A stretch of 64,000 bases of DNA from Paramacrobiotus metropolitanus (taxonomy: Eukaryota; Tardigrada; Eutardigrada; Parachela; Macrobiotidae), in assembly GCF_019649055.1 (NCBI RefSeq), contig NW_026570223.1:3410001-3474000 (forward strand), read 5' to 3'. A program made the translations under genes and the position numbers. Below are positions 1 through 64,000 of the stretch, piece after piece; position 1 is the stretch's first letter, and the number at the start of each line of letters is the position of its first letter. The notes under the pieces were generated by a model, which worked only from the letters and a program-made list of their open reading frames with translations, was not told the origin of the DNA and searched no databases.

Positions 1-314
1 AATTAATCACAGCACGGCTGCAGCCTTTGAAGTGCAAGCAGCGAGGAGACTCCGAAGCGCGCGTAGCTTATCGAGCACTGATGCAGGGGCAAACTCTCAC
101 GTATTGCAGACAGTTGTGTACCCTAGGCTTTACCGTTGGGCACGCTAATCTACTATTTGCGTCAAATTTCTACCTATGGGCTATGTGCGTAAACTGAGCT
201 GATGAGATCTCATCATCTCGGATACCATCGTTATACGAAAATCACCGAATGATAGCGCAACTCTGGGTTCCGTGGAACAGCTGTTGCTTGATAGATTCGA
301 TGTAATTAGTACCA
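1..314. other. Upstream region of the SPRYD7-like gene
   Basis: No coding exon recognised. It directly precedes the SPRYD7-like start codon at 315 and presumably holds its 5' UTR and promoter. I see no clear TATA box or other motif. Confidence 0.4.
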
Positions 315-1577
315 ATGTTCGGACTATGCAATTTTTGTAAATCGTATGGATTCTGCAGCGATCCTGATGCAGACAAAGCGCAGTTTGTTCTCCAGGTGCA
401 TCCCCCGGTGTCGTTGGATACCTCTCGGATGGGTACGTTCTGATCTTCGTTGTCGCACTTTGACTATGAAAGCATTTTTGCATTGGTTACAACTCTTTAT
501 ATACAGGTGATGAAGTTGTGATAATAAAAAATGGGAGTCGTTTGTGTGGATCCGGTGGCTGTATCGCCACGACTTCCGTCAACCAAGACAAGGCGTACTT
601 CGAAGTGAAAATCCAGAGGGATGGACAATGGGGAATAGGGCTTTCCCTGGGCTCGATAAATGTTAACAATATCCCGTTCGGCACAGATACGTCTAGCTGG
701 GTTCTGAGAGAAGACGGAAAAGTTTACCATAATAACGAAATCATTGGCCAAGTTCCTGAGATTCCACGTGAGAGCGACGTTGTGGTAAGCACCATACGTC
801 TTAATTTTGGTGATGGGTGATCCATCGTCACTTTGCGGCAGTTGTAGAAGTATTATTTCTTTTTTATTCGTATTTGAGGAGCTTGTACTTGAGATTTCGG
901 GATACACCAGTTTTGTGAGCATTTTAAACCTTCTCATAAGCTTTGTTTCATGAATGCGCTAGTAAAAAATGTAAGTACTGATACGGATATAGATATACAG
1001 ATACATTTTTCGTTCATTTAAAATTATTTATATCTATATTCATAATAAAATTTAAAAGTTGAATTTCAACTGAATGGAAAATTAGGAATACGTATTCTAT
1101 GTGATGCACTGGCATTCAGAGCACTGAAGCCACTGCATTTCAGGACACTGGACAGTTATAAAACATACAAATATACAATATGACCAGTGGCTCCTATTGC
1201 TTACTTGTAACTTGTAAATATCTATATATTAACATAAGTAATTAAATCTTCACACGAGGTATGATTATTATAAACATTAACAGCGGTAAGCAGAACACTT
1301 ACTAGTATATCTGTGTTATTTGATAGCTGTTATTCTTCCTAAATCACTGGTGGAAAATTTACGCTTTTCTACTTAGGGTGTCGCCTATGATCATGTGGAG
1401 ATGAGTTTCCATCTTAATGGAAAGCCGCTCAACACTTCTGTCCGGGGCCCGAAAGGGACTGTTTTTCCGTGTGCTTTTGTGGACCGCGATGCCATTCTTG
1501 ATTTTTATTTCACAAACTTCCAGTTCGTTCCTCCTCCGGGCTTTAGCAGAATCATGTATGAGCAGACGATACTATAA
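315..1577 (+). CDS. SPRYD7: SPRY domain-containing protein 7 homologue, three exons
   Basis: Exons 315-432, 507-784 and 1377-1577 join to 198 codons plus stop; vertebrate SPRYD7 has about 196 residues. Introns are GT-AG (433-506, 74 bp, phase 1; 785-1376, 592 bp, phase 0), and the phases agree at both joins. Exon 1 supplies a Cys-containing N-terminus and the stretch VSLDTSRMG. Exon 2 carries VVIIKNGSRLCGSGGC, the YFEVKIQ strand, WGIGL and YHNNE. Exon 3 carries VAYDHVE, FHLNGK, GPKGTVFP and the end PPPGFSRIMYEQTIL. All follow the SPRYD7 family closely. The protein is a single B30.2/SPRY beta-sandwich, a protein-binding fold. The cellular role of this small conserved family is poorly defined, so I assign none. 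It converges on IFT22 (stop to stop about 150 bp). Confidence 0.93.
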
Positions 1578-1730
1578 ATATTTAATCTTGAAATGGTATG
1601 TACGGTTTAAACTCTCATAACGCACTATTCTTTGCATGATGCATTCTAATTTCTAATCGAAGAAGGAAATTAATTTTGGTTTTCTAGACAGAAATGTTTT
1701 AAGCCTGTGCAATGCTCACTGCAGCTTTTA
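1578..1730. other. Short spacer between two converging genes
   Basis: This AT-rich spacer of 153 bp separates the stop codons of SPRYD7 (+) and IFT22 (-). Both 3' UTRs must lie here or overlap. Confidence 0.5.
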
Positions 1731-2760
1731 TTACTTTCGCCCTGTTGAGATCTCCGTGTAAATGTTATTAACGAAAATCTGGAACTCTTTCTGTATGCGT
1801 TCGACATCGTCTCGCGGGTCGTTGAAGTGGATTTCTTTAACTGTTGAAATCAAAATCCATTTAAAAAATTTTTGAACAGATTTTAAAAGTATCGATAAGC
1901 CTTCCGCTATTACTGTTTTGGATGACTTACATTTATTACTGATTGACGATGGCAGGAGTGATTTATCTGCATTCCTGTAACGATCTTGCTGACGCTGGCT
2001 GTTGGCGATCACAAAACACCGGGAATCCGAAACTGGTTTCAGTATAGCATTTTCGGGACGTTGGTTGAAAAAGTAGGCAATAGTTTCCAGCTCCCTGTCC
2101 TGTCCAGGGCGGTCAGCATTGTACACCAGAACGACGCCATCGGCGTTGTACAAAGCGGAATTCCAGTATTGCTGATTGTGCTTATCCCCGCCCAAATCCC
2201 AAAGTTGGATCCCGATATTTTTTGGAAGAATCGAAACTTCTTTGGGGATTTCTTTGACCTGTATGAATGAAGTGGTAACAGCATGAATTCTGGTCACAAC
2301 GTTTGGTTGGATGATGGATCCACTTAATTGCACTGATTCACTGCGTGGTTGTTCTGCTGTGGTTACAGCACTTTTTTCAAAGAGCAGCAGTGGTTACTCT
2401 ATACTTAGCTAGCCACAAAACTTTCTTTAATTTTAAATATTTTTATGTTTTATGAATACATATGTTGATATGTATTCATAAAGCTCGTTATGTTGTTCCG
2501 GTATAAATTTGAGTTAAAATTTACCACAAACGAAAGAAACGTTAAATCTGCACTGGTACTTATACATTATCTTTATTACTGTATCTGCTCGCAATAAGCC
2601 GCTCTCATCGTACATCGGTTTCCACTATTCGAACTGCCTTGGTGGGACGATAGGATATTTTCGTGATATCAATTTGTTGGGATAAGATATTCACAAGCAA
2701 CGATTTTCCGGAACTGGCTGGTCCAACAAATATGATCTTCAGAATTCTCTCGTTTTGCAT
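1731..2760 (-). CDS. IFT22: Intraflagellar transport protein 22 (Rab-like 5), three exons
   Basis: On the minus strand the exons are 2760-2614, 2258-1931 and 1840-1731, giving 194 codons plus stop (human IFT22 about 185). Exon 1 encodes an N-terminal strand and a P-loop G-P-A-S-S-G-K-S at residues 13-20. Exon 2 carries the G3 motif W-D-L-G-G at 69-73, then DGVVLVYNAD and FVIAN. Exon 3 carries the family-specific C-terminus NDPRDDVERIQKEF. Intron 1 (2613-2259) is phase 0 GT-AG. Intron 2 (1930-1841) is exactly 90 bp with donor GTAAGT, has no in-frame stop, and therefore looks coding if not removed; removing it restores the family alignment. IFT22 is the small GTPase-like subunit of IFT-B, which carries cargo in cilia. 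In an invertebrate of this kind that would most likely be sensory cilia (inference). Confidence 0.93.
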
Positions 2761-3305
2761 TTCTTTTAACAGTTTTAGGTGCAGAAAGAAGTAAATGGAT
2801 CGTCTAACGTTAAAATCATATCGTTAGTCAGTGCGATATTCGTATAAAAGTTGAAAAGCTGAAGAGGTGCAAAGTCACAAACTGGAACAGAAATGCTCAA
2901 GTACACTGTACAAGGATTACGTTTACCACCTGTGAAACTGCGAAATCTTCGTATGGTCTCCTATTCATGCAGTGTTGCGGAGGGATCAATAATGGTCGAA
3001 TTGAGTCGAACGCGGGCAAGTCTCAAAACACCGCGATGCTTTTACCAGCCCACCCGCCGTATTACGAGTAAATTAGGAGATGCAGGTATATATTATACGG
3101 TGGTTACAATTTACACACAATTTCACAAAATCGGCATTTACTGTAGCGGTATTTACGTTACTAGATTGCTTAGTTAATACCGTATTCTAAAGGCTTCGTT
3201 GCGGTGCATACTTCATAGTTTTTCAGATAATTGTCACAAAAAGACAGCTCGCATTACAGGCGAATTTCGATAATTATGGATCGGTTCCAGCTATCAAATA
3301 AGTGC
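2761..3305. other. Left flank of the giant retrotransposon
   Basis: This is the probable promoter and 5' region of IFT22 (-). The 95-codon reading frame at 2893-3177 has no recognisable similarity and is probably chance. The last bases hold TAAGT (3299-3303), also found just right of the 3' LTR (36478-36482), separated here from the LTR by an extra GC. Confidence 0.5.
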
Positions 3306-3740
3306 TGTCAGAGGCGTACGACTGCGCCTGGTGCGTACGGTCCACACAGGACGTACTTGCACCACTGCTTGCCGTTACCACCTCTCTCGCTGTACGTACG
3401 TGTGCTGCTGCACTGCACTCATCCGCTGAAGCGGATATACGCAGCGCATACACTGAGCCACACTTGCTCTCTCGTTCCTCTCTCGCGGTATGACTCAGCG
3501 TTCATACGCTCGCGTTGGATAGAGTCCAGTCTGCGCATCATCACACAGCTGATGGCACACAGCACGTGTTGGCCGCCAGTTGCTTCTTTCACGCCTTGAC
3601 GGACGCTCAAGAGCTTTTCTAGCACACACTTGCTTGGCCATCACGGCTATTATTCTTGCTTTCCTGCTATACGCAGCATTGTTCCCCCTTTATTTGTCAA
3701 TAAAGCATCACTCGTGATCTCCTCGTGCACATCTGTTACA
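3306..3740 (+). repeat. 5' LTR
   Basis: It is 435 bp with TG...CA ends. It holds an AP-1-like TGACTCA (3491-3497), a polyadenylation signal AATAAA (3699-3704) only about 36 bp from its end (so a short U5), and two small hairpins: GTCC/ACACA/GGAC at 3340-3352 and ATCCGCT/GA/AGCGGAT at 3421-3436. It differs from the 3' LTR at roughly a dozen positions, so the insertion is not fresh. Confidence 0.93.
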
Positions 3741-3749
3741 TGGTAGCAG
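3741..3749 (+). other. Primer binding site, initiator Met tRNA type
   Basis: TGGTAGCAG directly follows the LTR end and is complementary to the last nine bases of animal initiator tRNA-Met (including CCA). The match then stops. A short 8-9 base site is typical of Ty3-like elements. The same site follows the second LTR copy at 5584. Confidence 0.8.
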
Positions 3750-4550
3750 CATCTTTTCTGGTTTTCCTTCCCACGGAACCTTTGAGGAGACGGTGAAGGC
3801 TTCATCTACGGAGAACTCGTGAGGAACCTGAAAGTCACTGTCAGATTGATTACTGAAGTAATCCCTGCTCTGACTTTGATCGGACTGATCTTGCCGTCTT
3901 ACAGCTGAGGAAAACGAGGATCACTGAAGTGATTCTCACCCAGCTGGTGAGCACAGTTTCTTCGTCTCTTCCACACTGAAGAGCACATTCCCAACAGCAC
4001 GGACACTTTCTCTCCCAACTGACGGATCAGACTCGAACGAGAGTCTGCAGCGCGATAGGATTACTCCTTAATACGGGGACCATCGGTTTGAACACCGACC
4101 CGCAACTTTAACGGCGGAATTTTACTCGGAAACGACGGATTCCCGACCTCGGACGGAGGAAATCGACCGGAACCGACACCGACACCGACACTGGTAAAGT
4201 CACGGTCATAGGTCGATTTTAGCCGCAACTAGGTCGGCATTTCACTTTCTAACGGTAGAAAACGATTTCTATCCGTAAAATTTAACTTTTTAACGGTTAA
4301 AAAGTAATTTCTGACGGAGAAACCGACTCGGAATTTTGCTTTTGGTCGAGAACCGACCTGCTAGGTCAACGAACCTGTCTAGACAGTTAGACAAAGGCTA
4401 ACCGGCAACAGGTCGGAAACTCTCCTGTTTTTGATTTCTAACGGTGTTTCGACCACCAGAAAATTTCCTTAATTAATAAAACTAATTTCTAACGGTTAAA
4501 AAACTCAAAAATCCGACTAGATAAACTTTCTAGCCGAGCAAAAATAATTT

Positions 4551-4640
4551 GTTTTTCTCGCGGGAAATAGCGCGAAAATTCTCGAACTTCCTTGTGACGT
4601 CATAACGACCGCTTATCAGTACTTAAGAGGCAGCCAATCA
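4551..4640 (+). promoter_or_regulatory. Promoter-like cluster in the leader, copy 1 (E2F-, CRE- and CCAAT-type)
   Basis: Within 90 bp lie an E2F-like TTTCTCGCGGGAAA (from about 4553), a second E2F-like GCGCGAAAA (4570-4578), a perfect CRE/ATF palindrome TGACGTCA (4595-4602) and a CCAAT box (4634-4638). They are all kept in copy 2. The spacing resembles an RNA polymerase II promoter. It lies 800 bp downstream of the LTR, so it could drive a leader-internal transcript. That is inference from motifs only. Confidence 0.45.
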
Positions 4641-5046
4641 GAGTGCAGGGGAAAGTTCCCATAGCCTAACATAGGCGTGATTCATCGTTTTTTGTAAATT
4701 TTGCACGCGGCTCGCATTCTGTGACGTAGGCAGAAGTGCAAGACCACTTAACCTGTTACGTCACACTGGTCAGCACAGTAGTATAGGACGTACTACACCG
4801 TACTACTATAACGTACTGTACCGTACCATAGTACTGCATATTAACCCTGTGTACTGAGTCACCAACAGACACAACAACAACAACAACAACATCTCACCGG
4901 ACGTTCCTGACCCTCGGAAGTTCCTGAACCAAAAGACGTTCCCGATTTCATCAAACATCCTCACACAGAGGATTGTTCGATTTTCTCTTTTTTTTTAACT
5001 AATAAAACCTTTGAGGCTCCACCAGAGCCGACCTGATTCGACAACA

Positions 5047-5337
5047 ATGTCGAATCCTCGAGAAAACGAATACGCGAGAAAGTTTAACACCGACTATTCT
5101 CGGCGTGCGAACATGACCGGAAAGTACTCACCCGGTACGCCGGTCAGGACAAAAGTCAGAGGCGTACGACTGCGCCTGGTGCGTACGGTCCACACAGGAC
5201 GTACTTGCACCATTGCTTGCCGTTACCACCTCTCGCTGTACGTACGTGTGCTGCTGCACTGCACTCATCCGCTGAAGCGGATATACGCAGCGCATACACT
5301 GAGCCACACTTGCTCTCTCGTTCCTCTCGCAGTATGA
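5047..5337 (+). pseudogene. Truncated gag start fused to an LTR (first copy)
   Basis: The ATG at 5047 (context ACAACAATG) begins the conserved basic N-terminus MSNPRENEYARKF. After about 36 codons the duplication junction at 5155 replaces gag with LTR sequence, and the frame stops at 5337. The product would be a short N-terminal Gag peptide with an unrelated tail, with no expected function. Confidence 0.75.
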
Positions 5338-5583
5338 CTCAGCGTTCATACGCTCGCGTTGGATAGAGTCCAGTCTGCGCATCATCACACAGCTGATGGC
5401 ACACAGCACGTGCTTGCCGCCAGTTGCTTCTTTCACGCCTTGACGGACGCTCAAGAGCTTTTCTAGCATACACTTGCTTAGCCATCAGTGCTTTGTTCTT
5501 GCTTTCCTGCTATTACGCAGCATTGTTCCCCTTTATTTGTCAATAAAGCATCACTCGTGATCTCCTCGTGCTTGTCTGTTACA
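5155..5583 (+). repeat. Internal (second) LTR copy
   Basis: It is similar to the outer LTRs over their whole length except the first base, and is followed by the primer site TGGTAGCAG at 5584. It has no transposition boundary of its own on the left: it is fused to gag codons. It is therefore a product of the tandem duplication, not a nested solo LTR insertion. Confidence 0.88.
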
Positions 5584-6379
5584 TGGTAGCAGCATCTTTT
5601 TCTGGTTTTCGTTCCACGGAGACCTTTGAGGAGACGGTGAAGGCTTCAATTACGGAGAACTCGTGAGGAACCTGAAAGTCACTGTCAGATGATTGCTGAA
5701 GCAATCTCTGCCTTGACTTTGATCGACTGATCTGATCGTCTTACAGCTGAGGAAAACGAGGATCACTGAAGTGATTCTCACCCAGCTGGTGAGCACAGTT
5801 TCTCTGTCTCTTCCACATTGAAGAGTACGTTTCCCAACAGCACGGAATTCTCCCAACTGACGGATCAGACTCGAACGAGAGTCTGCAGCGCGAACGGATT
5901 AATCCAATAATACGGGGACCTTCGCTTTGAACAGCGACCCGCAACTTTACACGCGGATTTCACTTGGAAACGACGGATTTCCGACCTCGGACGGAGGAAA
6001 TCGAGCGGAACCGACACCGACACCGGTAAAGTAACGGTTCTAGGTCGATTTTAGCCGCAACTAGGTCGGCTTTTCATTTTCTAACGGTGGAAAACTATTT
6101 CTATCCGTAAAATTTAACTTTTTAACGGTTAAAAGTAATTTCGACGGAGAAACCGACTCGGAATTTTGCTTTTGGTCGAGAACCGACCTGCTAGGTCAAC
6201 GAACCTGTCTAGACAGTTAGACAAAGGCTAACCGGCAACAGGTCGGAAACTCTTATTTTTGATTTCTAACGGTCTTTCGACCATCAGAAAATTTTCTTAA
6301 TTAATAAAACTAATTTCTAACGGTTAAAAAACTCAAAAATCCGACTAGATAAACTTTCTAGCCGAGCAAAAATAATTTG

Positions 6380-6470
6380 TTTTTCTCGCGGGAAATAGCG
6401 CGAAAATTCTCGAACTTCCTTGTGACGTCATAACGACCGCTTATCAGTACTTAAGAAGCAGCCAATCAGA
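6380..6470 (+). promoter_or_regulatory. Promoter-like cluster in the leader, copy 2
   Basis: Same motif order as in copy 1: E2F-like TCGCGGGAAA, GCGCGAAAA (6398-6406), TGACGTCA (6423-6430) and CCAAT (6462-6466). Conservation of all four, while neighbouring bases have diverged, mildly supports function. Confidence 0.45.
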
Positions 6471-6863
6471 GTGCAGGGAAAGTTCCCATAGCCTAACATA
6501 GGCGTGATTCATCGTTTTTGTAAATTTTGCACGCGGCTCGCATTCTGTGACGTAGGCAGAAGTGCAAGACCACTTAACCTGTTACGTCACACTGGTCAGC
6601 ACAGTAGTATAGGACGTACTACACCGTACTACTATATAACGTACTGTACTGTACCATAGTACTGTATATTAACCCTGTGTACTGAGTCACCAACAGACAC
6701 ATCAACAACAACAACAACATCTCACCGGACGTTCTGACACTCGGAAGTTCCTGAACCAAAGACGTTCCTGATTTCATCGAACATCCTCACAGAAGATTGT
6801 TCGATTTTCTCTTTAACTAATAATAAAACCTTTAAGGCTCCACCAGAGACCTGATTGACAACA

Positions 6864-7001
6864 ATGTCGAATCTCAAGAAAAACGAATACGCGAGAAAGT
6901 TCAACACGGACTATTCTCGGCGTGCGAACATGACCGGAAAGTACTCACTCCGGTACGCCGGTCAGAGACAAAAGTCAGCCGTCCTCAACCGACTCGACTA
7001 A
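6864..7001 (+). pseudogene. gag start, second copy, frameshifted
   Basis: The ATG at 6864 lies in the same context as at 5047 and starts a near-identical peptide. Two one-base insertions relative to copy 1 (near 6951 and 6965) shift the frame, and TAA at 6999-7001 ends it after 45 codons. The main gag frame resumes downstream in another phase. Confidence 0.75.
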
Positions 7002-8718
7002 GTCGGCCGAAGAAGGAGAGACGCAACGAACGGATTCTCCTCGCTGACTCGAATCCAACTTCGGACGATAGTTTCGAGGACGCCAGGGATAAAACATTCC
7101 TGGAAGCCCCAGCTGACGTAGCAGCCCCGTCCCACCCGACCGGGGGATGTGGAACAGCTGCAGGCAGACCACATTGTCTCATGCCGACCAACAGTCGAGC
7201 TCACACAGAGCTCAAGACTCGGTAACGGTCACAAAGGCCACCGAGCTCGGACGGCAATCACCCAACAGGACGGAAGAAGTGCCGAAGCCGACCTCGTCCA
7301 ACATGGGCATACCGACTAACCAAGTCGGACGGAAATCGACCACACAGGTCGAGCGAAAATCTCCGACCAAAGAAGTCGGTGAACAATCACCGATAGGGAA
7401 GCCGACCAACAAATGGTGGGAAGTCGACCAACCGAAGGTCGACCTACCACTAACGAAAGAGGTCGGAGACAACCGACCTCGAACGGAATGGAAAACCGAC
7501 AACAGAAGTCGGCACGTCCAACCGACCACACAGGTCGGAAGGATTTCGCCAAACTCAAAGGTCGGACAACAGACGCCGACCACAGAGGTCGGAGAAAAAG
7601 AAGTCGGTAACAAGCAACCGACTAGCCTGGAACGGCAACCAACCGACACAAAGTTGGACGTGGCCGTCCAGTCGACTAAATCACCGGCGGGAACGAAAGA
7701 TTCCGAGGTACCGCCACGAAGCGGCCCTCACCCAGCTGGATCGCCGACTAACATGCCGGCACCCAACGAACGGGTAATTTCACTGTTGAGCCGACCTTCG
7801 CCAACCGGAAGCGAGCCGACTCGAGCAACCGAAGCTCAACAAACGGTGAAGTCGACCAAGGCGACACAAAGTCGACCTGTCGACCTGAACCAAAGGTTGT
7901 CACCACCAATGTTCGGAACTGGCGAACTTGGTAGTACTCCGTCACCGACAAACGAAGTCTTTGAGGCAACAAACGCATCAAGACCGAATAGTGCGGACGG
8001 ATTCTTCACAACACCACCTAAGTCCGATAAAGAGAACCTCGGATATCAGGCCAGTGCACTCGAATACACGGCCAAGAAGTGGATCGCGGCAACACCGCCC
8101 GAAAAGATCACCGATCTCGACCTACTCCGAGCGAGATGCCATAAACTGATCACAGATCGTTTTGGCGGACAAAATCGTCGACTCGGCAGAAGGATCCTCC
8201 GAAACTCGGAGGACACCCATAAGCTCGAACGGAGGAAATGGGAACGAGACATGGCTGATGCCAACAAGGCCATCGCCACCCAACAACGGGAGATCGATCG
8301 GCTTAACGCTATATTGAAACGAGCCGACCTGCCATGTCGATACGAAGATGACCAAATCGCCATACTTACTGGCATGTTGGAACGTTCAACCGCAGCCGTC
8401 TTCGAAATCCAAAAGGAGCTCGACGAGACGCACAAAGCGCTCGAAGAAGCACAGAAAGACCTGGCCGATGTTCAGACCGCACTGGTCGAGTCGGAACAGG
8501 CGGCAGGGGCGTTCCATCAGCAACTCAACCAGGCCAATGAAGAGGCCGAAGTCTATCGAAACGAAGTCGATAGATATGTGGTGGAACTTAAGAAGGCCGA
8601 TAACGAGATCGACCGATTAACGCAACGAACCGACGAACTCGAGTCGGAAATGGAACTCCTCTCGTCAGAACGGGACGTCGATTCATCGACGCGAACGCCG
8701 GGACATGGGCTTTCCTAA
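7002..8718 (+). pseudogene. gag: gag N-terminal region: Pro/Thr-rich stretch and coiled coil
   Basis: The long open stretch is 7147-8718 (523 codons from an internal ATG, which may not be a true start). Residues 30-250 are rich in Pro, Thr, Glu and Lys, with repeated P-T-x-x-V-G peptides. Those peptides are encoded where the CCGACC-loop-GGTCGG hairpins fall in frame. Residues about 330-510 are strongly helical with heptads and end in a run of E-L-E-S-E-M-E-L-L. This suits the N-terminal (matrix-like) part of a very long Gag that self-associates. No known domain is recognised there. The frame is broken from the upstream gag start and at the 3' end. Confidence 0.7.
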
Positions 8719-9873
8719 CCAAAGGACAGCCGATGTCGACCTGGTGGAAGCAAACGCTCAGCTAGCCGACCAGGTTCATGGACTGAACCAAGTCCCAAGG
8801 AGGAACAGAAACTCCGAGCTCAACTGGAGTACAACCTGAACGAGGCTCGGAAAGGTAAACGAGGCGCAACACAGCCGCATCGTTTACCTGGAAGCCCGCG
8901 AAGTCGAACTATACGACTTCGGCGAACAAGCCGCCCGCAATCACAGAGATGATGCGGCAAATGGACGAGATGGACACGGAAACACGGTGTCTGAGGGAAG
9001 AGAAGAAGCACCTGGAACAAAGCCAGGTCGAACTTCCTTCATACCGGGAACAGTCGGGTTGAACCTCCTCATACCGGACGTCCATGGCACAGGATCAACA
9101 GCCGTCACGAACGATCAGTGACATCCTGTGGGAATTAGCCGACCAGCAAATGGCGGAGAAGGAGAACAACACCTCCCACTTCGTCGGAGTCGTAACGACC
9201 GACCCAAGCGTGGGAACAATCCCACAACCACCAACAGTTCCGGCTGCTCCGAACCGGAACACAATACGTCGACCGCGGCACCGCGAGTGCCAACGTCGGC
9301 GACAACGACGTCTGCCGGTGCATATACCAGCACCTCGTACGCGACGCGGACAACAACGTACGCGCCGGTACCTAACGCGAGAGGAGACGGGCAACAGATG
9401 CCGAACGTCTCTTGAAGACCCGCCACCACCTAATCCGAACTTCTCCGCCAGAACCCGCCGTTCGACTTTGAACGAGCGAGGGCTCGGTCATTCAACACGA
9501 CCGACCAGCGGCAGGACGGACAGAACGGAGAGGATAGCTCCGACCAACAAGGTCGGGTGCCCCCACACCGACTAATACAAGGTCGGATGCCGGCTCAGGG
9601 AACACAGCCCAACCGGTACGGAAGAGTCTACGACCAACCGAGTGGATTCTATCCGCAGGCGCCGAGACAAAATCGAGCGCCCCCTCCACAACAGTATGGA
9701 GGACAGCCACAACGGCCTCGTCACGAAGACCAGGCCCAGGCTCGGTATCCGCAACAGGACGAATACGACGGCTACGACGAAGAAGCCTATCAACAGGGGC
9801 ATACGAAGACCAACAAGGTCACGTACCATATGCCAACCCGCCACCCGCCCCGGCTGCACAACAAGCTGCGCCG
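8719..9873 (+). pseudogene. gag: gag middle region, frames scrambled
   Basis: Short open stretches alternate between frames (for example 9084-9575 and 9557-9886). Composition stays that of the element: Pro-, Arg- and Gln-rich, low complexity. It joins the coiled-coil part to the capsid part. Repeated small indels destroyed the frame. I recognise no domain. Confidence 0.6.
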
Positions 9874-10655
9874 GTGGCACACCTGATTCCTCCGGCACAG
9901 GACCCGGCACATGTTGCTTTGGTACGAGCAATATCTCACGGACGTCGGCAACCCTTACCGCCGTTCGACGGAGACCACACCAAACTTCATGGGTGGCTTA
10001 AACAGATCCGAAGCCTGTATCGTCAAGCCCAACAATGGTACGAAGACGATCAGACTTTCATGTCCGACTTGGTAGCCCGACTAGATGGCCAAGCGGAAGA
10101 ATGGCATACCCTCGAAGCCGCCGGAGAACCACTCGGCGGATGGCCAGTCAACGTATGGCTGACCAAATTCGAGCAGCGATTTGCGGACAAGAACAAAGAA
10201 GTGAACATGATATCCCGAATTAACAAACGGATATTTCGTTTCGGCGAAGAAACGCCGGAACAGTACTACGACGCAATGATGTTCATGAAGTCCCAAGTCC
10301 CCACGATTACCGATCAAATAATAATGTACCATCTCAAGGAGAACATCCACGAACCCAAACTACGGGAAGCCCTGGAAATCAGGATGCCAGCGACACCAAT
10401 CGAGTTCCGCGACTACTTACGGAGCTTCGTCAATGGCAAGGAAATGTACGAGGTGCGCAGACAACGCGATGGCGACTACGCCAGAGTCCGGGCAGCAACA
10501 CCTGCACCTGTACCGGCTCCACCTCCGGCGATACCGCAACAGACCGGATATCAGCCGCACATGATGCCGGGATACCAAACTCCAACGGCACAGTACGGAC
10601 AACGGAGTCCGGCGCCGACGCCACCGGTGCAACAAGCACCAGTCCAGCAACAGAC
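9874..10655 (+). pseudogene. gag: Gag capsid domain (Ty3/gypsy Retrotrans_gag-like)
   Basis: The frame 9874-11019 holds a helical capsid-like region: PPFDGDHTKLHGWLKQIRSLY, then AEEWHTLEA, WLTKFEQRFAD, ETPEQYYDAMMFMKSQVP and a LREALEIRMP helix, over residues about 25-200. The FDGD...W...I pattern and the aromatic spacing match gypsy Gag capsids, which multimerise into the particle shell. After about 10490 the sequence becomes Pro/Gln/Ala-rich. The useful frame then switches to that of the nucleocapsid near 10650. Confidence 0.8.
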
Positions 10656-11243
10656 TTGGGCGAGCGCGGCGGCAGCAAACCTGAACCCCCCGGCACCTGG
10701 AATCGGAGCCCCGTTAACAACTACGGAGGCCCAGGTTATGGCTCGGGCGGTAACCAAAACAACACAGGTTTTGGTTACGGACAGAACCCTAACCAGGGAT
10801 ACTCCGCATACGGCCCACCTCCCACACAGGGATATGGCGGCGGAGGTTTTGGTCGCGGAAAAGGACGTGGCGGCGGAAAACGCGGTCGCGGCAACTTTCC
10901 TAACCGCGGCGGAGGCGGCAACCAACAAGGGAACCGACCTCCCCAGGCACAACAAAGTGCTCGGCAATACACGACCTACGTGGACCGGATGGAACAACTG
11001 TTCCTCCAATGGTCGTTAGCGGACAGCTTTACTTGCAACTTCTGCAAGTTCAGCAATCACGACCAAGCACGATGTGCGTTCATCGGCACTCGGGTACAGG
11101 ACAACCCGAATCGCCGTTGGTTCGAGGATTGGCATACGCGATACCAGACGGAGGACCGTTGGGATCGGCCAACCCGAACTATGCACTGGTCGTGCCGCCC
11201 CGCGCCAACGCCAACAAGGTGGAGGTTCGGGCGGCGCCGGTAA
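10656..11243 (+). pseudogene. gag: Gag nucleocapsid: RGG-like box and CCHC zinc knuckle
   Basis: The 195-codon frame has a Gly/Asn/Tyr-rich segment, then a GRGKGRGGGKRGRG box, then a zinc knuckle C-N-F-C-x4-H-x4-C at 11034-11075. This is the retroviral-type C-x2-C-x4-H-x4-C motif that binds genomic RNA. The frame differs from the capsid frame by a shift near 10650. A programmed shift at that point would be unusual, so a mutation is more likely. Confidence 0.85.
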
Positions 11244-11419
11244 CGGAAACGGCAAACCGGCCCAGGAAACGGGTCGGGTAGTAACCGCAGGAATAGCGGT
11301 GGAGGTCAACAAGGATCTCCGGAACGGCGGCAACAGTTACCGCCACATCAGCCTTTCGGCTTGGCGTCGCCCAACAACGGGCCAGCTCGGAGTAACTCTC
11401 CGGGAAACGCCCAAGGTCG

Positions 11420-12543
11420 ATGAGCGCCGGTGACTCATTCGACCTCCAACATCCGACCGAACCACCGGACAAGGATAATCCGACTAACCAACCGCTTAAT
11501 TACCGGAACGAATTGAACTTTCCTACGACGATCGAGGAAGGCTATCAACAGGTAGCAACCATCCTCCAACTACTCGGACTGAACGAAAACAGTTCCGAGG
11601 AGGATTTCGCGAAAGCGATGTCGACCTCCACAAAGGAGGCGGAAACGGCTCGGAAGTTAGCCGCTCAGCTCGGCGTGTACGCCAACAATGGCACCGTCGA
11701 AGCTTGGCCCGGGATGCAACAGGCACTCGAGGCAACCGACCCAGCGCATCAACTTGGCGCTGGAACGTCGGAGGTCGGAACGCAAGAATTGCCCGACCTA
11801 AGCAGCGCAAACAATGCGACTGCGCCGTCCGTCACACAAAGTGACGTAGTACGGCCCGGCCACGGAAGTTGGACCGGATTGCCGGTGAGGATAAACTCAA
11901 CCGAGCAGCCCAGACGAGGCCCAAGACGTGGAGGACCGGGACGCCGATCCACGCACCGGGGCAACAGAAACTTCCCAATGTATCATCCGGACGCGCAACG
12001 GCTAGATACGCTGCAACAATGGCAGCTATCGACCTCACCGAAGAACCGGAAGGAGTCGAACTATGGGAAACAGTCCCATTGGGAGCACAGGTACCCGCCT
12101 ACTCTCGGCCGGAGGAAGCGGACCTCTCCCAGCCAAAGGAGCAGCCGACCAGAACGGTAGCTGGCTCTCGAACATTCCTCAACCTCGACTATATGTGGTC
12201 GACATTGAGGCCAACAGAAGTCTCAATGGAGGAACGGATACTAGCACAGGCACAACGGTCCGGAACCGCCGAAATACCGGAGGACGGAGTAGCTAACCGA
12301 CCCGAGGTACAAAAAGTGGTTGAAGTCGGAGTTGAATCCACACAAGGTTCAACTCAACAGCCAACCGACCACGGACCGGTGTCGTTAATCCCCATCAAAC
12401 CAACGGTGCGGGAAGTGACCTTCGAAAAGGGAACACACAAGAAACCGAAGACAGTTCGAGCTTGGACACACGAAATCCAAGTCGGATCCACGCCCACACT
12501 GGTGATGTTGGATACCGGAGCGGAAACCTCGCTCATCGAATAA
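11420..12543 (+). pseudogene. pol: Gag-Pol linker and N-terminal half of the aspartic protease
   Basis: Two overlapping frames (11420-12160 and 11869-12543) cover a polar linker and then the retropepsin start. The hydrophobic strand before the active site and the catalytic signature L-D-T-G-A at 12508-12522 are intact (Asp codon at 12511). Thirty bases on, a TAA at 12541-12543 cuts the domain in two. The same frame reads on afterwards, so this is a point nonsense mutation. The enzyme normally dimerises and cleaves Gag-Pol. Confidence 0.8.
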
Positions 12544-12861
12544 CGGTTTTGCGAGAGGAACGGCTTAACGATGCAACCTCTCGGACACTACACCAAAATA
12601 CTGGGTGTAGGCGGACAAGTCGCCTTCGTAGTGTCTCATTGCTGTACGGCACCTGTAACAATGCAGGGCTTTACCAGTCATCACACTTTTCACGTCCAGC
12701 CGACCGAAGCGGACATCCCAGTGCTACTCGGATGCGACTACCTGCATTCGAAGTTCACCTTCATCCTGACATTCCGGAACAACCAGGAAGGAACGAAGGT
12801 AGTGCAAGTCTATCCCGATACCAGAGGCATCGGACACGGTAGGAAACGAAGTTCGGATTAG
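12544..12861 (+). pseudogene. pol: C-terminal half of the aspartic protease
   Basis: It continues the same frame after the nonsense codon: a flap-like Gly-rich strand (L-G-V-G-G), then V-L-L-G-C-D-Y-L at about 12722-12745, the conserved second hydrophobic-Gly motif of retropepsins. A stop at 12859-12861 and a frame change follow. Confidence 0.75.
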
Positions 12862-15300
12862 TCGGCTTGATCACCCGGCGAACTCCACACGTAACATCTG
12901 CCGCGATTGCCGGGATACGAACCGCACTCTGCTGGAGGAACTAGCACTCCATAACGTGATAGAGCACTATCAGAAACGGATACGCGACGGTACACTACGA
13001 CCGGCTAGGACTGTACTGAAGTCTATCCCGATACCAGAGGCATCCGCTGACGCGGATGCCATGAACCGAGAGGAAGTACGACAAAAGTACCGAACTTGGT
13101 TCACGGGAGTTCGACACTTTCTCGACCAACGGACGTCGGAGATAGTGACCACTCTGCAACAGAACGGAGCGGTAACCCCCGACCAGATACTGGACGCACA
13201 ACAAACGTGTGAACCGGTAATCGCCCTCATGAACGACATAGAGAGGAAGCATGGGAATGGGAAGATGAACGAATTCCGATCCATCGACAGTACATGGAAT
13301 ACGGACTTCCTATACCACCCCCGCTGGAAATGCCGTGCCAGGAACTAGGCTCTCAACTCTTCGCCTACATGCAGCGAGTAAGGTTGCACGGAGAATCGTC
13401 AACGACTGCATTTTGGCAACGGTACGGCGAAGACACCGCCATAACGCGGCAAGTTCCTAGACCGTTACCACCACTTAAGCCGCAAACTCCAACCGACGTG
13501 AAGTTTGCGAGTAGCCCGGCGAAGCCTCAAGGAAACGTAGTCCTGGAGGAAACCGATCAACCTTATCGGTGTGCTATCTGTCAAGACAATATTGACGAGG
13601 TAGTACGAGCAATAAAAGCTCATCACGACCTAACTTGGTCGGACGACAGACCGTCGTCACCGTCGCCTCCGCAACAGGAACGGAAGGTAGATCGCTTTCG
13701 GAAGCCCCAACAGACGAGCACCCGATGGCTGAGCAACATAGGCTCACAGCCAGCCGATCTTGAGAATCAGGACGGAGCAAGTCGACCTACCCAACCGACG
13801 GATAAAGTCGACCAACTCGAACCGACCACAAAGGTCGGATTCGAAAACATGTCAGAAGTCGACCCCGAAAACGGATCGGAGGTCGAATTCGAAGATTATC
13901 AGTCGGACGACTCGGACATACAAAGTACGAGCGATTCGGCGGACACGGACTCCGATAACCGACCCTCGGAAGAATCCGAGGAAGACGACGACGAAGAATT
14001 CGATCTGTCAGTCCGATACTGTAAGACGGATAAACCGAGCATAAACGACTCGGACGACTCGTCATCGGAGGACGAAGAACCGCCCTACGATGTCCGGCTA
14101 ACTACAGCATTGCGGTCTATAGTTCACACAGAATTTATAGACGAGCAACCGGAACAAACCGAACAGCCCAAGCCAGTCGACCCCGAACAACAGGAGGAAC
14201 TCGACCAACTTAAGGCTTTGTGGGAATTCGGAGGAGGTAAACCGGAGGAAGACGATTTCCGACCTCCAACAATCGTCATTCAGCAGTTGTCAACCGAACA
14301 ACCGACCTTGGCTAACTTGACCGACCAACAGAAGTCGGAGCATTTCAACACATGGAAGGCACGAGTCGCCAAAGTCAAGACGATTGACGAGCTGGACCTG
14401 GACAACAAATGCCCAGAAGTCCACCACTTGAAGCTGGATCCTTACGTAGAGACGAAAGCGTTAGACCGACAAGTTGTCTTTAACAGCGAACGAGTCTCTC
14501 TCCCACCATGGTCAACATGTTCGATCAAGGTACGGACGGCCAAACCAATGGATCCGAGAAGACGAATTTACTTCTCTACCCTACAACGGGTAGTCCGACC
14601 TATTCGGCCAATCGAAGCCAAGATCGACATCCGACCTCAAGTCGACACGGCCTGGATAAACATCCAGAATACGACTCACCAAACGAAGGTGTTGAAGAAA
14701 GGCGTACGACTTGGCCATATGCAATATGCCGATGTCTACGAACCGGAAATCAACAATGAATTCGTCGAATGGGAACTCCCACACAAAGTGGCGAAGACAT
14801 GGCCCCCTACGCGGGAAATAAAGCCAAAACCCCAGTTCGAAGTTTTCGAGGCAACAGGAGTTCGGGCCCAACGGAAGGTCAAACTCATACCTCGGGCCGT
14901 AACCATGGTAGAAGTCGTCCTGGACGTACCGGTATCCACGGACCAGAAACTTATGTACCTAGGTGAATCCGACCCCAAACGAGACGGAGTCGAATTCATG
15001 GACGGCGTAACCAAGCATGACGGGAAACGATTCACCGTCATGGTGGCAAACCATACTCATCGAGAGGTCACCTTACGCAAAGGTGCACCGATGGGTCGAG
15101 CCGAAGCATTCACTATGATGACGGACGACCAGAAGGTCGAAGAAGCACGAGCCAACACGGCTGAGGTAGAAAAGGAAGACGCGGAATCCCAGGAGGAGCG
15201 ACGGAGAATCATCGACTCCATGAACTTCGGTAAAAACTTAACCGATGAGCAACTAGCTAAACTGAGGCAGTTGCATGGGATTACCGGACTGTATTTCCGA
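12862..15300 (+). pseudogene. pol: Long spacer between protease and RT: zinc-finger-like motif, acidic region, pre-RT domain
   Basis: The frames 12956-13348 and 13294-15549 lie here. In the second, residues about 90-110 show C-A-I-C-x13-H-H, a possible zinc site. Residues 155-245 are extremely acidic (runs of D, E and S). Residues about 360-640 form beta-rich units with NHTHREVTLRKGAPMG, the usual region just ahead of gypsy RT. Most Ty3 elements have only a few hundred bases here; this one has about 2.4 kb. What the finger and acidic part do is unknown. Confidence 0.7.
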
Positions 15301-16130
15301 CCTCGAAGAAACCTTACGGAGACGTCAAAGGTAACACATACCATTGATGTCCAAGGTGCACAGCCGATTAAGATGAACCCCACCAGGACAAGCTGGAAGG
15401 GACGTGAATTCATCCAAAACACGTGCAAGAGATGCTCGACCAAGGAGTCATCGAACCGTCATCGGCTGCATGGAGCTTCCCGTCGTCTTAGCCGCGAAAC
15501 GGAACGGAGACGGCACGGTAGGAACATTTCGCATCAACTATATCGTTGAATGCCGTTACGAAGAAAACAACTACCCACTACCGAACCCGGACGAGCTACT
15601 GGACCGATGCGCCGGAATGGAGTATTACGGCAAGGTAGACTGTCAGTCCGGCTTTTGGCAAATTCCTATGGACGAACAATCCAAAGACTACACGACCTTC
15701 GTAACACCCGAAGGCATGTGGCGATTTAACCGTATGCCGTTTGAGTCTGCAACGGACCAGCAACTTTCCAAATGCATATGGATAAAATTACAGCTCGGAA
15801 GAAAGGTGTATTCGCCTACATCGACGACATCATCTTCTTCGGAAAAACGTTCGAAGACTTCCTTGAGGCTTTCCGAGCAACTCTGGAATGCCTCCGCGAT
15901 GCTGGATTCACGGTCAAACCCTCCAAATGCGAGATCGGAACGGACAGACTGCTGTTCCTCGGACACGTCCTCAGCAAAGACGGAGTCCAGACCGATGACG
16001 AGAAAGTGGCCTGTATCGCAGAACAAAGCTGCCCGAGAACTGAACGGCAACTCAGGTCGTTCCTCGGACTGGCCAACTACTATCGGAAATTCATCCGAGG
16101 ATACGCTCAGAAAACGTCAAAAATGTACGA
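15301..16130 (+). pseudogene. pol: Reverse transcriptase domain, frame broken
   Basis: Motifs appear in order over three frames. These are the entry H-T-I-D-V (end of the 13294-15549 frame), then PLPNPDELLDR, DCQSGFWQIPMDE, and MWRFNRMPF in the frame 15404-16147. The catalytic Y-I-D-D at 15817-15828, LFLGHVLSKDG and LGLANYYRKFI then lie in the frame 15772-16722. One shift falls near 15430-15530 and another near 15745. The catalytic residues remain, but no single frame encodes the enzyme. The linker and connection region follow to about 16130. Confidence 0.92.
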
Positions 16131-16818
16131 GCTCTCCGGAAGGATAAATATCAAGCTCGATTGGACGGAAGCCCACACGGCTGAGTTCAACGACATCAAG
16201 AAGGCGCTAACAGAAGCACCTGTACTGGCGAAGTTCGACCCGACCAAGAAGACCGTCATCGAATGTGACGCAAGCGGAGCCGGACTTGGCGCGGTGATCT
16301 CACAAGACGATCATCCAATCGCCTACGCCAGCAGAGTCCTACGAGGACCGGAACTCAACTATGGAGTTACCGAATGGGAATGTTTGGCCGTGGTATGGGC
16401 GGTGCAGAAATTCAAGCACTTCATCGACCACGGACCATTCACCGTAAGAACGGATCACCGAGCACTGCAGAACCTGCTCCGATGCGAGTCGAACCGACCT
16501 GGCATCAACCCTCGACTAACAAGATGGGCACTGGCTTTACAAGGACGGGACATAACCATCGAGTACAAGCCAGGTTTTCTGCGACAATGGACGCCCTGTC
16601 GAGATGGCCACTCGAACGTAGTGAAGACAAAGATCCACACGAAGAGTTGGATCAAGTCCCCAACTTCGAGGACTTCAAGGACGAAGTTAAGGTCTGTACA
16701 GTACGGACTCTTAGACGTCTGAAGCCTCCAAGAAGAAAAAGAAGGATAAGGAAAACCCACCGAAAATCCCTCTTCCACCGGTTCTCCCGGATGCAACGTC
16801 ATAACCGACTGGGATGAC
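16131..16818 (+). pseudogene. pol: RNase H domain and connection
   Basis: In the frame ending at 16722 the Ty3-type RNase H is clear: V-I-E-C-D-A-S-G-A-G-L-G with the first Asp, W-E-C-L-A-V-V-W with the Glu, and V-R-T-D-H-R-A-L with a later Asp. A shift near 16585 moves the end of the domain (M-D-A-L-S-R-W-P) into the frame 16374-16817. The domain would remove RNA from the RNA-DNA hybrid. Confidence 0.9.
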
Positions 16819-18312
16819 TTGAGTACCACAGAGGTCCGAGTCATAAACATACCAGCACCGGAGACACCGGAACCGACCATTCGGACCGTCAACACGGCGG
16901 AGGATGACGAGTTGGAAGTCGAAGAGACACTCCCACCTCCACCCGAACCGAACACGGAACTTCGGAAAGCGCAGTTGCGAGACCCGCAGCTACGCAAAAT
17001 CATTGACGAACTGGAAAACCCAGAGAAACTCGACCACAAGTCGAAGCATCTGGAACACTACCAGATGGCGCAAGGAGTATTGTACAGACTGAAGACGATC
17101 AACACAAAGTTGGAACGTTGCTTCGTCGTACCACTCTTTATGCGGAATCAAATCATCCGATCGCTCCACGACGGAAAAACCGGAAACCATTTCGGCGGGA
17201 GAAAACGATCGAAGCACTGAAGCTGTTACTTTGGACTCGCATGAATAGCGACGCCATTGCCTATTGAGAAATGCCGACAGTGCATTATGACGAACAAGCA
17301 ACGATGTCCACCACCGGGTAAACTCCACAAGACGGAAGTCGGTGAAGCTTGGTATCGCATATACGCGGACTTCAAAGGTCCCCTTCCTCGGACGGAGACG
17401 AAGGGATACCAGTATATCGCAGTGGTAACCGACCAGCTGACGAAGTTCACCGTAGCCCGGGCAACAAAGACGAATACCGCGAGAGAATTCGAAAGGTTCT
17501 TCGTCAAAGATGTCCTACTGAAGTACGGAATGCCGACCTTCATCCACTCGGACAGAGGGACTCACTTTACGGCGAAGACGTTCGCTAAGGTCGCACGGAT
17601 CTTCGGCATCCAACACACACTTGGAACTGCCCATCATCCGGAAGGACAAGGACAAGTCGAACGGCAAATGCAAACAATTTGGGACGGAATAAGGAAGTTC
17701 TGCGATGTAAAAGACGGACACCGATGGCACAGAGCCTTGGATTACGTCGTCTGCGGAATGAACCGAGCCGTCCATGCCGCGACTAAGTTCTCACCGTTCT
17801 ACATGTTGTATGGTCGAGAAATGACCATGCCACAGGACATAGTGGCCGGAACGAATACACCAGAAACCTTTACGGATAAAGAACAATACATCCGACGGAT
17901 AAAAGAACGACTTCAGCGCTCGCATGAGATTGCCCGCATCAACATTGATGAGGCATTCGAACGAAATGCCGAGCACTACAATAAGAAGAAGTCGAATCCG
18001 ACCTTCAAACCGAGGGATAAGGTAACGGTGGAATTCCCGACCAAGGATCCAACCCGGAAGGAACGCTACGACGGAGTTTGGACGGTCATCAACTATGTTG
18101 GCCCAAACAACCTACTCCTCCGATGCGAAGATGGACGTGAAGATACGGTAGCCGTCGACCGAGTAAAACATTGCCGAGTCGAGACAAGTCGACCAGCAAC
18201 TCGGTCAACAGGCCCGGTAGCCGACCCGACAGAAGGGAAAGCTACTCGGAAGCCGAAGAACAATCCGGAAGAAACCGTCGAGAAACCTTCGGATCCGACT
18301 AATGACGGATAA
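16819..18312 (+). pseudogene. pol: Integrase: zinc-binding, catalytic and GPY-type domains
   Basis: Frame 16819-17220 holds the N-terminal domain with the His pair in LHDGKTGNHFG. A shift follows near 17200, and frame 17257-18312 carries the matching C-R-Q-C. The catalytic triad is intact: Asp 17368-17370, Asp 17551-17553 (HSDRGTHF) and Glu 17659-17661 (GQGQVERQ). The last two are 35 residues apart, i.e. D,D35E. The C-terminal part (YDGVWTVINYVGPNN...) is the SH3-like GPY/F module. In this copy the frame stops at 18310-18312; the duplicate downstream shows that the ancestral frame ran on into a basic tail. Confidence 0.92.
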
Positions 18313-18946
18313 AACCGAACCGACGGTAAAGAAGAAACGAGGTCGACCTCGGAAGAAACCACCGACCGACTTGAGACACCTGCACTGAAAGAACTTCAGA
18401 AGCAAGATGTGATAGCTGCCGAACCAGCACCGACCTTGGACGAAACTGAGAACAAAGCTCAGCCGACCACGGAGAAACCGAAGGAGTCGGAGACAAGTCG
18501 GAAACGCCGGTTCAGCCAGCCAACCGACCTACAGAGGAACCGAAGCCGGCGACAAAGCCAGCTCGGAAGAAGAGGACGGTTAAGAAACCGACTCGTCGGC
18601 ACCGACCATAGAGGTCGCCGACTTGGCAGTCCAACCGACAAGCCCAAGCGAAGTACACAAAGCGGAAGGTCGACTTACTGAATACATCGGCGCCGACCTA
18701 CGGAAGTCGTAGCAGCCGACCAGGCAGTCGAACCGACTAAGCCGAAACGGAAGTATGGGACAGCTAAGAAACCGAAGCTGACAGCACAACAGATGCTGGA
18801 GGAAACTGAAGTTGTTGAAGATGAAGCCCATAAAGAAATCCTCGAACGAATCACAGAAGGACGGGCAGACTCGGAGAAACCAGTCAAAACAGCAAAACCC
18901 AAGACACCCAAAACAGCAGTCACAACAGAACAGACTCAGTCATAGG
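18313..18946 (+). pseudogene. AT-hook tail of integrase, decayed copy A
   Basis: It corresponds to 19815-20458 but has several one- to three-base indels that break the frame. The AT-hook codons near 18333-18360 and the terminal codons before TAG at 18943 can still be aligned by eye. Confidence 0.7.
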
Positions 18947-18955
18947 GCCATAGGT

Positions 18956-18974
18956 AAAACTTAGAATAAGTTTT
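18956..18974 (+). other. Hairpin in the spacer before the second ORF, copy A
   Basis: AAAACTTA/GAA/TAAGTTTT is a perfect 8-bp stem with a 3-base loop. It recurs in copy B at 20471-20489. Confidence 0.6.
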
Positions 18975-19118
18975 AGATAGCTTAACAGTAGCTAGGTATA
19001 GATGGACCTTGGTGTCGAAATGGAATCTCTTCAGTTGACCGGAACATCTTCAGTTGAATGTACGGGAGTTGGTAGAATTCTAACACGCCGTATTTCCTTT
19101 CCTTGACAGCAAGCAACA

Positions 19119-19704
19119 ATGTCAGGTCGTCGCCGACACGACCCACCTTCCAGCGGATCGAACAGCGGACGCAGTGGTAGCGGATCGAACCGATCACAGC
19201 CCTACCCGACTCATCGCTCGACATCGCGATCGGATAATTCGCGGTCGGCCACACAGACATTACCGCAGACAATCCTCGCTAACGTAACAGCTAATGTGTT
19301 AGCAGGTCTTACGGTCGGGCCCCAACGTGGAACGATACCACCGCAAATTCTGCCACCGAACACAGCAGTCGATAACACAGGCTGTCTGTGGAACTCGGAA
19401 CTGGAACGAGTCAGACGACTCCGACAACGGCAGCAGGCCCACATGGTCAAATGCCCTTATCAGTGGCGGTACCGACTACAATAGTCGGACCGACCAGCTC
19501 GGCATCAACAATGATGACCGGAGCAGCTTACCCGACACCGACAATGGTGCCAGGGATGGCGAACACGCCCGTAACGATTTACATGGTGCCCACAATGGCG
19601 CCAGGACTAACATGGCTGGCCTGATCTACACGACGCCCACATTGGCGCCGAGTAGTTTCCCATACAGCCCACCGGCGATGCGATTCGCATCAATCCGCCA
19701 ACGT
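19119..19704 (+). pseudogene. Start of the downstream ORF, copy A, truncated
   Basis: ATG at 19119 begins MSGRRRHDPPSSGSNSGRS, nearly the same as copy B. A splice-acceptor-like tract (TTTCCTTTCCTTGACAG, AG at 19108-19109) lies ten bases upstream. Indels break the frame and the unit ends at the duplication junction at 19704. Confidence 0.65.
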
Positions 19705-19831
19705 CCGGTCAACAGGCCCGGTAGCCGACCCGACAGAAGGGAAAGCTACTCGGAAGCCGAAGAACAAACCGGAAGAAACCGTCGAGAAACCTTCGGATCC
19801 GACTAACGATGCGGATAAAACCGAACCGACG

Positions 19832-20458
19832 GTGAAGAAGAAACGAGGTCGACCTCGGAAGAAACCACCGACCGACTTCGAGACACCTGCACTGAAAGAA
19901 CTTCAGAAGCAAGATGTAATAGCTGCCGAACCAGCACCGACCTTGAACGAAACTGAGAACAAAGCTCAGCCGACCACGGAGAAACCGAAGGAGTCGGAGA
20001 ACAAGTCGGAAGCACCGGTTCAGCCAGCTAACCGACCTAAGAGGAACCGAAGCCGGCGACAAAGCCAGCTCGGAAAGAGGACGGTTAAGAAAACCGACTC
20101 GTCGGCACCGACCACAGAGGTCGCCGTAGCCGACTTGGCAGTCCAACCGACTAAGCCCAAGCGGAAGTACACAAAGCGGAAGGTTGACTTACCGAATACA
20201 TCGGCGCCGACCACGGAAGTCGAAGCAGCCGACCAGGCAGTCGAACCGACTAAGCCGAAACGGAAGTATGGGACAGCTAAGAAACCGAAGCTGACAGCAC
20301 AACAGATGCTGGAGGAAACTGAAGTTGCTGAAGACGAAGCCCATAAGGAAATCCTCGAACGAATAACCGAAGGACGGGCAGACTCGGAGAAACCAATCAA
20401 ACCAGCAAAACCCAAGACACCCAAAACAGCAGTCACAACAGAACAGACTCAGTCATAG
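19832..20458 (+). CDS. Basic C-terminal tail of integrase with AT-hook, copy B
   Basis: This 208-codon frame is probably the 3' end of the ancestral pol frame, which is open from upstream unit sequence into it. It starts with K-K-K-R-G-R-P-R-K-K-P, a canonical AT-hook (G-R-P core with basic flanks). Lys/Pro/Thr-rich segments and several R/K-rich patches such as K-P-K-R-K-Y-T-K-R-K follow, then a helical acidic end and a TAG stop. AT-hooks bind the minor groove of AT-rich DNA. On an integrase tail this could steer insertion into AT-rich host chromatin, taking the place of a chromodomain (inference). The genomic flanks are indeed AT-rich. Confidence 0.65.
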   Translation: MKKKRGRPRKKPPTDFETPALKELQKQDVIAAEPAPTLNETENKAQPTTEKPKESENKSEAPVQPANRPKRNRSRRQSQLGKRTVKKTDSSAPTTEVAVADLAVQPTKPKRKYTKRKVDLPNTSAPTTEVEAADQAVEPTKPKRKYGTAKKPKLTAQQMLEETEVAEDEAHKEILERITEGRADSEKPIKPAKPKTPKTAVTTEQTQS

Positions 20459-20634
20459 GGCCATAGGCGTAAAACTTAGAATAAGTTTTAGATAGCTTAA
20501 CAGTAGCTAGGTATAGATGGACCTTTGGTGTCGAAATGGAATCTCTTCAGTTGACCGGAACATCTTCAGTTGAATGTACGGGAGTTGGTAGAATTCTAAC
20601 GCGCCGTATTTCCTCTCCTTGACAGCAAGCAACA
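20459..20634 (+). promoter_or_regulatory. Spacer with hairpin and splice-acceptor-like site before the 3' ORF
   Basis: These 176 bp separate pol from the next ATG. They hold the hairpin AAAACTTA/GAA/TAAGTTTT (20471-20489), two CTTCAGTTGA words, and a pyrimidine-rich tract ending in AG (TTTCCTCTCCTTGACAG, AG at 20624-20625), nine bases ahead of ATG 20635. This looks like a 3' splice site for a subgenomic mRNA, the way env is expressed in errantiviruses and retroviruses. I could not pick out the donor. Confidence 0.5.
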
Positions 20635-21339
20635 ATGTCACGCCGACACGACCCACCTTCCAGCGGATCGAACAGCGGACGTAGCGGTAACGGATCGAAC
20701 CGATCACAGCCCTACCCGACCCATCGCTCGACATCGCGATCGGATAATTCGCGGTCGGCCACACAGACGCCATTACCGCAGGTAGACAATCCTCAAGCTA
20801 ACGTAACAGCTAATGTGTTAGCAGGTCTTACGGTCGGGCCCCAACGTGGAACGATACCACCGCAAATTCTGCCACCGAACACAGCAGTCGATAACACAGG
20901 CTGTCTGTGGAACCTCGGAACTGGAACGAGTCAGACGACTCCGACAACGGCAGCAGGCCCACATGGTCAAATGCCACCTTATCAGTGGCCGGTACCGACT
21001 ACAATAGTCGGACCGACCAGCTCGGCATCAACAATGATGACCGGAGCAGCTTACCCGACACCGACAATGGTGCCAGGGATGGCAAACACGCCCGTAATGA
21101 TTTACATGGTGCCCACAATGGCGCCAGGAATGGCCAACATGGCTGGCCCGATCTACACGACGCCCACATTGGCGCCGAGTAGTTTCCCATACAGCCCACC
21201 GGCAATGCGATTCGCATCAATCCCGCCAACGTCGGAATGCCACCACAAATCGCAACGATCAGTATGGTCAGACCGGATGGCACAATCTCGCCACCAGGCC
21301 AGTATTGCTTACGCCACCGATCTCACCGACCCATCTTAG
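20635..21339 (+). pseudogene. N-terminal segment of the giant 3' ORF
   Basis: This 234-codon frame begins MSRRHDPPSSGSNSGRSGN. It is Ser/Gly/Arg-rich, then Pro/Thr/Met-rich (repeats like T-M-V-P-G-M-A and P-T-M-A-P-G). It has no hydrophobic leader, so it does not look like a secreted envelope protein. It resembles no domain known to me. The frame is lost near 21230-21340. Confidence 0.6.
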
Positions 21340-22559
21340 GCCACCCGGACAGAACCTCTGGATGGATCCAAACGCAACGACCCATTTAATGAACCGGCTG
21401 AACCAGCACAGAAGTCAGGTCGGAGGACAGAGCCAACAAGTGCCTGTCTCTGACGACGCCCACAGGTCGTAACGTCGATGCCTCCACCTTGCGGTTGTCC
21501 AGGAAATCAACACCAACGGCAGAACCGCAGAGGAATTGCGTCAACAGGCAAAATTGGCTCGTGCTCACATAGACACGATCAGCCAAGCACTTACGCAGAC
21601 CTCACAGATAGATCCGAGCCACACTCCATAGAACGAAGTTGTTGGCTGAACTGTCGTACTACGAGAACCGTCTGAACGACGCCACCTTGAAACTTCATGC
21701 CGAAGAAAAGGAAACCTCCGAATCTGCCAACAAGCGGTAGCTCGGCATGTTGGCCAGAGACTGGGAGATCCCTGGCCCAGGGCCCCGGCGATAACCACAC
21801 AGGTTGTCACGCCGACGTCTCAACCATTCCGTCGACTTCGGCAGGCCGACAAACGCCTGGCCGAACACCCTCACTGGAGATCGGAAAACTACGTCTCCGG
21901 AAGGAGGAGGCCATGAAAGAGGCCGTAAAGCTAAGAGTGTCATGGCACGCCTCCTCGGAACACGGACAATTACGAGGCCGAATTCCGTCAGAATACGCCG
22001 ACAGGAAGACCAACAAGTCGACATTGCAGCCGACTCGGAAAAGTGGATACGAGCACAAGAACAAAACTTGCGCTCGTCGGAATATCAGCACCGACCACAC
22101 AGGCGGTGATTGATGAAGAAATCCGACTAGCCCGGCTGGACGCTTTAGCGCAAAAGCGCAGAATATCTTCACGAAATAAATGAAGTAGAAGCGCCTGGCC
22201 GCTCGACCCAACTAAGGAACATTACCCTGAAACCGTTCTGGGTAATACCGGACTGATCGAGCATTGGACTAAGAAGTTGACGGAGAAGGAGAACGAAATC
22301 TGAGCCCTACAGCCGACGACGACCCAACCAGTCGTCCCAAAGAGCCAACCTCCACCCATGATGACGTGGAACGTACAAGGATTATTACCAATCCAAGTTC
22401 CGGCCTTACAAGTGAACCCGACACAGCAGACCCCACAAGGGCCACCGTTGAACCGCTCCCAACACTGCAGGAGCTGCGGGATTTTCTGCGGATGGCTACA
22501 ATAGTCACAGGTCGGATGGACAGTATTAGAAGATACACCGGCAGGGAACTACCGAGGCA
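21340..22559 (+). pseudogene. 3' ORF, degenerate stretch
   Basis: Only short frames survive (21697-22113, 22366-22563). Composition and CCGAC/GTCGG words are those of the element. The last frame resembles the start of the helical region that follows. Confidence 0.5.
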
Positions 22560-23225
22560 ATGAACCTCAATAGCCACAGAAAAGCCATCCGCGACTTCAT
22601 GTCAGGACTCCAGTCTTACTTAACGACCGGAATGCCGACAAGTCTGGAATTACTGAACGCAATCCGGAACAGGATACGGAACGCTCAGAACCGAGCTAAC
22701 CTGTACCCACAGCTCGCCCAGAACTTGGACGCAGCCGAACGTCGGTCAGAAGCTGTACAAATGCCCACATTGGCAGAGGTACAGGCCGCTATCCGAACGG
22801 GAGATCGAATCCTCGACGAAGTGAGGATGACGCAAGGCGGAGACTTGATCGCCGTAACCAACAGAGCAGCGTTGGTAAACGACCTTTACCGGAGTTTACG
22901 GATCGCCCGCAGACTTGCCGAACAGGACGGCGGCATAACCACAGATGATCAGGTCGTTCGACTAAACATGCATTACCGGAGGATTCGACAGATAATCCAG
23001 AGCCAAACAGGAGGAGCCGAACAACAGGTTCCCCAGCCCCGGTACCATGCGATGGCATTTCAGATCGGACAGGATGACCAGACGACAGAAGTCTGGAAAA
23101 CCATCCTCGATGGCAAAGAAGCCCTCCAAGGAATCTACGGACGCATAGCCGACGGAATCCGAGATTCCACCGAATTCGATCCAGTTCGGAAAATTAACGA
23201 TCTCATAGCCCATAGGGCTAACTGA
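22560..23225 (+). pseudogene. 3' ORF, first helical segment
   Basis: The 221 codons are almost entirely predicted amphipathic helices with Leu/Ile/Ala at heptad-like spacing and phrases such as LPT/MPT-x-x-E-L/V-x-x-A-I-R. The same phrase style recurs in the following segments. This suggests divergent helical-bundle repeats of about 100 residues. No similarity to a named family is recognised. Confidence 0.5.
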
Positions 23226-24662
23226 AGATCTTACTCGGTACGGTTTGCCAACCACAGAGGTGGACAAACACCGACTCCGAACAGTTATGGATCAGGTGAA
23301 GACGGCTATCTCGGCGGAGAAACTTCCGTCCTTACTGACGGATAACGTCCAACCGACGACGTTAATACCGGGAGCCGTCGTGACTTCACCGATATCATAT
23401 CGTTCCGCCGACGACCACACAGGTCAACGGCGAAATCTCCATCATCCGACCGGATAATCCTCTACGGCGGGATCCGCTATACAGGAGGCGGAAGACACCC
23501 TTAAACGGATTCAGCAACGCGCCGAAAGAGGACTCGAGCGAACGTGCAGAGGATAACTTCCGAGTTCGCCACTCACATACAACTTGTGAGGAACCTGATA
23601 CAACCAGGCACGGTCGAACCGGGAGTTCATTTCAATTCGTAATGAATGGCATAAACCAGCTAGGGAATATAGCCGAAGCCAACGCCGACCAGAGTCACGG
23701 GGTCAACACCGACCACAGGACTCTGACACGGAAACCTTGGACGCATTACCGTCGACCTCATCGGCGGCGGAGATGCACTCGGCAATGCGGAAAAGCCGCA
23801 GGGAAAAGATGTCCTCCATAATCAGCGATGGATGGGACTTACTGGAAGATCTCCAGCGAACATTCGTGCAAAATACGCCAACGGACGGCGAAACTCTGAG
23901 AGTGGCACGGCAGAAGATGAACGACCTGACGGCCTACTTGAAGAAGGCAGACGACTTACTCCGCAAGGAAGAACCGACCGAAGTCGACGAACGACAACTC
24001 AGGTCGGTAGTTGAGCGGATCACAGAGATCCTCAACGCGGAACCCGAGTACACTCGGATCGCCACGCCGTCGCCACCTCGCCGAGCAGCACCGACTACGA
24101 CAGCGGTGATGACTCTAGTCGGCACGACACCAATGGAAAACCTAACCGGTAACTTGGATATAGTCTACCAAGCCGGACAGGATTTAGCCGACATCTTTTA
24201 CCACCGGCTCAGTGGAACCCTGAACGGAACAAGAGGAAACCGACCTCACCCGGATCGACCGAGGACTACGACTCGAGTTGGATTGGGCCGATACCTAGGC
24301 TCATGGGAATCCCACCGCCAGGTCCGAACCGGGACCGGCTAATTGAAGCACTTCAGTCGGTGATCGATCATGTCAAACAGTACTTGGCAAACCCGAACAA
24401 AGCGGGAGCGCCAGTACCAGTTCGTGAGAAAATACCCTCCAGTCCCATCACCTGGACTGGACGTCGAACATCCATTCGCCGAGGCAGCCGAACCAAAAGG
24501 CAGTCGACATCGGTGAAGCTGAGAACCAGTACCGAGAAGCGGTCGACGTCATGGAGAAGCTCGGAAGACAACTCCGGAGCTCGACCCGAATAACGCCATG
24601 GAGAAGCAAATGCGCGATGCCTTGGATCAGCAGTACAGCATCTGCTCAGGCGGGTCGAAGAC
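23226..24662 (+). pseudogene. 3' ORF, second helical segment, broken
   Basis: The main frame 23737-24342 (201 codons) is helical in its first 110 residues and Pro/Thr-rich after that. Flanking short frames (23245-23457, 24303-24593) encode similar helices in other phases. Frameshifts near 23450, 24300 and 24590 separate them. Confidence 0.5.
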
Positions 24663-25778
24663 TTGTGGAAGATCTTAGAGGCTAACCCACAAAGGGTTCA
24701 GCCGACTTCCACTCAGCCGCAGCCGACTGCTTCACAACAACCGCTCGAGCCCACATTGGCAGAAAAGCGTGAAGCCCTTAACGACAAGTTGGCTCGTACA
24801 CAAAGGATTGCCGACAGCTTGCAACGTCAAGTTGACAACATGGACGGAACAGATCCGACCATCCGTAACATCCGGACGGCAATCGAAGACCAAATTAGAG
24901 TCTCTCAGATGCACATTCAGGACGTGCAAACCGACCTCGAAATCTTACGGCGAAAGGAACTCGAGGAACAACGGAAAGCGGAACAACACGCACCCGGTTC
25001 GCAACAGCCGAACACCTCGAGTCAGCCGACTTCGACAACAGCTCGGATCCAACCTCAGCCGACCTCAACAGCAGGCTTGGCCCAACTGAAACCGATGGAA
25101 ATGGCCGACCGGCCCATGTCTCCGGCCACGGAAGCCCGAATCATGGAAGCCATACCGGACACGGATGAACTGCCGAGTACGGTCGCGCCACATATAGTCA
25201 AACTATTGGCTAGAGTAGCGGAACTCATCACAGAGATGAGGGCCCGCAGAAACTTCTGCGAAGATAACAGCCAAGAAGCGAACGATTTGGATCGAGACAT
25301 CTTGGCGTGGGGAAACAATGCCCGGTTTATACGACGACTATGTCATCCGGACGCCCCACAAACGATGAGGACTCGACAACACCTAATCCGAACGACCTCA
25401 TGGTTGGAAACAAGGGTGAACGAATACGAGGAGAGAAGAACAGGACAAGAACAGGAATCGACCAGCTTGGCAACAAACGCCATGACTGAAGGTCGACCGT
25501 CTCGGACCACAAAGATCCAGTCGGCTCGGAAACCGAGCTTCGATTCTGTCCGACTTCCACCTCCAGCCCCGCCAGCCAAACCCGACCTTGAATGGGTAAA
25601 AGCAGTCAACACACAGTTACTGCGAGCGGACGCTGTCATCGTCGAACTTCGGAAGATGATGGACGAGACCGACCAACGGAGTCCGCAATACTGTCAGATC
25701 GATATCAATCTCGGACACTTGGAGAACAACGCCAAGGAAGCCCGATTATCCTCCGACCAACAACAGTGTGGTCGGTAA
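24663..25778 (+). pseudogene. 3' ORF, third helical segment
   Basis: This frame of 371 codons has a Gln/Pro/Thr-rich opening, a coiled coil at about 40-110, another Pro/Gln-rich linker, then helices at 150-265 and 310-365. It contains the hairpin AACCC/ACAAA/GGGTT (24684-24698). It looks like rod units joined by flexible linkers. No catalytic motif is seen. Confidence 0.55.
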
Positions 25779-27656
25779 AGAATCAGGAACGGCTGCAAAC
25801 CTGACGGCCATGATTCAGTCCTTCGTAGACGACTTCTACAAGCGGAAGGAAGCGGAAGTGCAACGTAAAGCCGAAGAGCCGCCCTCCGCCAAAAACCAAA
25901 GGTACAACCTGTCAAACCGACACAGGTAGTTCCACCGGTGAGTCACCAAGACGAGCCGATGGACGAAGTACCGGTACCTGGACTTGAAGGCGAGGATGAA
26001 CCGATGGATACTTCGGAGGAAGTCGGAACAACAGAAGTAACCCGACCTAAACCTTTGGAACGACCGACAACGTCACTCGGGCTCTCACAAAGAGAACCAC
26101 AGAGTGAACGAACACCCGACGGTCGACTCGTCCTCCAACCTGGTGGATCAAATTCACCGAAACTTGTTAGGAAGCCGAAATTGACGGACAACATTGAAGA
26201 GCACAGCCCACGCAGGCGTCTCTTCCCGTCAAAGTCGCCATCACCAGTCAGGACCAAGGAACGACTCTTGGAAATCCTGAAGGCGACTCCGTCTTCCCAC
26301 CACCGGCTGACGAAAGCCGAGCCCGTCACGGAAAGTGATGGGAGCGAAGGCTTTATTCACCTCGGCATCCATAAGAAGTTGGTCAGCCAAGCCAAAACGT
26401 TGGATCTTCAACGGATACTCTACGAAGCACAACTTCAAGGAGGTATCCGAGATCGGACCATGACGGATGAGCAACAGACTCAGACGGCCCAGAAGATCCA
26501 TGCTACGATCCAGGACAGAGACAAAGTCTTGAGACGGTTGGTAACATTGAGATGCGGAAAGCAGGAGTTACGACAGCTCCCGCTGGATCCGACTATGATC
26601 CAGACAATTCAACGGCTCCGCAATCCGAGCATCAACCCGGGTGCTTACACGCTGGAAATCCAACCTCGGCCCGGAGAAGAGGTTACCGAGAAGATTCCGA
26701 TAACAATGTTGGATAGTAGTGAAGATGAGGAGAATGCGGACAACGTTGACTCCGATGACTCCACTCAACAGAAGGCAGCGGCACCACCGAAGGGATCCAC
26801 GCCGGAACGAGGCAGATCGCCGGTGAAACAAATTTCGCCGACCCGATCCGCATCCCAGCCCACTAAGCTGCCGAGTCAACCGACAATGGAAAAACCACTC
26901 AGGTTTACACCTCGGAACACTCCGACGAAACCGAAGAAAACCGAAGACGCGATGGACACAACATCCCCTTCGGAAGCGCGAGTCGAAACCATGGTCGAAA
27001 CGTCACCACAAAGGGACGAACCGACCTCGATACACTCCGGCCCACGTCTAACAATTGACGAGTCTCGAACGAACGAGTCGGCAAAGGAATCGGTAAACAT
27101 ACCGACCAAACGGAGTACGGCTAAGGAGAAACCACCTCAGGACTCATCGCGCGAATTCCATGACGACCCAGCCTTACAACATGTGAAGGACTTGACAAGG
27201 TCGGAACAGGATGCCTGCATCGACATGGCATATCCGGAGGATAGGGAACTCTGGCACTCGTTGAGAATCCGACGTGCCAGCATACTCGGAAACACCACAG
27301 AAGCTCGGCGTGACCACGACCGGCTTACCGAGAAGATGGCCGACGTTATGAAACGTATGGGAGAACATTACCGAGCGGAAAAGAGTCGACCTAAAGCCCT
27401 ACAAGCGGCTACGCCGACTCCACACAAGGTCACCGCTTCGGAACCCAAGTCGACCAAGAAGACGGCACAGCAATCCGTCAAGATGAAAGTCCTCCTCCAA
27501 CCAGACAACCTTCCGTCCAGATCAACGATGATCTGGACACAGGTCATCAACTCGGCCAATTCCGCGAAATCCCACAAGGATAAACGGAAGGCCAAGAAGG
27601 AAGCAGCGAAACAACCGCTAAGCCGCAACCGACGGAAACTCAGAAGAAACCAGTAA
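25779..27656 (+). pseudogene. 3' ORF, central charged segment
   Basis: The frame 25938-27656 (572 codons) is open throughout. It begins acidic (DEPMDEVPVPGLEGEDEPMD), then has Arg/Ser/Pro stretches (SPRRRLFPSKSPSPVR), helical blocks at about 130-235 and 400-480, and a Lys-rich end. The disordered, charged make-up resembles a scaffold or nucleic-acid-binding linker. No known domain is recognised. Confidence 0.55.
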
Positions 27657-29056
27657 AGCCGGAGGCCAAAGAGACGACCAAACCGAAGTCGGACTCTACG
27701 GTAAAGACGCCGAAGCCTAATCCGGCCAAGCGGCACAAGTCATCCGATGACTTGGATATTTCGGATGCCGGCCCACAAAGGACCGAGCAAAAGGAGAAAG
27801 CTCAACAACCGCACGACAAGGATGCGGTTGAGCGAAAATTCAAAGAAGTCATGGAGCGGACCGGCACAAAGCCGGCTAAGACTTCAGGAGGTCGGCTACG
27901 GAACCCACCAAAACCGCCGACTCCGATCGAACAACCCCAGCCCTCCACATCTAAGCAACAGTCTGACGTAGAATCCGACCAGATCTCGGACATCGAGGAA
28001 AAGGACTCAATCTCCGACCATGGAGAAGGTGATCCTTATGAAGGATTTAAGGGCGACCTGAAAGAAATGTTCGACCATGGAGCGGACACTGATGAATCAC
28101 AGTGGCCAGCCCCAGACGATGCGCGCGAGCGTCTTCCGGACGAACAGCCGGATGACCCGGTCGATACATTAATCCGTACCGTCCGAGTACACGTCGAAAT
28201 TGTCAGGAGCATCGAAAACGCCAGGAAAAACGGCGTGGACATTTACCAGTCCTTGGTCCGAGACCTGTCCAACAACATCCAAGTCGGAGGCGAAACCGGA
28301 AAATGGTTGACGCATCAACTCATGATGCAGATCGTCGCCTGGACTTTGGATTTCGGATTAGCAGTAGCCGTTCACCGACAATGGGGACGGATGGCCGAAC
28401 TGCTCCCACCGGACCTTATCAAAGCACTTAAAAGTGCAGCCGCCAGGAATGCGGACGATACACCGACTAGAATTGCACGATGTATCGGATACATCCGGAA
28501 TCCCCGTGGATCGACTTTGGTCCAGATCGCCCGTGTATATAACGTGATGTACATGGACAAGAAGGGGAATATCGACGACATCATCATCAATAGGATAAGC
28601 GACCGGATTACGTCCTTGGTCGAACAACACACCCTTCAGACGACTAACGCGGAACGAGATGTACCGGTACGGTATACCGTGCCTAACTTCATACCGGAAC
28701 AACATCGGCGTGAGTTTAACCTCCGGATGTCTTATGTCAACACGGACAAGCCTCCGGCTGGTACGGAACCGACCGAAGAATACAGCGACTCCAACGAACA
28801 ACCGTCGGACGATGCAGCCGCCTTGCTGCATATAGCTCGTACGGCTGGACAGTCGTCACAAAGACGAGTCCAAGTCTTACCCCGACCTCGAGCACCCCAT
28901 GAACCGACAACATATGTCGGCACGGCAGCAGCTCCAGGGGGACGAGCAAGTACGGCAAAACCGACTAGGAGCGCGAAAGGACGGTTCATTCCGAGGGACG
29001 TACAATCACTCCCGCCGTCCTCGCCCATGGAAATTTCCCGGAACCGGAAGACTTGA
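27657..29056 (+). pseudogene. 3' ORF, segment with a compact helical domain
   Basis: The frame 27752-29056 has 434 codons. After a disordered acidic opening, residues about 130-330 form a dense region with few Pro. It includes W-L-T-H-Q-L-M-M-Q-I-V-A-W-T-L-D-F-G-L-A-V-A-V and further helices, likely a globular domain. The stretch is mildly hydrophobic but carries charges nearby, so I do not call it a membrane anchor. Confidence 0.5.
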
Positions 29057-29575
29057 CCCAACAGAAGGAAAGTCAAAGTCGACTAAGACGAAGTCGACTA
29101 AGCCGGCCAAGAAAAAGAGCCGAAGTCATCGGAACCGACCTCGTCATCCGAGGAAGAAACCGAAGATGATGACGACGACGATTTCCAAACACCTGGGAAC
29201 GGATCGCCGAAAGACGATGACGATGACGACGACGAAAATGGTAAACCACCACCACCGTCGAACCCGGCACCCCAACAGCAGGGCGAACCGGAGATACCGG
29301 ATAGACAACCGGAAGAGAAGGACAGCAGCGACAAAGCTGAAGAGTCCAAAGGCAATGAAGACGATGGTGGAGTATATATCCCTCGTCAGTACGGTAAACG
29401 GATACCGATAACTCCTGACACTGACGAGCGGCCACTTCTCTCCGAATGGAATGAGGACACCATGGAAGTGTTGCCGGACGACATTCCCCCGTTGACCAAC
29501 GTTAGGGTCAAATATACTGGCATCAAATCGGCCTCAAAACCGAAGCCGAGTGTATCGGAATACGATGCCTGATGG
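29057..29575 (+). pseudogene. 3' ORF, acidic linker ending at a nonsense codon
   Basis: In the frame that leads into the next segment, this stretch is Asp/Glu-rich with runs of aspartates, then Pro-rich. TGA at 29570-29572 interrupts it, and the same frame continues straight on, so the stop looks like a point mutation. Confidence 0.5.
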
Positions 29576-30247
29576 ATGTACACATTCGCCGCCCTGAAGG
29601 CCTTGGCTACACGTGGACCGAAATTCGCCACACCAAGAATCGCCTTCAAACTCCTCCAACATTGGAAGGTAGACGAGAAGGGCGACTGGCGACAACTTAG
29701 CCAGAATAACGTGCGACATTACTGCGACCTGGGATACCATGCCGGGAAGATAATACGTACGTACACCAGCACAAAGCGGATGTACTACGAGTTCCCACCG
29801 GCTAAAAAGGACCCGGCCCCTTCAACATATGAAGGATGGACACACGCCATCGAAGCGTGTATGGAAATGTCCTGGCATCCCGACGGACTTACCCGTGGAG
29901 AAATACTCCACCAACTTACAGCACGGTTCGAGTTCGAGTGGACAGCAGCAGAACCGCAGTTGGTCGACCCCAAATACAAGCCTAAACCGGACGTAACTGC
30001 CGGACGCAAGAAGTATTCCCTGGAAGACGAATTGGAATTCGTCCTATCGAAGGCACTCTACCAACAAAGATTTGCCACAAACACCGATAAAGTCCAGGGC
30101 GGCCAACGGTTCATCGCATTAAACCCATCAACTCACCGGCACGGACACTTACCGAAGGAACGATCCACCTCGGCACAACCGACCGAGTTGACCGACTCGC
30201 ACCAAGCAAGTCGGCCGGAGCCGACAGAAGCACCTACACGGGAGTGA
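29576..30247 (+). pseudogene. 3' ORF, two winged-helix-like units
   Basis: In 223 codons two units have the rhythm of winged-helix domains: helix, helix, long recognition-type helix, then a beta wing with aromatic residues. The first is ALKALATRG...FKLLQHWKV...NNVRHYCDLGYHAGKIIRTYTST...YYEF. The second, from about residue 85, is HAIEACMEMS...TRGEILHQLTARF...DELEFVLSKALYQQRFATN...RFIAL. Linker histone and related DNA-binding folds show this layout. This is a fold guess from pattern only. Confidence 0.4.
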
Positions 30248-32393
30248 GGGAACGCAGAACGCGTTGGAGGAGAGGCATAACCGACCTCCCTCCATTGACA
30301 CCACACAGGCGTCATCGACCAACAGAAGTCGACTTACCTCATTAGACGACCACAAAGGCGTCTGGGACCAGCTCGAGAACCGACCTGGCCCGACCGTAGT
30401 AATTATAGGGTGTAAATCATAGGACACAACCGAGAAACGGTTGGCTTACCTTTGTTTTGACAGACTCGAACGGAAGCTTACACGGTGGACTGCCAACAGT
30501 GCGGGGATAACGCGACGAGGGACAACAACAGATTGCCTTGCGCGCAGTGTATCGTCTCCTTCACAAATGAACGGGTTCCCGGCACCGGACCGCAACACCG
30601 AGCTCAGGCGGCGGCACTTTACATTAATGTTGTCGCTGGTAACTTGAGCGCATATCGGTACCTGGCCGGCAGAGAATACCTCGTCAACCAATTAGAGTCG
30701 CATGAACAGGACAATTTGGCTACCATCCAGCGACAACGTAACCCGCGACCCGAGATGGGAAGGAACCCGGCCACCAGTCTTAACGGATAGACTGTGGGAG
30801 TACCGCCAGCTGCAAGACGCTAACCGTCAATTGGAGGACCAGAAGAAGATCAGAGAGGTCGACAAACGAATCGCCTCGATGAAGGTCCATCCCCCACCGA
30901 CCGACTATGAACCAGAGATAAAAATTCGGTTACCGGCACCCACACAGGGTCGCTCGGATAGCGAACAGCTCATCCACGATGTACGAGACGTCTTCGTCGG
31001 AGACCCACACCGACCAATGACTAGCGCATCGGTGACAATGATAATGAATATGCCGGACGGAACCCAACAGCCGGTTACCTTTACTCCGGCGACCCAGGAA
31101 CAGTTGATGGCAATCCCACACAGGGCAACGCCAGTAGTTACACAGGCTCGCCCAACTGTTTCCCAGCAGATTCCCCAACATGGAACCCATGGAACTCGGA
31201 CTCAACCGGCAACTCAACAGCAGCAGCGCCGACCGAGTAAAAACCTAGCGGGACACGACCTCCGACACAGGATTGGTCCTGTCGATCTTCGAGACAGAAT
31301 CGAAGAGCAACGCGCAGTCATTCGCCAAGTCGGAAAAGAGCCGACCAGACCTCCACCAGGAAAACGGACTGGATCTGGAGAAACGGGAATCGGACTCACG
31401 GTCGACTTAACAAATAAGTCGAAACGTAACTTTGTCCCACCCGAACAGCAGCCGGAAGCCCATCAGGCGGAACCGGCGGCCGAAGTCCCAGCTGAACTGG
31501 CAGCTCAACCAGAACAAATGGACGTCGAAGTAGCCGACCAGATGGCGCAACTACCACAAGTAGAAGTGCCGATCCGAGAAGACCCTCGTTATGACCGCGC
31601 TCGACAACAAGGAATCGAGGTCGTCATGCTACATCCCACCGAACGGACAAACCACATTATGAACGTCATGAATTACGAGGAACGGAATCGACCACAAATT
31701 TGGCGAATGGTAGAAAACCTCCGTCAATTCCTCGTCCGATCTGGATACCAGACGTTACTGGAACAACATCAGTGGCAACCGGACTTCAACATGAATGCGC
31801 ACACAGCACAGAATGTTGAACATCCGTACACCAGATCGAATGCGTTACCGTCGATGACCGACCCGGTCTTGCTGAATGTACCACTTTACAGCCCGGACGG
31901 GACGCGTGCGAGCCAACTAGGAGCTCGGGAATACCCCCATGATGAGTTGGAGAGTATTGCCCAGTTCGTCATCACGGACGCCCACCCAGCCTTCGTAATA
32001 ACCGCGGCTCGGGCAGCACTGGATTTAACACAGTACCTTCCAGAAGGGGAAGTCGACATGGCCCAGGACGGAGTCACAGCATTCCTGCGATTTATCTTCG
32101 CAGCTCGGCTCGGCAATTACTTTTGCCACTACACCCTGTACGGCCTATACCAGAACGAAATGATACCAGCGGCTGTGGAAACCCTCGTCGCCCAACTCGG
32201 CACACCAATGAGAAGTGTTATCCTCGCCATCTGGATGCGCGACCTGCTGTACACCCACGAACGGTATGCGACAAAGTATGCCTTTCGCGAGGATCACGTA
32301 GATCTCAGCGACGACGCGACCCGATTCATCAGCTGGTACCGACAAAACAAGACTTTGCCTAGCGGATTTAACTCATCGCCCTACGAACCTTAG
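30248..32393 (+). pseudogene. 3' ORF, C-terminal globular segment
   Basis: The frame 30702-32393 has 563 codons, overlapped by 30485-30790 in another phase. That shorter frame has a Cys-rich stretch, C-x2-C-x9-C-x2-C (DCQQCGDN...LPCAQC), a possible zinc-ribbon. Residues 1-280 are Pro/Gln-rich. Residues about 290-560 look globular, with many aromatics and helices, ending before TAG 32391. I do not recognise the fold. Confidence 0.5.
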
Positions 32394-32654
32394 ATGTCGG
32401 ATGACATAGCACCCGGCGCACGACCGTATGCGCTGCGGCTCCGCAAACAGGCGGCCAGGGAATCGAGGAAAGGCAGAGCGGATCGCCCTGGCCAAGAAAC
32501 GGATGAGACCGACGAGATGTCTCAACGGAGTGGCCCGGCGACTTGTAAACCCAAGGATCCGACTATCCGGCCACACAACCGACCTGGCCCGGATGATGAA
32601 GATGAAGATGATTACTTCGGCGGCGACAAACCCGTCGAAGTCCCACTCAATTAA
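32394..32654 (+). CDS. Small acidic-ended ORF directly after the 3' ORF stop
   Basis: The 86 codons begin at the ATG that follows TAG in the same frame, so this is either the read-through tail of the 3' ORF or a separate ORF. It has a basic front (RPYALRLRKQAARESRKGR) and an acidic end (DDEDEDDYFGGD). No similarity recognised. Confidence 0.4.
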   Translation: MSDDIAPGARPYALRLRKQAARESRKGRADRPGQETDETDEMSQRSGPATCKPKDPTIRPHNRPGPDDEDEDDYFGGDKPVEVPLN

Positions 32655-32682
32655 GATCGAGTTCCCACATTGGAACTCGATC
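32655..32682 (+). repeat. Perfect 11-bp inverted repeat with CACATT loop
   Basis: GATCGAGTTCC (32655-32665), loop CACATT, GGAACTCGATC (32672-32682). It starts at the last codons of the small ORF and could serve as a 3' stem-loop. Confidence 0.9.
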
Positions 32683-33463
32683 CCCACTCGAACAAACCGA
32701 GGGACTTAACGCCGAGAAACGGCACGGTCGAGAACCGACCTGACTGAGAACCAGTCTAACGGACAAATGGCACCGTCGAGAAACGACCCCGGAATGGACA
32801 TTTTTCTTCAGTTTTCTCTCCCCAGAAACCGACCAAACCATGTATACAGCGGAAGTCAACGATGACTTTGCCAGAATGCTGACTACACAAGTCAGCCGGA
32901 TTCTTCGGTTTTGACCCGGACATGGATGGTTAGACCTGACAAACCGGTTTTTCCACCGTTCCGGTACGTCTCCCGAGGAATCCCTGGACAGAACTGAGCA
33001 AACCGACCTCAGTTCCCCCAGCATGGCATGAACAGATCGTGAACCACATCTGCTAACATAGCAGATCGACAACCACGTTCTGCGACCATCGGAGCCAACA
33101 GAAGCCCCAATCCGCGTTACATGGAGCCGACCGATAGTTACATGGTACAGATCACACCATTAACCACGACCGGCTATGAAGATTACTCCGGCCAACCGAC
33201 TCCGGAGCATAGACCGAGAGGATTACGCTAACGTGGCGCTGAATACGTCGCTGCGTGTTCACCGCCATGTTTGCCGAGCACCCGTGGCCAACTTCGGAAC
33301 CGGGTAGCCGAGCAGCCTTCACCAGTGTAAATAGCGGATATCCCTCGGCCGAGCTGCCAACAGTGCAGGAAGACTCGGATTTGACTATACGTACTTGAGC
33401 GACCAAAGGTCGACTTCGTACTTCACTCATAACTTGGAGATATAACAGATATCGCGGCACTAG

Positions 33464-33506
33464 CCGACCACAAAGGTCGGTTGTGCAAGCCGATCACAAA
33501 GATCGG
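33464..33506 (+). repeat. Two neighbouring hairpins differing by paired changes
   Basis: CCGACC/ACAAA/GGTCGG at 33464-33480 is followed ten bases later by CCGATC/ACAAA/GATCGG at 33490-33506. The loop is the same, and one base pair differs on both arms (C-G to T-A). Confidence 0.9.
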
Positions 33507-33589
33507 TTTTGGAAAACTCGGAACAGATTGTTCAGAGAGTTGAAGTCGGAATCGCAACGATGCATGATCGCCGAACTACGACTTGCTAC

Positions 33590-33676
33590 CTTAGCCGATC
33601 ACACAGATCGACTAAGTATACGGTAGCCGACTAACGAGAAATCGACATTATGGCCGACCACACAGGTCGACCATAA
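33590..33676 (+). repeat. Two extended hairpins with the same loop and the same mismatch
   Basis: CTTAG-c-CGATC/ACACA/GATCG-a-CTAAG (33590-33616) and TTATGG-c-CGACC/ACACA/GGTCG-a-CCATAA (33648-33676). Outer arms are unrelated between the two but perfectly self-complementary. Both keep a C-A mismatch at the same level. Confidence 0.9.
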
Positions 33677-34634
33677 CGGCCAACAGAAGTCGCCATGAAG
33701 AATGAACGGAAGCAGTAGCCACGTGGTACTTGACCGATTCTCCGTTTGAACCCAGATCTACAGGAACTCAACTAGGAACCTGTACCCGGAGTCCAACCGC
33801 AGTCTCCCCCGGACGATATCGGGTAAACCAGCCGATTCACCGGTGACCACGACTACGCGCGTCTCGAACGTGCTGCCATTACCTGAAGAGGAACAGCGAC
33901 GGTGATTTGGCCGCCACTCCAACGACTCCGCCGCGACCTGCTCCCCCATGTCTTCAATGGAACACCTTAGGCAGACCGAGTTAGAACACTCGGCCGGCAC
34001 CCTTAACGAACCCCCGATGACGATGACCACCTGCCCGCAACAGTACTGGCCAGTTGGCTAACGTCACCGGCAAAGAAAATTTCCCCGTGGACCTGAGTTG
34101 TCTACCCCCAACAGAAGCGGCTAGGCGTCTCAGGTTCGCGACAAAACAAAATGGAAGAACTGGATCTGACAACCTCAGGGACTTGCATGTGCATGAAGCT
34201 TTTAAACCAAAGAGCTTGGCTTGTCAACCGGGGCCACAAAGACCCTTAGTGTTGTAAGCGAGCACAATCGCATGACGAAGCGCCAGTCACTCGGCCAACA
34301 GACGCCAAGGAAACTCCTACTTCGCAGGACTCGGCGGCCCAGAGGCAAGTCATTCGGATCAACAAGCCAACAGTAGCTCGGATCCGACCTAGAAGTTCAT
34401 GTCGGAAAAGTTCACAGGAGAAACGGAGTTGTGCTGCTGAATGTCCTTCTGCCAGTCTGAACTGACAGTAGGATATCCGAACAACGGAAACCCGGTCGAC
34501 TGTAGCCGTACGCACAGAACTCCTAAAGCAAGTCGGAAGTTTCCGAACGGAGGTCGGAAGTACACGACAACAGGTCGGAAAACCCATCAGAAGTAGAAAA
34601 CCGACCTCCCAGCCGAAGAATTTTGCCTTTTCGA

Positions 34635-34848
34635 CGGATGAACACACAGTTCATCCGACTCGAAGAAGTCGGAAATCAGCCGACCTCGGAATCCCGACAT
34701 GGATGGCCGACCTCGAATGAAGGTCGGAAGTGACCGAATAGAAGTCGGAAGGATACGACAACAAGTCGGCAAAGGCATTTGGAAGTCGAGAACCGACCTC
34801 CTGACGGAAAAACTTAGCCTTCGGACGGATGAACACACAGTTCATCCG
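34635..34848 (+). repeat. Duplicated 9-bp-arm hairpin within a 190-bp tandem repeat
   Basis: CGGATGAAC/ACACA/GTTCATCCG occurs at 34635-34657 and again at 34826-34848. The flanking sequence (CCGACCTCC upstream, TTAGCCTT-like before it) is also repeated. Confidence 0.88.
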
Positions 34849-36045
34849 ACCTTCCGAAGTCGACCATAACCGACCACAAGTCGGAAGTCGGAGACCCAGT
34901 CAACATGACCGAAGACGATTGATCACTTTTCGCGGTGGATGAATCCGACCTGAAGGCACTTATTTAGCCCCACATGGGCATGTTATTGCAGGTTAACCCT
35001 AGTCGACCACCGACGGATAGGATGACCGACCTCGACAGAAGGTCGGATAACAACGGAATATACCGGATGGAAGTCGACCGGACGCTTCCACCGAACAAAC
35101 TCATGATTTCCGATCGGACCTTCGAGCCAGTTCGACTCGGATTACTCCAAACCAGGCTCGTGGTAGCAGATTAAACGGTTGTAACCGACCACTTTTAAAC
35201 GGAACTGCTGTGCATGACGACCACAAAGGCCGCATGACTTACATACAGCTTTTTCCGACCTGAACTTTCAGAATTCGGAACATAGCCGAATTCCCCTTAG
35301 CCGCCGATCGACTTATCGGTAGGCCGACCTTGGTCAAACCGACCTTGGTCCTATTCCCCATCCAGAGAGGATGCCTCGGCATTTGCATCAGCAACAGTGC
35401 CTCTCTATCCCGAACGGACGGATACGAGTCGGAAGTAAGTGTTTAACCGTGCTTATCCGACCTCGGTGAATGTAACCGGTTACGACGGGTAGCCCGGGAA
35501 CTGATGCCCTGGACCCAACTTTACCGGACGAAAGTGGACAGGAGACCCCGTGGAGACTCAATCGCCCCGTGGACGTCATCCTAGTCGGAATAGGACCCCC
35601 GGACAGATTTTTGCATTTTTCTAGCATTTCTCCTAACAAACGGAATTGTATTTTTCTAGTTCGATCTCTTTGACAGATCTGTTTTGTAACCCCTTTTGCT
35701 CACTGGAATTGTGATTAAACTTTATTTACTTTCTTTCGCGCTGCATAAACTTTCATTACATTTTTTTACATTGTTCTCCGCTGCCAACAGACGCAAGAAG
35801 CCAGCCAACAGAAGCATCACCGGTCCAACGAAACGCCCGAGCGGCTTCCGGATTTCCCGGCCGTGAGTGGCTTCCACTCATGGGTTCGGAAGTGAAGAAG
35901 GGACGGTCGACCAGACACCGGACTCCCACTGCCAGAGGACGCGTACCGGCGACCCCACATGGGTCCGACCGGAGAGTCGTGCGGTACTGGTGCGGTACCG
36001 AGTCGGAGCATCCTTCGCGGGAGCTCGGATTCCCGCCCAGAGGCA

Positions 36046-36477
36046 TGTCAGAGGCGTACGACTGCGCCTGGTGCGTACGGTCCACACAGGACGTACTTGC
36101 ACCATTGCTTGCCGTTACCACCTCTCTCGCTGTACGTACGTGTGCTGCTGCACTGCACTCATCCGCTGAAGCGGATATACGCAGCATACACTGAGCCACA
36201 CTTGCTCTCTCGTTCCTCTCTCGCAGTATGACTCAGCGTTCATACGCTCGCGTTGGATAGAGTCCAGTCTGCGCATCATCACACAGCTGATGGCACACAG
36301 CACGTGCTTGCCGCCAGTTGCTTTTTTCACGCCTTGACGGACGCTCAAGAGCTTTTCTAGCACACACTTGCTTGGCCATCACGGCTATGTTCTTGCTTTC
36401 CTGCTATTACGCAGCATTGCTCCCCTTTATTTGTCAATAAAGCATCACTCGTGATCTCCTCGTGCTTATCTGTTACA
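36046..36477 (+). repeat. 3' LTR
   Basis: It is 432 bp, starts TGTCAGAGG and ends CTGTTACA. The AATAAA signal lies at 36436-36441. It is followed by TAAGT, the likely target duplication shared with the left flank. Confidence 0.93.
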
Positions 36478-36930
36478 TAAGTCATAAAATTTTCGTTTAT
36501 CTGACAATTTTTTATTTATCTACTTTCACTTCACAAACTTAAAATTTTTTCTGCATTTTTTGAGCCATAGTACGAGCGGATTGTACGAAACTGAAAGTTT
36601 TGATAAACACAAAACCCGCAGGGGTGGTCAATTGCGACACACTGATCGTCTCCCCTACCGTGACGTCATCGTACACGGTGCAAGTTCGATTGGATACCTG
36701 TTAGTTTAGTAATATTATGATAAATGATATATTTTCTGTCCGCTAATGTGGTCGTGTTAGGGTTGCACCCATAACCTTTGGTAACTTGCTTACGGGCTGC
36801 AGTAAAGTACACGCAAATCTTATAAATTTTTGTAATGTAATAATTATTATAATTCTGTAAATTTCATAAGGTGCTTAAGGATGGCAATACAACCTTCACT
36901 CGGTAGTTGAATTACGTAGCTTGCTCTTAC
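36478..36930. other. AT-rich flank between the element and an orphan exon
   Basis: I searched the minus strand here for a second SLC26 exon and found none. No repeats or ORFs of note. Confidence 0.5.
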
Positions 36931-37067
36931 GTAGGTTGGTCGTAGACATAACGGGAAACTTTCAACCGAGCGTCACCGGATACTAATGGTATATTCCCGG
37001 TGCGTGCTTCTTGGTCACCGACTGTAAAAACGGGCACACTGGCCGCATGCGGAATAGGTTGCGGCAT
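36931..37067 (-). pseudogene. Orphan first exon of a second SLC26 transporter gene
   Basis: The minus-strand ATG at 37067 opens 45 codons plus two bases, ending at a GTAAGA donor. The peptide has SVPVFTVGD and GDARLKVSRYVYDQP. This mirrors exon 1 of the intact SLC26 gene upstream (SPVFTVGD, GENARLKVTRLVFDQP), with the same donor phase (2). None of the transmembrane or STAS exons follow on the minus strand before the retrotransposon (36477) or beyond it (1-3305). It is the remnant of a tandem duplicate whose body was lost, or an assembly break. Expression is unknown. Confidence 0.8.
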
Positions 37068-37698
37068 AATGTAAGGGATAAATCAGGTTTCCATAAATAT
37101 CAACGCTGCTGACAACTCTTGACCTCCACTGTATAATGGCCAAACAGGCACAGTTATGCTAATTATTTTCTAATACGACCACCATAAAACGCTGGATACA
37201 TGCTCGTGACTGTCAGTCAGTATACAAGGAAATTGATATCACACTCCTAGTTGTTATCACTATGAGTAGTTTGTGCTTCTGGAAGTTAAGGCCGTACAAT
37301 TATTACGATCTAATGTGTACCAACGTTTGATTTGCCTTCGGGTTTAATCCACTTTTTGGCATATTGCACTTGGCCACTGTTTTGATACTAAAAAGTGATA
37401 CGTTAAGTGTGACTTACTGATTTCTTTGAAAAGTGACCAAACTGCATTTTTTACAACAGCGTTACCGCTTATTCGAATTTTTTTGTCGTTTCCATTGAAT
37501 TAATCTAACTGCAAAAAAATTGGCATTTCCCGTTATTTAAGATACCACCAATGTTTTTCCTAACCAAGGCAGATATTCACAGCTGTTGTAACAGCAAGGC
37601 ACAACGTAATTAAAACGGTTATAAACTGCAATTTTGCGGTTTTTGCACAGCTTGTGTGAACAACCATAGAAGCATCCATATCGACTCGAGCAGCCGAG
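37068..37698. other. Spacer between the SLC26 gene and the orphan exon
   Basis: AT-rich; holds the 3' UTR of the SLC26 gene (minus) and presumably the promoter of the orphan exon. Nothing else recognised. Confidence 0.45.
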
Positions 37699-40600
37699 TT
37701 ACAATTCATGAGTGTTTTCGTATGCTTTGTTAACGTATTCGTGAGTTCGAGTGGTAGGCAAAAAGACCAGATCTTTAGCTTCTTCGGTGTTGAGGCGAAG
37801 CAGTGTATTGTGCATCTGTAAAGAATTACATAATTCACACTGCTCACAGTGATCCTGTATTTGCTTCCAACAAGCGACTGCTTTTTGACGGTCAGCGTGG
37901 GAAAAGTCCATATAATTATTTAATAACAACTAACGTGGACAGCACTCCATCACTGGCTAAAATCTACGTAACGACATTGATACAAGTTTTGAAAATGGAC
38001 ACATACGTTCAAGGCGGCACTGTTTGTTCCGCTGCGACGTTGGATGTTCAGTGCGTACAGTACAGCATCGTGCAAGGTCACGAACACCTGATGCGGCTTA
38101 ATGTATTCCGATACTCCACAAAGGTCCAGCATATCCCGAACAGCCTCTGCAGAATTTCAAGAGAACACAACTTGTAATAAATTTTACACAATGAATTTAC
38201 TCAATAACAGACTTACTTGTGGTGCATGCCAGTACTAATTCTACATCAACCGCCGCGCATTCTGTAGCACACTTCTTCAGAAACCCCGCCCCGGTGACAT
38301 CAACAAAGCAAATCTCCGAGCAGTCAATAATCAAATGTTTAATCGGTACCATCTCCGCCATACTCAGTGTTTCATCACTTTCCGTCTGACTCTGATAACT
38401 ATGGCGTACGTCATTGAGGATTTCCATATCGATATTGGGCTGTACCAAGCGTTTAACATTGAACAGACTCATGCGGCGTGACCCCGAGCTGCGCTGGGTG
38501 GTCAACGTGGGACCGCTGACACTCATGCGGCTGATACGTCGCTGTTTGTCTTCTTCCACATCGGCATTTTCGTCTACCGTGGTGATATTATTGGTGAACG
38601 CAAAATTATGCAGATTTTCTGGCTCGGTCTCCTGTGTGGTGGCGTATTCTTTGGTTTCACGGTACTGCTTAATGATGTTGTTAAGGTCAGCCCAGGCGTA
38701 TAAGCGACGTTTAATATAAGAGGCATTAGCAAAGTAAATTGGGGCGTCCACGCGAACAATTTTAATACCTAGCACTTCAACAGCCTAAAAGTATTTTTGT
38801 GTAAGATTAGCAATATATTTATGTATCTAGGCAATTGTAGAAAATTTACCGATGGATACACATCGGCTCGCCGATAGATGTCCGTGCCGGGAAGGCGACC
38901 TAATGGTCCGACCTTTGGTTTCTGCAGTCTAAGCATTACGGTGGCGATTGACCTGTAGCCACAGTTCCCGTTATAAACATTCCAAAATTTTTTGTGTGGA
39001 TTTGTTATTGTCTGGATAGTTCTTTTACTGACAAAATTTTCAGTTTTCTGGTCTAGTTAAATTCATACAGACTGTACTGACCATCCAACGCCGACTGCCA
39101 AGCCAAGATCGACATCAAGAATAATGGTGCCCATGAAGACAGCCAAAAATATGGACTGAAAAACAAGACCTACATAATGTACCTTACAAGTCGAAATCTG
39201 AAAACAGTCTGCATTAGGGTTCTCCTTACCCAGTCTACAAAGGATAATTTCCACAGCGTTAACAGCTCAGCAATTTGGAACATAAGCTTCAACACCGAAA
39301 CCATTACGATCGCGCCGAGACAAGGTTTCGGTAAAGGCTCCAAGAATTTGCCCAGTGCCAACACCACTGTTGTAAAACGGTACAGGTTGCATAAAATGAT
39401 GAAAACAAGGATACCATAATTACTGGAAAACTGTTTTAATTTTTGGTTGTGTCTATACCAGACCAAAATTTATTTCTTCGTGACAGCATTAAGCGAAAAC
39501 ACATTTATGAAGTGTTACCAATTAAAATAATGGTGCACTGGACGAGGCTCACAATCTGTGTTTTGCCACCAACATCATTTTGTACGGCGGTTCGGGCAAC
39601 GGATGCACTTGACGGAAAGCACTGAAAAAACGCTCCAAACACTTTGGCCAGACCCATCGCTTTGAATTCCTGGTTGGGATCTATAGAGTATCCGTGCCGG
39701 CTGGCGAATAACAAGCCGAGTGTGATGCTAATGGACATCTGTAACGACCCATATTTTGTGACCTTTCCTTAATATAATTAAATTTACATATTATAACTTT
39801 ATATAGATCATGCACCAGATAACTGGAATAAGGTTCCATATATGCAGGTGTGTTTATAGAGTAACACTTACCGAAACAACCGATATCGCAAAGGTATCGC
39901 CAATCATTGTGCCCATTTTGGAAAAGTCCGGCAGTTGTGGAGCGGGCAAACCCAGCGGAATTTTCTTAATAATACTCACACCGTAATTGACTTCCAAACC
40001 CATGAGATAAGAAATGAGCGTCCCAAAAATTACAATAAACAATTCAGCCGGAACCGGAACCTAATAAAACCGCCATGCATTCAAGGCCATCCGAGCATTT
40101 TTTAGCATATCTTACCTTTATGACGGCCATAATTCGTCTGTTGCCATTAATACCAAACTTGACTGCGATCAGGAAAACGACAGAAATGGCGCCCACAATA
40201 AAGGTGGCAATATGTGTAGTAGCGATAACTTTGAAGAAATTAATATACGTCTAGAAACCATACTGAATTTTCATGCTTTTACAACAGATAAAGGACTCCA
40301 GAAATTTACATTTATGATTTTTAAGGGTCCGTAGTAATCCTGCAGACCTTTCACACCAAAAACCGAGCGTAATTGACTAGTAAAAACATGAAACGCTGCT
40401 CCGCAAGTAAACCTGCAAAAGAATGCGGTTAGTCGGTTTGGCTTTTATGACCTTTTGGGTATATCTAAATGTTTCTAAAAACTTGACCTAGGTTTGCCTT
40501 TTTTTACACTAACCCTTGAACTAGCTGATCGGAAAAATAAACAACAAGTCCACCGGCTCCAATCAGACCAAAGGCTAACTACGCAACAAAACACCCATTT

Positions 40601-42326
40601 TAGTGCACTGTTTAACCATAAAGGTAAAATCACTGTGTATGCAGCATATACAGGGATAGTTCATAAATATATATTTTTCGCCGAGTAAGTATTCCTTTAG
40701 GTAGCAATACTGTATTGCTACCTAAAGGAAAGTATTGTACATATTTAAGAATCCCAGCAAGGAGTTTCATTTCTTTAATACCTGCCATATTCCACAAAGA
40801 AATCCAGCCGCCGAAGCTATTTCGATTTGACTCCATTCGGCAATAGTGTATACCGATCCATTATACGGTAATTCGTTATACTCAGGATGAATGATATTGC
40901 CAGTGCTCGCATCCCTCGCAAATTTAGCATGCTGGCTAAGAATCTTGCTGGTCATTACACTTGTTACTGCATCAGTTCCTAAACAGAATTACTTTACGCA
41001 CCTAGCTTTATTTTCACAAAATACTTACTGCTCTAGCGTGTATACTTCTATACACGAGATTTGTACAATTCCTGCATAACTGACTTTTTTCTTACCTAGC
41101 GAAAGATGTCGCGACGTTGCCATCAAGAAATAGACCAACAATGGGAAGAACGACACATATAATCCAGTGACCGCTGAAAAGGCATCTTATAGTATTTTAT
41201 AGTACGGCATAAATGCAACGAGCATTTCCACTTTGACTGCGCTTAATTAAATACTGCAAGTATCAATCCTACAAAAATAAAAATTCGTAATGCTGCGTTG
41301 GAGGAATCCGTCCGTCAACATCGAAAGCTTCTCTTTGCTTCAATTTTTGTAACCAGCTTACCTGGAGTATATGTGGCCTATAAAAATAATAGCAAACGTG
41401 TTACCAAACAATGTAATACTCCATATATCTGCCTCCCTCCACTGCTAAAATGTAACATCGTCAAAACGATAATACTAAAATGAAGATCAAACCTATGATG
41501 CGACAATGCAATTACCATAGCGTAGGCGACTCCTGCAAATATGAGAATAAATTGCAGTACTTATGGGAAAATCCAGTAAAAGCACAGTACAATACCTTGC
41601 GGAGTGTTTAGGAATCCAATTGTTAGACCTAAAAATAATTATGCCAAAAGATTAGTATGGAAACTTCTCTACGTAATACATTTGGTAGACGCACATGCAT
41701 TCCATATAAATTGAAAGTTATTTGCATGACGCTAAACTGCAGTATAAAAGTTATTAAATAGATCTCGCACATGCCATTTACCGGCCACAAAGTCTGCCAC
41801 CAGATTTGACCTCCAGTCATAACGAGGTAGCCAATCTATCACAGGCAGCCAGTTGACCACTTTCCGGTAGACACTACGTTTTGTTATGCGTTTGCCTTGC
41901 ACCGAGCGTGCCCAGAACTTCCGGCACTGTCTCTGCAAATCTTGCCATGGCGTCAACGGTGGCCCCGGTTGCCAAAGACCGTAAGTGGCATCGAAACTAA
42001 ATAATCACTTTAATTACAATTTCTACATAGGTTACGTTACGGTTACTCCATATAAAATTTACTTTAATGGGTATTTTTTAAAACTGTAAAGAGGATGCAT
42101 TTATAGTACAGGTACAGATTTGTTTGAGCAGAAAAATTATTATTTATTCGTCAGCCTTAACGAAAATATTATAATATTACCTGGGTTGGTCGAAAACAAG
42201 CCGTGTAACTTTAAGACGAGCATTTTCTCCACTGGGTTGTGGAATACGGGCATTTGTCTTCGATCCAGGAACGTCACCAACCGTAAAAACAGGGCTGTTG
42301 GAAGTCTGCGATGGAATCTGAGACAT
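37699..42326 (-). CDS. SLC26 family anion transporter with STAS domain, 18 exons
   Basis: The model joins 42326-42181, 41996-41782, 41628-41596, 41532-41516, 41377-41362, 41173-41096, 40978-40782, 40578-40514, 40412-40310, 40250-40116, 40060-39872, 39738-39519, 39366-39230, 39155-39082, 38952-38850, 38784-38217, 38146-38007 and 37815-37699. It totals 2553 bp (850 residues). All introns are GT-AG and all phases agree. Family marks run in order: VFDQPSF; LPVIDWLPRY before the first membrane helix; [42 protein letters not shown]; the FTCGAAFHVFTSQL helix; NQEFKAMGLAKVFGAFFQCFPSSASVARTAVQ; LGKFLEPLPK; and PLGRLPGTDIYR. The C-terminal STAS domain (IVRVDAPIYFANASYIKRRL ... IIDCSEICFVDVTGAGFLKKC) has a Ser/Arg-rich insert. 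SLC26 proteins are membrane exchangers or channels for sulfate, chloride, bicarbonate or oxalate. The substrate cannot be read from the sequence. Confidence 0.93.
40692..40730. repeat. Perfect 19-bp palindrome in an SLC26 intron
   Basis: TTCCTTTAGGTAGCAATAC (40692-40710), a single T, then its exact reverse complement (40712-40730). It lies in the intron 40579-40781. It could be a miRNA-like hairpin or a recent foldback duplication. Confidence 0.9.
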
Positions 42327-45300
42327 CAAAGTTGGTGTTGCTAGTCTTATGGCTCAAAAAAGCGCAAGCAGTTTACAACTATCTGCCGGTCAAAACACTG
42401 GTTCTAAATATGTATGTGATTGCACGCTTATGTTCCTGTCCGTGCGAGGTCTGTAGCTCTATTAAATTAATTAAGCAGGGGAATACTGGGATACACCGCA
42501 TACAGATCCGATAAAAGAAACGTGTAAACGTAATGGTCGTTTTTTCTTCTTATTAAGGTTTGGCAAGGTATGCATTGTGCACACAGTCATACAACGTTCA
42601 AAATTATTTATGTGCAGAGATATACTACCGGCTTCCACGGCCAAAAAAATAGTTTACACCAATGTTAATCGCATAGTTTAATACTCATAAAGCAGACAAC
42701 TTACAGAAAAAAGGAACTAATAAATGGAAGCAAAATCACTGATTCCTGACGACAGTGCTTTTTAATCAGCTACACACTGGCAGAATGGCTAGATCTCTGT
42801 TGTGGGCACAAGCTGCTTGTGCATTGTTTTCACCCGAATGATTTTATAGCAGACCCATTTAGTTTCACAAACTTGGCTGTGTGTAGATATATTCAGTTTT
42901 CACATGATCTAAGTTTTTTTGCACGTTACTGTATTAATAGTTAGGAGCATTCGCACAATTTGCAGTTTTTCAGTCACGATATGCAAAATCACTCAGTTGA
43001 CAAAGGTTGCTCGCTTAGACTGATACTACTCTATTCAGTACTGTACCTAATTATAGATATTTTCAAAGCACTACACCGGTGATCGGTGGTATACATTACT
43101 TACGTTGGTTAAACACTATTGGGCATCCGTATTTAAAAAACCTACTCATGCAGTAACGTGCACTATAGATAACCAAAGTGAAATATGGCTCCCGAGCACG
43201 CGGTAAAATAAGTTTAGTGCGTGCGCACGCAAATAAAAGCTAAAATTTCTGAACCATTTAAATTTTTGTACGGTCAAATACATCCGAGGCAACACGTTCT
43301 TTGCAGTAATTAGCCGGGTACGTAACGAGATATCATTATGCCAAGAAAATAAGCCTTATATTAATATTTTTTAGGTATTGCTATTGAACACAGTTTTTCG
43401 TCATTATTGCTTCGGTACCTGCATTGCTGGTCTGTTTTGTTTCATGATGCTTGCCCGTCTTTACTGTATTTTTGTATGACTTTTTAATACCTTAAGCTAC
43501 CGTAAGGTCAGATTATTACTACATATATTATAACTAATAATTTCCAGCGATCTCGGAAAAGCTGAAAAACTACACAAATTTCAATTCATATTTCTTACAT
43601 GTATATGGCAATGAACAAGGTTGAAGCACCATATTTATGTCCCGTTTTTCTCCCGGAATACTGTTTTGTACCGCTGTCAGTGGAGGTATATAATCCGTTG
43701 TGACCTTTTCTGTGAATCGTGTTTTTATGCTGTATTTACACCTTTCTAACTATTTGCTATTGTGAAACATGCATTTAGGTATTACAGTTTGTGGTTAATA
43801 ACAAAATGACCGGGCTGAGGGAGATCCGGGACGGGATTACAGGACTTAAGCTTGGAGAAGCAGGACGCCGCATATAGAACAAATGCCGGAACAGCCTCTT
43901 AATCCTCACCATTTTATGATTAACTTGTGCATATTTAAGAGCGCGCTTTTCAAATATGTTTTCACATGCCGCACCTGGTTTATCTAACTACAAGCCGGTT
44001 AATATTCCCACATTTGGTTACACAATCCGAGTTAATTAATACATCAAAAATGCATGAGCACGGATGACACGATTTCCTGTACACGCATACAACTGCCTAA
44101 CGTCATCTGGTGGGATGGCAACACTATTCAGTGCTCGCAAGGGCAAGATTTATTTTATGCGCATTCAAATCTTAACGAATGTCGACAATTACTTAAATTT
44201 AGATAAAATTACAACGTTCCATAACCGTTTTCAATCGACGAAAGTGCAGAGCTTTGTATAAATTGCCAAAGTCTGTAATAAACGGGATGAAGTTCTTGTA
44301 TCGCTGGTTAACTGCGTTAAGCTGCGTTCGTAAGTGCGGTCCCAATGACCTACAAAGCGTCCGATAATCGAAGGGTCTTCTCGGTGTTGTAATTCAGCAA
44401 ACCGTACAAATGGTCATTGCACTAGCAAATATGGATAGTTTACATTTCAGTTTAAAAAGACAATTTGTTGAGGGTATGTACAATTGCTACTGTTCGATAC
44501 TTTTACGATAGCTCCTGCGCTCTTGCACATATTATATAGCGACCACAACCGCTTACGTGTGGCTCTTCAAACTTAACAAAGTGTGTCCACGCGTGCTGTA
44601 CTATGTACTGCAGTATGTAGAGATCCAAAATTACAAACAGATTTCGCTCGTAAACGGCAATCGGCAATTTTTCGTTATTTTTTTTATTCTATAGTAGATT
44701 TGTTTCTTCCGAGAGTTTTACTAACATTAATGAGCATCCTACCAACAATTTATCAGCTTTAATAAGTATGTATGTAGTAGCCCCTTATTCAATAAGAAAC
44801 AGAAACTGCGTCCAAAACGACAATGCTGATCGATTACGAAACCACTATTAACTTTGGCTGATTAATTTAGAAGAAATAAATTAATTTTTATAAACTGATC
44901 TATTTTATTTAATTCGTTTTATTTTTAAGTGTTGCGCTTTTAACAAAAACTAACTATATTTTTAGCTAAATAATATTTTTCATTAAGTACTCCATACTTG
45001 GATTTTAAATGTTAATATTTTGCAACAGGAGAAACAAAATAAAAACCGGTTGGATGCCGCATTGGTTTTCTGGTTCCATTAAATAATGCATATGACTACT
45101 GGTCCACAGAAGCCATCGATGAACACGATGACCAATCAGTAAATGGCTTTTGGCGGAAGAAAGAAAATGGGACTAGTACAGGCGGGATGAGAGGAAGCAG
45201 CAGAGATACTCTTCAACGATTATTTGATCGGTAATGAATGAACTGCGGCGCTGAATGGAAAGCACAAGTTCGCAATACGCACACACAGAGGCACGGTCAG

Positions 45301-46218
45301 TGTTTCGGCTGTCGTTTCTTTGCCGCTGGTCGCGGTTACTGATGCTGCTGTTTTTCTGCTAAACGTGCGAGATTTGGTTAACCATCGAATAATACCTAAT
45401 TTGATCCCTTAGTGGCCGAGCTGCTACAAATACGGCCAACACACAGAGTTTTCCCGGTCTGCACCGAGGAATTCGGTCTGCCGAAATCCCAGCGAGTGTG
45501 TGCGGCGCGGGCACTGCTGTCAAGTTTAGAGGCTCTGATAGATTTCTGATCTGACACAGGCGTAATTAATTACGGGATGCGCAGGATACGACTGGATCGG
45601 ATATGAGATGATCCCCATGAGACGTGGCTAGTTAATACAATATGTTGTCGATAGACTGATTCCAATGGACTATTAAAATTCCATTCGATTTTATACATAT
45701 ATATGCCGCGCCGCCGCGCTTGCTTAGCCTTAGCTTATCGGCGCACGCAACATATTTCCCCGTCTTATCACACAGTGCTACAGGAAACGCACTGGGGATA
45801 AGATTTTAATCCATATTTGTGCCGACAAGAAAACAGTCATTATTTCCACTCAGATGCTTCTTTAAGGCTGCTGCTGCACTGCCCCGATCGGTGTCGTGCT
45901 GCAGCCAGCCGGGGCGCTGCCTCTGGATACACTTAACGTGTATATACACTCGGTGTTCGCCGGGAATTGGTAAATACTGATCTCGGGCCTTTGTACATGT
46001 ACGGTTAAAGGACATATTGTTAAATGGCACACTGAGGATAAGGTGTCACATCGCCTGGGTATCGTTTCTCCCCTGAACCCTCCATAATTTCCACAATCAC
46101 AACAGTCAGCCCATTTTTGCCGGCTTCTGTGTATCATTATTTCCGGCCAATACACAACACTTTAGGACTGCCAAGAAATTATATACCCAACGACGGCAAC
46201 ATTTCCAGCCCGGCGAAG
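42327..46218. other. Intergenic region upstream of the SLC26 and Ig genes
   Basis: Divergent upstream space of the SLC26 gene (-) and the Ig gene (+). No ORF here matches anything I know. A TATA-like run (TATACATATATA) at about 45693 precedes a short GC-rich stretch (45707-45722), a possible start region for the Ig gene transcript. Confidence 0.4.
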
Positions 46219-49200
46219 ATGCGGCTCATATACCACCTTAAGGATAACTTCCCACCTGCCGCAACTTTGATGTCCACTTTGACTGCCTATTGGAAGTTAT
46301 TGATTATTCCCAGCTTATTATCCTTCACCATGTTCCCTTGTGGTAAGCACTTTACACAATCTATCCCGTTACAATTGCAGACGTTTTTTCTACATTCCAT
46401 GCCTACCATTATCGAACTCAACAGTTTATTACCGTAATTAAATTGTTTCACGCATGTATAGATATATGTACCTGCCTACGTATACCAATAACTACGAGGC
46501 AGTTATGCATCCAGCCGATGTCACCTTTATGCATGTCCTCGTAAAGTCAACATGCAATAATTTTTTTCTTAATCGTTTTGGCTTTGCATTATGTGAATGC
46601 TGTAGAATATCAAATATACATGCAGTGCGAACATAATACGTAAATTTAACGTAAATTACGTAAATTTACGTACATTTTTAGGTTATATTTTGAAGTCACC
46701 GGCAAATATGAGCAACCGTATGAGTTAGTTTACCTGCAGAATTTGCGTATTCTGCAAAGCAGTTATTCCTGAGCGGCGTGTCAAGGCACGCCGCTCCAAT
46801 TATGTCTTTTTTGTTACAAAAGTATGAACATTCTGCTTTTGCAGGAACAACGGAAGCATGTTCTTCTGTCACACTCAACATGTTTAGCAAAAATTAGGTT
46901 GAGACTGCTATAAACAAAATAATTTCTAAAGTTTAATTGATATAAACAGTCCAATCAGCCTGACGAAGTCACGAAGTATGATGACGCAGTTATAGGGAGC
47001 ATAAGGTTGATGGTGGTTTTATTTAATATAAAAAAATAGGCCCTTTTTAACCAGCGTTTCCCGTTTTCTGCAACCACTTGCAAAAACTGAGGAAAGATCT
47101 CCACTAAAGAGGCCAATGCCATTTTTACTCACAGTTGGATGCCTATCGTGATGCGAATATATCGCAATCGAAATTTCTAAATTTAAAAGTTTGTACTGGT
47201 ATACAAAATAGTATTATTCCAGTTTGTTGTGCACATACTGAGTGGGGTGCATGAAGTCAAATAAGTTTTGTGGTTTACACTTTTTCTGTCCGGAAATGAC
47301 CATAAAAGCCGACATTAAGCTCAGTTTTCTCGGACATACAATCCTATAGCCGAAATGCTCTACTGGCAGTTTCCATTCCTGACCGCTAAGCCAGGCTCAT
47401 CCGGTTACGTGCATGTATTGGCGGGGATAAATCTATGAGATTCAGCGTTCCTTTAATATTGACGTTCTCTTTCCGTTCGTGGCTCGTCGGCAGGGTTTTC
47501 AATTTAGCTAACATATATCAGATTCGCAGTCTACTATATATATAAGTAAAGTAAATCACTGCTTCCAGTGTAAATTGCACTGAAATTGTACTTGGCAGTT
47601 TGAGTTTCGATTAACACGACGTAGGCCGCGCACACTATTTGCCGGACTAGGACAAGTTGCTGTGCAAAAATCAGAGAATAGCACCGTGCCGGCGCCGCGC
47701 TGCACTAGGGGGAATTGGGTATGTATATTGTAATTTGATTGTGTTTCATCGCTTTATAAGAAAAAGTTGTTCCTGCGCCTGGGGGTGGATGTTGGCACGG
47801 CGGTAGTGAATGAGATGGGGGGTGAGCCATCTGGACCAAAAACCGGGCGCTGATACCCACCGCATGCTGTGGCTCCCACCACAAGCAATCATTATTCACC
47901 AAGGCAGTTAAATGTTCATCCATCCCTATTCTTATATCTGCTGACTTTAACAGCCGGCAACCACACTTTTAAAATCCATGTCTTTCCTGAGCTCTGGGCC
48001 ATTTAGAGTGTTTTCCCTTTAGAGGGGAAGGCAAATGTTCTACTCCACGGGAAACAACAGCCTGATTAAGTTCTGCTTAATTCAAACTTCCTGTCTTTAC
48101 CACTGAGACGCCGAAAAAGTACTGCTAAACTTCAAGCCATAATACTGCTCCGTGTGAAAACGCAAACCCAGGCTTAAAAAGCGTAATACGAGATCAATTA
48201 TACATATGTAAACTACTTATATTATCTCTCCACTTTAACATTAATATAGCACTGAGTTTGTAGACGACAGCCAATAGTTAATCACCCGGGTCATAATTGC
48301 ATAATTAAGGATAGCATAGCATTAAATTTTTTTATATTAATCAGGTAACAGGAAACCAGTCTACCATTTGCTAGCATTCAATGAAGTGCAACAAATATTT
48401 CATATATGGAACGTTTGATATCGATATACACTGTATTTCGCGTCCATTTTCCCAACCACTTAATACGGAATATCCAGGAAATTGTTTTATTAACAACCAA
48501 ACAGAGTGGATATATTGTGACAGATATCAACAACATTACTAGCACACATTACACTCTACATACATAATATTGATTGTCAAACGATTTTGTTAAATCCATT
48601 TTGACTTCGTGTCACTGACAGTTCAACGGCGATGGTGAAATCTCATCGTTTTGACAGGTTGGTCATCATATGGCATTGTCGGGAGATCTTTGGCTTATAC
48701 AGAGACAAAGTGCGGTTGTACTGGTTAAGAACTATTGATATAGTCAAAGTTTTCCCTGAATTAATGCTCCTTAAATCCCGTGCAGTGGTCGGCACGCGGG
48801 AGAAGCGCATTTACAATTGTTCGGTAGATGGCCGATGCAAAAGGAGCCATCGATCTGGGCTGAATTTAAGCGCATAGGAGACATATATAAGGCAGGCAAT
48901 GTCTGCTTTACGCCTCTTATCCCCATTTTTCTTGTCAAGATGTAGAATAAATAACTTATGAGACATCCTTTAATATTGATGTTCGCCTTCCTTAAAATCG
49001 CGGAGTTCGGCCAACAGCTTTTTCTGTTGTCCGTAAGAAGGAGCAGGGAAGAATATCGCAGCCAGATTGCTTGATTAATGCGGCTACCATACGAAACAGT
49101 TTTTATTACTTAGTGTTAATTCCCGTAGCTCGCATTATTTGTTCCTTCTGCGAAAACATTTTCATGCTGATGTACGAATACTACTATACCACAAGTGTGT

Positions 49201-52200
49201 TAGCATAATAGTCGCGAAACGATGAATCTTGGTTTATTACTGATTGAGCATTTGTGTGGATGAATTAAAAAAAATGTATGTGAAATCGGAACTAACTTTA
49301 ATTCCTTGAAAGAGCGAGTTTTAATAAGGCAAGTAAAATTTTTAATGTATTCATATACACCAAAACAAATCCATGCGCAAAAATGACTTCTCACATCTTT
49401 TATACGAGTACCGATAGTGGGATGCACCGGAGGTAAACAATCAGACATCACATTTTTTACGTCATAAATCTGTGTATTATTTGACATGAAATGTGAACAC
49501 GAGTGACGCTAAGGTTACAGTATATGACACTCCAGTAAAATTGCGCAATAAAGTGGAAACTGGCAGTCGACCATTTTTAATCTGCTGCCTCGGCTAGCGG
49601 TTAAATATTAACCTGTTATTGATTAATTGATTAACTGTGCAGTCATGATCATGTTGCTCCTGTGCACCTTATTGTAACCCAATTTTCCTCCTCGATGGCC
49701 ATATAGTTCCTGCAAGTAAACTAATCATATTTCCTTTTCCTCAAAGATCATAAGCATCATTAGAATCATTCTGCAAGCCCAACACAACGTGCTGCAATCG
49801 GGTGTTAATCAATCACATCCGGTAGAATGATACACTTTCAATATTCGATGATGCGGCTAGCTACCTGTAAGCATTCTGCACAAAAAAGGATTGCCTATAA
49901 TGTTCAGCCTGAAGCATGAATTTGCTTTAAATTCCATTCCACAAAATCTGTAGTTTGGACAAATTAAATGTTATTCGATACAATCATATATATCCGCGAA
50001 TAACAGTCCTTGGAAATTATCAGAAAAGACACACCAGCGGAAGCAGCGTACTATGAGGCTATTGAAACTGTAGTACGAGTATAAATGAAAAATCTCCAGT
50101 AACGACGATGTTGTAAATTCAAAAATCTGCTGGTGCACCTTTTTTTAACTCTGTGCAAAGTACACACGTGTTAATTTCATATACATATCTTGGGATCTAC
50201 GAATATTCGACCTTTAGCTATCGACTTTAGCAATATATCTCAGAACGTCGTAATTTCGTCAGCTCGTTACGTAGTATATTTGCTAAAGAAAGATAATATT
50301 AGATAAGACATGAATGAGATGTTGATCTCGTGTAGTGTATTAAAAAGAAGAGCATTGGGTTTGCTTACGTATCTGATTTATTAGTTCAAATGCTGGTCTT
50401 TCAACTGATACGAGCTCGATTGACGATCGAGGGGAAAAGGGCGTAGTTGGTTCTTTTGCGCTTTTTATTTGTTGGGCTTTGGTAAACCGTTCATGCAAGT
50501 AACATGTACCCATGATAAATTACGGCAATAAGCTGAGCACGAACATATTGGGTCTTTGTACAAAGAAACACACATGATTTTTTGTCCCCTCGCCTAGCCG
50601 GAAGCCGCCACATTGAGTTGCGCATACGTATGCATAGCGATGATGCCGAGCATATTGCGCATTTCACTCATCCCGGCAACCATTTGTGCACTATAGCATA
50701 AATTCTCACCGTTTTATGGATACAGCGTATGTGATACTACAAAGTAATACATATGCAGCATTTGTGCAACGGCTAGAAAATGAATTTGTTGAAAGGGAGC
50801 CACTAGTACGGGCACAGTTATGGAAGTCCCAGTGATGGGGCTGCCATTAGTTGTGATTAAATAACCAGCTTAAGAACACTTTGTACAATTTCCATCTATT
50901 TAGTCCGTCGATTGTGACTTTTGAGCGTTAGTTGTCTGTCGGTTGTGTGTAGTTCTGACGGGAACATATTTAGTTGGATATTGACTAGCGTGACAAAAAT
51001 AAACACGCGATTATGCCCGAATACCGGGTCGAGCAAGTATTTGATATTCCGTACATCAACGTACGACTGTGGCATGCTATTTAAGAAGAAACGTAAACAT
51101 TAAATATTTTTCAAATACCACAATGCAATGTCCGCAGAACATGTGCTGACATAGAAGAATTCGCTACTAAAATGATCTGCAGCGAAAATCTTCTAAAATG
51201 TTTTGCGATAATTGACTATGACCCAAAATGCACTGTTAATAGTTAACGCTTAGGTAAGATCCTTTGTTTAATCATTTTCATACTTACAGTCTCTTACTTA
51301 GAATAAATGTACATCATCTGAAGTTATACCTTCGTGCAATTGTTTTAACGATTTTGTTTGCAAATTTTAAGATTGTATAAAAGTCAAATCAATAAGGACC
51401 ATACGCCTTGCAAAGAAAAGGATACTGGTTTAATGGGCCGGAAAAAATATGGAATGTTTAAAGGACAATTTTTTGTGCTTTTTACAAGCAAATGGAAATT
51501 TAATGCACTTAAATATGCACACTTAAACTGGAAAATATACTGTATCTGGCCGTCAAAAAATGGTATTGCTATACCGTAGTGACATAGTGGCCAGGAACAT
51601 CTGCGTAACAAATCAGCAATCACACAAAAACAAATTGTACAATATGAACATTGTACTTTACGAAATACCAAGTATGCACGCATTTGTCTAGGATGATTTC
51701 TATCAAGTTTTGGTATGATTACGATTTTATTTACATTTTGTAAAGTATTCCCCATTCAGCATAATGCTCACGTATAGGACAAAGCGAGTCAGATCGACTA
51801 CCGAGTATTTCCTCGTACACGGCCAAGTGCAACTGTGAGCCTAATTAAGATTGTTTACTTATTTGCAGATGCAAAGCATCATAACAAAAGAATCATCGCA
51901 AAACATTCCACCTTAAATCTACACCATAAGTTGCCGCAGTTTGACCCGGGATTGCCAGCAAACTTTACGATTGAGAAAGGAAATCCAGTTGAACTGCCGT
52001 GCAGGATATCAAATCAAGGAAAAAATATGGTAAGAGACTTACATAAAAGCCGGTCTTTCTAGTGTTACAAGATGCACAAATTTACCAGTTTCAAATGAAG
52101 GTGCCAGGCACCGTGCGCGCCATGATTTTGTAACTGGAATTTCGCTTAACGATAGACTGTATACCACGTAGTATCTGCTAATGCATGGTTAATTTTTTGG

Positions 52201-53248
52201 GCGGCCTAAACTGTTGTTCTCGTATGTAGAAATGGTATAGTATATTAAAGTAATAAAACATTAGTACTGTGCTAGTTGATATTGATTTATGTTGTTAATA
52301 TGTATACAATTGTTTGCTGGCACATCAAAATTGTCTCTTGTATCAAACTAGTACAGTAACATATTTTGGCTGACCGAATGAATATATTTATTGTCGACGA
52401 CAGGTGTCGTGGGTCAAGTACAACAATCGCCATTTCCATGTACTATCAGTAGGCGATATATTGTTGACGGAAGATGAAAGAATAACATTGAGCAAAAACG
52501 AAGGACCTTCAGACTGGGCCTTGACAATCACCAAAGTCAAACTGTCGGACTCCGGAGTTTATGAATGTCAGATTGGAACTTCCCCAAAACTGGGCAGGAA
52601 CGTCACCCTGCATGTCCACCGTGAGTTATTGGATAACAACATCCACAACTGGACGTCACCTTTTACTTGGTCTAATCAAACACAGAGTAAAAATGCATAC
52701 ACCATAATAATTATTATTAGTACTATATTTATTACAATACGTGAGCTTAATAATTTCATCGCGTTTAGTGCACTTCTCTGTACACTATAAATCACGTACC
52801 GTACTTGGTAGGTGCACTTCTACATACGTACACAGTTATGTAAATACTGCAAATTTGGACGTATTTATTAAGGCGCTCTTCGTATTATTGTTACTAACCT
52901 AAAGTAAAGGATGAAATTTTTTGCTTTTTTTGTGCTGCCTATGCAAATTTTTAATAAATTTTTGCACGTGTGGGTTAAAGGTAAATTTCTTGATAGAGAA
53001 ACTGCTGAATGTCGTTTTGTGCTTTCTGTTTTGTCAACCGAATGCTTATTTGACCTTCAGTGAATCAACTGATTATAACAGCACAGTACCCATAAAAAGT
53101 ATTGTACTGTAAAATGACATTGTTGAATGTTGTAGGTCCTCCGAAAAGATCGTCAAGTTTAGCATCTCATCTACGGTATTCCAGCATAACCACTTTGTTT
53201 GTTTGGACAATCATGTCGTTTCTTAGGCCGCACTTCGCTGTAGTATAA
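46219..53248 (+). CDS. Short single-Ig protein of the dpr/zig-8 type
   Basis: Exons 51869-52029, 52404-52620 and 53136-53248 are firm: introns are GT-AG and phases match. They encode one V-type Ig domain with the first Cys in VELPCRIS, the core Trp in VSWVKYNNRHFHVLSVGD, then DERITLSKNEGPSDWALTITKV and DSGVYECQIGTSPKLG with the second Cys. This pattern is typical of arthropod Dpr and nematode ZIG-8 cell-surface proteins used in neuronal recognition. The last exon ends in a Ser-rich spacer and a hydrophobic tail (ITTLFVWTIMSFL), suggesting GPI anchoring. The proposed first exon, 46219-46342, encodes a hydrophobic leader and has a GTAAGC donor in the required phase 1; it is less certain because the intron is 5.5 kb. 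The joined product has 204 residues. Only one Ig domain is present, whereas Dpr has two. Confidence 0.75.
46735..46796. other. Pair of strong hairpins in an intron
   Basis: TGCAGAAT/TTGCGT/ATTCTGCA (about 46735-46756) is followed by GAGCGGCGTG/TCAAGG/CACGCCGCTC (46771-46796). Arms are 8 and 10 bp and perfect. The second is GC-rich inside AT-rich sequence. It is a candidate structured RNA or the end of a mobile element; no further support. Confidence 0.6.
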
Positions 53249-53791
53249 TGATGCAGAATAGAAGCCAACACTACCGTTCTCGTCAATATCAAACTATTGG
53301 AACACCTTGGCTAACAAGAACTACTGCACCTTCGAAAATGATCATTGCTCAGCGGAATTAGCCGCCTTTTTTGTGATCCATTCTCAAATAAAATCGAAAA
53401 TTGTACTAACTTCTGTTTAATGACACTGCAGTGAATTTTTTGGTCGACCTGTCGAAGCTCGTGTACAGAGTTAGAACTACAATTGTATATGCATTTTTAC
53501 AAGCATATCATTTTGATGCTCTGCAATAGCGCTTTGAATTGGTACACTCGTCTGTGGTTAACTAGAGGTTCTACCGTGTTCACTGTCATAGCGGCAGAAC
53601 TGTTTCTGCGCAATGCGCGAAGCGTTGATGGCAAAACCATCGCACCCAATTACAAGGAAAATGATCATACTACACATGTCAATGAATGAAAAAAATTGTC
53701 AATAGATTTTAAGGGAAAAAAACCGACGTAATCCACACAAATTTTAAAACCTCTATAAAAAATTTCAATGTTGTTAAAAAAAATTAGGTCG

Positions 53792-54679
53792 ATGCTGCGT
53801 GCACGGGGAAACACGGGTTTTGGCTGCGTGGCAGCGTGCACGGAGTTCGGACACGGGTGTTGGCTGTGTGCACGGCTATTTCAATTTTTTATGATTTCGA
53901 ATTTTAGTCGTAACATTTATAATTTTCCAGGTTTTATTCAACCACAACAGGTTTTTCGACCGGTTTGACATATTTTTCTGAGCCATCATAATCTACTCAT
54001 AGAAATAGTTACAGATACGTTGTTTTACGACTCAGAGGTTTTCAACGCGGCTTGATGCAAGTGGGAATGGTGTCGAGTGCATGCTTCATAAGCTGTCACC
54101 AAGTGTGTCCGCAATTTCGCATCAGACCCTGCTCAAAAGTGGCCGTTCCAGGATCCATCCCAAAAGGAACGCAGTAGCCTTGGCAGTATTACGAAATTCT
54201 AACGTGGCTATATTACACAGGAATGGCATTACCTTAATACAAAAATCTTCATGAAAAAAAACACTACAGAGATTTTTACTTCTTCCACTCTTCTTACGGT
54301 GACTTTCAAGTACGAGTAAGTACTTCATGGTACTGCACTAACAAGTATAGATATTAACTCGTAACATAGTACTCTGTACTTGCTATGTACAGCAAATTTT
54401 CCAGTACTTGCGGTAGGTATTTTCGTTAAGAAATTGTGGGTTAAGTGAGTAGGTTTCCATAAGTAGTAATTATCAAAAAATTTATAACTAAAATTTACAA
54501 CTAAGTTTAAATTAAACAATTCAAATAATTTCCCGTGCACACAGCCAACGCCGGTTTAGCAATCCCGTGCCCGCAACCCGTTCCCAAACTCCGTGCACGC
54601 AGCCAACACCCGTGCGGACCCAAAAATATCACCCGTGCACGCAGCCAAAACCCGTGTTTACCCGTGCACGCAGCCATAA
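53792..54679. mobile_element. Foldback-type repeat with GC-rich inverted ends
   Basis: The left end (53792-53874) reads ATGCTGCGTGCACGGGGAAA and on through ACACGGGTTTTGGCTGCGTG. The right end (about 54532-54679) is its reverse complement with few changes, followed inwards by further diverged inverted copies of GGCTGTGTGCACGG. Inside each end the unit GTGCACGG-x-GGCTGCGTG is itself repeated, as in foldback elements. The middle (about 650 bp) is AT-rich and has no transposase frame. It is probably non-autonomous. Confidence 0.6.
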
Positions 54680-56540
54680 TGAAAAAATTACTTTCAACGC
54701 CAAAGCAGCGTGAACTAGAATAGGAAAAACTTTGTGAAGAGTTTTTGTTGATAAAGTTTAAAATGAGTTTAAAATTTGCGTTTTTTTACACCCGAAGACA
54801 CTTATATTTTTTTCTACGGAGTTGAGAATCAGCAATTTAGAAAAACGCTTCACAAAGTTTTTAGCAAGTGTTTTTTCCACATACTGATCAAAGTTGAGAA
54901 TTATATTAGCTTTCCTGAATTAGTTATAGATTTTACAAATTAAATTTATCAAATTGCTCAGGATTCAGCGAAGAACTTTCTTTGTTATACACTTTCGCGG
55001 AATCTCTCACTTTTGCGCCTGCAGTGCCGCCACAGTGAATGGCCGCTGGCGTTCGCGAGATATGTTCTCCCTGAACCCTGTTTCCCGGGCTTTGTTATCT
55101 CTTCGTGTCCCCGTTTGGCACACAAGATTTTGGTCTGTTTCCTATCCCGCTTGCCACCCGACTGTTTCTCACTTTCTCTACCTGTTCTATTGCCAGTTGT
55201 GTTCATTCAGCTGCGCGCTTCTGACCACAGGTGGCGGCAGAGCAGAAAGTTCATCAGTCCGCCAAAACAATGGGAGTAGTTATCACAAAAAATTAATAAC
55301 ATTATAAGTTACAATCTAATTGAACTTAACTTTGGTCTGAAGGTAGTCCAGACCATGCTCATTGCAGCTGAAAACTTTCGAAAATCAAAATTTTGGTGAA
55401 CCGACACGGTAGAACCTCTTCTTAAGCAAAACACAAACTTTTAAAATATGGGACGTATACGGACTGAGCAAAGTTTCGATATCAAATCAGGGAAAATTGT
55501 CGACTTAAGCTAGCTACCATCTCACAAAGAAATCTTGGAAACAGACTGCAAGCTCGTGTACAGAGAAGCTCGTGTACAGAGAAAAAAACTGCAAAAAAAT
55601 AGAAACAGTATTTTCATAAAGTTTAACTTCATGCATTTTTACAAGCTACATCAGTTCAGGTAAACATTTAAAAAATGGCAGGTAACAAAACCGTACTCTT
55701 CGAGTGGGTGTTTACCAGCGGTCAGATGACGCTGTGGAATTTACGACACACTGTCAATATAATTCCCGTCTGAATTGCTGTACTGTATTCATTACACACA
55801 AGCTATTGCATGTACTAAGTACACTGTAATTGTTCTGCTGGTACAATGAACTTCTCAACAAAAAGTCTCGCTCCTGTCAAAAATATTATGCAGTTAATTA
55901 AACATAAAACCCAAAGAATATGTGAAACCCTATTAATAACATTTATATGGAAAGACAGTTTTATATGTTTCGGATGAGTGATTCACAAAAAACCGCATCC
56001 GATACACAGGTTTGCATGTCGGTTCATGCAAATCGCTTTCAGCGCTGACTGATAACGCCTGGATAGTTATAATTTTATCTCGTTCAGCATGAATATTGTC
56101 GTGATTCGGCAAATTTCATTCGAAAAATACTAAAATAATTTTAGCTAGCAAATTCACCTTAAGCTTCTACAGCTTCCCATAAACTTACAAGATTAATTAA
56201 TCTTGTTGAAGATGTACGAGCATCATTTGCACGAGTTAATGTGTATACGTAGAAGCTAAGTCAATTGCGATACTTCGACCCTATTACTAAAAAAATTTGT
56301 ATTACACCCTGAAAGATTGGGCATTCTTGTTTTTTATGCGTAGTACTCCGTAATTGATTACGGAATGTGCGCTAACACTGTAATTATGCATAAGCGCAAA
56401 TCACCTTATTTTTTTCCCTGCATGCTAGCCAGAAGCAGCCAAGATGTAATTATAATATATTTTATTGCATTCAAAAAAACTCCCGGTAGCAATGGTAGCG
56501 CCAAATTAAGTATTACTTAAATTAATCTCCTTCAGACTCA

Positions 56541-56558
56541 GAGAGAGAGAGAGAGAGA
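56541..56558. repeat. GA dinucleotide repeat
   Basis: Nine GA units, uninterrupted. Confidence 0.9.
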
Positions 56559-59500
56559 CAGAGTGCGCACAATAAAAGCGATATCGCTAGCTGATTTATT
56601 TCTGTAGCAGCTAAATTATTAAAATTTACAGAGTATACTTTACTTTGTAAATTGTAACAAGGCACTGTAAGTAATAATTATTACGTAATAAGACACTGTA
56701 AGTGCGACAGTAGGCAGATGAAATTTTCATTAGCGCCGCGAAATGCTAATCGATAACGTTAATTACTGAACATTGTACTACTTTGTACTTCTTATAATTA
56801 TGCATCCATTGAAACGGTCCGCTTTTGTATGCAGTACTTCAAACTAACACAATCAATCCAACAGAAATGCTTGATTATCTGATAGTTTGCCGGTGGTAAA
56901 GCTAAATTCATCTATATTCATCTACACAATAAACCTCTCTATAATATAACAACATATACATTGTTCATATTATACATAAAGATAAAAGAACACCGCGCAA
57001 GTTGTAATTCATTTATTTTATTATTTAGGCATGTTTCTACTTGTATATTCATTAATCGTTATGGTCAATCAACAGAAGACATTCAACGGTTCATAGCTGA
57101 AAACGCAATGTCATAGCAAAGGGGCACGTACGCGTACATCACCGAAGTCAAAAAAAGTCTCTTATCAGGATTCACACAGTGACATCCCAACGGCTGCGTG
57201 TATCATACAGTTCCATTGCGGGTGCAGCACTTGTTAGTTGTTAGTGAATGCGTTCGACAAAACTTGATGTTTCAGTCGAGCGCAATCTTCATACCGCGCT
57301 GCACCAACACGGAAATTCTTGATTTCCTTTGTTTTCCAATGCTACTAATTATCCGGCACGCGGCAAGGAATTTAACTGATGGTATTTATTGGGATGCATG
57401 TAAACTGACAGCATCCGTGTCTATCCTTGACTCTTTCAGGCAAAAAATTATTTACACCGCCTGGCCAGTGCAGCAGTACGTATCTTATTACAAATTAATA
57501 CCTATTTCTTTGTTTTGGGAAGTAGCAATTGCGAATCGTTGTACTAAAAACTGCGCACAATGTACCGGTATTCTCTAACTGCATGACAATCGAACTGGAT
57601 GCTCAGTGCTATCAAACGAAATTGGTGTGGATGGTTGGGTGACATATAGAAACTGGCAGTTGTCCACCGAGGAGGAAAAATGCATTTTTCAGAAAAGATA
57701 TGCAAAGCGGGATTACTGACATGTTCGTTGCCAACTTGCCGGTATAATTTCTGTCAGTCGAAAACTTTTCCATACACTCATCCCCAACAACTACTGAATC
57801 TAAACCGTCAGTAAATTCCTGTTGATTAAATACGAAAAATGGCTACGTACACAAAAGGGTCTTCAAATAACTAATTAGTATTCCAATACAAAGTACAGAA
57901 ATTTAGGAGACAGACGCAAAGAGTTTCAAGAGAAAAAAGCAGTATTTTTACCTAGATATTTTTGCCGGGTTACGACAGAATAATTCCAGGACAAATTTTG
58001 TCTTTTCAAGACAAAAAACACTGATTTAAGGGTGATTGTGATCCATACGTTTTCCATCTGAGTAAACGTCTAAATCGATGTACCGATATTACTATGATTC
58101 ATATGTTGCTTATTGATGGGGAATTGTTGCCGCTGACTTTTATAGCCATGCAAATCTGTATAGCAGTATTCAGTCAAGATTCCGTAGTTCACGCGTTTTT
58201 TCAAAATATACGAGTACGTGTGAGCAAAGGCTGGACGACTTGGTTGACCAGTGTCCAGCCGAGAAAAGCCTTTAGAATGTGTCGTTGGGATACATGTATA
58301 CATTCCTATGTATTGGAGGAGTAATGCATCTCTGATTGACGATGTGGCATAGCGCTTGCACATTTGCGTTTAGTACATTTCAGTTGTTGTTGTGCTGAAG
58401 TAAGGTTGACTTACATGGAACAAGAGGATTGACATGTGCTCTCCCCTCCCGCCCACCATCTTTTGCGAGGATTGGGGGGTTGTTTTTTAGCAAGGACAAC
58501 GGGCCGGTTGCGCCGCTGACCCGTGTTCCGGTGCTAGTGTCTTCCTTCACCCAACGCCCAAATAAAGCTAAATCATTACGCGTCGCTGTTGTTGCCGTAG
58601 TCTGCATTAATGCCTTAATGGCGACCATCTGCTTTAAAGTACCAGTGGGACATCAGTATTTGCATTGGAGTACATGAACTCATTTCGATAAGAAGCGAGT
58701 TGCAATGATAAAGTTTCGAAAGTCGGTTTAATTTACTTTTTAGAAGTAATTTTCATGCAACAACTAATGGGCAAGCGAATGACAAATGGCTGAACCTATT
58801 CGACAGAATTTTATGTTGGCTTAGTCTTGCCATTTTGAAAAACATTCACCCATCCCGTAGAATGCCGGGCTATGGCGCAAGACGCGACAGGATGGGTGTT
58901 GTTCCCAGTCCATACGGTGTTGTCTTTACGGACTACGAGTACGAGTACTGCTTCGATCAGTTCTTGGCAAGATCTTCGGTTTTCGAGCAGCATGCACCGA
59001 TGCACGAATAGCTAAAACATAAACAAGCGCCGTGCTTAGTAAAAGTGAAGCGCTTCCAAGTTTTTTATTATAAACGCATCTTGTTTGCACATTCTTAGCA
59101 GGATTTGCTGGTTAGTGTCACAGGGAGAAGGTTTCGAGGCCATAGCTGCCGAGGGTAGAATTCCGGCCAACCCAAATATAAATTCAAGAATTTCAAGCGT
59201 GTTAGGAAGCTTTCTAGCGGTCAGCCCATTTCATACATCCCACGAGCTATTTACAATAGAACCCGCTACCCGATAAATTTAATCTTTTAGCACCGGCATT
59301 CTCGCGCAGATTTTTCTGCAATTGTAGTTCCGTGTTTTAACTTAATCCTTTCAGTGTCAAATCTTTGTGCTGCTGCCAATGTGACCTGAAATTACAACGC
59401 TCACTGCTTTCCATCTTGGTCCTAAAACTAACCATCCCCAAAACAACAAAACAAATATCAGCTATTTGTGGAATGTAGGTACGGGTACTCGTACGAAAAG

Positions 59501-60469
59501 AACAAAAATCGACGGGCAGTCAGTCAAGCGGCCACCCATAGGGCATACTGTAAACTTACGATTAAGGTTAGGAAATATTTTAGAGAAACGGGTCTTATTT
59601 TAGACTGTAATAATTGGTTATAAGCCGGGCAATATGCCTCTAACAATGTTACTTTATAAGCACTTCGGAAATTGTGTGCATAGGGGCATTAATCTGTCAA
59701 ATTTTATTGAGATAATTCCCTGAGCTGCGTGTTAAGCAAATCCTGAACGTTGAATATTAGACTCCTTTTTGAACGCTGTAATCCAGTGAAAACATCGGTA
59801 AACGTCCAAAGCGATGGTAATCAGTTAACTTAAAAGCCGACAATCATCTAAGCCAGTGTTCAGAGTTGAAATTGAAACCCTTCTCGGCGCAGACCAGCCG
59901 ACAAGTGAAATCGGAGTCTCCATTCCCAACTCCCTTCCCAACCATGGGACAAAGTATTACTTTCGCATCCCTGAACGCACGTACCTGTATATACTTTGCA
60001 GCATGCATGATTTGTTTGGACGACAGGTGGTTTTTAGCAGTTGCAAGTCTGGCTTCTCTTTCAGCTGACTGACATCCTTAAGTGAAAACTGATGTATTAA
60101 ACTTCTGTGCCCGCGTAGGCGTTTAAAATTAGTTTGTATCAGTTTTCCGAAAGTCACTATGATGCCAAGGACATGCTAAGGACACTAACGGCTCTTTTTT
60201 ATGACGCTGTCTTCCAACCGGCCATTACTGTGCTTTTCGCATTACCTTACATTTTTTACCTGTTTTCGACGGAAGTCTACAAAAAAACCCTCTAATTCTA
60301 TGCATGGCATGTATATTCCAAGACTTTCGTGATGACCTTTGCTATGGAGCTATAAATTTTTTACGAAAATCGTATCAAATTAATCTTTGTCGGCAACTTT
60401 GAGAACTGTATTGAGTTTGGTTAAACATTTTAAGGTAATCGAAAACTGCCGCAATACAAACTAGAAAAA

Positions 60470-63400
60470 ATGGGGCGCCGGATGTCGTACGTGATCAGTA
60501 CGCTGTCGACTAATGCTATGCTCGTCAACCATGCGCCAAAACCGTTTGATCCAGATGATTTGTTGAAGGATCCCATGCAAATCTGGTGTTTCAGGTAAAT
60601 GTCTTATACTGTAGTGTCGTTAGGAAATGTCTAGAATGCAGTATAATGTAACCATTCCAGTCGATGGCCCCGCTAACTGTTTCAATTTCGTATTGACAAT
60701 CTTACGGTATGGTTAAAAAAAAATTTTAAAAGCCGCTGACTCAGCAAAAAACGGCAAACTCTGAATGATATGAAACAAAAACAGGTAATTTCCGATTGCG
60801 TGAGATGTGAAAACGCAAATGGATTTATCACTGGCAGCGTACTAAATGTCTAAAACCACATTTTAGCATGAGATATCAAGTCGGTTAATCATAAAATCAT
60901 ATCTGCATATATACGTATTCGCACTGTACTAATTTTATGGTCAGTTATATTAGTTTCATGAAACCGTATGAGGTTGCACACATGGCTGCCGAGCTACTTT
61001 CGGGCGAATAGCACGGGTAGTTATACGCACCCCAGGGAAAGTTACTAATGGTAAAGTTATGCTCATACAGTCATACTTACGATTTTATGCAACTCTAAAC
61101 TCGCGATCGTACGTTACATTTTACTGAAATCAAATCCAGAATCCGTAGTTATACACAACCTTTGTGTGTTTGTTCTAAGCTGGAGCGTAAGACGGTAGAT
61201 GACTTAACCGAATATGTGGACTTTATAAGATTTTTGGTTCTTCAGGTTTCGCCCAGAATGGATGCTTGATCCTGAAAGCATACTATATTACCGATGGTCG
61301 TTTGTTGTATTTGTCGCCATTTTCTATAATATCCTGGTCATTATTCCTCGTTCTGTCTTTGACGAACTGGATGATGCGACGTACCTTCCTTATTTCCTGA
61401 CGGCCGACTACTTGGCAGATCTGATATACTTTGTGGATATTTTTGTACGCATGTTAACAAGTTATCTGAAGGAATCTGACGGAATATACATCCGCCAACC
61501 GCGTAAACTCATGCGGCACTGGTTGAAATCATGGCTAGGAAAATTTGACCTTATCAGTCTGATCCCGACCGATATAGCATTTATTTGGGTTGGAGTAAAT
61601 GTCCCATATACTATCATCAGGCTAAACCGGGTCCTGAAATACGGAAGAATTATAGAATTCACCAGGTTGACAGAGAGCCGGCTGAATGCAGGAAGCTGGT
61701 ACAGATTGTTTATCTTAGTAAGTACACACATAAAGTGTTTATGCAAGGTGTTCTTCCTAAAAATTTCGCTAAAGCCCAACTTTATATAAGTGACTTAAAC
61801 AATAGAACAGAAAATATAATTAACAAATTTTCCGATTTTTTAAGAAAAACACTATGGACACTTTTCATATTGCACAGCCATCATTAATAGGCAATAATAA
61901 AAAGTGCAAATAAGGACAAACTTCTTCACAGCTAAAATGCACACCTAAATTCCTAATATACCAACAATAAGCGCAGACTGGACCGTGGTTTATAAAATTT
62001 CGTAATTAGCGATTCCATAAATATAACGTATTCTTCTGCATTTTTGGCACGTCTAATCGGGTGCTCGCAATAGTGAATCATTCTCAAACAAATTTTACCA
62101 CGTTTTTGTTTCAGCTATCCAATTTCCTCGTTCTCATTCACTGGAATGCATGTTTCTTTTATCTGATATCAGCGCGAGCAGGTAGGAAAAGGTTATGATG
62201 TTCTCTTTTTCGCTTTCGGTATACAATTAGTATGAAATGGGTGCCGAACTACTGCAAAATCGTACATATGTGTTTAATAATAATAATAATTATATTATTG
62301 TAATTATTCTAGTACAGCAAGTACTACGTACCATATTAATAGTTTGACTTCGTTTGACTATATTATTATAGTAAATTCTCGATTGCGAAATAGTGCAAAT
62401 TTGTGACACAAATACAATTGTTTAGCTGTTTACAATCATATCTCTATCAGGGTTGGATTCCGATGAATGGGTCTATCCAGGAGAAAATGGAAAAAAACTG
62501 GATCATATAAGCATGAACACAGGGGATGGACACGCAAAAGATCCGGTAGATAAGTTTAGAGAATATGCTGGTTTTGATCGCACTTCTAAAAGTAATTCGG
62601 ACAGAGACGCATTGTACGTAACCGTTTTAAGTTAATTAATTATAACAAAATTATTTATGTTTCGCTTCTCTGTTTCCGAACACATAATAACCTATATTAC
62701 CGAGTCGCTTTTGTAGTTGTTGACGAAATACATCATCTGCTTCTATAGATCACTGTAAGTATATTAACATAGTAATTTTGTTTGTCTCATGCTAAGTTAA
62801 TGTCAACACTAACTACTGACGGTGAAAATGATAACGGAATTGTCAATTATTGCAGACACACGTTGACCATGATCGGTATAGTAGAGCAACCGCAATATCC
62901 AGGAGAGTTACTCTTCATGGTGGGGAGTTTATTGGTATCCGTAATGTTGTTTTCCCAAATACTCGGAAACGTATCCAGAACGATTATCAATCAGGATATT
63001 CATGGGATGGAGTTCCGCACCAACATAACCAGTGTTAAGGCGTATATGGAGATGCGCAATGCAAGTTGTTATACCATATCATGCCCTGATATTTTTCTAT
63101 ATATATATGTATAATAAGCAATTCAAAACTATGTCTCACATATTCACACTATCTAATTATATTTAATGTAACTCGTAGTCTTCACTGATCTTTCTGTCTT
63201 GCAGATTGGCGAAGCGTTAAGAAAACGAATAATGTAAGTGCATAATTAACATAACCCTTAATCATGCAAACTACAATAGTTAAGCCGGGTTTTATGGTCG
63301 TCACATAATTCAACAGTTTTTTGTGACTGTACATCTATTATCTCATATTTGCCGTTGTTTTATATCTTAGTGTCATCTATTGTGTTATTTATTGTATTGG

Positions 63401-63626
63401 TTATTGATTGTGAGTTTTTGGTCTGCACAATTGCAGAAATCACTTTGAGCACCAATGGGTCACACGTGAAACAGTTGACGAAAGAAAAACTCTGACCTGT
63501 TTGCATGACAAGCTGGAATCGGAACTGTCAATTCAAGTCCACCTGGAAACTATGAAACGAGTACGAATATTCCAAGGCGTCGAACCTGGATTACTAATGG
63601 ATCTCGTTATGAAACTCAAGCTGCAG
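60470..63626 (+). CDS. Cyclic-nucleotide-gated cation channel subunit, partial at the 3' side
   Basis: Exons are 60470-60594, 61246-61717, 62115-62181, 62451-62617, 62717-62754, 62856-63060, 63205-63233 and 63437-63626. All phases fit. The intron at 63061 uses a GC-AG pair (donor GCAAGT). Segments in order: FRPEWMLDPES before S1; S1 WSFVVFVAIFYNILVIIP; S2-S3 LTADYLADLIYFVDIFVRM; the CNG signature KFDLISLIPTD; S4 IIRLNRVLKYGRIIEFTRLTE; S5 FLVLIHWNACFYLISARAG; turret; pore helix and filter YRSLHTLTMIGIVEQPQ; S6 FMVGSLLVSVMLFSQILGNV; and a C-linker to VHLETMKRVRIFQGVEPGLLMDLVMKLKL. The nucleotide-binding domain lies beyond the window. CNG channels open to cGMP or cAMP in sensory cells. The start ATG at 60470 is the first in frame and may be preceded by other exons. 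Confidence 0.9.
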
Positions 63627-64000
63627 GTACACTATTGTATTTGCATTCTGCTCACATATCGCAGCTGACAACGACTCCCGCGCTCCCCAAGCTCGCCTTA
63701 TTTATTTACACAAACGGTGACAACCCTCTATCGATCTCCGCTAAGTCCGCTTTCCATTTTCTAACAGCTTATATATGCTTGGTGCAGCTTTGCAACACGA
63801 ATGACAGAGAATCCTCGATTCATGATTAACTGAAATCGGCTGAAAATATGTATAAATGCGAACCCAGAGTTTGATTTGCTTCCCTGCACATACAAAAAAT
63901 ACGAAAAGGTCACCAAAGGCCGGAGTACTAAAAATTATGAACCTTAATGTTACTAGTTTAGTCTTAACTCTTAACTATCGTACCTTATATTATTTTTGTA
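63627..64000 (+). other. Intron of the CNG channel gene up to the window edge
   Basis: It begins with the donor GTACAC after the C-linker exon. No exon for the cyclic-nucleotide-binding domain is visible before 64000. Confidence 0.55.

Follow-up and report, generated by a model that had tools for sequence, protein, structure and literature searches.

A giant Ty3/gypsy retrotransposon in the window

The analysed window, a 64,000-nt stretch of Paramacrobiotus metropolitanus DNA (assembly GCF_019649055.1, contig NW_026570223.1, positions 3,410,001 to 3,474,000, forward strand; window numbering is used throughout), contains a Ty3/gypsy LTR retrotransposon of about 33 kb at 3306-36478, hereafter family A (Table 1). 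The two tandem 5' LTR copies and the truncated right copy are 94-97% identical, with 96.8% identity between the initial 436 bases of the first copy and the right fragment, and Pfam places reverse transcriptase and RNase H upstream of integrase, the domain order of Ty3/gypsy elements. A tandem duplication lies inside the element at about 18197-21233.

The CCHC motif of the Gag-like region (CX2CX4HX4C) was recognized by pattern and lies inside stretches that blastp aligns to two related families, B and C. For every family, the copy sampled has this pattern in its Gag-like ORF, within stretches that are 26-41% identical between families. Pfam found no match in the Gag-like stretch 10224-11240 and called no CCHC in the Gag-like ORFs of A, B, and C. 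The small ORF downstream of integrase contains a second zinc-like pattern near 30491 that is also present in B; the C counterpart aligns at 30% identity, and the pattern was not found in it. Scanning the window against Rfam at the gathering threshold gave no matches to curated RNA families.

Table 1. Features of the family A element and its hairpins (window coordinates).
Feature	Position	Strand	Remarks
First 5' LTR copy, tandem with second	3306..5153	+	93.8% identity to second copy, 1864 aligned columns
Second 5' LTR copy	5154..6990	+	
Right LTR, initial ~433 bases only	36046..36478	+	
Coiled-coil ORF, upstream of CCHC ORF	7117..8718	+	coiled-coil matches below Pfam cut-offs
Gag-like region, two overlapping frames, one CCHC motif near 11034	9538..11243	+	weak DUF4939 match, E 0.015
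Reverse transcriptase / RNase H	15404..16722	+	Pfam RVT_1, RT_RNaseH, RT_RNaseH_2
Integrase core	17257..18312	+	Pfam rve
Small ORF, zinc-like pattern (four Cys), alternative candidate reader	30461..30790	+	by pattern; related ORFs in B and C
LTR hairpin GTCC-ACACA-GGAC	3340..3352	+	copies at 5188-5200, 36080-36092
LTR hairpin ATCCTC-ACACA-GAGGAT	4957..4973	+	
Loop ACACA, 6 bp	7197..7213	+	
Loop ACACA, 6 bp	7336..7352	+	
7-nt loop A-ACAGA-A, 5 bp	7496..7512	+	C-G/T-A exchange among copies
CCGACC-ACACA-GGTCGG	7522..7538	+	
CCGACC-ACAGA-GGTCGG	7576..7592	+	loop strongly altered elsewhere: ACAGA in 5/21 copies
Loop ACAAA, 5 pairs	7643..7657	+	
7-nt loop A-ACAAA-G, 6 bp	9010..9028	+	
7-nt loop A-ACACA-G, 11 bp	10750..10778	+	
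Loop ACAAA, 5 pairs	11625..11639	+	
Loop ACAAA, 6 bp	11830..11846	+	
7-nt loop containing ACACA, 10 pairs incl. G-U	12329..12355	+	
CCGACC-ACAAA-GGTCGG	13822..13838	+	
Loop ACACA, 7 pairs incl. G-U	21790..21808	+	
7-nt loop G-ACAGA-A, 6 bp	23078..23096	+	
Loop ACAAA, 5 bp	24684..24698	+	
Loop ACAGA, 6 bp	25224..25240	+	
Loop ACATA, 6 bp	28904..28920	+	
Loop ACATA, 6 bp	29819..29835	+	
7-nt loop G-ACAGA-A, 7 bp	31286..31306	+	
Loop ACAAA, 8 bp	31402..31422	+	
Loop ACACA, 7 bp	32878..32896	+	
CCGACC-ACAAA-GGTCGG	33464..33480	+	not in listed long ORFs
CCGATC-ACAAA-GATCGG	33490..33506	+	other copies CCGACT-ACACA-AGTCGG: two compensatory pairs
Two-helix hairpin, loop ACACA	33590..33616	+	pair 2 exchanges T-A/C-G
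Two-helix hairpin, loop ACACA, one C·A mismatch	33648..33676	+	gapped in most other aligned copies
Loop ACACA, 9 bp	34635..34657	+	GATGAAC/GTTCATC here; GATAGAC/GTCTATC in some copies
Loop ACACA, 9 bp	34826..34848	+	
7-nt loop A-ACATA-G, 8 bp	35271..35293	+	

Hairpins with a constant loop and variable arms

A first-pass annotation of this DNA had described short hairpins whose arms change from copy to copy while matching within each copy around a near-constant loop, ACA(C/A/G)A, and all eleven that it listed are present where it placed them. On the plus strand of the internal region (6991-36045) we counted 237 ACANA sites, of which 45, 35, 23, and 15 are flanked by perfect arms reaching 3, 4, 5, and 6 bp or more, respectively. 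Permuting the 3' flanks among the same sites (2000 permutations) gave means of 4.8, 1.7, 0.7, and 0.3 (maxima 13, 9, 5, and 3), and a separate set of permutations gave 1.8 for arms of at least 4 bp; the duplication makes a few sites count twice. The minimum free energy fold of 85 nt contains the hairpin for 59 of the 67 motif hairpins and for 21 of 170 other ACANA sites. Past pair 5, a second helix lower in the stem likewise occurs more often than expected (A, 17 vs 1.0; B, 3 vs 0.4; C, 10 vs 1.4). Genome-wide, CCGACC and GGTCGG enclose 5-nt loops of any sequence at 419 places, compared with 18 for the reversed pattern, and CACANAG is found at 91 sites over the whole window where 31 are expected.

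Chance or a bias toward the words CCGAC/GTCGG has a practically negligible probability of explaining this excess. Arms of the CGACC/GGTCG type are indeed common. The permutation retains the words adjoining the loop and still yields 1.7 hairpins against 35 observed; once sites with CGAC/GTCG close to the loop are excluded, 203 sites are left and 22 of them have hairpins, compared with 1.2 on permutation (maximum 5). The excess therefore persists beyond the word bias. The family is also missing from the host flanks, as previously claimed: arms of at least 4 bp flank 0/203 (plus) and 1/177 (minus) ACANA sites on the right and 0/21 and 0/20 on the left. The minus strand of the element has none at 20 sites.

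All four letters, T included, occur at loop position 4, while positions 1, 2, 3, and 5 are almost invariant, so that the core of the earlier loop stands and its restriction at position 4 gives way to ACANA. The loop preference is sharp, since eleven of twelve one-base variants give 0-3 hairpins, the other being AGANA (6 vs 0.9). Loops of 7 nt arise where a mismatch such as A·G closes the ACANA loop. The free position argues against base pairing of the loop. Hairpins are distributed over LTR, gag, pol, and 3' region; the coiled-coil ORF alone contains nine of 4 or more pairs, counting G-U, and these occupy every frame. Loops use all three reading frames, with an uneven spread in family A (13, 2, 7). 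Both the hairpin structure and the loop code are well supported.

Family-specific loops and RNA-level evidence

With arms of at least 4 bp, families B and C show excesses at loops of their own: 19 of 180 CAANA sites in B (1.2 permuted) and 56 of 1099 YANC sites in C (4.6 permuted). The own-loop counts of A, B, and C were each reached by 0 of 1000 permutations; the sampling covered three families, with B and C represented chiefly by one copy each, and the pooled copies behind the counts are homologous rather than independent. By piece, the own-loop signal is present in 3/4 for B and 4/4 for C. Off-family loops are at or near chance in four of six cells (CAANA in A, 2 vs 0.9; YANC in A, 2 vs 4.8; ACANA in B, 2 vs 0.4, and in C, 2 vs 0.5) and raised in two (CAANA in C, 5 vs 1.0; YANC in B, 9 vs 4.6). 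YANC is raised outside these families as well: the right host flank gives 9 vs 3.9 and a gypsy copy D gives 3 vs 0.5.

RT/RNase H identity is 81-84% between A and families C and B. Across the RT alignment, hairpin columns recur inside families and none is common to different families. Two results count against the explanation favoured below. The RT region of B has no CAANA site with 4 perfect pairs (0/31; other copies, 0/87), though 11 of the 87 sites in the other copies have 4 of 5 pairs. Subgroup A' (L079, L080) has perfect arms at 1 of 60 sites (0.25 expected) and 4 of 5 pairs at 6 (1.35 expected).

Among A copies, 13 of 87 pair positions changed on both sides, in coding and noncoding parts. 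Single stem mismatches are G·U in 28/99 motif hairpins and 112/1031 decoys (p = 7e-6), while A·C is not enriched (22/99 vs 246/1031, p = 0.8), which points to sense-strand RNA. Stem sequence is thus free and pairing conserved, as in packaging signals, on the evidence of the covarying pairs and G-U enrichment. As counter-evidence, A·C cells (70) exceed G·U cells (43) among A copies, and re-dealing the 3' letters among copies hardly lowers pairing (637 observed vs 622 shuffled, of 786), a weak control here because most columns do not vary. The excess of RNA structure also extends to the minus strand of element parts (z -4.0 to -14.3) and beyond these hairpins.

A candidate dispersed code for RNA packaging

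Many stem-loops with a common loop motif are thus spread over the genomic RNA. We lean, with moderate confidence, toward the view that they serve as repeated sites of RNA recognition and most likely act as dispersed packaging (assembly) signals, with a protein encoded by the element, most likely Gag, as their reader. A single RNA-binding protein, most likely Gag through its CCHC part, would recognize the loop on any stable stem: ACANA in A, CAANA in B, and YANC in C. Through many such contacts over about 30 kb, the protein would choose the RNA of its own element and contribute to its compaction into particles, and if loop and reader diverge together, co-resident related elements would come to use different loops. 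The occurrence of three loops in one host argues against a single host reader. It is a possibility just short of evenly balanced that each giant LTR family marks the whole length of its genomic RNA with dozens of private-loop hairpins for its own Gag, that the code switched between families while sites turn over, and that co-resident elements in this way tell their own RNA from their relatives' and compact RNAs of about 30 kb. Both Gag as reader and packaging or compaction as purpose are inferred.

The reader could be another element protein, since Gag is not specially diverged and there is a second zinc-like pattern. The ORFs after the integrase span about 14 kb and include that at 30461-30790; several of them differ between families as much as Gag does (27-59% identity), and the post-integrase ORFs scanned (ten in A, one in C, three in B) had no Pfam match over the cut-off. 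Such a protein might export a very long RNA from the nucleus, control its translation, or stabilize it, instead of packaging it. We regard this as rather unlikely, since signals of these kinds are usually local, whereas the hairpins span LTR, gag, pol, and 3' region. It is improbable that genome-wide ordered structure protects the RNA against nucleases or host silencing, with the loops kept by a host factor or by the fold alone. Structure is present in all element regions, the stability of 100-nt windows lacking an ACANA hairpin also far exceeds that of shuffles (z -26.7), and the RT regions of 12 other copies are structured too (z -4.7 to -13.4); yet protection predicts neither a sharp loop code nor a separate loop per family in one host.

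The first-pass annotation had offered three readings. Its protein-binding DNA lattice is disfavoured because G·U and not A·C is enriched and the minus strand lacks ACANA hairpins. More generally, cruciforms or inverted-repeat sites for integrase, a transcription factor, or a chromatin protein are very improbable: the inverted-repeat arms are visible as DNA too and A·C cells are common in decaying copies, but the constant part is the unpaired loop while the arms are unrelated from site to site. Scars of a reverse transcriptase that folds back and copies one arm would account for perfect arms of unrelated sequence and are scarcely plausible, since they predict none of the fixed loop, the compensatory changes among copies, and the family-specific loops; the fixed loop contradicts them. 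The remaining reading, an RNA packaging or condensation code, fits best of the three, given the sense-strand hairpins, the covariation of their arms, the strict loop preference, and the different loops of the two related families, with packaging as the probable RNA-level role.

It is an open question how LTR retroelements select their own RNA and make it compact (PMC4974528). Ty1 and Ty3 each rely on Gag to package their own RNA; the packaging determinants are not clearly defined, scattered RNA sites likely contribute, and the needed cis-acting sequences, unlike the present hairpins, lie at the RNA ends (PMC4974528). The available text of that review mentions no element-wide constant-loop family. 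The sites described here are scattered, can be counted straight from sequence, and differ between related families of one genome. They yield predictions as to the protein partner of each loop, making the idea of dispersed packaging signals testable in retroelements, and offer natural loop/reader pairs for studying the evolution of RNA-protein recognition. Similar codes could be found by scanning for loops whose flanks pair more often than chance.

Burro of planarians comprises giant gypsy-like LTR retrotransposons of >30 kb with very long polyproteins carrying MATH, BIR, ankyrin, and BCL2-like motifs (PMC6431247). The tardigrade element resembles it in kind and total length, and the subset of its ORFs scanned gave no Pfam match to MATH, BIR, ankyrin, or BCL2 motifs; the accessible part of the Burro paper does not mention a hairpin family (PMC6431247). 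Single-stranded RNA viruses (MS2 and others) have multiple dispersed packaging signals, likewise many scattered stem-loops with a common recognition motif on varying sequences (PMC6281560). Unlike these, the present case, in which protein contact is predicted, is an LTR retroelement of about 33 kb whose loops (ACANA, CAANA, and YANC) differ between related families. Hepatitis B virus, with a genome of about 3 kb, differs in virus group, capsid protein, and motif. It is nevertheless a reverse-transcribing element whose packaging signals are dispersed stem-loops with a common loop motif, RGAG, recognized by the core protein (PMC7612645).

Constant-loop hairpins in family A

The element copy in the window is rearranged or recombined, as its tandem 5′ LTRs and partial right LTR show, and its reading frames are broken. 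Ten ORFs scanned downstream of the integrase gave no Pfam match above the cut-off. Since related copies keep long frames in this post-integrase part (in locus L092 at 1145–8824, 2559 aa), intact frames do exist. The sense strand is T-poor (16%) across 6991–36045, and the host flanks differ in this respect. The coding parts of copies from two related families of the same genome, B and C, are T-poor too; copy D, a further gypsy-type element, is not.

Features of the window around the family A element
Feature	Position	Strand	Remark
Host gene piece, Arf-like	1732–2333	−	
Ty3/gypsy LTR element	3306–36478		internal part about 29 kb
Two tandem 5′ LTR copies	3306–6990		93.8% identical to each other
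RT–RNase H	15404–16722		
Integrase	17257–18312		
Tandem duplication, about 1.5 kb	18197–21233		95% identical; coding part
Post-integrase coding sequence, about 14 kb	18312–32393		no Pfam relatives in ORFs scanned
Small ORF, four-cysteine zinc-like pattern near 30491	30461–30790		pattern also in B (L096, 897–1742); related ORF in C
Right LTR, first ~433 bases only	36046–36478		
Host gene piece, STAS domain	38198–38775	−	
Host gene piece, ion channel	61262–61786	+	

A first-pass annotation of this DNA had described a family of short hairpins with a constant loop and variable arms. All eleven hairpins that it named are present. On the sense strand of 6991–36045, 35 of 237 ACANA sites carry perfect arms 4 bp or longer, versus a mean of about 1.7–1.8 and a maximum of 9 in 2000 permutations of the 3′ flanks among the same sites. 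When sites with CGAC/GTCG near the loop were removed, 22 hairpins were left (1.2 expected), and we can thus exclude chance and the CCGAC word bias of the element as the source of the excess. The family is absent from the host flanks, as had been claimed (ACANA hairpins at 0/203, 1/177, 0/21 and 0/20 sites), and the minus strand of the element yields 0/20. Allowing one mismatch in five pairs gives 67 sites against 5.3 expected, or about one per 430 nt, at uneven intervals (mean 501, sd 514 in a similar set, n = 57). In minimum free energy folds of the 85-nt context, 59 of these 67 sites form the apical loop, versus 21 of 170 other ACANA sites. A further helix past pair 5 is also in excess (17 versus 1.0). 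The loops fall in all three frames and outside ORFs as well, which rejects a protein-level repeat, as the earlier annotation had stated.

The loop of family A is a sharp code. Among the twelve classes of one-base variants at positions 1, 2, 3 and 5, eleven occur in 0–3 hairpins with 0.5–2.2 expected, the exception being AGANA (6 versus 0.9). The description of a loop that hardly changes is accurate for these four near-fixed positions, but position 4 is free rather than confined to C, A or G. The closing pair is C-G in 38 of 67 hairpins, with A-T and A·G also found. At 7582 the loop is lost in many copies, ACAGA being kept in 5 of 21.

The arms match within each copy even though their sequence varies, and paired changes between copies occur in coding and other parts of the element. 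Examples are CCGATC/GATCGG to CCGACT/AGTCGG at site 33496, GATGAAC/GTTCATC to GATAGAC/GTCTATC at 34644, and GACGC/GCGTC to GACAC/GTGTC in coding sequence at 7969. Hence, the stems are conserved as pairing rather than as sequence. For this analysis 20 other copies per region (33440–34860 and coding 7150–8000) were taken, each set of 20 from 40 scored candidates. Copies gapped at a site, or with an aligned loop other than 5 nt, were omitted there, which left 7 of 21 rows at site 33660, 16 of 21 at 33601 and 20 or 21 of 21 at the other 13 sites; site 7409, mostly an indel, was excluded. Both sides changed at 13 of 87 pair positions (15 sites). Distinct rows contributed 28 compensatory cells, along with 43 that are G·U, 70 that are A·C and 63 that fail to match in some other way; A·C exceeds G·U among these family A copies in a count that includes position 6, which lies outside the stem at several sites. 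The surplus of A·C may reflect free decay of inserted copies. When the letters were dealt anew among copies, 622 of 786 cells still paired, compared with 637 observed, so the argument leans more on the exchanges given above than on a global statistic.

Loops of the related families

The genome (170 Mb, 533 contigs) yielded 126 scored RT matches including that of the window, with 71–100% protein identity, and several of them sit in long open frames. In a separate listing of RT relatives, which covered 120 of 1152, identity reaches no more than 44%. A channel exon from the host flank matched one unnamed protein. Twelve of the 126 were taken around the RT for counting, among them L088, which is 92.6% identical to the window; loci L001–L008 (8) and L009–L038 (30) lie outside all counts. 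Host-like ends, recognized by base composition, were trimmed from L091, L093 and L096 before the counts and left in place for the unbiased loop scan; that of L094 was trimmed only for the second-helix, loop-permutation and strand/RT-alignment counts.

Nine distant copies (L081–L087, L089, L090; 62–65% DNA identity around the RT, 71–85% RT protein identity) contain no ACANA hairpin with four perfect pairs in 4.5 kb each around the RT. With four of five pairs, one ACANA column appears in three of four B copies and one in two of five C copies. Unbiased motif scans of longer pieces from two of these copies returned other loops, CAATA/CAANA for family B (copy on contig C4) and TANC/CAAC, that is YANC, for family C (copy on contig C23). 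By permutation, the own-family counts are 35 versus 1.8 (A, ACANA), 19 versus 1.2 (B, CAANA) and 56 versus 4.6 (C, YANC). Off-family loops gave 2 versus 0.9 (CAANA) and 2 versus 4.8 (YANC) in A, 2 versus 0.4 (ACANA) and 9 versus 4.6 (YANC) in B, and 2 versus 0.5 (ACANA) and 5 versus 1.0 (CAANA) in C. YANC hairpins exceed expectation in the right host flank too (9 versus 3.9), as they do in copy D (3 versus 0.5), so part of the family C signal is unspecific. By separate piece, CAANA hairpins occur at 8/58, 5/72 and 6/23 sites in B, with 0/31 around the RT, and YANC hairpins at 12/363, 22/443, 15/152 and 7/141 sites in C. Four other C copies around the RT show YANC at 23/598 sites versus 2.5, and three other B copies show CAANA at 11/87 versus 1.5, the latter only with one mismatch allowed; being homologous, these copies do not give independent counts. 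When the RT regions are aligned, the same hairpin columns come back inside a family and none is common to two families, with two A/C pairs lying close (813/815 and 3201/3192).

In subgroup A′ (L079, L080), whose DNA is about 80% identical to that of A, few of the A positions are kept and the signal is weak. The subgroup has few perfect ACANA hairpins and an excess of 7-nt loops CACNGAN (8 versus 0.2), which may mark a code in transition. The 4 kb of copy D (L097) show no strong loop family in the unbiased scan. Clusters of CCGACC-nnnnn-GGTCGG with other loops, each spanning a few hundred bases (C3:2996438–2996793, C5:1825287–1825669, C6:2581831–2582081), perhaps represent another element family.

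Molecule and candidate reader

Hairpins with exactly one non-Watson–Crick pair at positions 2–5 were compared with decoy hairpins carrying other loops. G·U is found in 28 of 99 motif hairpins of the three families versus 112 of 1031 decoys (Fisher p = 7e-6), and A·C is not raised (22/99 versus 246/1031, p = 0.8). The excess comes mainly from B (9/21) and C (13/51), with 6/27 in A (A decoys 39/376). A control-free count in family A gave 35 A·C versus 7 G·U, and included positions 6–8, outside many stems, on a T-poor strand. If selection acted on the DNA, or on the opposite strand, A·C would be expected to be accepted equally; that G·U alone is enriched counts against both. Together with the 0/20 minus-strand hairpins this disfavours the protein-binding lattice proposed at first, taken as a DNA structure, and likewise a minus-strand function. 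Another early proposal, a scar of RT fold-back, is contradicted by the paired arm changes between copies and by the loop counts per family.

A constant loop on arbitrary stems, with another loop in each of three related lineages within one host, is what is expected of an element-encoded reader; such a protein would recognize the loop along the RNA. A single host reader would need to read three codes, and kissing loops or antisense pairing fit poorly with loops that are not self-complementary and have one free position. The natural candidate is Gag. Gag-like ORFs of each sampled A, B and C copy contain one CX2CX4HX4C pattern within aligned stretches that are 26–41% identical between families, while the A RT/RNase H piece is 81–84% identical to C and B. 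A PDB sequence search with the Gag-like ORF of family B gave only a chance-level match. Packaging or compaction by Gag is somewhat more likely than not as the role of the hairpins; that each family has its own private loop read by its own Gag is close to an even call, a shade below it. The main rival, another RNA-level role read by a different element protein, is rather unlikely. Speaking for it, and against Gag, are the ORFs after the integrase, which diverged about as much as Gag (27–59% identity), and the second zinc-like pattern near 30491 and in B.

RNA structure that protects the element instead of packaging it appears distinctly improbable. The sense strand of LTRs and internal parts is more structured than shuffles (z −5.2 to −16.5), as is the minus strand (−4.0 to −14.3; flanks −0.6 to −4.8). 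Windows lacking a motif hairpin still reach z −26.7, and around the RT in 12 further copies (within L079–L090) the excess is strong as well. It is possible that element genomes carry genome-scale ordered RNA structure.

A review of Ty1 and Ty3 leaves the packaging determinants open (PMC4974528). In literature on giant LTR elements, LTR packaging stem-loops, dispersed signals and ordered retrotransposon RNA, covered mainly through open-access titles and abstracts, we found no element-wide family of constant-loop hairpins. In RNA viruses, many stem-loops sharing a recognition motif act as dispersed packaging signals, according to a review (PMC6281560), and the anatomy described here, as read from sequence, matches theirs. 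In principle the hairpins would be a variation on such signals; the surprising part is a private loop for each family.
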